A stretch of DNA of 64,000 nt from Oscheius dolichura. Taxonomy: Eukaryota; Nematoda; Chromadorea; Rhabditida; Rhabditidae. The stretch lies in contig OW051492.1 of the NCBI GenBank assembly GCA_932521035.1, positions 5,704,001-5,768,000 of the forward strand, read 5' to 3'. Position 1 is the first letter of the stretch. The number at the start of each line of letters is the position of its first letter. The notes below the pieces were generated by a model, which was not told where the DNA came from, ran no database searches, and saw only the letters and a program-made list of their open reading frames with translations. Below, in pieces: positions 1-64,000 of the stretch. A program made the translations under genes and the position numbers.

Positions 1-33
1 CTTAAAACAAATTTTACTTCCGTATTTCTATAC

Positions 34-147
34 CTCTTCATAATAATGTCTTGCCAACTCTACTTCCCGCGAATGCTGTTTTAACACACGAGGGAGCTTC
101 TCTCCTTTCGAAACTAAGACCACCGAACTGGAGAAGAGACGTCTCAT
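34..147 (-). CDS. First exon of an unidentified gene (partial)
   Basis: The minus strand has an acceptor-like tttcgattag followed by four bases and an ATG (145-147). The ATG opens 38 codons with no stop, closed by a GT donor at phase 0 (intron begins at 33). The intron appears to run to a ttttaag acceptor at the window edge, so the rest of the gene lies outside. The peptide starts MRRLFSSSVVLV, which is basic, hydroxylated and hydrophobic and could be a mitochondrial presequence; that is inference only. The exon starts about 95 nt beyond the rpl-17 poly(A) signal on the same strand, the spacing of a downstream cistron in a nematode operon. I do not recognise the family. Confidence 0.45.
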
Positions 148-245
148 CTCGCTAATCGAAAGCTTTAGATGAATGGTTGCATTCACTGACAAGTGAGCAG
201 ACAAGGAAAGCCCTGTTCCAATATGGAAGCAAAACAAATCAACAA

Positions 246-251
246 TTTATT
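246..251 (-). promoter_or_regulatory. Poly(A) signal of rpl-17
   Basis: AATAAA on the minus strand, 15 nt past the rpl-17 stop codon, implying a very short 3' UTR. Confidence 0.6.
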
Positions 252-265
252 TAACGAAATGTTGC

Positions 266-1006
266 TTAATACTCTGCCCTTGCCAGCTCACGTCTCTGCT
301 TCTTTTTAGACTCCTTCTTGGGGGCCTTGGGAACATCATCGGACGGCTTGGAAACAATATCTTCCTTTTCGGTAAGGATAACCTCAATGTGGCAAGGAGA
401 TGACATGAAGGCTGCAAAAGATATTATTAGAAAGGTTGGCTGGTAGTTTTTGCACACGCTTGCAATGAACGGAAGGCTAGCGATAAAATAACATTGTAGA
501 ATATAAAAATAAATGTTGAAAGCTTACGATTAATTCTTCCATGGGCACGATAAGTTCTTCTGCGCATTTTAGCAGCCCTTTGAACATTGATATGATCGAT
601 TACAAGATGATCCACATCGAGACCCTTGTATTCGGCATTGCTCTCAGCATTCCTGAAAAATTGAATATTGAAGAAACTAGTTTGAAGATAATGTGTAATT
701 ATTAAAAACTTACTTGAGCAGATCAAGCAGAAACTCAGCAGACTTCTGAGGCCAACGTCCCTGGGTTACACCCCAATTTGTGCATTGGGCTTTACGGCCA
801 ACGCCTCCGTTGAAGTGGAGGAAAGGAACGATTTCCTTCTTGGCCTTTACATTCTCAAGGAAGCGTTGAGCACGACGGAGAGGCATATTGCGGAGAGCCA
901 TAGCAGCTTCATGGGTGTTCTTGAAATGAACACGGAGGTCGGATCCGCGGGCTTTGCAGGATTTTGTAGCGTTTTCGGGGTTACGTGTATAATGGATTTT
1001 CGTCAT
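266..1006 (-). CDS. rpl-17: Ribosomal protein L17 (uL22), large subunit
   Basis: Three exons on the minus strand, 1006-714, 652-528 and 411-266, join in frame to 187 codons; the human protein has 184. The translation follows eukaryotic L17 almost throughout: [20 protein letters not shown] at the N-terminus, then [23 protein letters not shown], the core block [26 protein letters not shown] in the loop that lines the peptide exit tunnel, and [14 protein letters not shown] before a Lys-rich tail. The protein binds 28S rRNA in the cytosolic 60S subunit near the exit tunnel. Introns are 61 nt (653-713) and 116 nt (412-527), both GT-AG. A ttttag acceptor about 20 nt before the ATG suggests trans-splicing. 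The gene is probably first in a two-gene operon with the exon at 34-147. Confidence 0.96.
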
Positions 1007-1026
1007 TTTGACCCCACTATGATTAC

Positions 1027-1048
1027 CTAAAAGATAAATATAGAAAAA
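1027..1048 (-). promoter_or_regulatory. Probable trans-splice acceptor before rpl-17
   Basis: On the minus strand a T-rich tract ends in tatctttttag-like sequence (AG at 1028-1027), 20 nt before the rpl-17 ATG, with no upstream exon apparent. This is the expected look of a spliced-leader acceptor, though a 5' UTR cis-intron would look the same. Confidence 0.45.
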
Positions 1049-1568
1049 TCATAGTGAAAAGAAAAGAAGAAACGAGAACCCATTATGATAAATCATCTAA
1101 CAGACAAAACAGACACCGAGAAGCTGGTGAAACACATAATAAAATATTATGATTATGATAGGAGCTCAGTGTATCGTTTGCAATGTGTTATTCGGCTAAA
1201 ACACAGGAAAATCACGAGGAAAAAGGGTTGGAAAGAAACGCGCGAAGAAAATGGGGCCCAAAATTGAGGCCCTCGATTTTTCTTTTGAAGGACAGTCGCG
1301 ATGGGACTCACGAACTGGGAGCGCATTTACTGCAGTGGATTTTATCGACAACTGCCTTTCCTCACTGAATGTCATGGTTATCCTCGGTTCTATATCGCCA
1401 ATAATATAGTATTAGGTGGCCCATTTATTCAAAGATATCACTTGTTTATAAAATATCATGTATCATCTTCCTCAATACAATCGAGCAATGACGCGCATCC
1501 CATGAAACGGACCGCTTATCACGTGCTTTATTCATTTTCTCTCTCCCAACACATTCATTGTAAAATGA
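1049..1568. other. Divergent intergenic region, no gene seen
   Basis: About 520 nt between the diverging rpl-17 and AP-3 sigma genes. It carries only short overlapping ORFs with no family resemblance and presumably holds both promoters. I see no RNA gene, repeat or recognisable core element. Confidence 0.5.
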
Positions 1569-1570
1569 GC

Positions 1571-1578
1571 TTTTTCAG
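1571..1578 (+). promoter_or_regulatory. Probable trans-splice acceptor of AP-3 sigma
   Basis: tttttcag ends two bases before the ATG of the AP-3 sigma gene. An acceptor this close to the start codon is typical of spliced-leader addition and supports the chosen start. Confidence 0.55.
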
Positions 1579-1580
1579 CC

Positions 1581-2233
1581 ATGATCAAGGCTATCTTGGT
1601 AATAAACAATCACGGTAAACCCCGCCTCCTAAAGTTCTATCAGCGCTACACCGAGGAAATTCAACAGCAGATCATCCGGGAGACCTTCCAGCTGGTCTCA
1701 AAAAGAGACGACAACGTCTGTAATTTCCTGGAGGGAGGCACCCTGATCGACGGCAACGACTATCGTCTGATCTACCGTCACTATGCCACCCTCTACTTCA
1801 TTTTTTGCGTCGACAGCAGCGAGTCCGAGCTGGGCATTTTGGATCTCATCCAAGTGTTCGTGGAGACCCTCGACCGCTGTTTCGAAAATGTTTGTGAACT
1901 GGATCTGATATTCCACGTCGACAAGGTACGGTTCCCCTATTCCTGGAACAGAGATATTCAGGTACACCACATTCTGAGCGAGATAGTCATGGGAGGAATG
2001 GTCCTCGAGACGAACATGAGCGAGATCCTGCTCCGAATACAGGTGACTCCGCCCTAAATCTATTCGATCTCTGTGTCTAGGAGCAAGAGAAGCTGCAGAA
2101 GCAGGAGGCCGGCATATCGGCGGCGCCGGCCCGGGCCGTGTCCGCCGTCAAGAACATGAACCTGCCCCAGCAGTTCAAAGACATCAAACTGCCCGATCTT
2201 CCCGGTCTCTCCAACCTCAAAAACGCATTCTAG
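1581..2233 (+). CDS. aps-3: AP-3 adaptor complex sigma subunit
   Basis: Exons 1581-1925, 1962-2042 and 2081-2233 give 192 residues; human AP3S1 has 193. Conservation is near-continuous: MIKAILVINNHGKPRL start, QQQIIRETFQLVSKRD, NVCNFLEGG, YRHYATLYFIFCVDSSESEL, ILDLIQVFVETLDRCFENVC, DLIFHVDKVHHIL and the sigma-3-specific tail APARAVSAVKNMNLP. The small sigma chain has a longin fold and, with the delta, beta-3 and mu-3 chains, forms the AP-3 coat that sorts cargo from endosomes to lysosomes and gut-granule-type organelles. The two introns are 36 and 38 nt. An AATAAA lies at 2282-2287. The zinc-finger gene starts 145 nt downstream on the same strand, so the two may be co-transcribed. Confidence 0.96.
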
Positions 2234-2281
2234 CCCCTCTCGACCGGGCCACATTCCCCGTGCCTGTACATTCCGTCCCCT

Positions 2282-2287
2282 AATAAA
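2282..2287 (+). promoter_or_regulatory. Poly(A) signal of AP-3 sigma
   Basis: AATAAA 49 nt after the AP-3 sigma stop and about 90 nt before the acceptor of the next gene, a geometry typical of a nematode intercistronic region. Confidence 0.6.
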
Positions 2288-2378
2288 TAAGTTCGCTCCA
2301 ATCCGACTCGATGCCTTTCGGTTAGTCGTCCTCTAGATTCCAAATGAAAGAATTTCTTTGTAACTGCTCTCCTAGGAA

Positions 2379-5300
2379 ATGGTCGACTACGGCCCGGAGG
2401 CCGAACTGCTGGCGGAGATCCAGGACGGGGACCTCTTGGACGGTATCTCTTCGTCGTATCCTTTCAATTTTTATAGAGAACGAGGCTCTCGTCCAGGTGG
2501 AGCAGCCGGGGCCGTCGGGATTAAACGACCCAAGTCTTCTCTGGGACTACGGGCCGGAAGAACTGCTGCCGTTCGAGGAGGAGGCCATACAAGGTACGGG
2601 CCTTATCCCCCCTCCGAAGTCACCTTGTTCTAGGTCTCGGACCGAGCCATGCCCTCTCGCAGATGGCCTACTACCCGGAGCAGGGGCCCAGTCTGGAAGA
2701 GAGCGCCGTCCTCTATGTGGGTGTCCTTCCTTTCCCCGAACGGCCATTCCAGGAAGAGATAAGCAGGGCACGGTGTATCGACTGCGACCGGATCGTCGAC
2801 ATCGGCCAGCCCCACGAGTTCCGGAAACACATCTGCGAACTGTACAAGAAACTGAGGTGACTCCATTATTTCTCGGGGGCCTGACCGTTTCAGTTGTGAA
2901 AAGTGCGGAGCCCGGTTCAATTTGTCCCAGAATCTCCGAGTACACTCTCTCATCGGACACGTCACCCAGGTATCCCCGCTCCATATTCATCCAGTCCATT
3001 TCAGGAAGAATTCATACCGGGCACAGGATGCGAACTGTGTGAGAACAAAAACAAGAAGAAATTCCAACGGTTCTCGGCCTTCGTGGCCCATCTCAGAACC
3101 CACATGAGGAACGAAAACTACGCCTGCGCTATCTGCTGCCGGGAGTTCGAGTACTCGGTCTGTTCCTCTCGAGATCCCCATATTATTCTCTCTTATTTTA
3201 GTGTCTGTACAACCGCCACCGGAGGGTGGAGCACCAGGTGGGAGAGACGTCGAAAAGCGCGTTGAGCTGCAGCGAACTGGGCTATTGTAGCAAGTGCGAC
3301 ATCCTGATGGAACAGAACAAGGTCGACAGCCACCGACTGACACACAACGCTCACTTGTAAGAGTTATTTTGGAGAGGGGTTAGAGGATATTCAGACGGCT
3401 GGATAAGAAGGCAAGAACTCGGGAGAAGGCACCCTTCACAAAGAAGAGGATACGACAACTCGAAAACAGGAAGTACGTCTGCGACACCTGCCAGAAGGCC
3501 TTCGTCCGGCCGGCCGAGTTGAAGAGACACGTAGCCGTCCACGAGAGTTCGTCCCCTTTAATCCCTTATATTCTACGACTTAATCAGAATCTGCCCAGTG
3601 GAAGTGTTTCATCTGCGGGAAAGAGTTCGCCCACCAATCGGGCCTCCGCGCCCACAAGAAGATAGTCCACGGGGAGGGCAAGCCAAAGTTCCACTGCCCC
3701 GTCTGTAACCTGGCCTTCAACAAGGTTTGTCCTTTTTTTGAATAATGGTTGTTCTCCAGAAGAGTAACTGCGACCGGCACGTGAAGGATGTCCACCCTCT
3801 GAACTCGAAGAAGCCCATGATCGAGTGTCACTTGTGTGCCTGCCAGTTCAAGAACCTCGGGGCGTTGAATAAACATCTGCTGAAAGTGCACAAAGCAGGT
3901 GGGAAGACCCTCTTCTAGAGAGAAACAGAACATACAGAGAAGGTGTCGCCAGAGGAAGTCGTCACGGAGCCACTCCTCCCCCTGGCGGACGTCTTGAAGC
4001 CGACGACGCCCCCGCCGGACGATGCCACCTTCCCCCATAAATGTTTCAAATGCGACAAGAAGTGGGTGCCAGCCTCTCCCTTTGAGACGTGTCCTTCAGG
4101 TTCAAACTCCGCTCCTCCCTCAAAATACACTTCGATGTCCATGCCCGGAAGGAGATCGACGACCCCGTCCTCACCGACCCCAAATGCCCCATCTGCTTGA
4201 AGCACGTAGGTTTCCGTGGATAAGAAGAACAACTCGCCATGTTCCAGTTGTCTTCGAAGAACAATCTAAGGCGGCATTTGCTGACCCACCAGAACAACTA
4301 CGAATGCCCCGATTGTTGCCAGGTAGCTCTTCCCCGTGTTCTTATTCAAATGGCTACAGAAGTTTCACAGTATCCACCGACTGGACAGGCACAAGTGCTA
4401 CCGGGCCGTGTCCGCTCCGGCCGGCGGATACCAACAGGATATCCTCGTCAACCCGGCCACCATCCGAACCAGCACCATACCCTCCAAGTAGTCTCCCTGC
4501 CCTTTTCTCTTTATCCTCCCAGATCCTACTTCTGCAAACAATGCCCGTCGTCGTTCTTCTCTTTCAAGGGATACAAGGAGCACAAGGCATTGCACTATCG
4601 TCTACGGCCCCATCTCTGCTGGACTTGCCACAAGTCCTTCCGAACTGCTGGTGACTTCAGTCAAATACAAACAAGAGACGTTTAGATCTTCTGGGAATGC
4701 ACAAAGAAATCCACACTCGAGAGCCGGTCTACTGTGAATACTGTCCGTTGATTCTGAACGGGAGGGCCCAGTATGGTGCCCACGTGCGAGCTGTCCACCA
4801 AACTCGGCCGATCGCCCTCCCCAGCAGCTCTACCCTTCTTCCCAACAGGGTAATTCGGTAGTTATCTCTTCTATCGACGTCTAGGGAGCGGGCATCTCTT
4901 CCTCGCAGTCGGAATATTGTGCGGATAGGGGACCGATGGAGGGCTTCAGGACAAGAGCCCAGTCAGCCGACATCGAGCCCCGTGAATTCGACGGGAATAC
5001 GTGGATCCCTATGGGTATCTCTGTCTCGTTTCATTGTTTAATCAGTTACAGGGAATACGGATACGGTTCCGGACCGTGCGGTGCGGTGTCCCTTCTGTTG
5101 CCATCAGTTCATTTCCGTCGCCCATCTCACCCAACACTTCGCCAAGTCATCCCCTCTCATTCTGTTCCAATCGGCCAATTTCAGTACCCAGACCGAGCGA
5201 GACCACTCCTTCGCCGTAGTCCAGTGTCCCCTGTGTGACATGAGTATGCAGGGCTCAGTCGAGGCATTCCAGCACTTCTCCTCAGTCCATACCTATGTCT

Positions 5301-6989
5301 TCCACGACTCTCAGAGGTTGTCCCTCCAATTCTTTTATACCTAACTCGATCTCTAGTGTCCAAATGGCCGTCTACGGGCCGACAGAGACGGTCGAGTGTC
5401 GATACGAGCAGCCCCGGGATACAAAGAAGCATCAGTGTAGCTATTGCTCATCCGGCTTCCAGAAGCCGTCGGACCTCGCAAGGCACATGCGCATCCACAC
5501 AGGTTAATCTATTCTATTTATTTAAAACTGCATAAAATTTCAGGAGAGCGTCCCTTTGAGTGTGAGATCTGTTCACGCCGGTTCAGTCTGCGAAGTTCTC
5601 TCAATGCCCACATCAAGATCCATTCCCGAGGAGACCCGGAGTTCGAGTGCTCGCTCTGCTCATCTGTATGCCCCTCCTCTGCTATTTTATTCTCCTCTTT
5701 AGAAATTCTACAACAAGAACGCCCTCTCCCTCCATCTGAGGATCCATACCGGCGAGCGGCCCTTGAAGTGTAGGGTTTGCGCCAGTAGCTTCAGGTGAGC
5801 GATTGTCTTTCGGCTCCTTTACCCGACATGTAGGACAAGTTCGGCCAGAAAACTCCACGAGCAGTCGGTGCATAACATCGCCCCTAAGAATAAAGTGGTG
5901 TACAACAGCGAGGAGAACACTGCCACTGACCAAGCAATGCTTCCTCCCCCCTCGCCCGACGACCTCACCTCAGCCACCGCGCTCCACAACGGATTTGTGC
6001 TTCCCATCCTGAAGCAACAAAGTGTCTCTTTCCATGACAGGGTTAGTGTCTCTCCGTTCTAAAAGTTCTCCCAGGATCCGGACGACGTCATGGACACCCT
6101 GGCCCAGATCTCCCGAGTTGATCCGACTCCTCTTCCGATCACTAAAAGCTCGGCCTTCACGAAGAAGATCACTCAGAATGATGCCCAATTCATACACATT
6201 ACGGCCAGGAGAATATCCATCGCGGAGTACACTATCACGATTGCCCGAAAAGCGCCGATAGCCATCCGAGATGGGGTAACCTCGTGAGGGGACAGTGAAC
6301 AGCCAGTTCAGATCGACACGACCGCGTCTATTGCTCTGGGCACTCTGAAGAACCTGGCGGAACAGGACACCCCGATGAGGCTGACGCTTATGGACAACCA
6401 ACAGCTGAATGTCATGGCCAAGGGGGTCCTCAGCGCGTTGGGAGACACTCCTCAAGGTATCCTTTCCCCCTGCTAATCCCTGATCTCGCCCAGTTGTCCT
6501 CCGTGCCCATCCCTTCAATCCTTCGATGCGTTTCTGCGTGGAATTGTTGCCTCCCCATCACACCGACTTCTGTGCCAGGTTCCGAGTTCTCTCTTCCCTT
6601 TTAAGCCTCTTCAGATGTGATATCTGCGACGTGGATTTACCGTCAAAAGAAATCAGTGACCGACACTTTGCCTCGGAGGATCACGAGACGGCCCAGGTAC
6701 TACACCCTCTGGCGGATGCCGTCCAGGACACCATTGACGACAGTCTAATGATCGCCCCCGCCATCTCCCATCACAGGTCCGACTCCCTCCTCATCCTCCA
6801 CCCATCCTCCTTTTCAGACGAGAAGAAGTCACCTGCAAGCTGTGTGGCCGTAAGTTCCTCGACACGGAGCCGCTCGTCGCCCACATCCGGCTGGAACACG
6901 AGAGAGACCATCCCCACAGTCTGGCCCCGCGTCCCATCGCCCGAACGGCTCCTCCCTTGGAGGCGTCGCGTCATCAAACTACGTTTTAA
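2379..6989 (+). CDS. Large multi-finger C2H2 zinc-finger protein
   Basis: I joined 26 exons through 25 introns of about 27-45 nt; every junction keeps frame. The product is about 1,200 residues. It opens with an acidic segment ([28 protein letters not shown]) and then carries about 23 Cys2-His2 fingers in loose clusters. Clear ones include [51 protein letters not shown] and [17 protein letters not shown]; the last two are joined by the classical HTGERPF linker across an intron. Several fingers have irregular His spacing. A region without fingers (about 5830-6540) separates the last two fingers from the rest. Such proteins usually bind DNA in the nucleus as transcription regulators; no target can be inferred. 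The start at 2379 follows a ctcctag acceptor at 2375; an upstream ATG (2344) lies in the probable outron. I cannot assign an orthologue. Confidence 0.85.
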
Positions 6990-7053
6990 TATATTTAACG
7001 GGTTCCCCTACGGGTCCTTGCTCGGTGCTAACAGTAAACATTCGACCTGAACT

Positions 7054-7059
7054 TTTATT
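7054..7059 (-). promoter_or_regulatory. Poly(A) signal of the minus-strand SH2-like gene
   Basis: AATAAA on the minus strand 34 nt after the stop at 7094. It leaves about 65 nt between the convergent 3' ends of this gene and the zinc-finger gene. Confidence 0.5.
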
Positions 7060-7093
7060 TGAGTCTCGTATGCCATTCTGACACGTGGGGGGT

Positions 7094-8208
7094 TTAAAAA
7101 AAGGCCATCAGAGGATAGAGGGAGTAGAAATGGGCCAGCTGTTCCAGTTTGTAAAAGGACACGTCTGGCTTGGATCCTTTCTTCGAGATGCCGTAGCTCG
7201 GCCCCTGGCTCGTCTGCACCTCGACCAGCGGCAGGATGTACTTCGTCCGGTCGTATGCGAGTGCCAGCTGTAGTTTCCCGTCGTTCTCGAACAGCACGGC
7301 CGTCCAGTGAGGGCCCAGTTTCTTTAAGGCCTCGTCGGGCGAGCATTTGCCCAAGATGGCGAACGTGTTTCCGTCGACGGCCTCGACCGAGTCCTTCTCG
7401 TCGGAGAAGCTCCGACTAGCTGCAAGTTGGCCCAGTTAGGTCATGGGTATCACCTGTTACGGGAAGCCAACGACAGGAGGTCGTCGTACGAGTTGGTCAA
7501 CATTTCCGTGTTGAGGAGTATCGGCTCGCTTTCCCGGGCCTCCGGTCCCAGAATGGAGGATGACGTCAGCTCGGCCTTCTGGGGAGTGATTCCAATGGAG
7601 CTGTCTCGGAGTCCCATAGAGAGGAGGCTCGTCGTCGTCGCACTGGCACTCGCAGTACTCCGTTTCATCGCCCATTCGAGGAGATTTTCAACCGAATTTC
7701 TCAAGACCGCCGAATCGACGGTTATCGGCTGCGAGGCCGGCCCCACGATGTCCGAAGCAACACTTTGAGTGACAACCATGGAAGGCTTCTTCGAGGCTGC
7801 CCTCCGGGCCCTTCGACGACTCTTCTTCTCCTCGGCCTCGGAGTACTTGCCGCAGGCGGGCCTCTGAGGCCAGTGGACCATCTCTTGGGTCAGACTGACC
7901 AGCTCGCCCTCCCTGTTCTCGCGAAGAGAATACGTCGGAGAAGAGAGCGACTCCGACTGAACAGGGCCATTTTGACGGACGGGGGGAAGAGTTACCGATG
8001 AACTGGTATGAATGAAGCCGGACGGACAGGACTGCGTAGAGGTAGTCATCGACAATGGCCGCCTGGGATTATCTCCCGGAGCAGGCCGTCCAGCCAGACA
8101 TGTTTGGACGAGCGCGGGCAAACCGTAGGGCTTGAAAGTTGTTTTTCTCTTGGTTGACCCCTTGGCGTGTTCTCCTCCGGCCAGCGGGCACACGGAATAC
8201 CAGTGCAT
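7094..8208 (-). CDS. Unidentified protein with a divergent SH2-like C-terminus
   Basis: Two exons, 8208-7454 and 7415-7094, joined by a 38-nt intron (acceptor ctag; the earlier cag would shift frame), give about 358 residues. Residues 1-255 are low in recognisable structure: Ser/Thr/Pro-rich with a basic patch KKSRRRARRAASKK. The last 90 residues resemble an SH2 fold: CSPDEALKKLG matches the ISREEAExLL helix, LALAYDRTKYILPLVEV the central strands, and FYKLEQLAHFYSLYPL the C-terminal FxSLxELVxHYSxxPL. The FLVR arginine that binds phosphotyrosine is missing; the strand reads TAVLFEND. If it is an SH2 domain it probably does not bind phosphotyrosine normally. The start is uncertain: a 27-nt intron could add a short exon with an ATG at 8268 (MKEESRPHL). 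The gene converges with the zinc-finger gene. Confidence 0.6.
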
Positions 8209-8268
8209 CGATCGAACTACATTGGTTTCTCATGCTGATTCACGGTGTGGGCGGCTCTCCTCCTTCAT

Positions 8269-10953
8269 CTCCGCCACTACGACTCATTTGTGGCGGCCTG
8301 GCCGGCCATTCCTCCCAGTCATTCCAGATGTCCTCTTTCCCTTTTCTATCTTTCTCACAGTCATAAATAGCGATCTCCTTTCCCGCCGCAAATGGCCCAC
8401 CCTCGTTAACTCCAAGCCTCGCAACCTCTGGCAGACCGGTCCCCCCGTTGGCCACTGCACTATTTCTTAATTCATGAAAACAGCTCTGGAAGTGGTAAAG
8501 CAAGTGTTTTGCGTAGTGTCAACAGGCTGCCCCCGTTGTCCCCTCCTTACTCATCCTCCAACTCTTATCCTCGCCTACTCCATCCTCCCCGGAGACAACT
8601 GCCTGTCGCTCGATTAAAATAGGCGTAAAATGGAAGTAATGCGATCCGTAGCCGAGTCGCGCAAACAACGCGGCATGTTCCCCACCGGCTGCCCTCCTGA
8701 TCAGCTCCTTCGCCGTCTCCTCCTCAGATTAGGAGAGGAGGCGGCTAATGAGGCTGTACAGGCACTGTTGGCAGTCTCCAAACAATCTTTTTATGATGTG
8801 CCGACTGTGAAATCAGTGTTCGTGTGTGTCCCCGGTTTTATTTGCCAATAGGATCTCCCGTTTCTTCTACCCAACAATCCTCAAAGTTTTCCTTAAAATT
8901 CTGCCTCTCTGTGTTGTTTTTTGTGTGGCGACCGGCCGTCGGCTGGCAACATTGCACCAGAGGGGGCCTTTGTCTGATTTTGGCGCGCAAATACGAACTT
9001 TTAGTAGGAATCGATGGCGATCGGCTGAACCTCGGCCGGCCGTTAGCCTGTCTTCCTCCTCCTCCAGTCTCTTTGACCAGTTGAGACATTCCCCTTCCTC
9101 CTACCTCCATAATAGTCAAAATGTAAATATAGGCACGGTCTAAAGACGACAAAAGAAAGTCATAAATTAGCAGCGATGCGTCCTTGGGCGCCTGCAGACG
9201 GAGGAGAGCTTTCGATTGACTGATACTTCCCTTTTCGAGTAGACGGACACCGCCTGATAACGGAAGTGGCCCCCTCTCCTTCTCCTCCTCGAAAATGTCG
9301 GCCCCCGTTTGTCGAAAACGGACCCGGCGGAAATCCTTGTCTTCTTGATAGGCGCCCTGATAACGAGGCCTTCAAAATTGCAACATTATTGCTCCTCGGG
9401 ATATTTTATTGTATTCCGATATTCTGCCATCGGAATTTCGACTGCCCTTGAAGGTGTCGCAACGTGTGGCTCATTCCCAGCCGCGCAGCTGTTGTTCCTT
9501 CCTCCTGCTGACCAGCCGGGACATAAAATGCCCTTTCGCTTGTTGTTCTCCTTTCTCTTTCGTTTTTCTCTCTTTTCCTACTAATAAGACTAATTCCTCC
9601 CCCTCGCTACAAGTAGTTCCTTGTTTTCCAGAGTTCCCCCGGCCAGCCCGTGTTTTCCTCTGCCTATTTATCGCCATGTGCGCGATCGAAATGGCTTGTT
9701 TTGTGGGTGGCCTTCCCCATTTCCCGGCCTCCCTTTTATCCTCCCAATCTATCCTCGAAATACAGTACTTTCCGTCTCTTTCCCAATCGTCTGCCGTGTT
9801 TCTCACAGTCATACCCTTTTGATTGTCTCTCTTTGCCGCCCAGTAAATATTGACTGCTTTTCTATGGCACGCTAACCCCCAAAACAAAAAAAAGAGAGCT
9901 GTTCTAGTTGGAGCAACCCTTTCCCCAACTTGGAGGTGTCGTATACTTCCCTTTAATCGAAGACATCTGATTAATCTAATGAGGGGAGAGTCATAGCGAC
10001 TAACGAAAAGAGAAAGAAGAAAAAAGAGCCATAAATAAGAGACGGAGAGGTCCGTATTTCCATTGTTTACGTGTTTGCAACAGAGTTATTTCTTGCAGCC
10101 GCGTCGCATCAATGGCCACCCGGCTGCCATATTGGTCCCCAGTTCCATTTCCCCGACACGCCATCCGTCTCCCCCTCTTTATTAACCCTTTTTTACTCTT
10201 TTAAATAGATCTATTAACTTTAGATAGAAAGATAATCAGCGAACGTGGAGAAGCGGAGGAGATTATCTCCGAAACGAACTCGAAATGCCAATCTTCGGCG
10301 GAGGAATACTACGAGTGACGGCACCCGGTCAGTTTTGGGGGAAGCCGGGAGATGGCGCATAAAATGATCGACCGTGAGATGTGGAGAGCGTGGGAAAGTG
10401 GCCGGGGATGGGGGAGACCAGTTCCGGTAGTGACCTCGAGTTGCAACTTTCCCTCCTCTTCCCGTAGTCTGCCTGAATAGACCTCGAGTGTATTCATGTA
10501 TTCCAAATCGGTCCGCCCCTCCCCGGCAAGGGGAGAGACAGAGACTCGTCGTAAGAGACGCAGAGCCGGCCAGTCGTCCGAATGTCGAGGTCCCCGCCGG
10601 CTCGACCGTGTTGTGTCTGCTTCACCAATAAGCACAGTAACGTTTTATCCATTTGACCGTATTCATCTGCCCGGGTCTAACCTGTCCGGCCTAATTCCCC
10701 CAATTTTCGAGGGAATTCTACCTAGAAAACCATTGTTTACCCGTTGTTTACTCTTGTTTACGCTTCCATTTGGGGAAGGAAAAGTATCCTCCATTTGGGC
10801 CTCTCGGGCGAGGGACTCCCTTCGCCCCCTAAACTATTCGTTGTTTGTGTTTATTGCCACCCACAATCGACAGGTGAGAGGTTGTCGCGCGCTGGGTGGT
10901 CTTTCCGGGGGTGAGAGTGAGGAAGCGGAGACTGATCTATAAGGAAGAAGACA
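8269..10953. other. Mostly noncoding region upstream of anc-1
   Basis: About 2.7 kb separate the SH2-like gene from the first secure anc-1 exon. Apart from the ORF at 8630-8851 I see no coding frame with homology, no tRNA-like T-loop and no tandem repeat. The plus strand is pyrimidine-rich in long stretches (for example 9510-9800). The simplest reading is the anc-1 promoter and outron, plus the 5' end of the minus-strand gene. Confidence 0.45.
8630..8851 (+). CDS. Orphan ORF, possible alternative first exon of anc-1
   Basis: The frame from ATG 8630 encodes 73 residues with a helical, Arg/Leu/Glu-rich middle (DQLLRRLLLRLGEEAANEAV) and GC-rich third positions like the neighbouring true exons. 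An attaaaatag acceptor-like site precedes it. A weak GT donor near 8835 would leave phase 1, which fits joining to the ttgcag acceptor at 10966 inside anc-1 exon 1, but that is only a phase coincidence. No homology is recognised, so it may equally be a chance ORF. Confidence 0.22.
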   Translation: MEVMRSVAESRKQRGMFPTGCPPDQLLRRLLLRLGEEAANEAVQALLAVSKQSFYDVPTVKSVFVCVPGFICQ

Positions 10954-13259
10954 ATGTCAATTGCAGATGAAGACGAGCGGGTCCAGAAGAACACATTCAC
11001 AAAATGGATAAACTACCACTTGGAGGAGGTCGGTTGCCCGTCCTCCTCGAATCCTCTCTTTTCAGCACAGCTCGTCGGGAAGAGTTGTCGACCTCTTTGA
11101 GGACATAAAGGACGGCGTACTGCTATGCCATTTGATAGAAGTTTTGACCGGAGAGGCCCTGGTTTGTCCTCTTCTTTTCTCTTTCCTTTCTGGCCTACAA
11201 TTGACATTCTATTCTCTACTATTCCTATTCTATTCCTCTCTTTCTCTTGTCACTTTCCCTCGGTGCTCTCCCAACCCGGCCACTCCTCCTCTGTTTATGT
11301 ACATCCCCCGCTGACCCCCGGCCTGTCGGAGTGCCACTAATGAGGAACAGAAGGGCTGCCACCAGATGATCTCACCCTATTTACAAGGGGATACCCGTCT
11401 TTTTCGACCAATTCAAGTGCCCGGACATGATTTTTGTGTGCTCACGTAGCTCTTATCAGGCGCGTATGTGCAGCCCCGGCATTTGATAACACACATTCTG
11501 AAAGGCCTATTGCAACATTTGTTTAGAGTCAAAAAACAACGGGAAAAAGAACCGGGAAGAGGAAGAAACAACCCGAACCACCGACGGTATGTCGCGGCTT
11601 CCGGTGGCCGTTCCCCTCTGACAGGCCACTTTTCTTCCTGATTTATGGCGACGGTGGGCGCACATTTCTCGCTTGACAAGTGATAAACGGGCCCGGGAGG
11701 GGAACGGTCTTTTTTGAGTCATCCGAGCTGAGCCGTCTGTGGCCGTCTTTTGTGATGTTTGTGTGCCACACATGCGCGATTCCTTTCAAATGGCAGCCGA
11801 CGACCGCAAACAGTGGGAATTCCTTCGTTTGGCAGACTTTTTTCTATGGCTTCGGTCAGAAAAGACCACTAGCCGGTGGCTGACCTTCGCTCTTGTTGTC
11901 CCTCATCAGCCGTCGTCTTTTTCGGTGATGAGTCGGCAGATATGCCGATCTACCTCGGATCTCTTCTGTCAATTGTAGGCCAAATTGGGATGTCTTGGGG
12001 GAGGGAGGAGTGCCTATACAAACTGTTGTGATTATAGCCAGTGAACAGAGCCAAGGTCTCGAAGCGCGTACACCACATAGCCAATTTGACGACGGCGCTG
12101 ACGGTTCTGAGGAGGAGAGGACTCGAACTGATCAACAACAACGCGGCCGACATCGCCGATGGCAACCCGCGCATCGTCCTCGGCCTCATCTGGCAGATCA
12201 TCCTGCACTTCCAGGTACACTTTTCGACAGGGGAGGACGCCTTATCTCTGCTGATTTAATGTTGTGTCAACACGCTCCAGCAGGTCCATAAAACGGGCAT
12301 TCCTTTTTGGAGGGTTCTGTCGCTGTCAATTGCGAGGAAACTAGACTTTTTTGGCGATGATAATACTGTATAATCCGGGGAGATATGCATATCGGGCCAC
12401 GGGTTTTTGCCGCTCTCGCTGGCATTAGTCGGAGACATCTGTTGCACGTGTGGGAACGGGACACTTTTTACCCGGACAGGGAGTATTTTGCAGATTGAGA
12501 CGAATATTGCACTTCTGAAGGAATGGGGATGGGCAGCCACGACGTCGCGGGAGCTGACAGTCACCCCGCCGGCGTCGCCCAAGGCAGCCCGAGCATCCCC
12601 TCACAAGAGTCCTCTAAAACAGAGGATAGTCTCCTTCTTCACCCCGTCGTCCCCGTCGACGTCGAGGGACTCCCCCCGAGCCAGTCTGAAACACATGAAA
12701 TCTTCAGTGGAGGGAGTCATGCTTCGATGGGCCAACCAGGAGATCTCGGAGTGAGTTACCCCTTCAAGGTCTCCGCGTTAATTTACGAGCCTTAACGGGC
12801 CTTGAGACGCGTTAATTTATTGTGGACAGAAGGGCAACGAGAGAACTTTCAGTATCACAAACGAGCGGGTGACAAACATGGACAAGCAGTGGACGGATGG
12901 GGTACTCTTCAATGCACTGGTTCACAGGTATCAAGGGATGGAAAGGTCAAGGGGAGAGACAATTCAGATGGAGACCAGATGTCATCGACATGAGGAAAGT
13001 GCGGGAGACGGCGCCCAGGGAGAACCTGGAGAACGCCTTCGAGATGGCCCACAAGCATCTTGGGATTAAGAAGCTGCTGGAGGTGGACGACATACTGAGT
13101 GTGAAGCCGGACAAGAGGTCGATCATGACCTACGTCTCGCAATTTGTACGCGCCTTCGGAGAGAGACGAGCACTCCAGGACGGCCACGCACAATACGCCG
13201 ACTTCCTGGAATGGCTCAACGTCGCCTATGTGATGGATCTCCGTAGAGAACAACAAGAG
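10954..13259 (+). other. Tandem calponin-homology actin-binding region of ANC-1
   Basis: Exons 10954-11028, 11066-11161 and 12038-12214 encode CH1: FTKWINYHLEE, DLFEDIKDGVLLCHLIEVLTG, then HIANLTTALTVLRRRGLELI and GNPRIVLGLIWQIILHFQ. Exon 12494-12750 encodes a linker of about 55 residues, rich in Ser, Pro and basic residues, and the first CH2 helix (VEGVMLRWANQEIS). Exons 12830-12927 and 12968-13259 complete CH2: MDKQWTDGVLFNALVHRWRP, DVIDM, ENLENAFEMAHKHLGIKKLL and DDILSVKPDKRSIMTYVSQF. The arrangement is the type-1/type-2 CH pair of nesprins and spectrins. The donor at 12751 leaves two bases of a codon, while CH2 resumes at 12830 in phase 0. Confidence 0.9.
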
Positions 13260-16200
13260 GTATTCCCCTGTCCACCCTCCTTTAATAAGAGATCCAGGTG
13301 TACTTCCGAATCCGTCGTGAGTTCATCGAATACCGAAGTGTCTTCAACACGATAATGGCCACGAAGATGAACTTCACCGTGGAGGAACTCACGGACATCG
13401 AGAGGAAGTGGGACTCCTTGAGGCTCCAGCTGGAGGCGGCCGCCTCCAAGGCCGAGAGGAGCCTGCCCGAACCATACTCCTCGCTGTCCGTCTGGATCGC
13501 AGACGGACAACTTCTCATAACTAAACCCCTAAACCTAGATACGGAAAATGCCAAAAAGTCTGCCAGTCAACTCCAAAAAATGATCTCAGAGCATATTGTA
13601 AGCGGGCTTTGTTCGGAGATGATGAGGAACTTTCAGAAACACTTTAGTGAGTTGCAGGCCAAACAGGAGCAGCTGCAGGCGGCCATCGAGAAGGGAGGTC
13701 TCGGTGGTCGACCGGTGGCCCCCGAGTTCACGGACCCCTTGAAGACGAGGATGACGGCCCTGGCGGAGGAGGCCCCCTTGCGACTGGCCACCTTGAGGAT
13801 ACTCATGGCACACTACCATATTTTGGCATATTTGATGGATATTCAAGAGAGAATGGACCTGTGGAGGTGGGTTCAGATGAGGGGAAGACGAGCGACCCGT
13901 GTTTTAGAAGTGCCGACTCGCTGTCTCTTTTAAACCGGTGGATAAAAGAATACGGTCAACTGCACGGGGAAAACCCCCGGGCCAGGTGTAACGGGTACCT
14001 GGGCGAGCTACGGAAGACACTTAAACACAGCTACCGTATGTCTATCCTCTGTTTTTGTTTAAAAACTTGTTTAGAAACAAAATTGGATGGAGACAACCTG
14101 CTGAGGTCGGGTGAGAGAAAAGTGGACGAGACCCTGGAGAAACTGGAGGCACTCTATGCAGAACTGTTGAAATTGAAAGCGCTTTGGACGGAGTGGGAAG
14201 ACCAGGTGTGGCAACTGGAGGAGCTAGCCCGGGAGGGGCTGGAGACCCAGGCCAACACCCTCCACGACCAAGGAGCCACGCTGACGGCCCTGGAGAGGAC
14301 GGCCGACACCATGTCGCCGATGATGTCCGTCTCGGCCAGACTGGCCACCCACCACCGGCTGGAGCAGCTGAGACAGAAGATGAAGCAGCTTAGCAAGGTA
14401 GGACACGTCCCTAGGGGCTCTTGGGCGCGGATCCTTATCTTTCCTTCCGTTTTGTTTCATCGCTCCTTTTTACATGTGTGCTCACCGCGGCAAATATTTG
14501 CCGGCCGCCGGAATACTCGACTCTGCACCGAGGTGATAATCATCAGCTGACTGCCTTCTGCCATTGAGCCACTCATTACGAGTAGACGAGGGGAATAGTC
14601 TGGTCAAAAACAGAAGAAAAGGAGAGAAACGCCAACAATTCGGGGAATCTTGGCCCTGGTCCAGGCACAGTGTACTAGTCCCCCATACTTCTCGCGGTAG
14701 TCATACGTTCCGAACACTTTTTCCATTCCCGTTGTCACATCGAATTAGCACCGTAAATCAACCGAAGACTTTTGCCCCCTCTGCCCTTTGATTGGCGGAT
14801 TTTCGCGGGTGTGAGCCTGCTTCCCGAACGAGTTTTTGTCCAAACTATAGCGCGGTAATAAATCAAGGTTGCAGTCGAAACAGTTGTTGGCACTGCAAAA
14901 AGAACTAATGGAGACATGAAATAGGGAAGGCGAGTTTGATATTTCAGTTCAATGTGGGAGGACGCCTCGTCGTGGAGATCCATCCGTCGACGTCGTCGTC
15001 TCCGATGGACGAGAGGGTCAGGAATGTGGCCGGATTGGACAACGAGATACTCAAAATAGAGGTTGGATTTACTGGGTTTATATGAGAAGAGGAAAATGTT
15101 CAGATGGTTCTGAGAGAGCGACTTCAACGGGGAGACAACGAGCTCCAGGACAGGGTCGGCCGGATGGAGAAACAGAGGAAATTAACCTCATTGAAGAACC
15201 TTCGACCCCAGATGGTCCAGATCGAGTCGCTCCTCGTCATATTACACACCTACCTCACGAGCAACGACCCATACGTAGGGTGCCTTTCAATAATGGGACA
15301 ACCCCATTTTTAGGAGAGGGCCAAGGCGGAAGATGTCATTGGCGATCTGGAACGGGCCATTGAGCAGCTGAAAAAGGGCGATGCTCACTTCATCGTCGAC
15401 CCCAGCGGGTACCTGGAGGCGATGGCAAATTACTTGAGTGGAACATTACCGGGAACGAGCACAGCTGTTCCCCAAAGTCCGGAACCGCCGATTTCTGAGG
15501 TATGAATGGGTGGGGCTCATGGGAATGAGACTTCTTCAGGAATACGTGCGAGAGGTCGTCGAGAGGTTCCGATCCATTTTGGACAGAAGGGAATGCACCG
15601 AAGATGAGATACTGGCCACCAGGAGAGACGTGGAGGATTGCGAAAGGATCCTGATGGGATGGAACAGTCGAGGATTGGAGAAGATCAGAGCCACGTGGGA
15701 GGCGAAGAAGTCGGAGATGGATCAGTGGGAGAAGGACATGAGGATCCTCTTGAGCATCGTGGAGTCGGTGGAACGGGCACACTTCGTCTCGGGAGCGGAG
15801 TTACAAGAGCTGAGGAGGATCGAGGCAGACGCCAACTCCTTCACCCACACCGGACTGGACAGGCCGTTGAGGCTGACGTTGACACAGTTCCGAGTGAGGG
15901 TCATCGAGATTCTGGAGGATCGGTTGGAGGGCCTGAAGATGTCCGGGGAAGAGGACGTGGTCATCGCTTACGACCGAGTACAGGTGAATAAAAGAGAGAA
16001 AAGGGTATCGATCGAGGGGAGGCACGGCCATTCTGCGCAACCAGTTTGACACTTCTTTGGCCAATTTTATTTGTTGCTGATTTCCCGCCTCCCCGGCATT
16101 CTCAAATTCCCTTTGTAAAGTTCCTCCTGGCAAGACGAACAACCCGGCAACATCTGGTGTTGACTGTTTCGACGGAGTCTGCCCCCTCGAAAGAGACCCC

Positions 16201-19200
16201 CTTCCTTCGAAAGAGACAGTTCCCGCCACAAAAAAGGCCCTCCCCACGCATGTTGTGGGTGTGTTCGTTCTGTTCCTTCGCTTTCTTTACACTCTGCCGG
16301 TCGACGGCCGGGGCCTCCACGAGGCCTTGGCGCCAACAAAACCAAGACAACCGTGATATATTGTCTATTAGTCCCGAATTTCTCTAATTCATCCCAACTA
16401 TTCCCTTCCTATTCCCCTTATCTATAACCCTTATTCCTGCCCGTCCTATGTGTTCCCCCTGCAAATTCATGTCGTACAAGCGGCCATCTCAAGGGCTGTC
16501 TCCTTTTTTGTCTCTTATCTTCCGACCAAAATGTCAACACAGATGGAACACCCTGTTGCTATATTCGAGGTGCCAACTTTTGTCGGGGGATGGCTCACAT
16601 TTCACAGTTCTTTGAGCAGTTGTCTTTGAGCATTCCTTTGTGATTTACCCTCCTCCTCCTCCTCTTATCCCTCTTATCTTTGTACTGTCCCGATCTCGTC
16701 CTTTTTCATCCTCCCTGCCATTTCCCCCAATTCCTCCACATGTGCCCCCTACAAAAAGAGGAGAACGAGCCTTTCCCATGTGTTTTCTCGAATTATCGGT
16801 AGTCGGCCCCCTCCTTTACGGCTTGGCGTGGCATCTTTCCCGATAATCTCTCTGTTTGCCCTGTGTCGAATCGGAATTTCGAGGAAGAGCCCCCGTTTTT
16901 GTCACACCTCCTCTTCTCTCCGTTTTCTTATGGCCTTCCGTCCAAAGAAAACAAGAATGGCACGCCTGTCACAACGCATCCCAAACACTGATATCTTTTC
17001 CCCTTGTCCTTTGCCGCCCCAATGAAAAACTCCGTCTCTGCAACGGGCCGCTTCTCTTGTCCTTTTTGAGTCAATTGTTGGATAATAGCCGTGATTTTCG
17101 GATGACAGGGAGACCCGCAGTTGTCAATTAGCCAGTGTAATTTCGACTCATCTGACACTTGCTCGTTGACATCCGTTTTGAAACAAGACGGATGAGCCCC
17201 GTTTCCGGCTGTGCCCCAAGATGGAGTGGCTCCCTTTTTCTCAAATTAAAAATGCCTTGTTGTCTCTCGAAAAAGTTGCAATAGGCAAAGATAACGGCGA
17301 ATAATCGATGGCAGAGCGTGTTTATCTCGAAGACGTTTATTCGGCCCCCCGGTGTCCCCTTGATCCCAGGCCCGTTCCCAGTTGCCATCTGTTTTTTTTG
17401 ATTGGTTGATCAAACCAGGCGTTCGGTTCCGCGGGCCGGGCTCTGTCAACAAGATTGTCGAAAAAAGTGCCCCGATTACATGCGCCCATCCCCAGGTGGG
17501 GAGAACATTCGCATCTGAAACTGTCGCTGATTTCTCGCTCTCTCTCTCTATTTATTCCTATCCTGCTCCTCATCTGCCATTTCCTATCGTAAGTCTTCGT
17601 ATTCACGGCGTTGTCACGGAGCCTGGGAAGCAGAGACCGGGGGCCCACGCTGTCTCTCCGCTTCCTTTTGATAATCTCCTTATCCTCCACCCCCCTTCCC
17701 AACTGTATATTCCTAATAATCCGGGCCATATCGAGGAGATAGTCCTCCTTCTTACCCTAGTACAATCGATGAAAAGGATCAGTTTCGAAGTGTAAGTCTC
17801 CGGTTGCAGGAGGTTGGCAAAGAGTTGGCCGCGTGGTGCCCCGAGCTGAGCGACAGATTCCGAGAGACTCGCGGCGTGTTACGAACCAAGATGGAGCTCT
17901 TCAAGAGGCTTCAGAACTTCTACGACGCCGTGCGTTCGCTTAGGGCACGGAACGCCCAATGGAACACCATCACGTTGTCCCAGGTGAGTCCCCGTCTTCT
18001 CTGACTTTGACTCTTCGCCTATTGATTCTTCACGCTTTTCGCCCGCGTCCTTCGGCAGATTTCAATCACCCGTTTAATTGAAAAGGTCGACTGCCACTCG
18101 CCCGGGATATTTTGAGATCTGCGACTTATTTTGAGACAGTGGCAGACAGGCAAGAGATTGTCCTGGTTCCTTTTTACAACAGTTGCCAGCCACAATAAAC
18201 AAGAGAAGGAAACGGCGGGAGACAACCCAAGAGTTTTTATAGTTCCTGACGCGGACGGCGGGAGAAAATACGCGGCCGAACAGCTGCAACGGCAGGATTT
18301 TGCACGGGGAAACAACTGATGGCAATGGAATAAAAAAGAAAAGTTCAGGTGCCACAAGTCGACGCGGAGCTCGAAGTGCTGATCGGGCGATGCGAAGGCG
18401 AGTGGCGGCGGGATGCCGAGGTACTGAAGGAGGAACTCGGAGCCATCCACGGCTCCTTCTTCCAATTGGAATTCGACAGAGTCTATGAAAAGTGAGCCCC
18501 TCTCCGCCCCCTCTCCAACCACCTCTCCAGATTAAATATGTTAATATACGAAAAAGACAAACTCAAGGAGCTGATGGGCCGGCGGCGCGAGTTCCTGGCC
18601 GCCGTGCGCGACTTCTGCTCCTTCACCGACGCCTCTACCGACATTAGCCAACTTGCCACCTCCAGCGAACAACCCACCGACCCTCATCGACTGGTAACTG
18701 CCTCGTTTGGCAGAGACAAAGAGAGTTCAGATCAACGACCTGTGTGTGCGACTCGAAACACAAGCACAGCGCCTCCGCCAACTACGAGATGCGGCCGAGA
18801 TGGACGTCACGGATCTCTCGACGACCGCGGCCATCAGGAACTTCAGAAGACGACAACTTGGCGAGGTCTCTTTTTTATTCTTTTTCGTTTTTAGGGGGGA
18901 ATTTAGGAAGCAGTGCCCTCGTTTGAGGTGCTTTCGCGAACATTAGAGCAGCTTTTGAGTAGAAGGCTGACTTCCGAAGGAGGACCCCTGGAAGCGATCG
19001 AAAGACTCAAGCAGGAAGAAGAGGTGGGCCCCCGTTTTTGAGAGAGATTTATCCTAACCGTAGGCTGAATTACGCGCATGGGAAGAACTGAAGGATGGAC
19101 TGCGCGAGCCCCAGCAGAAGAAGGAAATAGACCGACTGACGGGCCTGTTGGAGAAGAAAAAGGACCAGCGACAGCAACTGATCGAGAGGATACTTCTCGT

Positions 19201-22200
19201 ACGAATCGACGAGCTCAACGGACGGTTCAGGAACATGGAAGAGGAAGTGGGTCCCTTGCTTATCTTTTGAACTTATTCCCTGTCCAGGTGCTGCTCCTCA
19301 TCCAGACTGGACGTATCGACGAGCTCAAGGCGGTGTCCCAGACACAGTTTGCCCAGTGGAAGGAGGAGGTCGGCGAGGTGGAGAACAGCCTCAGCCCGAC
19401 CCTGCGAACACAGTTCCGCTCGGAGCTGGCCGACCTGGAGAGGAAGGCGCTAGCTCTCGACGGAAAGATCCACCGTGCCTTTGCCTATTCTCAAAAGATG
19501 AGGAAACACGGCGAAAAACTGACAGCCAAGCTGTCCACCTTCGAACTTTGGCTCGTGTCAGCTGAGAAAGACGTCAACGCCATCGAGGACATCCAGGTAC
19601 CCCTTTCTCTTATTATTTTTACTTACTATCATTTCCCAGGACCCTAATGTGAAGAGAGAACAGCTTCTCAACGTGCTCCGGGTGGTGCTCGGCTACCAAC
19701 GACTAGTTAGCAAACTCGAAAGGCTGAATGTGCCCAACAAGGACCACGTCCGTCAGCTGATTGCCCGCTACTACGCCCTGCGCGATCGCCTCCGGCAGTA
19801 CGACCTTCCCGTCGTGGAAGGCCTGCCGCTACATATTCCCGGCTCCGGAATATCTCAATCCCAGGTACTCCATTCCTTTCCTTTATAAATGAGTCTAGAT
19901 CTCGATCTCGTCGATCGCGTCCTCAGATGCTCTGGAGAGGCCGTCCTCCGTGATGTCGGTCTCCTCGGACGTGGACGATCCCTTGATCGACATCGCCCGA
20001 CAACTCCGAGCCGTATACGAAAGCTATCTCTTGGGACCAAAACAATTGTCTCTTGTCCTCCAAGATATGCAAAAACTACAGGTATTTCGGTGTTTTTTTC
20101 TTTTTTCTTATATCGTGACAGGACCTCGACGGCCGTTTGGATGCCTATCCAGCCGCGCTGCTGCAGAACGACAGCGATCCGAACGCAGAAGCCACCAAGC
20201 ACCGTCTCTTCCACATCCGAGGCCAAATCACCGTGAGTCCCCCCTCCCGTTCCTTTTCTAGTTCGAATTATAGGATTTGAGAGACAAACTTCAAGCGGAA
20301 ATCGATGAAGAAACTGCTTTGACGAAGAAGCAGGAGGAGATCCTGGCGGATCTCTCTCAGCTAGAAGACCGAGTTCGTCACCAGGACGCCAAGGATATCG
20401 ACATCATTGGCGAGCTGGACCATGTACAAATGCAGATGGACCTTCTAAAGGCAGGGATGTCTTTTATTTTATCTATTGTATCGGGTTCAGGTACTTAGCG
20501 ACAAGCCTAGAACTTATGTAGAATGTGACGTAGTGGAGGGCGGAAGCCGCGAGGGCTCCCAGTCCCCGAGGAGGAGGAAGAAGATGCTCATGATGGTCTC
20601 CAACACCGTGACCACCATCATCCAAGTCGTCGAGGAGATCATCTCCATCGAGACACGAGTACAACCACCCGCTGTGCTGGAAAAGATCAACAGCGTGAAG
20701 GTAATTCAATAGAAGGGGAAAAGACGGCGATATTTTCAGAGGGAATTGGAACTGCTTAAGAAACCCGAGAAACGAGCAGCCGAACCGAAACTGGAGACTG
20801 TCCAGCCATTGCAACAGGCCCAGCCTGAACCCAGTCTAGTCCCACTAGAGGCTCAACCGGAGCCCAGCGCCCCGCCATTGGAACTCCTGGACATCAGGCC
20901 ACAGCTGGACCAGATCAGAGATACCATCATGCTGGCTGACAACATCGCCAGGACCGAGAGCAACATCTACGAGCTGGCCGCCGCCAAGAGCATGCTCAAC
21001 GCGGCAGAGAGTGACCTCGCTCCGCTCAGGGAGAAGGCTCACAAATATGACAAAGACACCAGAGAGGCTATCACCGATCTACAGAAGGACCTGCTCGTGG
21101 TGTTGGCCAAGGTTGAACACAAACTCAGCCCGGTCAAGTCCAAAGTGGAGACAGTCGTGGAAGCTCCTCAGGTAAGGGAAAAATGGAAAAGAAGAATAGT
21201 AGACACTTTAGGAACCACAACAACCGGAGCATCCGTTTGCCGACGGGCTGAACAAGGTCAGACACACCGTCGATCTGGCCAGCAGTATTGCGGCCTCTCC
21301 CGAAACAACCCGAGAAGAGCTAACGGCGGGGAAGGACATGCTGTCTGCCGCCAAGAAGGACATCCGACAGATGCGAGACACCCTCGACGCACACCTCCGA
21401 GCCAACCCGGGAGATCTCGAGCCATTCGACCAGCTGAACAACGTGGAACAGGATCTGCACAATGTGATGTCCGCCATCAACGACAGAATCACCGACAAAT
21501 ACGCCACCCCCGAGGGAGAACTGGAGGAGGTGTCGACGACGTCTCTGCCCGATCTTGTCGCTGTCCAGGCCTCGATCGAACTGGCCAAGAACCTCGTAAG
21601 AGGACCAGAAGTAGAGGAGGCACTGGATGCGGCGGAGGACATGGTGAACAAGGCCGTGGAGGAGGTCCTGGAGATCAAGAAGGATATCAAGCGTGGAGCT
21701 CTGGTCTCGTCCCCCGAGTACAAAGCAGAACTGGCTCAGCTGTTGGAAGATGCTGACAAGGTTCTTCACGATATCCATGCTGCGAAGCTCAGCAAATCGA
21801 CCTCCGACCTACGTGACAGTCTGGCCAAGATAGAGGACACCGTGAACCTGGCCGGAAGTATTGAAGAGACCCCCGACGCCCAGAAAGAGGAGCTGGAAGG
21901 GGCCAAGACCATGCTCGATGTGGCCGCGGCAGATCTGGACAACGTGAGAACGGCCGTGGAACGCCACCTGAATGCCCATCCTGACGATGTAGAGATGTTG
22001 GACAAGCTGGCGAATGTGGAAGGAGATTTGAAGAATACCCAGGCGGCTGTGGAGGAGAAACTGGACACGGTGGTCGAGGACAGAGAACGCATTGCAGCCA
22101 TCGGGGCGATAGACAATACCATCGACTTGGCCAGTGAGCACCTTGGCTCGACCCCCGAATTGCAGACGGCTAAGGACATGCTCGAGGCGGCCAAGAAGGA

Positions 22201-25200
22201 CGTGGCCAACCTGTCGACCCTCTTCAATGAACACCTGAAGGCACACCCCGAGGAAAAGGCACCCCAGCAGCTGACTGATGTCCAAGAGAAGCTGGAGAAT
22301 GTGTTGGCTGTGGTGGATTACAGGCTGAAGGAGACACGCTACACAGAAGAGGAGAAGGATCCACTGGACATAATCAACGAGACGGCCAACCTGGCTGCCG
22401 GCATCAAAGACGTTCCCAATTCTACCACCGGAGAACTTCAAGCCGCCAAGGACATGCTCGAGGCTGCCAAGAAAGACGTCGAGGATCTGCACTCGGTAAT
22501 CAAGGACAAGGAGGAGACCCACCCAGACCAAGTCAGTGAACCACTGAGGAAACTGAGCTCAGTGGAGGAGAATCTGGACAACGCCCTCGCCGCCGTTACT
22601 GGAAGACTGCAGGTGGAGAAAATGGACATGGTGGAGACCGAGGAGGCCAAGAAGAAGCTGGAGAATATCAGGAATACGGTGGACTTGGCCAGTGCCATCG
22701 ACGTCAATCCCACCGTCGCCTATGATGCACTGCAAGCTGCCAAAGACATGCTCGATGCAGCCGCAAAGGAGCTCGAAGAAGTGGAGACCACTGTCATTGA
22801 ACACCTAAAGCGACATCCCACCGACCTCCCCCTCCTGAACCAGCTCTCGTCAACCAAGCAGGACCTGAAGAATGTCTCGTCTGCGGTGGAGGAACATCTT
22901 GACGAAGTTGCCAAGAACGATGTCCTCCCCTCTACTTCGGCCACCTCGGATCTTCAAAATATCAGAGAGATCATCGACCTGGCCAGTGAGATTGAGGCAA
23001 CTCCCCAAGTTTCGAGAGACCAACTCCTGGCAGCCAAAGACATGCTGCAAACTGCCGAGAAAAGCATTGACAATCTCTTCGACACGGTGCAACAGCAACA
23101 CGACAACGTGGAAGATCTCCGCCAACTGGAAAATGTCGCTGAAGACTTGAAGAATGTCTTGACTGCAGTGGAAGACCGACTGGAAGAAGAGGGAGCCGTA
23201 GCGGATGGCATAAGGGATGGGACAGTGACCCCGGAACTGGACAAAATCCAACAGACGATTGACCTCGCCACCGGGATTGAGGCTATTCCTGTCTCGACCC
23301 AAGAAGATCTACAGGCTGCCCATGACATGCTGGAGACAGCCAAGAGGACTATTGACAGACTGCACTCGGAAACGGAGGAAGAGACGAGGACTGGGCCGGA
23401 AAGGAGAGATCAACTCAGGAAAATCAGTGGAGTTGAAGTGGAGCTGGACACCATACTCCATACATTAGACGAGCGACTGGCACATGACGCCTCGGCTCTG
23501 GGAATTCCAGAAGAAACCAACAAAAGCCAATTGTCAGACGTGGAAAAGGTCATCGACGCCGTTTTGGAGAAGACACCCGCTGAAGATCAGACCCCGGAGA
23601 AGCTGAGGGCTATCAAAGAAAGACTGGACAGTGCAAGGACATCTCTGGACGAGATCGCCGAACACACTCAACCGGCCGATGTGCAGAATGCTCAGGAAAA
23701 ACTACATCAGGCACAAGAATTGCTGGAGGAACAGCTCCAACAAGCGAAGAAGAAGGAAGAGCTGGAGAAGAAGGTGGAGGAGATCAGGAAGATCGTCGAC
23801 ACCGCCAGCGAAATAGAGGCATCACCCGAGCCAACAACTGCAGAACTGCAGAAAGCACACGATGATCTGGGACAGGCAAGGAAAAAGATGGAGGATATCA
23901 TAGAGACACACTTGAAGGAACACCCGGAAGGAGGGACGGACCTGGACAAGCTGTGTGAAGTGGAGCAGGACATCAACAATGTGCTGGCTGCCATTGACGA
24001 CAAGCTGGACCAGGGACACGAGCAGCCGGATGGAACGGTCGCCGACAACATCCTCCCTCTCCTAAACCAAGTCCAACAGGCTGCTGACGAGGCGGACAAG
24101 GAGGTCAACAGCGGAAACAGCACTGTTCAATCCATCAAGGACGCCCTCGACAAGATCGACCACCAAGGACAAAACAGAGACGAACTGCATCAGAAACTGG
24201 AAGGAGTGGACCCGGCAGACTTCAGGAATGAATCATTGAAAGACGCTGAAGAACGAATGGACAAGGCCAAAACAGCACTGGAGCAGAGACACTCGACACT
24301 CCAAGCATTCAACGACGTGGTCGATGCCCTCTTACCGGAACTTGATGAGCATGCTAATGCGACACAAAAACTGAAGAAGAAAAAGAAGCTCACACCGGCA
24401 AAGAAACAAGAGATCGCAAAGAACCTGGTACCAGCAGTGAACGAAATTGGCCGACTGGAGGATCTAGTAAGGACAAGCATTCCATTCACGGAACCCGTCC
24501 AGAAAATCCAAAACATCAAAAAGAAACTAGAGCAAATCACAGATTTAATACAACCAGTCGAAGTGCCAACACAACAAGAGACGACAACAGCCGCCCAAGA
24601 GCCATACTATGTGATTCCGGAAGAGATCGTCGGGCTCGAAGAAGACAAACAGCAGAAGAAACAAGAGGAAGCCAAGGTCGCGGTCGCGGTCGCGGAGAAG
24701 CTCACCCAGCTGCAAGAACTGCCTCTGGAACAACTCCCTGAAGAACAACTACAACAGTTGGACAACGAAATTGGACAGCTGAAGGATGCTGATCAGCTAC
24801 GAGAAAAGGTGGCTGCTCTCCAGAAAGCTAAAGAAGATCAGAAACATGCTCTGGATGAAGCCAACAAGAAGCTGCAAGAGATTGAACATGAAATTGCCGA
24901 TCTCGTTCCCATCCCAGCTGCTGCTCCATCAGGAAAAGGCAAAAAAGGCAAAGGAAAGAAACAACAGCCTGCTACTGCTGAAGAAGATGCTGCTACTCTA
25001 GCTGATCGTCTTCATAAGGCCAACGAATTATCCGATCGTCTGCTGGCTCTAACACCCATTCCTGATGCGGCTCGAGTTGATGAGGCTCGCAAGAAGATCG
25101 ATGACATTACTGACAAGACCAAATCCGATCTTGAGAAGAAGACAGCCGAAGAAGCCGAAGTCAAGAAGGCCACCGATGCTCTTGATGAGTTGGAGAAGAC

Positions 25201-28200
25201 CCTTGCCGCCGTCGAATCGAACATTCTGGCTGCACCAACTGATGATCTGGAGAAGCTGACCGCTCTCAAGAGGGACTCAATTCCTACTGTTGCTGGCAAA
25301 CTTGAAGCCGTTGGAGATGTACCTGCTGATCTGAAGGATCGTAAAGATCACTTGGCCCAGAAGTGCGCCGATGTCAACAAGGTACTTGATGAGAAGCTAC
25401 AGAAGGCTTTGGATGACCAAGAGAAGACCAATGTCGTCAGTGGCATACTGGATGACAAGAAGAAACAACTGGATACCATTGCCGAGAAGCTGCAATCTGA
25501 ACAACCATTGGCTGATGTTGACAACGAGCTACAGCAACTGAAACAGATCACTGATGAAATCAATCATTTGGCTGATCAACTTGAGAATGCTCCACAACAA
25601 CTTGCCCGTGCTGCTAATGACATCAAGCAAAAGGCTAAGGAGCTCGCTTCACCGCTTGAAAAGGCCGTTCCCAAAGAGAAGGAGCTACGAGATGACAACA
25701 AGAACCTCAAGGACCAACTGGAGAACATCTCTGCTGCTCTCAATCAGATCCATGACCACGCTCCTGAGACTCAACTGCCAGTTGTTGAACAAATTGTTCA
25801 TGACCTTGCTAAGCTACAGGATGCCGTGAAACAGCATGAGGACGCCGTTGAACATCATAGCCCTCTTGTTTCGGATTCTGATTTGGACAAGAATTTGGCT
25901 CAAAATCTGCCTGAATTGCTGAGAAAAGCTGAAGAAGAGAAGAAGACTCTGAATGAAGCTGTCCAAGTGAACACCATTGCTCCTGAAATCAAACTCATCA
26001 GTGCCGAACTCCAACAGCGACCAGAGCAAATTCCCGAAAATCTGGATGAACAACAAGCTGCTCTGGAGGATCTTGGAGCCAGAAAGGCCCGACTTGAAGC
26101 TCTGATGCAAAACATCCCTGAAGGAGCACAAGGAGATGAACTTCGTGAGAAGAGTCAATGGGATCTATCTCGTCTGAAGGACCTTCTGAACCAGCTGGGA
26201 GCCAAGGTTGGTGACAAGCTAGCTGCTCTGGCTGCGTTCAATACCAGCCGCAAGGATGCCGAAGAGAATCTTCTGGCTATTACCTCAAGACCTGAAACTG
26301 GCAAAACGCCTGAAGAAGTCATCGAACAGCTCAAACGAGATGAAGACGCTCTGGAAAAACTACGTCTATCAGTTGCTAACACCGACAGAGATGCCCTCGA
26401 TGAGCCTCAGGCTAAAGAGTACGATGATCTGATTGCCCGACTACAGAAAGCTGAAGAATTGCTAAAGGTTTGTTATTGTCTCTATTTGATCCATAATAAT
26501 TGTCATTTTTCAGCAACGTCGCGCAGCTGCCGAAGATGTACTTGACAAGCAGAAGGCCATTGAAGACTTGCATAAGAAGACCGTTCCTGCACAGTCACGC
26601 CTGGCCAAATTGATCGCAGAAGCTGACAGTCTACTAAATGATCCTGAAGGAGTTCCATCACAATATCAACCACTTGGAGATGAACTTCGCAAAGAGATCT
26701 CTATTGCCCAGGATATCGTTAGTGGACCAATTCCTGTTGCTGATGACGAGACTCTACGCTCTCTGGAGAATGCCATCAAGGCTGCTGAAGATCTGGTACC
26801 AATTCTATGGGACAGAGCTGCCTATTGGGAAGAATTCGTCACAGCTCGAAATGAGACAGATGCTGAATTGGAAAGACTGCGCCAGCCATTGGAGGACGTA
26901 CTGAACAAGCCTCGAAGAAATGTCAACGAAGCTGAGAACGATCTTCGTAATCTAACTGCTGCCAAAGGCACCTCGGACATTCTGGCTGATAAGATTCGCA
27001 ATCTGCAACGGCTCTCTGAACTACTTCATCCATTGGAGAACGCTTATGCTGATGTACGCTTCTATGATGTGGACGCCGAACAGACAGAAAAGCAGTATGA
27101 TGACATTCTCAACGAGCTGGCTGCCGAAATTGATGATGACAAGGTTCTTCACGATTCTGCCAACCACGTCAAACAGGAGCTTGCCGATCTACAGCAGATG
27201 CTTGGTCAGCCTTTGAGCAAGGATTCAATTGCTAACATTGAACAACATCAATTACCTGCTCTCAAGGCTCAAGTGCAAATGTTGAAGGAGAGAAATGACA
27301 ATGCCAGAGATGGACGCAAGCACGTGGCTCCGGATTCAGATCTACTAACTGGAGTCGAAGATGATCTTGCTAGAATGGATGCTCTCCTTGCTGATGCCAA
27401 GCAGAATGCCGATCAAATGGAAAATGATGAGATGCTGATGATTGTGACGATGAAGCTCACCCAGCTGCAAGAACTGCCTCTGGAACAACTCTCTGAAGAA
27501 CAACTACAACAGTTGGACAACGAAATTGGACAGCTGAAGGATGCTGATCAGCTACGAGAAAAGGTGGCTGCTCTCCAGAAAGCTAAAGAAGATCAGAAAC
27601 ATGCTCTGGATGAAGCCAACAAGAAGCTGCAAGAGATTGAACATGAAATTGCCGATCTCGTTCCCATCCCAGCTGCTGCTCCATCAGGAAAAGGCAAAAA
27701 AGGCAAAGGAAAGAAACAACAGCCTGCTACTGCTGAAGAAGATGCTGCTACTCTAGCTGATCGTCTTCATAAGGCCAACGAATTATCCGATCGTCTGCTG
27801 GCTCTAACACCCATTCCTGATGCGGCTCGAGTTGATGAGGCTCGCAAGAAGATCGATGACATTACTGACAAGACCAAATCCGATCTTGAGAAGAAGACAG
27901 CCGAAGAAGCCGAAGTCAAGAAGGCCACCGATGCTCTTGATGAGTTGGAGAAGACCCTTGCCGCCGTCGAATCGAACATTCTGGCTGCACCAACTGATGA
28001 TCTGGAGAAGCTGACCGCTCTCAAGAGGGACTCAATTCCTACTGTTGCTGGCAAACTTGAAGCCGTTGGAGATGTACCTGCTGATCTGAAGGATCGTAAA
28101 GATCACTTGGCCCAGAAGTGCGCCGATGTCAACAAGGTACTTGATGAGAAGCTACAGAAGGCTTTGGATGACCAAGAGAAGACCAATGTCGTCAGTGGCA

Positions 28201-31200
28201 TACTGGATGACAAGAAGAAACAACTGGATACCATTGCCGAGAAGCTGCAATCTGAACAACCATTGGCTGATGTTGACAACGAGCTACAGCAACTGAAACA
28301 GATCACTGATGAAATCAATCATTTGGCTGATCAACTTGAGAATGCTCCACAACAACTTGCCCGTGCTGCTAATGACATCAAGCAAAAGGCTAAGGAGCTC
28401 GCTTCACCGCTTGAAAAGGCCGTTCCCAAAGAGAAGGAGCTACGAGATGACAACAAGAACCTCAAGGACCAACTGGAGAACATCTCTGCTGCTCTCAATC
28501 AGATCCATGACCACGCTCCTGAGACTCAACTGCCAGTTGTTGAACAAATTGTTCATGACCTTGCTAAGCTACAGGATGCCGTGAAACAGCATGAGGACGC
28601 CGTTGAACATCATAGCCCTCTTGTTTCGGATTCTGATTTGGACAAGAATTTGGCTCAAAATCTGCCTGAATTGCTGAGAAAAGCTGAAGAAGAGAAGAAG
28701 ACTCTGAATGAAGCTGTCCAAGTGAACACCATTGCTCCTGAAATCAAACTCATCAGTGCCGAACTCCAACAGCGACCAGAGCAAATTCCCGAAAATCTGG
28801 ATGAACAACAAGCTGCTCTGGAGGATCTTGGAGCCAGAAAGGCCCGACTTGAAGCTCTGATGCAAAACATCCCTGAAGGAGCACAAGGAGATGAACTTCG
28901 TGAGAAGAGTCAATGGGATCTATCTCGTCTGAAGGACCTTCTGAACCAGCTGGGAGCCAAGGTTGGTGACAAGCTAGCTGCTCTGGCTGCGTTCAATACC
29001 AGCCGCAAGGATGCCGAAGAGAATCTTCTGGCTATTACCTCAAGACCTGAAACTGGCAAAACGCCTGAAGAAGTCATCGAACAGCTCAAACGAGATGAAG
29101 ACGCTCTGGAAAAACTACGTCTATCAGTTGCTAACACCGACAGAGATGCCCTCGATGAGCCTCAGGCTAAAGAGTACGATGATCTGATTGCCCGACTACA
29201 GAAAGCTGAAGAATTGCTAAAGGTTTGTTATTGTCTCTATTTGATCCATAATAATTGTCATTTTTCAGCAACGTCGCGCAGCTGCCGAAGATGTACTTGA
29301 CAAGCAGAAGGCCATTGAAGACTTGCATAAGAAGACCGTTCCTGCACAGTCACGCCTGGCCAAATTGATCGCAGAAGCTGACAGTCTACTAAATGATCCT
29401 GAAGGAGTTCCATCACAATATCAACCACTTGGAGATGAACTTCGCAAAGAGATCTCTATTGCCCAGGATATCGTTAGTGGACCAATTCCTGTTGCTGATG
29501 ACGAGACTCTACGCTCTCTGGAGAATGCCATCAAGGCTGCTGAAGATCTGGTACCAATTCTATGGGACAGAGCTGCCTATTGGGAAGAATTCGTCACAGC
29601 TCGAAATGAGACAGATGCTGAATTGGAAAGACTGCGCCAGCCATTGGAGGACGTACTGAACAAGCCTCGAAGAAATGTCAACGAAGCTGAGAACGATCTT
29701 CGTAATCTAACTGCTGCCAAAGGCACCTCGGACATTCTGGCTGATAAGATTCGCAATCTGCAACGGCTCTCTGAACTACTTCATCCATTGGAGAACGCTT
29801 ATGCTGATGTACGCTTCTATGATGTGGACGCCGAACAGACAGAAAAGCAGTATGATGACATTCTCAACGAGCTGGCTGCCGAAATTGATGATGACAAGGT
29901 TCTTCACGATTCTGCCAACCACGTCAAACAGGAGCTTGCCGATCTACAGCAGATGCTTGGTCAGCCTTTGAGCAAGGATTCAATTGCTAACATTGAACAA
30001 CATCAATTACCTGCTCTCAAGGCTCAAGTGCAAATGTTGAAGGAGAGAAATGACAATGCCAGAGATGGACGCAAGCACGTGGCTCCGGATTCAGATCTAC
30101 TAACTGGAGTCGAAGATGATCTTGCTAGAATGGATGCTCTCCTTGCTGATGCCAAGCAGAATGCCGATCAAATGGAAAATGATGAGATGCTGATGATTGT
30201 GACGATGAAGCTCACCCAGCTGCAAGAACTGCCTCTGGAACAACTCTCTGAAGAACAACTACAACAGTTGGACAACGAAATTGGACAGCTGAAGGATGCT
30301 GATCAGCTACGAGAAAAGGTGGCTGCTCTCCAGAAAGCTAAAGAAGATCAGAAACATGCTCTGGATGAAGCCAACAAGAAGCTGCAAGAGATTGAACATG
30401 AAATTGCCGATCTCGTTCCCATCCCAGCTGCTGCTCCATCAGGAAAAGGCAAAAAAGGCAAAGGAAAGAAACAACAGCCTGCTACTGCTGAAGAAGATGC
30501 TGCTACTCTAGCTGATCGTCTTCATAAGGCCAACGAATTATCCGATCGTCTGCTGGCTCTAACACCCATTCCTGATGCGGCTCGAGTTGATGAGGCTCGC
30601 AAGAAGATCGATGACATTACTGACAAGACCAAATCCGATCTTGAGAAGAAGACAGCCGAAGAAGCCGAAGTCAAGAAGGCCACCGATGCTCTTGATGAGT
30701 TGGAGAAGACCCTTGCCGCCGTCGAATCGAACATTCTGGCTGCACCAACTGATGATCTGGAGAAGCTGACCGCTCTCAAGAGGGACTCAATTCCTACTGT
30801 TGCTGGCAAACTTGAAGCCGTTGGAGATGTACCTGCTGATCTGAAGGATCGTAAAGATCACTTGGCCCAGAAGTGCGCCGATGTCAACAAGGTACTTGAT
30901 GAGAAGCTACAGAAGGCTTTGGATGACCAAGAGAAGACCAATGTCGTCAGTGGCATACTGGATGACAAGAAGAAACAACTGGATACCATTGCCGAGAAGC
31001 TGCAATCTGAACAACCATTGGCTGATGTTGACAACGAGCTACAGCAACTGAAACAGATCACTGATGAAATCAATCATTTGGCTGATCAACTTGAGAATGC
31101 TCCACAACAACTTGCCCGTGCTGCTAATGACATCAAGCAAAAGGCTAAGGAGCTCGCTTCACCGCTTGAAAAGGCCGTTCCCAAAGAGAAGGAGCTACGA

Positions 31201-34200
31201 GATGACAACAAGAACCTCAAGGACCAACTGGAGAACATCTCTGCTGCTCTCAATCAGATCCATGACCACGCTCCTGAGACTCAACTGCCAGTTGTTGAAC
31301 AAATTGTTCATGACCTTGCTAAGCTACAGGATGCCGTGAAACAGCATGAGGACGCCGTTGAACATCATAGCCCTCTTGTTTCGGATTCTGATTTGGACAA
31401 GAATTTGGCTCAAAATCTGCCTGAATTGCTGAGAAAAGCTGAAGAAGAGAAGAAGACTCTGAATGAAGCTGTCCAAGTGAACACCATTGCTCCTGAAATC
31501 AAACTCATCAGTGCCGAACTCCAACAGCGACCAGAGCAAATTCCCGAAAATCTGGATGAACAACAAGCTGCTCTGGAGGATCTTGGAGCCAGAAAGGCCC
31601 GACTTGAAGCTCTGATGCAAAACATCCCTGAAGGAGCACAAGGAGATGAACTTCGTGAGAAGAGTCAATGGGATCTATCTCGTCTGAAGGACCTTCTGAA
31701 CCAGCTGGGAGCCAAGGTTGGTGACAAGCTAGCTGCTCTGGCTGCGTTCAATACCAGCCGCAAGGATGCCGAAGAGAATCTTCTGGCTATTACCTCAAGA
31801 CCTGAAACTGGCAAAACGCCTGAAGAAGTCATCGAACAGCTCAAACGAGATGAAGACGCTCTGGAAAAACTACGTCTATCAGTTGCTAACACCGACAGAG
31901 ATGCCCTCGATGAGCCTCAGGCTAAAGAGTACGATGATCTGATTGCCCGACTACAGAAAGCTGAAGAATTGCTAAAGGTTTGTTATTGTCTCTATTTGAT
32001 CCATAATAATTGTCATTTTTCAGCAACGTCGCGCAGCTGCCGAAGATGTACTTGACAAGCAGAAGGCCATTGAAGACTTGCATAAGAAGACCGTTCCTGC
32101 ACAGTCACGCCTGGCCAAATTGATCGCAGAAGCTGACAGTCTACTAAATGATCCTGAAGGAGTTCCATCACAATATCAACCACTTGGAGATGAACTTCGC
32201 AAAGAGATCTCTATTGCCCAGGATATCGTTAGTGGACCAATTCCTGTTGCTGATGACGAGACTCTACGCTCTCTGGAGAATGCCATCAAGGCTGCTGAAG
32301 ATCTGGTACCAATTCTATGGGACAGAGCTGCCTATTGGGAAGAATTCGTCACAGCTCGAAATGAGACAGATGCTGAATTGGAAAGACTGCGCCAGCCATT
32401 GGAGGACGTACTGAACAAGCCTCGAAGAAATGTCAACGAAGCTGAGAACGATCTTCGTAATCTAACTGCTGCCAAAGGCACCTCGGACATTCTGGCTGAT
32501 AAGATTCGCAATCTGCAACGGCTCTCTGAACTACTTCATCCATTGGAGAACGCTTATGCTGATGTACGCTTCTATGATGTGGACGCCGAACAGACAGAAA
32601 AGCAGTATGATGACATTCTCAACGAGCTGGCTGCCGAAATTGATGATGACAAGGTTCTTCACGATTCTGCCAACCACGTCAAACAGGAGCTTGCCGATCT
32701 ACAGCAGATGCTTGGTCAGCCTTTGAGCAAGGATTCAATTGCTAACATTGAACAACATCAATTACCTGCTCTCAAGGCTCAAGTGCAAATGTTGAAGGAG
32801 AGAAATGACAATGCCAGAGATGGACGCAAGCACGTGGCTCCGGATTCAGATCTACTAACTGGAGTCGAAGATGATCTTGCTAGAATGGATGCTCTCCTTG
32901 CTGATGCCAAGCAGAATGCCGATCAAATGGAAAATGATGAGATGCTGATGATTGTGACGATGAAGCTCACCCAGCTGCAAGAACTGCCTCTGGAACAACT
33001 CTCTGAAGAACAACTACAACAGTTGGACAACGAAATTGGACAGCTGAAGGATGCTGATCAGCTACGAGAAAAGGTGGCTGCTCTCCAGAAAGCTAAAGAA
33101 GATCAGAAACATGCTCTGGATGAAGCCAACAAGAAGCTGCAAGAGATTGAACATGAAATTGCCGATCTCGTTCCCATCCCAGCTGCTGCTCCATCAGGAA
33201 AAGGCAAAAAAGGCAAAGGAAAGAAACAACAGCCTGCTACTGCTGAAGAAGATGCTGCTACTCTAGCTGATCGTCTTCATAAGGCCAACGAATTATCCGA
33301 TCGTCTGCTGGCTCTAACACCCATTCCTGATGCGGCTCGAGTTGATGAGGCTCGCAAGAAGATCGATGACATTACTGACAAGACCAAATCCGATCTTGAG
33401 AAGAAGACAGCCGAAGAAGCCGAAGTCAAGAAGGCCACCGATGCTCTTGATGAGTTGGAGAAGACCCTTGCCGCCGTCGAATCGAACATTCTGGCTGCAC
33501 CAACTGATGATCTGGAGAAGCTGACCGCTCTCAAGAGGGACTCAATTCCTACTGTTGCTGGCAAACTTGAAGCCGTTGGAGATGTACCTGCTGATCTGAA
33601 GGATCGTAAAGATCACTTGGCCCAGAAGTGCGCCGATGTCAACAAGGTACTTGATGAGAAGCTACAGAAGGCTTTGGATGACCAAGAGAAGACCAATGTC
33701 GTCAGTGGCATACTGGATGACAAGAAGAAACAACTGGATACCATTGCCGAGAAGCTGCAATCTGAACAACCATTGGCTGATGTTGACAACGAGCTACAGC
33801 AACTGAAACAGATCACTGATGAAATCAATCATTTGGCTGATCAACTTGAGAATGCTCCACAACAACTTGCCCGTGCTGCTAATGACATCAAGCAAAAGGC
33901 TAAGGAGCTCGCTTCACCGCTTGAAAAGGCCGTTCCCAAAGAGAAGGAGCTACGAGATGACAACAAGAACCTCAAGGACCAACTGGAGAACATCTCTGCT
34001 GCTCTCAATCAGATCCATGACCACGCTCCTGAGACTCAACTGCCAGTTGTTGAACAAATTGTTCATGACCTTGCTAAGCTACAGGATGCCGTGAAACAGC
34101 ATGAGGACGCCGTTGAACATCATAGCCCTCTTGTTTCGGATTCTGATTTGGACAAGAATTTGGCTCAAAATCTGCCTGAATTGCTGAGAAAAGCTGAAGA

Positions 34201-37200
34201 AGAGAAGAAGACTCTGAATGAAGCTGTCCAAGTGAACACCATTGCTCCTGAAATCAAACTCATCAGTGCCGAACTCCAACAGCGACCAGAGCAAATTCCC
34301 GAAAATCTGGATGAACAACAAGCTGCTCTGGAGGATCTTGGAGCCAGAAAGGCCCGACTTGAAGCTCTGATGCAAAACATCCCTGAAGGAGCACAAGGAG
34401 ATGAACTTCGTGAGAAGAGTCAATGGGATCTATCTCGTCTGAAGGACCTTCTGAACCAGCTGGGAGCCAAGGTTGGTGACAAGCTAGCTGCTCTGGCTGC
34501 GTTCAATACCAGCCGCAAGGATGCCGAAGAGAATCTTCTGGCTATTACCTCAAGACCTGAAACTGGCAAAACGCCTGAAGAAGTCATCGAACAGCTCAAA
34601 CGAGATGAAGACGCTCTGGAAAAACTACGTCTATCAGTTGCTAACACCGACAGAGATGCCCTCGATGAGCCTCAGGCTAAAGAGTACGATGATCTGATTG
34701 CCCGACTACAGAAAGCTGAAGAATTGCTAAAGGTTTGTTATTGTCTCTATTTGATCCATAATAATTGTCATTTTTCAGCAACGTCGCGCAGCTGCCGAAG
34801 ATGTACTTGACAAGCAGAAGGCCATTGAAGACTTGCATAAGAAGACCGTTCCTGCACAGTCACGCCTGGCCAAATTGATCGCAGAAGCTGACAGTCTACT
34901 AAATGATCCTGAAGGAGTTCCATCACAATATCAACCACTTGGAGATGAACTTCGCAAAGAGATCTCTATTGCCCAGGATATCGTTAGTGGACCAATTCCT
35001 GTTGCTGATGACGAGACTCTACGCTCTCTGGAGAATGCCATCAAGGCTGCTGAAGATCTGGTACCAATTCTATGGGACAGAGCTGCCTATTGGGAAGAAT
35101 TCGTCACAGCTCGAAATGAGACAGATGCTGAATTGGAAAGACTGCGCCAGCCATTGGAGGACGTACTGAACAAGCCTCGAAGAAATGTCAACGAAGCTGA
35201 GAACGATCTTCGTAATCTAACTGCTGCCAAAGGCACCTCGGACATTCTGGCTGATAAGATTCGCAATCTGCAACGGCTCTCTGAACTACTTCATCCATTG
35301 GAGAACGCTTATGCTGATGTACGCTTCTATGATGTGGACGCCGAACAGACAGAAAAGCAGTATGATGACATTCTCAACGAGCTGGCTGCCGAAATTGATG
35401 ATGACAAGGTTCTTCACGATTCTGCCAACCACGTCAAACAGGAGCTTGCCGATCTACAGCAGATGCTTGGTCAGCCTTTGAGCAAGGATTCAATTGCTAA
35501 CATTGAACAACATCAATTACCTGCTCTCAAGGCTCAAGTGCAAATGTTGAAGGAGAGAAATGACAATGCCAGAGATGGACGCAAGCACGTGGCTCCGGAT
35601 TCAGATCTACTAACTGGAGTCGAAGATGATCTTGCTAGAATGGATGCTCTCCTTGCTGATGCCAAGCAGAATGCCGATCAAATGGAAAATGATGAGATGC
35701 TGATGATTGTGACGATGAAGCTCACCCAGCTGCAAGAACTGCCTCTGGAACAACTCTCTGAAGAACAACTACAACAGTTGGACAACGAAATTGGACAGCT
35801 GAAGGATGCTGATCAGCTACGAGAAAAGGTGGCTGCTCTCCAGAAAGCTAAAGAAGATCAGAAACATGCTCTGGATGAAGCCAACAAGAAGCTGCAAGAG
35901 ATTGAACATGAAATTGCCGATCTCGTTCCCATCCCAGCTGCTGCTCCATCAGGAAAAGGCAAAAAAGGCAAAGGAAAGAAACAACAGCCTGCTACTGCTG
36001 AAGAAGATGCTGCTACTCTAGCTGATCGTCTTCATAAGGCCAACGAATTATCCGATCGTCTGCTGGCTCTAACACCCATTCCTGATGCGGCTCGAGTTGA
36101 TGAGGCTCGCAAGAAGATCGATGACATTACTGACAAGACCAAATCCGATCTTGAGAAGAAGACAGCCGAAGAAGCCGAAGTCAAGAAGGCCACCGATGCT
36201 CTTGATGAGTTGGAGAAGACCCTTGCCGCCGTCGAATCGAACATTCTGGCTGCACCAACTGATGATCTGGAGAAGCTGACCGCTCTCAAGAGGGACTCAA
36301 TTCCTACTGTTGCTGGCAAACTTGAAGCCGTTGGAGATGTACCTGCTGATCTGAAGGATCGTAAAGATCACTTGGCCCAGAAGTGCGCCGATGTCAACAA
36401 GGTACTTGATGAGAAGCTACAGAAGGCTTTGGATGACCAAGAGAAGACCAATGTCGTCAGTGGCATACTGGATGACAAGAAGAAACAACTGGATACCATT
36501 GCCGAGAAGCTGCAATCTGAACAACCATTGGCTGATGTTGACAACGAGCTACAGCAACTGAAACAGATCACTGATGAAATCAATCATTTGGCTGATCAAC
36601 TTGAGAATGCTCCACAACAACTTGCCCGTGCTGCTAATGACATCAAGCAAAAGGCTAAGGAGCTCGCTTCACCGCTTGAAAAGGCCGTTCCCAAAGAGAA
36701 GGAGCTACGAGATGACAACAAGAACCTCAAGGACCAACTGGAGAACATCTCTGCTGCTCTCAATCAGATCCATGACCACGCTCCTGAGACTCAACTGCCA
36801 GTTGTTGAACAAATTGTTCATGACCTTGCTAAGCTACAGGATGCCGTGAAACAGCATGAGGACGCCGTTGAACATCATAGCCCTCTTGTTTCGGATTCTG
36901 ATTTGGACAAGAATTTGGCTCAAAATCTGCCTGAATTGCTGAGAAAAGCTGAAGAAGAGAAGAAGACTCTGAATGAAGCTGTCCAAGTGAACACCATTGC
37001 TCCTGAAATCAAACTCATCAGTGCCGAACTCCAACAGCGACCAGAGCAAATTCCCGAAAATCTGGATGAACAACAAGCTGCTCTGGAGGATCTTGGAGCC
37101 AGAAAGGCCCGACTTGAAGCTCTGATGCAAAACATCCCTGAAGGAGCACAAGGAGATGAACTTCGTGAGAAGAGTCAATGGGATCTATCTCGTCTGAAGG

Positions 37201-40200
37201 ACCTTCTGAACCAGCTGGGAGCCAAGGTTGGTGACAAGCTAGCTGCTCTGGCTGCGTTCAATACCAGCCGCAAGGATGCCGAAGAGAATCTTCTGGCTAT
37301 TACCTCAAGACCTGAAACTGGCAAAACGCCTGAAGAAGTCATCGAACAGCTCAAACGAGATGAAGACGCTCTGGAAAAACTACGTCTATCAGTTGCTAAC
37401 ACCGACAGAGATGCCCTCGATGAGCCTCAGGCTAAAGAGTACGATGATCTGATTGCCCGACTACAGAAAGCTGAAGAATTGCTAAAGGTTTGTTATTGTC
37501 TCTATTTGATCCATAATAATTGTCATTTTTCAGCAACGTCGCGCAGCTGCCGAAGATGTACTTGACAAGCAGAAGGCCATTGAAGACTTGCATAAGAAGA
37601 CCGTTCCTGCACAGTCACGCCTGGCCAAATTGATCGCAGAAGCTGACAGTCTACTAAATGATCCTGAAGGAGTTCCATCACAATATCAACCACTTGGAGA
37701 TGAACTTCGCAAAGAGATCTCTATTGCCCAGGATATCGTTAGTGGACCAATTCCTGTTGCTGATGACGAGACTCTACGCTCTCTGGAGAATGCCATCAAG
37801 GCTGCTGAAGATCTGGTACCAATTCTATGGGACAGAGCTGCCTATTGGGAAGAATTCGTCACAGCTCGAAATGAGACAGATGCTGAATTGGAAAGACTGC
37901 GCCAGCCATTGGAGGACGTACTGAACAAGCCTCGAAGAAATGTCAACGAAGCTGAGAACGATCTTCGTAATCTAACTGCTGCCAAAGGCACCTCGGACAT
38001 TCTGGCTGATAAGATTCGCAATCTGCAACGGCTCTCTGAACTACTTCATCCATTGGAGAACGCTTATGCTGATGTACGCTTCTATGATGTGGACGCCGAA
38101 CAGACAGAAAAGCAGTATGATGACATTCTCAACGAGCTGGCTGCCGAAATTGATGATGACAAGGTTCTTCACGATTCTGCCAACCACGTCAAACAGGAGC
38201 TTGCCGATCTACAGCAGATGCTTGGTCAGCCTTTGAGCAAGGATTCAATTGCTAACATTGAACAACATCAATTACCTGCTCTCAAGGCTCAAGTGCAAAT
38301 GTTGAAGGAGAGAAATGACAATGCCAGAGATGGACGCAAGCACGTGGCTCCGGATTCAGATCTACTAACTGGAGTCGAAGATGATCTTGCTAGAATGGAT
38401 GCTCTCCTTGCTGATGCCAAGCAGAATGCCGATCAAATGGAAAATGATGAGATGCTGATGATTGTGACGATGAAGCTCACCCAGCTGCAAGAACTGCCTC
38501 TGGAACAACTCTCTGAAGAACAACTACAACAGTTGGACAACGAAATTGGACAGCTGAAGGATGCTGATCAGCTACGAGAAAAGGTGGCTGCTCTCCAGAA
38601 AGCTAAAGAAGATCAGAAACATGCTCTGGATGAAGCCAACAAGAAGCTGCAAGAGATTGAACATGAAATTGCCGATCTCGTTCCCATCCCAGCTGCTGCT
38701 CCATCAGGAAAAGGCAAAAAAGGCAAAGGAAAGAAACAACAGCCTGCTACTGCTGAAGAAGATGCTGCTACTCTAGCTGATCGTCTTCATAAGGCCAACG
38801 AATTATCCGATCGTCTGCTGGCTCTAACACCCATTCCTGATGCGGCTCGAGTTGATGAGGCTCGCAAGAAGATCGATGACATTACTGACAAGACCAAATC
38901 CGATCTTGAGAAGAAGACAGCCGAAGAAGCCGAAGTCAAGAAGGCCACCGATGCTCTTGATGAGTTGGAGAAGACCCTTGCCGCCGTCGAATCGAACATT
39001 CTGGCTGCACCAACTGATGATCTGGAGAAGCTGACCGCTCTCAAGAGGGACTCAATTCCTACTGTTGCTGGCAAACTTGAAGCCGTTGGAGATGTACCTG
39101 CTGATCTGAAGGATCGTAAAGATCACTTGGCCCAGAAGTGCGCCGATGTCAACAAGGTACTTGATGAGAAGCTACAGAAGGCTTTGGATGACCAAGAGAA
39201 GACCAATGTCGTCAGTGGCATACTGGATGACAAGAAGAAACAACTGGATACCATTGCCGAGAAGCTGCAATCTGAACAACCATTGGCTGATGTTGACAAC
39301 GAGCTACAGCAACTGAAACAGATCACTGATGAAATCAATCATTTGGCTGATCAACTTGAGAATGCTCCACAACAACTTGCCCGTGCTGCTAATGACATCA
39401 AGCAAAAGGCTAAGGAGCTCGCTTCACCGCTTGAAAAGGCCGTTCCCAAAGAGAAGGAGCTACGAGATGACAACAAGAACCTCAAGGACCAATTGGAGAA
39501 CATCTCTGCTGCTCTCAATCAGATCCATGACCACGCTCCTGAGACTCAACTGCCAGTTGTTGAACAAATTGTTCATGACCTTGCTAAGCTACAGGATGCC
39601 GTGAAACAGCATGAGGACGCCGTTGAACATCATAGCCCTCTTGTTTCGGATTCTGATTTGGACAAGAATTTGGCTCAAAATCTGCCTGAATTGCTGAGAA
39701 AAGCTGAAGAAGAGAAGAAGACTCTGAATGAAGCTGTCCAAGTGAACACCATTGCTCCTGAAATCAAACTCATCAGTGCCGAACTCCAACAGCGACCAGA
39801 GCAAATTCCCGAAAATCTGGATGAACAACAAGCTGCTCTGGAGGATCTTGGAGCCAGAAAGGCCCGACTTGAAGCTCTGATGCAAAACATCCCTGAAGGA
39901 GCACAAGGAGATGAACTTCGTGAGAAGAGTCAATGGGATCTATCTCGTCTGAAGGACCTTCTGAACCAGCTGGGAGCCAAGGTTGGTGACAAGCTAGCTG
40001 CTCTGGCTGCGTTCAATACCAGCCGCAAGGATGCCGAAGAGAATCTTCTGGCTATTACCTCAAGACCTGAAACTGGCAAAACGCCTGAAGAAGTCATCGA
40101 ACAGCTCAAACGAGATGAAGACGCTCTGGAAAAACTACGTCTATCAGTTGCTAACACCGACAGAGATGCCCTCGATGAGCCTCAGGCTAAAGAGTACGAT

Positions 40201-43200
40201 GATCTGATTGCCCGACTACAGAAAGCTGAAGAATTGCTAAAGGTTTGTTATTGTCTCTATTTGATCCATAATAATTGTCATTTTTCAGCAACGTCGCGCA
40301 GCTGCCGAAGATGTACTTGACAAGCAGAAGGCCATTGAAGACTTGCATAAGAAGACCGTTCCTGCACAGTCACGCCTGGCCAAATTGATCGCAGAAGCTG
40401 ACAGTCTACTAAATGATCCTGAAGGAGTTCCATCACAATATCAACCACTTGGAGATGAACTTCGCAAAGAGATCTCTATTGCCCAGGATATCGTTAGTGG
40501 ACCAATTCCTGTTGCTGATGACGAGACTCTACGCTCTCTGGAGAATGCCATCAAGGCTGCTGAAGATCTGGTACCAATTCTATGGGACAGAGCTGCCTAT
40601 TGGGAAGAATTCGTCACAGCTCGAAATGAGACAGATGCTGAATTGGAAAGACTGCGCCAGCCATTGGAGGACGTACTGAACAAGCCTCGAAGAAATGTCA
40701 ACGAAGCTGAGAACGATCTTCGTAATCTAACTGCTGCCAAAGGCACCTCGGACATTCTGGCTGATAAGATTCGCAATCTGCAACGGCTCTCTGAACTACT
40801 TCATCCATTGGAGAACGCTTATGCTGATGTACGCTTCTATGATGTGGACGCCGAACAGACAGAAAAGCAGTATGATGACATTCTCAACGAGCTGGCTGCC
40901 GAAATTGATGATGACAAGGTTCTTCACGATTCTGCCAACCACGTCAAACAGGAGCTTGCCGATCTACAGCAGATGCTTGGTCAGCCTTTGAGCAAGGATT
41001 CAATTGCTAACATTGAACAACATCAATTACCTGCTCTCAAGGCTCAAGTGCAAATGTTGAAGGAGAGAAATGACAATGCCAGAGATGGACGCAAGCACGT
41101 GGCTCCGGATTCAGATCTACTAACTGGAGTCGAAGATGATCTTGCTAGAATGGATGCTCTCCTTGCTGATGCCAAGCAGAATGCCGATCAAATGGAAAAT
41201 GATGAGATGCTGATGATTGTGACGATGAAGCTCACCCAGCTGCAAGAACTGCCTCTGGAACAACTCTCTGAAGAACAACTACAACAGTTGGACAACGAAA
41301 TTGGACAGCTGAAGGATGCTGATCAGCTACGAGAAAAGGTGGCTGCTCTCCAGAAAGCTAAAGAAGATCAGAAACATGCTCTGGATGAAGCCAACAAGAA
41401 GCTGCAAGAGATTGAACATGAAATTGCCGATCTCGTTCCCATCCCAGCTGCTGCTCCATCAGGAAAAGGCAAAAAAGGCAAAGGAAAGAAACAACAGCCT
41501 GCTACTGCTGAAGAAGATGCTGCTACTCTAGCTGATCGTCTTCATAAGGCCAACGAATTATCCGATCGTCTGCTGGCTCTAACACCCATTCCTGATGCGG
41601 CTCGAGTTGATGAGGCTCGCAAGAAGATCGATGACATTACTGACAAGACCAAATCCGATCTTGAGAAGAAGACAGCCGAAGAAGCCGAAGTCAAGAAGGC
41701 CACCGATGCTCTTGATGAGTTGGAGAAGACCCTTGCCGCCGTCGAATCGAACATTCTGGCTGCACCAACTGATGATCTGGAGAAGCTGACCGCTCTCAAG
41801 AGGGACTCAATTCCTACTGTTGCTGGCAAACTTGAAGCCGTTGGAGATGTACCTGCTGATCTGAAGGATCGTAAAGATCACTTGGCCCAGAAGTGCGCCG
41901 ATGTCAACAAGGTACTTGATGAGAAGCTACAGAAGGCTTTGGATGACCAAGAGAAGACCAATGTCGTCAGTGGCATACTGGATGACAAGAAGAAACAACT
42001 GGATACCATTGCCGAGAAGCTGCAATCTGAACAACCATTGGCTGATGTTGACAACGAGCTACAGCAACTGAAACAGATCACTGATGAAATCAATCATTTG
42101 GCTGATCAACTTGAGAATGCTCCACAACAACTTGCCCGTGCTGCTAATGACATCAAGCAAAAGGCTAAGGAGCTCGCTTCACCGCTTGAAAAGGCCGTTC
42201 CCAAAGAGAAGGAGCTACGAGATGACAACAAGAACCTCAAGGACCAACTGGAGAACATCTCTGCTGCTCTCAATCAGATCCATGACCACGCTCCTGAGAC
42301 TCAACTGCCAGTTGTTGAACAAATTGTTCATGACCTTGCTAAGCTACAGGATGCCGTGAAACAGCATGAGGACGCCGTTGAACATCATAGCCCTCTTGTT
42401 TCGGATTCTGATTTGGACAAGAATTTGGCTCAAAATCTGCCTGAATTGCTGAGAAAAGCTGAAGAAGAGAAGAAGACTCTGAATGAAGCTGTCCAAGTGA
42501 ACACCATTGCTCCTGAAATCAAACTCATCAGTGCCGAACTCCAACAGCGACCAGAGCAAATTCCCGAAAATCTGGATGAACAACAAGCTGCTCTGGAGGA
42601 TCTTGGAGCCAGAAAGGCCCGACTTGAAGCTCTGATGCAAAACATCCCTGAAGGAGCACAAGGAGATGAACTTCGTGAGAAGAGTCAATGGGATCTATCT
42701 CGTCTGAAGGACCTTCTGAACCAGCTGGGAGCCAAGGTTGGTGACAAGCTAGCTGCTCTGGCTGCGTTCAATACCAGCCGCAAGGATGCCGAAGAGAATC
42801 TTCTGGCTATTACCTCAAGACCTGAAACTGGCAAAACGCCTGAAGAAGTCATCGAACAGCTCAAACGAGATGAAGACGCTCTGGAAAAACTACGTCTATC
42901 AGTTGCTAACACCGACAGAGATGCCCTCGATGAGCCTCAGGCTAAAGAGTACGATGATCTGATTGCCCGACTACAGAAAGCTGAAGAATTGCTAAAGGTT
43001 TGTTATTGTCTCTATTTGATCCATAATAATTGTCATTTTTCAGCAACGTCGCGCAGCTGCCGAAGATGTACTTGACAAGCAGAAGGCCATTGAAGACTTG
43101 CATAAGAAGACCGTTCCTGCACAGTCACGCCTGGCCAAATTGATCGCAGAAGCTGACAGTCTACTAAATGATCCTGAAGGAGTTCCATCACAATATCAAC

Positions 43201-46200
43201 CACTTGGAGATGAACTTCGCAAAGAGATCTCTATTGCCCAGGATATCGTTAGTGGACCAATTCCTGTTGCTGATGACGAGACTCTACGCTCTCTGGAGAA
43301 TGCCATCAAGGCTGCTGAAGATCTGGTACCAATTCTATGGGACAGAGCTGCCTATTGGGAAGAATTCGTCACAGCTCGAAATGAGACAGATGCTGAATTG
43401 GAAAGACTGCGCCAGCCATTGGAGGACGTACTGAACAAGCCTCGAAGAAATGTCAACGAAGCTGAGAACGATCTTCGTAATCTAACTGCTGCCAAAGGCA
43501 CCTCGGACATTCTGGCTGATAAGATTCGCAATCTGCAACGGCTCTCTGAACTACTTCATCCATTGGAGAACGCTTATGCTGATGTACGCTTCTATGATGT
43601 GGACGCCGAACAGACAGAAAAGCAGTATGATGACATTCTCAACGAGCTGGCTGCCGAAATTGATGATGACAAGGTTCTTCACGATTCTGCCAACCACGTC
43701 AAACAGGAGCTTGCCGATCTACAGCAGATGCTTGGTCAGCCTTTGAGCAAGGATTCAATTGCTAACATTGAACAACATCAATTACCTGCTCTCAAGGCTC
43801 AAGTGCAAATGTTGAAGGAGAGAAATGACAATGCCAGAGATGGACGCAAGCACGTGGCTCCGGATTCAGATCTACTAACTGGAGTCGAAGATGATCTTGC
43901 TAGAATGGATGCTCTCCTTGCTGATGCCAAGCAGAATGCCGATCAAATGGAAAATGATGAGATGCTGATGATTGTGACGATGAAGCTCACCCAGCTGCAA
44001 GAACTGCCTCTGGAACAACTCTCTGAAGAACAACTACAACAGTTGGACAACGAAATTGGACAGCTGAAGGATGCTGATCAGCTACGAGAAAAGGTGGCTG
44101 CTCTCCAGAAAGCTAAAGAAGATCAGAAACATGCTCTGGATGAAGCCAACAAGAAGCTGCAAGAGATTGAACATGAAATTGCCGATCTCGTTCCCATCCC
44201 AGCTGCTGCTCCATCAGGAAAAGGCAAAAAAGGCAAAGGAAAGAAACAACAGCCTGCTACTGCTGAAGAAGATGCTGCTACTCTAGCTGATCGTCTTCAT
44301 AAGGCCAACGAATTATCCGATCGTCTGCTGGCTCTAACACCCATTCCTGATGCGGCTCGAGTTGATGAGGCTCGCAAGAAGATCGATGACATTACTGACA
44401 AGACCAAATCCGATCTTGAGAAGAAGACAGCCGAAGAAGCCGAAGTCAAGAAGGCCACCGATGCTCTTGATGAGTTGGAGAAGACCCTTGCCGCCGTCGA
44501 ATCGAACATTCTGGCTGCACCAACTGATGATCTGGAGAAGCTGACCGCTCTCAAGAGGGACTCAATTCCTACTGTTGCTGGCAAACTTGAAGCCGTTGGA
44601 GATGTACCTGCTGATCTGAAGGATCGTAAAGATCACTTGGCCCAGAAGTGCGCCGATGTCAACAAGGTACTTGATGAGAAGCTACAGAAGGCTTTGGATG
44701 ACCAAGAGAAGACCAATGTCGTCAGTGGCATACTGGATGACAAGAAGAAACAACTGGATACCATTGCCGAGAAGCTGCAATCTGAACAACCATTGGCTGA
44801 TGTTGACAACGAGCTACAGCAACTGAAACAGATCACTGATGAAATCAATCATTTGGCTGATCAACTTGAGAATGCTCCACAACAACTTGCCCGTGCTGCT
44901 AATGACATCAAGCAAAAGGCTAAGGAGCTCGCTTCACCGCTTGAAAAGGCCGTTCCCAAAGAGAAGGAGCTACGAGATGACAACAAGAACCTCAAGGACC
45001 AACTGGAGAACATCTCTGCTGCTCTCAATCAGATCCATGACCACGCTCCTGAGACTCAACTGCCAGTTGTTGAACAAATTGTTCATGACCTTGCTAAGCT
45101 ACAGGATGCCGTGAAACAGCATGAGGACGCCGTTGAACATCATAGCCCTCTTGTTTCGGATTCTGATTTGGACAAGAATTTGGCTCAAAATCTGCCTGAA
45201 TTGCTGAGAAAAGCTGAAGAAGAGAAGAAGACTCTGAATGAAGCTGTCCAAGTGAACACCATTGCTCCTGAAATCAAACTCATCAGTGCCGAACTCCAAC
45301 AGCGACCAGAGCAAATTCCCGAAAATCTGGATGAACAACAAGCTGCTCTGGAGGATCTTGGAGCCAGAAAGGCCCGACTTGAAGCTCTGATGCAAAACAT
45401 CCCTGAAGGAGCACAAGGAGATGAACTTCGTGAGAAGAGTCAATGGGATCTATCTCGTCTGAAGGACCTTCTGAACCAGCTGGGAGCCAAGGTTGGTGAC
45501 AAGCTAGCTGCTCTGGCTGCGTTCAATACCAGCCGCAAGGATGCCGAAGAGAATCTTCTGGCTATTACCTCAAGACCTGAAACTGGCAAAACGCCTGAAG
45601 AAGTCATCGAACAGCTCAAACGAGATGAAGACGCTCTGGAAAAACTACGTCTATCAGTTGCTAACACCGACAGAGATGCCCTCGATGAGCCTCAGGCTAA
45701 AGAGTACGATGATCTGATTGCCCGACTACAGAAAGCTGAAGAATTGCTAAAGGTTTGTTATTGTCTCTATTTGATCCATAATAATTGTCATTTTTCAGCA
45801 ACGTCGCGCAGCTGCCGAAGATGTACTTGACAAGCAGAAGGCCATTGAAGACTTGCATAAGAAGACCGTTCCTGCACAGTCACGCCTGGCCAAATTGATC
45901 GCAGAAGCTGACAGTCTACTAAATGATCCTGAAGGAGTTCCATCACAATATCAACCACTTGGAGATGAACTTCGCAAAGAGATCTCTATTGCCCAGGATA
46001 TCGTTAGTGGACCAATTCCTGTTGCTGATGACGAGACTCTACGCTCTCTGGAGAATGCCATCAAGGCTGCTGAAGATCTGGTACCAATTCTATGGGACAG
46101 AGCTGCCTATTGGGAAGAATTCGTCACAGCTCGAAATGAGACAGATGCTGAATTGGAAAGACTGCGCCAGCCATTGGAGGACGTACTGAACAAGCCTCGA

Positions 46201-49200
46201 AGAAATGTCAACGAAGCTGAGAACGATCTTCGTAATCTAACTGCTGCCAAAGGCACCTCGGACATTCTGGCTGATAAGATTCGCAATCTGCAACGGCTCT
46301 CTGAACTACTTCATCCATTGGAGAACGCTTATGCTGATGTACGCTTCTATGATGTGGACGCCGAACAGACAGAAAAGCAGTATGATGACATTCTCAACGA
46401 GCTGGCTGCCGAAATTGATGATGACAAGGTTCTTCACGATTCTGCCAACCACGTCAAACAGGAGCTTGCCGATCTACAGCAGATGCTTGGTCAGCCTTTG
46501 AGCAAGGATTCAATTGCTAACATTGAACAACATCAATTACCTGCTCTCAAGGCTCAAGTGCAAATGTTGAAGGAGAGAAATGACAATGCCAGAGATGGAC
46601 GCAAGCACGTGGCTCCGGATTCAGATCTACTAACTGGAGTCGAAGATGATCTTGCTAGAATGGATGCTCTCCTTGCTGATGCCAAGCAGAATGCCGATCA
46701 AATGGAAAATGATGAGATGCTGATGATTGTGACGATGAAGCTCACCCAGCTGCAAGAACTGCCTCTGGAACAACTCTCTGAAGAACAACTACAACAGTTG
46801 GACAACGAAATTGGACAGCTGAAGGATGCTGATCAGCTACGAGAAAAGGTGGCTGCTCTCCAGAAAGCTAAAGAAGATCAGAAACATGCTCTGGATGAAG
46901 CCAACAAGAAGCTGCAAGAGATTGAACATGAAATTGCCGATCTCGTTCCCATCCCAGCTGCTGCTCCATCAGGAAAAGGCAAAAAAGGCAAAGGAAAGAA
47001 ACAACAGCCTGCTACTGCTGAAGAAGATGCTGCTACTCTAGCTGATCGTCTTCATAAGGCCAACGAATTATCCGATCGTCTGCTGGCTCTAACACCCATT
47101 CCTGATGCGGCTCGAGTTGATGAGGCTCGCAAGAAGATCGATGACATTACTGACAAGACCAAATCCGATCTTGAGAAGAAGACAGCCGAAGAAGCCGAAG
47201 TCAAGAAGGCCACCGATGCTCTTGATGAGTTGGAGAAGACCCTTGCCGCCGTCGAATCGAACATTCTGGCTGCACCAACTGATGATCTGGAGAAGCTGAC
47301 CGCTCTCAAGAGGGACTCAATTCCTACTGTTGCTGGCAAACTTGAAGCCGTTGGAGATGTACCTGCTGATCTGAAGGATCGTAAAGATCACTTGGCCCAG
47401 AAGTGCGCCGATGTCAACAAGGTACTTGATGAGAAGCTACAGAAGGCTTTGGATGACCAAGAGAAGACCAATGTCGTCAGTGGCATACTGGATGACAAGA
47501 AGAAACAACTGGATACCATTGCCGAGAAGCTGCAATCTGAACAACCATTGGCTGATGTTGACAACGAGCTACAGCAACTGAAACAGATCACTGATGAAAT
47601 CAATCATTTGGCTGATCAACTTGAGAATGCTCCACAACAACTTGCCCGTGCTGCTAATGACATCAAGCAAAAGGCTAAGGAGCTCGCTTCACCGCTTGAA
47701 AAGGCCGTTCCCAAAGAGAAGGAGCTACGAGATGACAACAAGAACCTCAAGGACCAACTGGAGAACATCTCTGCTGCTCTCAATCAGATCCATGACCACG
47801 CTCCTGAGACTCAACTGCCAGTTGTTGAACAAATTGTTCATGACCTTGCTAAGCTACAGGATGCCGTGAAACAGCATGAGGACGCCGTTGAACATCATAG
47901 CCCTCTTGTTTCGGATTCTGATTTGGACAAGAATTTGGCTCAAAATCTGCCTGAATTGCTGAGAAAAGCTGAAGAAGAGAAGAAGACTCTGAATGAAGCT
48001 GTCCAAGTGAACACCATTGCTCCTGAAATCAAACTCATCAGTGCCGAACTCCAACAGCGACCAGAGCAAATTCCCGAAAATCTGGATGAACAACAAGCTG
48101 CTCTGGAGGATCTTGGAGCCAGAAAGGCCCGACTTGAAGCTCTGATGCAAAACATCCCTGAAGGAGCACAAGGAGATGAACTTCGTGAGAAGAGTCAATG
48201 GGATCTATCTCGTCTGAAGGACCTTCTGAACCAGCTGGGAGCCAAGGTTGGTGACAAGCTAGCTGCTCTGGCTGCGTTCAATACCAGCCGCAAGGATGCC
48301 GAAGAGAATCTTCTGGCTATTACCTCAAGACCTGAAACTGGCAAAACGCCTGAAGAAGTCATCGAACAGCTCAAACGAGATGAAGACGCTCTGGAAAAAC
48401 TACGTCTATCAGTTGCTAACACCGACAGAGATGCCCTCGATGAGCCTCAGGCTAAAGAGTACGATGATCTGATTGCCCGACTACAGAAAGCTGAAGAATT
48501 GCTAAAGGTTTGTTATTGTCTCTATTTGATCCATAATAATTGTCATTTTTCAGCAACGTCGCGCAGCTGCCGAAGATGTACTTGACAAGCAGAAGGCCAT
48601 TGAAGACTTGCATAAGAAGACCGTTCCTGCACAGTCACGCCTGGCCAAATTGATCGCAGAAGCTGACAGTCTACTAAATGATCCTGAAGGAGTTCCATCA
48701 CAATATCAACCACTTGGAGATGAACTTCGCAAAGAGATCTCTATTGCCCAGGATATCGTTAGTGGACCAATTCCTGTTGCTGATGACGAGACTCTACGCT
48801 CTCTGGAGAATGCCATCAAGGCTGCTGAAGATCTGGTACCAATTCTATGGGACAGAGCTGCCTATTGGGAAGAATTCGTCACAGCTCGAAATGAGACAGA
48901 TGCTGAATTGGAAAGACTGCGCCAGCCATTGGAGGACGTACTGAACAAGCCTCGAAGAAATGTCAACGAAGCTGAGAACGATCTTCGTAATCTAACTGCT
49001 GCCAAAGGCACCTCGGACATTCTGGCTGATAAGATTCGCAATCTGCAACGGCTCTCTGAACTACTTCATCCATTGGAGAACGCTTATGCTGATGTACGCT
49101 TCTATGATGTGGACGCCGAACAGACAGAAAAGCAGTATGATGACATTCTCAACGAGCTGGCTGCCGAAATTGATGATGACAAGGTTCTTCACGATTCTGC

Positions 49201-52200
49201 CAACCACGTCAAACAGGAGCTTGCCGATCTACAGCAGATGCTTGGTCAGCCTTTGAGCAAGGATTCAATTGCTAACATTGAACAACATCAATTACCTGCT
49301 CTCAAGGCTCAAGTGCAAATGTTGAAGGAGAGAAATGACAATGCCAGAGATGGACGCAAGCACGTGGCTCCGGATTCAGATCTACTAACTGGAGTCGAAG
49401 ATGATCTTGCTAGAATGGATGCTCTCCTTGCTGATGCCAAGCAGAATGCCGATCAAATGGAAAATGATGAGATGCTGATGATTGTGACGATGAAGCTCAC
49501 CCAGCTGCAAGAACTGCCTCTGGAACAACTCTCTGAAGAACAACTACAACAGTTGGACAACGAAATTGGACAGCTGAAGGATGCTGATCAGCTACGAGAA
49601 AAGGTGGCTGCTCTCCAGAAAGCTAAAGAAGATCAGAAACATGCTCTGGATGAAGCCAACAAGAAGCTGCAAGAGATTGAACATGAAATTGCCGATCTCG
49701 TTCCCATCCCAGCTGCTGCTCCATCAGGAAAAGGCAAAAAAGGCAAAGGAAAGAAACAACAGCCTGCTACTGCTGAAGAAGATGCTGCTACTCTAGCTGA
49801 TCGTCTTCATAAGGCCAACGAATTATCCGATCGTCTGCTGGCTCTAACACCCATTCCTGATGCGGCTCGAGTTGATGAGGCTCGCAAGAAGATCGATGAC
49901 ATTACTGACAAGACCAAATCCGATCTTGAGAAGAAGACAGCCGAAGAAGCCGAAGTCAAGAAGGCCACCGATGCTCTTGATGAGTTGGAGAAGACCCTTG
50001 CCGCCGTCGAATCGAACATTCTGGCTGCACCAACTGATGATCTGGAGAAGCTGACCGCTCTCAAGAGGGACTCAATTCCTACTGTTGCTGGCAAACTTGA
50101 AGCCGTTGGAGATGTACCTGCTGATCTGAAGGATCGTAAAGATCACTTGGCCCAGAAGTGCGCCGATGTCAACAAGGTACTTGATGAGAAGCTACAGAAG
50201 GCTTTGGATGACCAAGAGAAGACCAATGTCGTCAGTGGCATACTGGATGACAAGAAGAAACAACTGGATACCATTGCCGAGAAGCTGCAATCTGAACAAC
50301 CATTGGCTGATGTTGACAACGAGCTACAGCAACTGAAACAGATCACTGATGAAATCAATCATTTGGCTGATCAACTTGAGAATGCTCCACAACAACTTGC
50401 CCGTGCTGCTAATGACATCAAGCAAAAGGCTAAGGAGCTCGCTTCACCGCTTGAAAAGGCCGTTCCCAAAGAGAAGGAGCTACGAGATGACAACAAGAAC
50501 CTCAAGGACCAACTGGAGAACATCTCTGCTGCTCTCAATCAGATCCATGACCACGCTCCTGAGACTCAACTGCCAGTTGTTGAACAAATTGTTCATGACC
50601 TTGCTAAGCTACAGGATGCCGTGAAACAGCATGAGGACGCCGTTGAACATCATAGCCCTCTTGTTTCGGATTCTGATTTGGACAAGAATTTGGCTCAAAA
50701 TCTGCCTGAATTGCTGAGAAAAGCTGAAGAAGAGAAGAAGACTCTGAATGAAGCTGTCCAAGTGAACACCATTGCTCCTGAAATCAAACTCATCAGTGCC
50801 GAACTCCAACAGCGACCAGAGCAAATTCCCGAAAATCTGGATGAACAACAAGCTGCTCTGGAGGATCTTGGAGCCAGAAAGGCCCGACTTGAAGCTCTGA
50901 TGCAAAACATCCCTGAAGGAGCACAAGGAGATGAACTTCGTGAGAAGAGTCAATGGGATCTATCTCGTCTGAAGGACCTTCTGAACCAGCTGGGAGCCAA
51001 GGTTGGTGACAAGCTAGCTGCTCTGGCTGCGTTCAATACCAGCCGCAAGGATGCCGAAGAGAATCTTCTGGCTATTACCTCAAGACCTGAAACTGGCAAA
51101 ACGCCTGAAGAAGTCATCGAACAGCTCAAACGAGATGAAGACGCTCTGGAAAAACTACGTCTATCAGTTGCTAACACCGACAGAGATGCCCTCGATGAGC
51201 CTCAGGCTAAAGAGTACGATGATCTGATTGCCCGACTACAGAAAGCTGAAGAATTGCTAAAGGTTTGTTATTGTCTCTATTTGATCCATAATAATTGTCA
51301 TTTTTCAGCAACGTCGCGCAGCTGCCGAAGATGTACTTGACAAGCAGAAGGCCATTGAAGACTTGCATAAGAAGACCGTTCCTGCACAGTCACGCCTGGC
51401 CAAATTGATCGCAGAAGCTGACAGTCTACTAAATGATCCTGAAGGAGTTCCATCACAATATCAACCACTTGGAGATGAACTTCGCAAAGAGATCTCTATT
51501 GCCCAGGATATCGTTAGTGGACCAATTCCTGTTGCTGATGACGAGACTCTACGCTCTCTGGAGAATGCCATCAAGGCTGCTGAAGATCTGGTACCAATTC
51601 TATGGGACAGAGCTGCCTATTGGGAAGAATTCGTCACAGCTCGAAATGAGACAGATGCTGAATTGGAAAGACTGCGCCAGCCATTGGAGGACGTACTGAA
51701 CAAGCCTCGAAGAAATGTCAACGAAGCTGAGAACGATCTTCGTAATCTAACTGCTGCCAAAGGCACCTCGGACATTCTGGCTGATAAGATTCGCAATCTG
51801 CAACGGCTCTCTGAACTACTTCATCCATTGGAGAACGCTTATGCTGATGTACGCTTCTATGATGTGGACGCCGAACAGACAGAAAAGCAGTATGATGACA
51901 TTCTCAACGAGCTGGCTGCCGAAATTGATGATGACAAGGTTCTTCACGATTCTGCCAACCACGTCAAACAGGAGCTTGCCGATCTACAGCAGATGCTTGG
52001 TCAGCCTTTGAGCAAGGATTCAATTGCTAACATTGAACAACATCAATTACCTGCTCTCAAGGCTCAAGTGCAAATGTTGAAGGAGAGAAATGACAATGCC
52101 AGAGATGGACGCAAGCACGTGGCTCCGGATTCAGATCTACTAACTGGAGTCGAAGATGATCTTGCTAGAATGGATGCTCTCCTTGCTGATGCCAAGCAGA

Positions 52201-55200
52201 ATGCCGATCAAATGGAAAATGATGAGATGCTGATGATTGTGACGATGAAGCTCACCCAGCTGCAAGAACTGCCTCTGGAACAACTCTCTGAAGAACAACT
52301 ACAACAGTTGGACAACGAAATTGGACAGCTGAAGGATGCTGATCAGCTACGAGAAAAGGTGGCTGCTCTCCAGAAAGCTAAAGAAGATCAGAAACATGCT
52401 CTGGATGAAGCCAACAAGAAGCTGCAAGAGATTGAACATGAAATTGCCGATCTCGTTCCCATCCCAGCTGCTGCTCCATCAGGAAAAGGCAAAAAAGGCA
52501 AAGGAAAGAAACAACAGCCTGCTACTGCTGAAGAAGATGCTGCTACTCTAGCTGATCGTCTTCATAAGGCCAACGAATTATCCGATCGTCTGCTGGCTCT
52601 AACACCCATTCCTGATGCGGCTCGAGTTGATGAGGCTCGCAAGAAGATCGATGACATTACTGACAAGACCAAATCCGATCTTGAGAAGAAGACAGCCGAA
52701 GAAGCCGAAGTCAAGAAGGCCACCGATGCTCTTGATGAGTTGGAGAAGACCCTTGCCGCCGTCGAATCGAACATTCTGGCTGCACCAACTGATGATCTGG
52801 AGAAGCTGACCGCTCTCAAGAGGGACTCAATTCCTACTGTTGCTGGCAAACTTGAAGCCGTTGGAGATGTACCTGCTGATCTGAAGGATCGTAAAGATCA
52901 CTTGGCCCAGAAGTGCGCCGATGTCAACAAGGTACTTGATGAGAAGCTACAGAAGGCTTTGGATGACCAAGAGAAGACCAATGTCGTCAGTGGCATACTG
53001 GATGACAAGAAGAAACAACTGGATACCATTGCCGAGAAGCTGCAATCTGAACAACCATTGGCTGATGTTGACAACGAGCTACAGCAACTGAAACAGATCA
53101 CTGATGAAATCAATCATTTGGCTGATCAACTTGAGAATGCTCCACAACAACTTGCCCGTGCTGCTAATGACATCAAGCAAAAGGCTAAGGAGCTCGCTTC
53201 ACCGCTTGAAAAGGCCGTTCCCAAAGAGAAGGAGCTACGAGATGACAACAAGAACCTCAAGGACCAACTGGAGAACATCTCTGCTGCTCTCAATCAGATC
53301 CATGACCACGCTCCTGAGACTCAACTGCCAGTTGTTGAACAAATTGTTCATGACCTTGCTAAGCTACAGGATGCCGTGAAACAGCATGAGGACGCCGTTG
53401 AACATCATAGCCCTCTTGTTTCGGATTCTGATTTGGACAAGAATTTGGCTCAAAATCTGCCTGAATTGCTGAGAAAAGCTGAAGAAGAGAAGAAGACTCT
53501 GAATGAAGCTGTCCAAGTGAACACCATTGCTCCTGAAATCAAACTCATCAGTGCCGAACTCCAACAGCGACCAGAGCAAATTCCCGAAAATCTGGATGAA
53601 CAACAAGCTGCTCTGGAGGATCTTGGAGCCAGAAAGGCCCGACTTGAAGCTCTGATGCAAAACATCCCTGAAGGAGCACAAGGAGATGAACTTCGTGAGA
53701 AGAGTCAATGGGATCTATCTCGTCTGAAGGACCTTCTGAACCAGCTGGGAGCCAAGGTTGGTGACAAGCTAGCTGCTCTGGCTGCGTTCAATACCAGCCG
53801 CAAGGATGCCGAAGAGAATCTTCTGGCTATTACCTCAAGACCTGAAACTGGCAAAACGCCTGAAGAAGTCATCGAACAGCTCAAACGAGATGAAGACGCT
53901 CTGGAAAAACTACGTCTATCAGTTGCTAACACCGACAGAGATGCCCTCGATGAGCCTCAGGCTAAAGAGTACGATGATCTGATTGCCCGACTACAGAAAG
54001 CTGAAGAATTGCTAAAGGTTTGTTATTGTCTCTATTTGATCCATAATAATTGTCATTTTTCAGCAACGTCGCGCAGCTGCCGAAGATGTACTTGACAAGC
54101 AGAAGGCCATTGAAGACTTGCATAAGAAGACCGTTCCTGCACAGTCACGCCTGGCCAAATTGATCGCAGAAGCTGACAGTCTACTAAATGATCCTGAAGG
54201 AGTTCCATCACAATATCAACCACTTGGAGATGAACTTCGCAAAGAGATCTCTATTGCCCAGGATATCATCGCCGCTCCTGGAGGAGTGTCGGCTACCGAG
54301 GACGAAACTCTGCGTGGTTTGAGCCATCTGCTAACTGCTGCCCATGTTCTCCTTCCGACAATTGAGTCGAAAGCAGAACTGTGGGAAGAGTTTTCGTGCC
54401 TTCGAGATGAAGGATTTGATTTGTTGGAAAAGATTAATCGCAGAATCCACGCCGTGGATCTTTCGACACTTGGAAGTGTCTCTGACAATCAGGAGCTATT
54501 AGATCAGCTAAAGGTATCCCGTTCAGGAATTTTGGTAATGCATCGGTTCCAGGCTGTTTACGACGACGTCGAAGAGCTCCGTGAGAAAGACCATCAACTC
54601 TGCGGACTCTCCGAAGATTTGCTTCCTCACAGTATTGCTGCTCAGGAATCGAGATTCTTTTCTGTTGATGTAGAGGGTACTAGTCAGCAGTATGAGGTAG
54701 GGCCTCTATTTTCCCCCGTAACTCTTCTTTTAGGAAACAATGCAACAATTGAATGATGAAATTGATACCGAGACCAACTTGGCGAGGACACTGGAGATAC
54801 TCCGGACGGAGTTGAACCACTGTTCCGAAGAACTAGAATCACAACAACGTTTCAGAAGAGACCGAATGGTATCCGCTCGATTTATAATGAATAATAAGTA
54901 TGTTCAGAGTCAGGAATCGTTGCTCAATGACATCATCGCCCACATCGAGAATCAGAAGGTGATCGTGGAGCGCAGTGCGGCCGGTCGTCGCTTCGTGGAA
55001 AGCAGCACATCCGCGGAGTTGGACGCCCTGTTGCAGAAGGCCCACGAACTGGTTGAACAGCTCCGGAACATCCCGGAGACGAGTGGCGAAGGCAACGAGG
55101 AAAACAAAGAAGAATATGATGTCGATGCCGCCGCCGAAGTGCTCGCCGCTCTCTATCCGAATGAACATCCGTATTCCGTGCTGCAACAACACGGAATCGA

Positions 55201-55629
55201 TGGAGTGCCATCCGATTCGGATTCGAAAAGCGAGTTTGACTCCCTAGATGGCTCGTCCGACGGGCTCCTCTCACCCCTCCCGGACGACCCAGCCTCTACT
55301 ATTCCCCCGGCCCAATTACGCCGACAACGCTCACGATGGAGACGGGTACTTAGAACAGCACTGCCACTTCAGGTATACCAGCTCCCCCTGACTCTAAACC
55401 AATCCCTCTTTCAGGCTATGCTGGTTCTACTTCTTGGGGCCGCTTGTTTAGGTGAGTGTTTTATCCACCCTTTTCGGACTAGAACCCCCTCTTCTCCCCA
55501 ATTTTCATCCAAATAATTTAATTTTCAGTGCCCCACTGTGACGATGACTACTGCTGTCAGCTGTTAAATAATTTTGCTCGAAGCTTTGATCCATCTCTGG
55601 AATTTGTGAATGGTCCTCCCCCGTTCTAA
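10954..55629 (+). CDS. anc-1: ANC-1-type giant KASH protein (nesprin/syne family)
   Basis: About 41 exons encode about 13,080 residues. Order: CH1 (about residues 10-120), Ser/Pro/Lys linker, CH2 (about 186-300), spectrin-like helical rod (330-1,730), ten or so 85-95-residue repeats (1,735-2,770), 10.7 copies of a 903-residue unit (about 2,993-12,680), a diverged last unit, and a KASH domain ending GPPPF. In C. elegans ANC-1 anchors nuclei and mitochondria to actin: the CH pair binds actin and KASH is held by SUN-domain UNC-84 across the outer nuclear membrane. C. elegans ANC-1 has six 903-residue repeats, so this one is about 4,500 residues longer. The start at 10954 has an in-frame TGA upstream at 10933. 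Every junction kept frame except between exons 4 and 5, where the phases differ by one base. One intron (20451-20490) is GC-AG. Most introns are about 40 nt, but four exceed 360 nt. Copy number depends on the assembly. Confidence 0.93.
11162..12037 (+). other. 876-nt intron inside CH1 of anc-1
   Basis: GT donor after GEAL and an attatag acceptor before PVNRAKV. More than twenty times the typical intron here. I see no internal gene, RNA or repeat. Confidence 0.7.
14398..14947 (+). other. 550-nt intron of anc-1
   Basis: Bounded by AGCAAG|gtagg and atttcag|TTCAATG, both phase 0. No recognisable content. Confidence 0.7.
15984..17809 (+). other. 1826-nt intron of anc-1
   Basis: The largest intron in the window, between DRVQ and EVGKELAAW, both ends phase 0. 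It is pyrimidine-rich on the plus strand around 16640-16760 and holds only short unsupported ORFs. It could contain an internal promoter for an isoform without the CH domains, but no element shows this. Confidence 0.65.
17984..18348 (+). other. 365-nt intron of anc-1
   Basis: Bounded by TTGTCCCAG|gtgag and aagttcag|GTGCCACAA, phase 0 on both sides. Nothing recognisable inside. Confidence 0.65.
20451..20490 (+). other. GC-AG intron of anc-1
   Basis: The frame ends CTTCTAAAG|gcaggg and resumes after gggttcag|GTACTTAGC, phase 0. Without splicing the frame stops within 20 codons, and no GT donor sits at the junction. AAG|GCAxG is the usual strong form of GC-AG introns in nematodes. Confidence 0.7.
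20880..24020 (+). repeat. Block of about ten diverged 85-95-residue repeats in ANC-1
   Basis: The translation shows a recurring pattern: a helix like IRxTVDLASxIExxP, then ELQAAKDMLEAAKKDV, then EHLxxHPxD, then QLxxVExDLxNVLxAVExRL. Successive copies begin near LDQIRDTIMLAD, LNKVRHTVDLAS, LAKIEDTVNLAG, IGAIDNTIDLAS, LENIRNTVDLAS, LQNIREIIDLAS, LDKIQQTIDLAT and VEEIRKIVDTAS, with one or two weaker or half units between (for example DLVAVQASIELA and LSDVEKVIDAVL). They share the pattern but have clearly diverged at DNA level, unlike the array that follows. Probably paired-helix, spectrin-like units forming part of the rod. Confidence 0.8.
24698..54267 (+). repeat. 10.7 tandem copies of a 2755-bp coding unit in anc-1
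   Basis: Copies start at 24698, 27453, 30208, 32963, 35718, 38473, 41228, 43983, 46738 and 49493, with a partial eleventh at 52248-54267. Each unit holds 2709 coding bases (903 codons) and one 46-nt intron (first at 26468-26513, last at 54018-54063). Ten identical-length 2709-nt exons run from one intron to the next, all phase 0. Their translations are identical; by eye I saw one synonymous base change in copy 6 (39493), and copy 1 has Pro for Ser at 24737. The unit is helix-rich with spectrin-like heptads, many Asp/Glu/Lys/Gln, and one Lys/Gly basic patch. C. elegans ANC-1 is known to contain six such 903-residue repeats. Confidence 0.97.
54268..55319 (+). other. Diverged terminal repeat unit and neck of ANC-1
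   Basis: Identity with the array stops within one codon at 54267/54268, but similarity continues: DETLRGL, the WEEF motif, SRFFSVDVEGTSQQYE (array RFYDVDAEQTEKQYD) and ELDALLQKAHELVEQL (array DLARMDALLADAKQN). This stretch is therefore the rest of the last repeat unit, no longer kept identical. It is followed by an acidic, Ser-rich segment (SDSDSKSEFDSLDGSSDG) before the basic residues that precede KASH. Confidence 0.75.
55320..55629 (+). other. KASH domain of ANC-1
   Basis: Spread over three exons (to 55372, 55415-55451, 55529-55629). Basic RRQRSRWRRVLRTALPLQ precedes a transmembrane helix AMLVLLLGAACLV. The luminal tail contains DDDYCCQLLNNFARSF and ends NGPPPF. The human nesprin KASH has the same plan (RVLRAALPLQ, EEDYSC, NNFARSF, NGPPP plus one residue). 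The C-terminal PPPX enters the pocket of a SUN-domain trimer; the second Cys of DYCC aligns with the Cys known to form a disulfide with SUN proteins. Confidence 0.96.
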
Positions 55630-56507
55630 ATTCTCCCTAGCCATCCCACTCCCTGCATTCCTTTCAAATTGTTGTTGAATTTTAATATATAGAGATTCAT
55701 AAATTTTTACACTTATTCATATGAGAGACGAGCGATCGGGGGAGGAGGTGATTGGGTGTTCGGGGCTGTGATCAGATCCAACAAAGGGGTCCAGTATCTT
55801 CTCTATGGTATACATCAGGCGAAATAGTCCTCTTCGCAGGGTTAGCTGTACCCGGGACCTCCTCGAGGCCGTCTCCAGAAGGAACGGAGAAAGGAAGAAA
55901 GACGCGGAGGAGTTCGCCGGGACGGTGGAAGCTGTGATCTTACCCGGCGATTTCCAGTGGAACCGGGAACTCAAAGCTATTATCCTTATAAGAAGTCGTT
56001 CATGGAGGGATAAGATTAGCTGTCCGAGTTCGATTTGTGCTTCCTCCGTTTTTTTTTCTTGTTCACCCGTTAACTTTCAATTAACATCAGCACCTGGCCC
56101 CTCGTCATCTCAGCATTGACTTATTTTTAATATTTCCCGGCTGGCAGGCTGTCCTCGCCTAGGTCAAGCTACAATACTTCTTGTTTTCGATATATCCGAC
56201 ATCTCATTAGGACAGCTTTGGCCTCGTCAGGCAACTTCCACCCTTCCTTTCGAAATGTTTGTAGGGGTCTCTGCTTATGTTCAGTTTCTGAAGATAAAAA
56301 CTCCTCTCTAAGCTATAGTATACCACAAGGGGCCCGGGCCAGAAGCGTGGTTACGCCTTTCCAAATTGTACTCTGGCTTGAAACCAGTCCCTGCTTTGTC
56401 GTTTGAGCACAGGTGCGGCTTGGGAGCCAGGGGGCGGCGTCGTGGCAACCGAGTAGCTCGGACTGCTCAGCCTTCTCACACATTCTTTCCTCTCCTAATT
56501 ACTCCAG
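55630..56507. other. Intergenic region with unexplained overlapping ORFs
   Basis: About 880 nt between anc-1 and the TRPV gene. Between about 55720 and 55990 both strands are open with codon composition like real exons here. The plus strand reads RDLLEAVSRRNGERKKDAEE; the minus strand reads RRGLFRLMYTIEKILDPF and ends at 55717. I recognise neither. The rest (56000-56507) is AT-richer with no gene and presumably holds the TRPV promoter. Confidence 0.35.
56494..56507 (+). promoter_or_regulatory. Probable trans-splice acceptor of the TRPV gene
   Basis: Pyrimidine-rich sequence ends attactccag directly before the ATG at 56508, leaving no 5' UTR between acceptor and start. Confidence 0.5.
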
Positions 56508-59500
56508 ATGGGCAGCAAAGCGAGCAAGGCGGACAGTGGAAACGACCCGGACGACGTCTGGAGCAACAAATTCAAGGAGAAGGGCAAGAACGACCTCTAC
56601 AAGTGGGGTGCCCCCGGTCAGCCCGCTCCCTCTCCCCGTTCAATCTCCACCTTTCAGATGGCGACTTGGTAAAGTTGTTCGAAACCCAGGGGGAGGATGC
56701 TGTTCTTTCCTTCGCAGAGGAGAACATCGAGCCGATGCTGTACGAGAACGGGCCGAGGCTCATCGGGGCACAGGAGTACCAGATCTGGAAGACCACGATG
56801 GTTAGCCCCCTGCTTGGGCCAGATGACGATTTGTTCAGATAACCGAATTCGGACTGACGGAGTCGACGTCGGCCGATTTGGACGAGCGTTTCGAGGAGCA
56901 CAAAGCCCTGTGGCGGTTAAACAAGAGGGGCATCGAGGGCGAGTCCCTGATCCACATCTTGCTCCACAAGTAAGTCATTGTTATGTTCCCCCGCCATAAA
57001 TCTCCTCCGCCCACGTGATTGCTCCCTGGGAAACTCGAAATTTAGCGAGGATACGATGTGTCACGAGGTGGCCCGAATACTGATCAAGAAGTACCCGGGG
57101 CTGAGCGGGGACATCTACATGAGCGACACATACCTGGGTAGGAGCCGTCTTCCTCCTCTAATCTGCACCCATTAGGCCAATCAGCACTGCACCTGGCCAT
57201 AATCAACAACGACTACGAGACGGCACAGTTGCTCCTACAAAATGGGGCCCGGGTCAATGCCCGTGCCTGTGGCTCCTTCTTCATGCCGGACTTCTTCCGG
57301 ACGAAGAAGAAGAAACGAAATTTTGACGGTTGGTCTGATAAAATGACAAAGAACAGTTCGATAGGAATTGCCTATTTCGGAGAGTACCCCCTGGGATTCG
57401 CGGCGTGTTGTGGGGCGAAGGATCTATACGACCTCCTCATGGAACACAACGCGGATCCCGATCTACAGGACACCTTCGGGAATACGATCCTCCACATGTG
57501 TGTCATCTCGGACAGCAGTGTAAGTGCCGCCGGAGGGGGTAATCTCGGCCCTAGTCCATGTACATGTACGCGGTGAAACACTGGAAGAAGATGGCCGACC
57601 CCTTGGTGGCCAACCACGACGGCTTCACCCCCTTGACCCTGGCCAGCAAACTCGGACGACCGCAGATATTCGAACACATGCTGGACTTGTCCAAAGTGGT
57701 AAGGGGGCAGTCCTCAACCCCCTAAACGGCGTTTTCTAGGAGTTTTGGCGGTTTTCGGACATGGCCTGCTCCGCGTATCCCATTGCCGCCTTGGACTCGT
57801 TGAACTTGGACGGAACAACGAGTAATTGCCTTTTTGTCGTTTTAAGACCCAAATTTAGACTACAGTTCCGCCTTGCTGACTGTAATCAACGGACGGACCG
57901 AGGAGCATCTGGACATGGTGGGGTCGGAAGTTGTTCAGAGGCTGCTCGCCTACAAATGGGACGCGTACGCCAAGGCAGGCCGCCAGAATACAAAAACGGA
58001 GAAGTTTCCAGTTCGGGCTGTACAAGAGGATGATCATCCTCATCATCCAGCTCATCTTCCTCTCGATTGCCGCCGGCCTCCGTCCCACCGAAATGGACCG
58101 GCTGTATTTCCAGATGGAGAAGAGTGAGGATCACGTCCACATGGGCCGGCCGGAGACCAAGGGCAGTTTCGGGCCACGGACGGATGACTGGGTTTGGACG
58201 TTTCCCACCGAAAAGAGGGCATTGCTTATAGGGTCGGCTGGCTTGTGAGATAATCACCTTGTGTTTTTGTGGGCACTTCGTCTTCCAGCAGGCAAAGGAG
58301 CTCAAGACTCAGGGCTGGCACAGCTACCGTAAGAATATGGTAAGGGAGATGGGAGAGGGGAGGACGACGGGCAATTGCAGAAGTCGACCCCGGCCCGGAT
58401 GGTCTACAGCGTGTCCAACTACCTCCTGCTGGCCTGTGTCCCGATGCGTTGCCTCAAGCTCCACGAGATTGAGGAGTGTCTCCTCGTCCTGGCGGTCCCC
58501 GGTGCCTTCATATACGGCCTTTTCTTTGCCAGGTATCCCGTCCTCCCCTCGTCAAAACGCGGGATTCTCTAGGAATTTCAAACTGACGGGTCCGTTGGTC
58601 CAGATCTTCTACAGTATGTGTGCCTCCGACCTCGCCCTCTACCTCATCATCTCCTCCATCTTCATGTTCCCCTTCTGTTTCGGTCGGTCCGCTCCCAACC
58701 CTCCCTAATCCCGGTTCAGCCCTTCATTTCCTAGGGAGGGACATCGACGCCAAGGAGAAGCTCGAGCCGCACTCGGAGTTCTGGTGTAAGCGGGAGGAGT
58801 TCACCGTCTTCTACACCTACAGTACCCCGTTCGAGGCCTTCATCACCCTCCTTCGTGCCAACCTCAAAGGATTCGACGTAACGTTTTCCATTGAGAGAGT
58901 AGACAACATTTTCCAGTACGAGGAGCTCGTCTGCCACAATTACCAGCTCTTCGCCAAACTGCTGATGCTCCTCTACCTGCTCGTGATGGCTGTGAGGCCG
59001 TCCTGCTTTATCCGTCACAAGTTATTCTTTACAGGTGATGATGATGGCACTGGTTATATCGATGATGGCCAACACGTTCAACAGGATCATTGGGAGGGCC
59101 GAGAAGGCCTGGCGACAGCAGACAGCCCAGATTATCATGAACTTGGAGAGGTCCATGGACCCGAAGACGCTGGCCGCCCACCTCGCTGGGTACAGTATCA
59201 CTCTTCATGAAAAGTGAGTGAAGGGAGGCCAGGTGACGGCTAATTCAGTACGTCGGCCAGGGGATTGATGGTGGTCAAGAAGACGAACAACAGCAGGACG
59301 GATGCTAGATACAGTGCGGCGAAGAAGTGGAAGACTGTTGGACGAAAGGTCAGATTGATTAACGGGAGTAGTTTGGGTGGAATAAGCAATTTACCTTATT
59401 GTATTTTGCAAAGTATTTTCAGGTAATTAGAACAGTAGCAAAAGTCGGGAGTGAAATGGCTCTGGACCTCCTTCATGGGCACGAGAAGATGGCGATGATT

Positions 59501-59956
59501 GAGAAGCCCGTAGAGAAAAGAGCAACGGAGACGAGACACGGCATTGCAAATGTTGTATCCGAGGTAAGCGGCTCGTCTCCATCCCAAACCATATTACAGC
59601 TAATGAACACTACTCATGGTGTTCCACAAGTTGCCACTTACACAACATTGGCTGATCCTCCAGTTGAAATTCCTCCGCCAGATCCGGCTCCGGGGCCCTC
59701 GTCGGAAGCTCCTCGTCCTCTTACAGCTACAGTCGTTGGTCGCCCAAAAACTAGGCGGTACTTGACTGCGATAGAAACTGAGAACATTTCGGTAAGAAAT
59801 CACTCTCAGAAAAAAAAGAAACATATACAGATCAAGAGAAAGGAAATACCTGCTGTACATTCTGGAACCGCACCGAATATGCCTCCGACGATCAGAGAAA
59901 TAGTCAGAAGAGCCGTGAAAACTTCATATGTTAGATCGGATACTAATCAAGATTAA
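56508..59956 (+). CDS. TRPV cation channel, OSM-9/OCR-like
   Basis: Twenty exons with introns of 36-76 nt, all in frame, encode 873 residues. The N-terminus (MGSKASKADSG) has no signal peptide. Ankyrin repeats fill about residues 60-330 (GQSALHLAIINNDYETAQLL, AYFGEYPLGFAACCGAKDLY, DTFGNTILHMCVI, NHDGFTPLTLASKLGRPQIF). S1 is MIILIIQLIFLSIAAGL (about 379); S2-S4 follow; the pore region is FEAFITLLRANLKGFDYEEL and S6 is AVMMMALVISMMANTF. After S6 come EKAWRQQTAQIIMNLERS and a long basic, Pro-rich tail. TRPV subunits form tetrameric cation channels in sensory cilia. The putative filter NLKGFD lacks the vertebrate GMGD motif. One intron (57975-58011) is GC-AG. Which nematode paralogue it is cannot be settled here. 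Confidence 0.88.
57975..58011 (+). other. GC-AG intron of the TRPV gene
   Basis: GCCAAG|gcaggc to gtttccag|TTCGGG, 37 nt, phase 0. It joins the end of the ankyrin region (YAK) to the segment before S1 (FGLYKRM). No GT donor is available and read-through gives a different, non-homologous frame. Confidence 0.7.
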
Positions 59957-60368
59957 AATTATTCCTTTTTTTTCTTTTCTTCTAATATGAGCCGTCCAAT
60001 TTAGCGAAGTATCGCAACTTCTACAGTACATGAAAAATCTGTGCAACACCCTCAAATTCCACAATTGGATCGATCCAGTCTATGTTATACTATTGTTTTG
60101 CCCCATATATTTTTTGTAATTGTTTTGAGATTCTTGAAATAACACCTCAATATGCCTGAAAAAGCGTTGGGGAGATTGAGCATTAGCTTATACAGGGTTT
60201 CTTCTGAAATGCAAGTTCGTAATTGAGGCGAAGAAAATTCGCATTCGGGCACTCTCGGCCGAGGCGCGGGTCCTAGTGCGTGGACATTTCCTCGTTGGAT
60301 TTTAGCTTGACTCTTCTGTTATAGTACATGGTTAGGTATATATATTTCAATAATTCTATATCTTGCAG
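59957..60368. other. Intergenic region between TRPV and EF-Tu
   Basis: About 410 nt, AT-rich, ending in the tatatcttgcag acceptor (60357-60368) that precedes the EF-Tu ATG by 18 nt. No gene or RNA recognised. Presumed promoter of the EF-Tu/COG5 pair. Confidence 0.5.
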
Positions 60369-60386
60369 AAACCTCGAAGAAAGTAA

Positions 60387-62073
60387 ATGAACTTGGCGTC
60401 AAATAGACTAGCTAGTATCGGGCGTTCACTATTCCCTGGATGTTCTCGGCACATAAGCATTAGATCGTTCGACCAGAGGCGGACTCTACTAAAACACCAA
60501 TGGAGATCCCTAGCTGCAACAACTTCAGGCGACAAGAAAGTGAATATAAATGTCGGAACGATTGGACACATTGATCATGGAAAAACAACGTTGACGGCTG
60601 CTATTACTCATGTGCTAGCAAAGCGAGGTTTGTTGTTAGTGATTTACTAGAGTTTATCATTTTAAAGGGCTAGCTAAACCAATCAAATTTGATGAAATCG
60701 ACAAAGGTAAAGAAGAAAAAAAACGAGGAATTACTATAAATATTGCTCATATTGGATATGAAAGTTCAGGGAGACGATATTCACATACTGATTGTCCTGG
60801 CCACGCCGATTTTATAAAGGTTTTAAAGTAGTATGTCCTTTTCATAATTGATCATTAGAATATGATTTGTGGAACTTCCCAAATGGATGCAGCTGTTCTA
60901 GTTATTGCAGCTACAGATGGCGTCATGGCTCAAACAAAGGTAGGTCTTTTAGGATGTTATATAAAATTTCAGTTAGGAGCATCTGATTTTGGCTCGTCAA
61001 ATTGGATTGAAAAATATAATTATTTTTATAAACAAGGCAGACCTAGTCGAAGAAGATGTACTTGATCTAGTTGAAATAGAAGCTCGCGAATTACTATCAC
61101 TTCATGGATTTGACGGTGTTTCAAGTGATAGTTTCATTTAAAACTGTTATTCAGGTGACAATGCAAAAGTTATCAGGGGATCAGCTCTTGGAGCGTTGGA
61201 GGGAAACGATATCGCTTGTGTTGATGAACTAATCTCAGCCTTGGATTCTATTCCTGAGCCTCCGAGAAATGAGGTAGGCTTAATTAATGTACAGTTAATT
61301 TTATCATGCAGAATGAAGCGTTCTGTATGCCGGTTGCTTCAAAGGTAGCAATTACCGGAAGAGGTATTTTAGGTGCATATCTCTTTATAAATAACTTTCA
61401 GGCACTGTAGTTGTCGGAACTGTAGAAAGAGGTGTACTGAAAAAAGGAGAAAAAATTGAGATTAAAGGGGATGGTGACTCTGTTAATGCCACCGCGTCAG
61501 ATATTCAAGTTTTTGGGAAAAGTGTCAAAGAAGTGCGTGCTGGTGATCATTGTGGGATTCTTTGCCGAGGCGTGAAACAAGATGATGTTAGAAGAGGTAA
61601 AATTTGCAGTTTATTAACTTCTTTGTAGGTATGTGGATGGGCCATATTGGAGCTATAAATGCCACCAACCACGTGAAAGCTGAAATATATCTATTAAGTG
61701 AAGAAGAGAACGGCAGAAAAACTGGAATAAGAACAGGGTTTACAGATAAGATTTTCTGTAGTACGTGGGATCAAGTAACCTTATCATTATATTTTTAATG
61801 GAAATCTTATTAGGTCGGCCGATTCGAACTCGAGCAAGAACTGCTAATGCCTGGAGAACATACTACTGCAAATATTTTTTTCATTAGAGACATGCCACTT
61901 AGAAAAGGAATGCCTTTTACCCTAAGGTGAGCTGTTTCACAATTAAATATTGCTTGTTCTCTAGGGAAGGTAAAACTAAACAAACTCTCGCTAGAGGTGT
62001 AATATCCGAACTTCTTCCGGCGATGAAAATTGAGAAATTCAACTTGAAAAAGGCAGTTGAACATGAGAAATAA
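60387..62073 (+). CDS. tufm-2: Mitochondrial elongation factor Tu, second nematode type
   Basis: Ten exons give 448 residues with a presequence of about 45 ([16 protein letters not shown]). G-domain motifs are intact: GHIDHGKT (60-67), RGITIN in switch I, DCPGH (122-126) and NKAD (177-180), followed by SAL. Domain II ([13 protein letters not shown]) and domain III ([29 protein letters not shown]) follow. It delivers aminoacyl-tRNA to mitochondrial ribosomes. Nematodes have two such factors: EF-Tu1, with a long C-terminal extension, serves T-armless tRNAs; EF-Tu2 serves the D-armless serine tRNAs. This protein has only a short tail ([15 protein letters not shown]), so I assign it to the EF-Tu2 type, by inference. 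The intron at 60940-60976 uses agttag; the nearer ttcag 5 nt upstream would shift frame. COG5 starts 163 nt downstream. Confidence 0.88.
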
Positions 62074-62212
62074 TTACTTTTTCTTCTCATTGAATAGGAT
62101 TATTTGTTTGTTGTTTATTTGTTTTAAATTGAATTGAATGATTTTTATTATCTGTCCACCTAATCGTATTCTCGAACAGAAAATACTTGCACTAATTTTT
62201 TGTTATACATAG

Positions 62213-62227
62213 TTCCAACTTTTCAAG
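62213..62227 (+). promoter_or_regulatory. Possible trans-splice acceptor of COG5
   Basis: ttccaacttttcaag ends eight bases before the COG5 ATG and 154 nt after the EF-Tu stop; a second candidate AG lies at 62211-62212. No clear AATAAA separates the two genes. Confidence 0.35.
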
Positions 62228-62235
62228 ATTAATAA

Positions 62236-64000
62236 ATGGCTAGAAAAGCGGAAGATGACCTTGAAGACTACGTTTGGGGTAGATTAAAAGAAAAAGACTA
62301 TTTGCAGAGGTGAGGACACCGTTTTTTCCTAGTTATATTTTTTATTTATATATTGCAGAATAATTAATGCAGAGAATAAGGAAATAGAGTCAATCTTAAG
62401 ACGCGTAAGCCAAATAGATGACACTCTGAATCGTCAGCTTAGAAAAGGGGTAAGACATTATTATTCTGAATTACATTGGCCAGGTCGAAGAAAATCTCTC
62501 TCGCTTACTAGAGCAGACGACAGCCTTAGAGGCCTTAGACAAGACTCAAAGAGGAGTTCATGATGAAATGAGCGACGTTTTTCAAAATTGCGACAAGTAC
62601 GAATTTCTGTTCCTTCTATAAAATAACAGATTTGCACGTGATTTGGATGAACTTTTAATCCAATACAGTGAACAAACGGAGAAAATGGAACATTTGGTGA
62701 AGGTAAAAAATTTTCTTGCGGATGCAATGAGGTAGTTTAATATATTTTTGCCGTATTCTAATAATTTAGGTGTGAGGACCTCATGGATTCTCTTGATAAA
62801 CGTAGTGAATTGGTCAAAAGGTCTGAAATTATGTGCGAACTTTGTGGGATTATTCAAGATTCCCCAGAATTAGCACAATTAGTTTGGCTGAAAGATACCA
62901 TCGAAAATAGGCTGAAAGCTGCGGAGAATGAAGTATTTCAATGTTTTCCTTATATAATTTATAGATTCGAAAAGCTGCCGCTGATGACCTGAAAAGAGGA
63001 TTGATTAGCCTAAATGCTTCGCTCGTTGGTACAGCAATAAAAGCGCTCAGTAATCTTCAAGTTCTTGAAGGTTGGTACTTCTGTTTTCTTGAGCAAGATT
63101 TGTATTTAGCGGAATTAGAAGTACAACTGGCTGCGTCAGCTTCCGAGGTCGATGGAAAGTTAGCTGAATTGTCATCTTCACCTGATCCATCACGTCTTTT
63201 GCCCATTTGCGTGAACAGTATACACTCACATTTGGAGCAATGCAACTTACTAGGTATTACCTCATTCATTTGTTTAATATTTTAGGCCCCACCTACATGT
63301 CGCTCTTTTGTGAAAAGCTGGCTCGCAGTATTAAGGCACGGGTACATTTAGATAGCAGCTTTCGACTAAGGTCTCGTTGACGAAAAATGCAACAAAACTA
63401 GTTTATTTTACAGATTTGTCCAGCAAATGGGAAGATTGCTAAATTCCCGTCCGGAATGCTCTTTAGGACCTTTGAATGATGCACTGAGGCCTCTGAAAAC
63501 TTCAATATTGTCGCAATCACTGCAGAAGCTGTATGCACTCATTGAAAATCACGATTTTTCAACTGGGCATGCTAATGCATTCGTGGAGATGGTGCCATAA
63601 TGTTTATTTTTTTTATTATTCTATTTCTAGCTAAGCTCAGCATTTGAAGACGAATTATCTCAAGTAGATTTTGACTCAGATTTGAAAGCCGAGGTGCAGA
63701 AAAATATTAAAAAATCTATTGAAATGGTTGCTAAACGGCTTGAAATGGAGACAAAATTAGGCTCAGAACATTTGCTTTTTGGTATAGATTTAAATGAAAT
63801 TTAAAAGTCTTCAATTTCAGGAGATAGATTAACAACGTCACAGCTTACGAATTATAGGTTGCTACAATCGGCAACTGCTCTGGCCTCAAGATGGCCGAAC
63901 CATGCACATTCATTGATTACTTACCAGGACGAAGTTTTAATAACAGTTTTGGGAACCATGAAAAAGAGCGTAGCAACGATATTGTTATCTTTACATAAAG
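62236..64000 (+). CDS. cogc-5: Conserved oligomeric Golgi complex subunit 5 (partial)
   Basis: Exons starting at 62236 join through short GT-AG introns to about 450 residues, and the frame is still open at the window end. The N-terminal coiled-coil region fits COG5: QLRKGVEENLSRLLEQTTAL (human LHLQVVARHEDLLAQATGI) and a conserved heptad pattern through KMEHLVKV. Later blocks also match: LGPLNDALRPLKTSILSQSL (human [20 protein letters not shown]) and KLGSEHLLFGDRLTTSQLTN (human KSEQLLSTQGDASQV). COG5 belongs to lobe B of the COG tether that recycles glycosylation enzymes within the Golgi by retrograde vesicles. Codon use is AT-rich like the adjacent EF-Tu and unlike the genes left of 59 kb. 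It is probably the downstream cistron of the EF-Tu transcript. Confidence 0.85.

Follow-up and report, generated by a model that had tools for sequence, protein, structure and literature searches.

A predicted ANC-1 orthologue with a near-identical array of 903-residue units in the nematode Oscheius dolichura

The giant protein ANC-1 serves to anchor nuclei as well as other organelles. The C. elegans protein is 8545 residues long, and contains six 903-residue repeats whose nucleotide sequences are almost 100% conserved, and an F2 region of 277 residues (PMC8139857). Deletion of five or six of these repeats leads to intermediate nuclear anchorage defects, and the protein lacking them shifts towards the nuclear envelope (PMC8139857). 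The locus described here shares a giant architecture of calponin homology (CH) domains, rod and KASH domain with Nesprin-1/2 giant (SYNE1/SYNE2) and with Drosophila MSP-300, the rods of which contain more than 50 spectrin-like repeats (PMC8139857), but are without identical 903-residue units. For nematodes other than C. elegans, we found no ANC-1 repeat numbers in the open-access literature searched.

Positions 24697..54267 of the window, that is, of the whole 64,000-nucleotide stretch of O. dolichura DNA that was analysed, form a tandem array in which the sequence recurs strictly every 2755 bp. This array, which like all other features of the gene given below lies on the forward strand, is 29,571 bp long and was delimited by lag identity and exact edges to 10.73 units. 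When the window was compared against a copy of itself shifted by 2755 bp, identity was ~100% inside the array and ~25%, the background level, everywhere else, while lags of 2754 and 2756 bp gave background identity only; a chance origin of the periodicity is excluded. Tandem Repeats Finder is blind to this array, as its maximum period is 500. Each unit consists of an open reading frame of 2709 bp (903 codons, with the frame kept from unit to unit) and a single 46-bp intron. One complete unit exon of 903 codons, in a stop-free frame, occupies 26514..29222, and nine more exons of 903 codons start every 2755 bp thereafter, at 29269, 32024, 34779, 37534, 40289, 43044, 45799, 48554 and 51309. The intron, which reads GTTTGT...TTTTCAG and therefore has GT..AG boundaries, was found by exact search at 11 places within the array, from 26468..26513 to 54018-54063, unchanged in every case.

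Sequence variation within the array is confined to two columns, and there are no indels between copies. A column comparison identified a Pro/Ser variant at 24737, 40 bp in from the left edge, where copy 1 has C and the others have T, and a silent Leu CTG/TTG variant at 39493, where copy 6 alone has T and the others have C. Of the ~7000 silent or intron sites in the array, all but one are invariant. An earlier note on this DNA had reported a strict 2755-bp period over 29.6 kb, which the lag analysis bears out, and identical translations in every copy, which is correct except for the one residue that is Pro in copy 1 and Ser elsewhere. At the right edge (54267), identity drops from 100% to the diverged level at a single point, which marks the edge of the homogenised tract. 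The variant at 39493, the only internal copy-specific one, is no more than 11 bp away from the middle of the array, its distances to the two edges being 14,795 and 14,774 bp; this position may be due to chance, or may reflect a base that lets reads of at least 15 kb tie the flanks to the middle. The G+C content of third codon positions is 0.43 in the array, versus 0.64 and 0.58 in the flanking coding sequence on either side, the opposite of what G+C-biased gene conversion would be expected to produce.

The array is flanked by the terminal domains of a giant nesprin. Upstream, exons at 11066..13259 encode tandem CH domains (PF00307, E=2.6e-40, matching in two stretches of the modelled protein). 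An F1-like region, recognised by ORF and repeat searches, precedes the array at 20740..24696, and its long open exon, which begins at 21212, runs into the array. Between 20973 and 24000 we additionally noted degenerate tandem repeats of ~89-98 residues with a motif like AAKDMLEAAKKD, mostly spaced by 267-294 bp, for which no Pfam family scored above the cutoff. The unit itself scores above the cutoff for all three Pfam families of ANC-1 spectrin-like repeats (PF24611, 3.9e-41; PF24615, 2.1e-18; PF24531, 4.6e-07), with matches that are spread along its length and together cover ~300 of its 903 residues. A search of the PDB with the 903-residue unit returned no matches, and single-sequence AlphaFold2 predicted a fold that is nearly all helix, at low confidence (pLDDT 65.5, pTM 0.27). 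At the C-terminus, two exons (55415-55451 and 55529-55629, together spanning 55415..55629) encode a KASH domain (PF10541, E=6.7e-27) with a transmembrane span and a luminal tail that ends in GPPPF. This tail matches the KASH peptides of nesprin-1 (E=7.3e-09), nesprin-2 and nesprin-3 in the PDB. The predicted order in the protein is accordingly CH-CH, rod, about eleven 903-residue units, a short linker and KASH.

The last unit is complete, with a final quarter that has strongly diverged, as the portion of the unit missing from the array can be aligned with the protein sequence that follows position 54267. The alignment score is 176, compared with a maximum of 88 among shuffled sequences, with ~25% identity over 260 columns, and the region is recognised by PF24611 (E=1.9e-17). 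This diverged continuation, at 54268..54696, forms the start of an F2-like region, the remainder of which extends in an open frame up to the membrane span (54736..55372, with splice sites read directly). The 10.7 units proposed in the earlier note are therefore accurate for the exact array, and fall short as a description of the predicted protein, for which eleven units fits better. A diverged unit to the left of the array is not supported, given that the 300 residues before the array score 107 against the unit and the shuffle maximum is 123.

We identify the locus as an ANC-1 orthologue on the basis of its similarity to the Pfam unit families, the KASH and CH domains, and matches to C. elegans oligonucleotides. 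For this last comparison we used peptides from the anc-1 oligonucleotides printed in PMC8139857, which represent stretches of the protein rather than a full unit. Two peptides from the KASH side are identical to the O. dolichura sequence at 14/14 and 18/20 residues, and in both genes an intron follows ALPLQ and precedes the membrane span. The peptide from the C. elegans array end matches both the unit and the region directly after the array, with none of 300 shuffles as good, and in the same alignment the C. elegans array is taken to end ~30-40 residues beyond the end of the O. dolichura array. This single comparable array-end stretch has diverged in sequence, whereas KASH is well conserved. 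Those C. elegans peptides that derive from the start of its array gave no significant match here in a shuffle test, which also led us to discard a match of the left array edges of the two species made by eye.

In common with C. elegans ANC-1, the predicted protein thus has N-terminal CH-CH, C-terminal KASH, near-identical tandem repeats of 903 residues and a similar non-repeat length, and it differs in having ~11 assembled units against the six published (PMC8139857). The ANC-1 identity proposed in the earlier note, its count of six 903-residue repeats in C. elegans, and its view that unit length is equal while copy number nearly doubles are all in agreement with these data. Its protein length of ~13,080 residues is revised, as our gene model gives ~12,840 residues, a figure in which the N-terminal exons (2750 residues in total) are approximate, since they come from a model that used a basic splice-and-codon score and was guided towards inclusion of the CH exons. 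Non-repeat residues number ~3150 here and 3127 in C. elegans, indicating that the extra length of the predicted protein is almost all due to copy number. The equality at 903 residues is striking and may reflect a constraint on unit length, but could also partly be coincidence, since two of the three Pfam matches show small net length differences from their profiles (87 versus 90 and 98 versus 104 positions).

Taken jointly, these data make it highly probable that the locus is an anc-1 orthologue of the form CH-rod-array-KASH, which would act in organelle anchoring in a C. elegans-like manner, and the array of which has either been homogenised or recently expanded. The presence of an ANC-1 orthologue with a near-identical 903-residue array, at a higher assembled copy number than in C. 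elegans, is well supported. Intron and silent sites show no more variation than the rest of the array, which indicates that the identity is maintained in the DNA itself or that expansion was very recent. The same observation runs contrary to the idea that purifying selection on the protein alone keeps the units identical, which we find scarcely credible even though normal function in C. elegans requires multiple repeats (PMC8139857). It is a realistic possibility, if short of likely, that the ancestor had fewer copies and that a few units were amplified very recently in this lineage, in the last 10^4 to 10^5 generations or so. At an assumed rate of 2.7e-9 mutations per site per generation, which yields orders of magnitude only, two variants in 29.6 kb correspond to ~25,000 generations, in keeping with such an amplification, and the one silent variant to ~50,000. 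However, the C. elegans array is likewise near-identical, with the same unit length, and its end, lying ~30-40 residues from the end here, suggests an old array that has been repeatedly homogenised. Recent amplification and long-term homogenisation can also act together.

The copy number of ~11 is that of the assembly, and may be wrong. It is conceivable, though on balance rather unlikely, that gene and repeat are real and that the number of units is a product of assembly, through mis-traversal of a repeat loop or through polishing that erased differences between copies. Typical HiFi reads are shorter than the 29.6 kb of near-identical units in this array, only two variable columns are present, and the single internal marker, sitting at the midpoint, may reflect the joining of two flanks. 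That same marker would, however, let reads of at least 15 kb connect to both flanks, and the retention of a copy-specific base in copy 6 suggests that reads were placed there. The lack of indels between copies likewise argues against an assembly product, as does the tendency of assemblers to collapse near-identical arrays more often than they expand them.

Under the reading of a homogenised or recently expanded anc-1 array, and by analogy with C. elegans, ANC-1 would be held in the ER and the outer nuclear membrane by its membrane span and KASH tail, and the CH domains of a long isoform would bind actin. The helical rod would then serve as a long elastic spacer between membrane and cytoplasm, keeping nuclei and other organelles in place. 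The units would be kept near-identical by unequal crossing-over, gene conversion or both, or would owe their identity to a very recent expansion. Since the 2709 coding bp are a multiple of three and each unit carries its own intron, whole units can be gained or lost with both frame and splicing preserved, so that a homogenising process altering copy number by whole units would change protein length in steps of 903 residues. In this respect the array offers a clear case of concerted evolution in coding DNA. Eleven units, provided that the assembly has the count right, would give an ANC-1 repeat rod of almost double the length that six units give in C. elegans.

The near-identical array of C. 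elegans ANC-1 is thus not an oddity of a single species: in a nematode fairly distant from C. elegans, units of equal length occupy the corresponding place in the protein, in a different copy number. What sets the length of the rod in giant nesprins can accordingly be tested, both by comparison of species and by editing of whole units. A broader proposal, which we consider improbable as it stands, is that the 903-residue unit length is fixed across distant nematodes while the sequence turns over by concerted evolution, and that an evolvable copy number would tune rod length in whole-unit steps to the size of the cell or syncytium. Searches of contigs from prokaryote genomes and from viruses found nothing related to the unit.

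The genes at the window ends include one for uL22 (RPL17), encoded on the minus strand, and one for an EF-Tu-like GTPase whose N terminus resembles a presequence. The best PDB match of the uL22 gene is 9bh5, the C. elegans ribosome, with identity at 76/98 residues (78%, counted by eye); this match indicates that the source species is very probably a nematode, though one not closely related to C. elegans. A C2H2 zinc-finger-like gene lies upstream of the locus, at 2-7 kb, and downstream, at 57142-59953, is a gene whose product has ankyrin repeats as well as hydrophobic segments and may be a TRP-type channel. The ends of the window (1-2000 and 60001-64000) have a G+C content of 0.36-0.43, compared with ~0.53 in the rest of the window outside the array.
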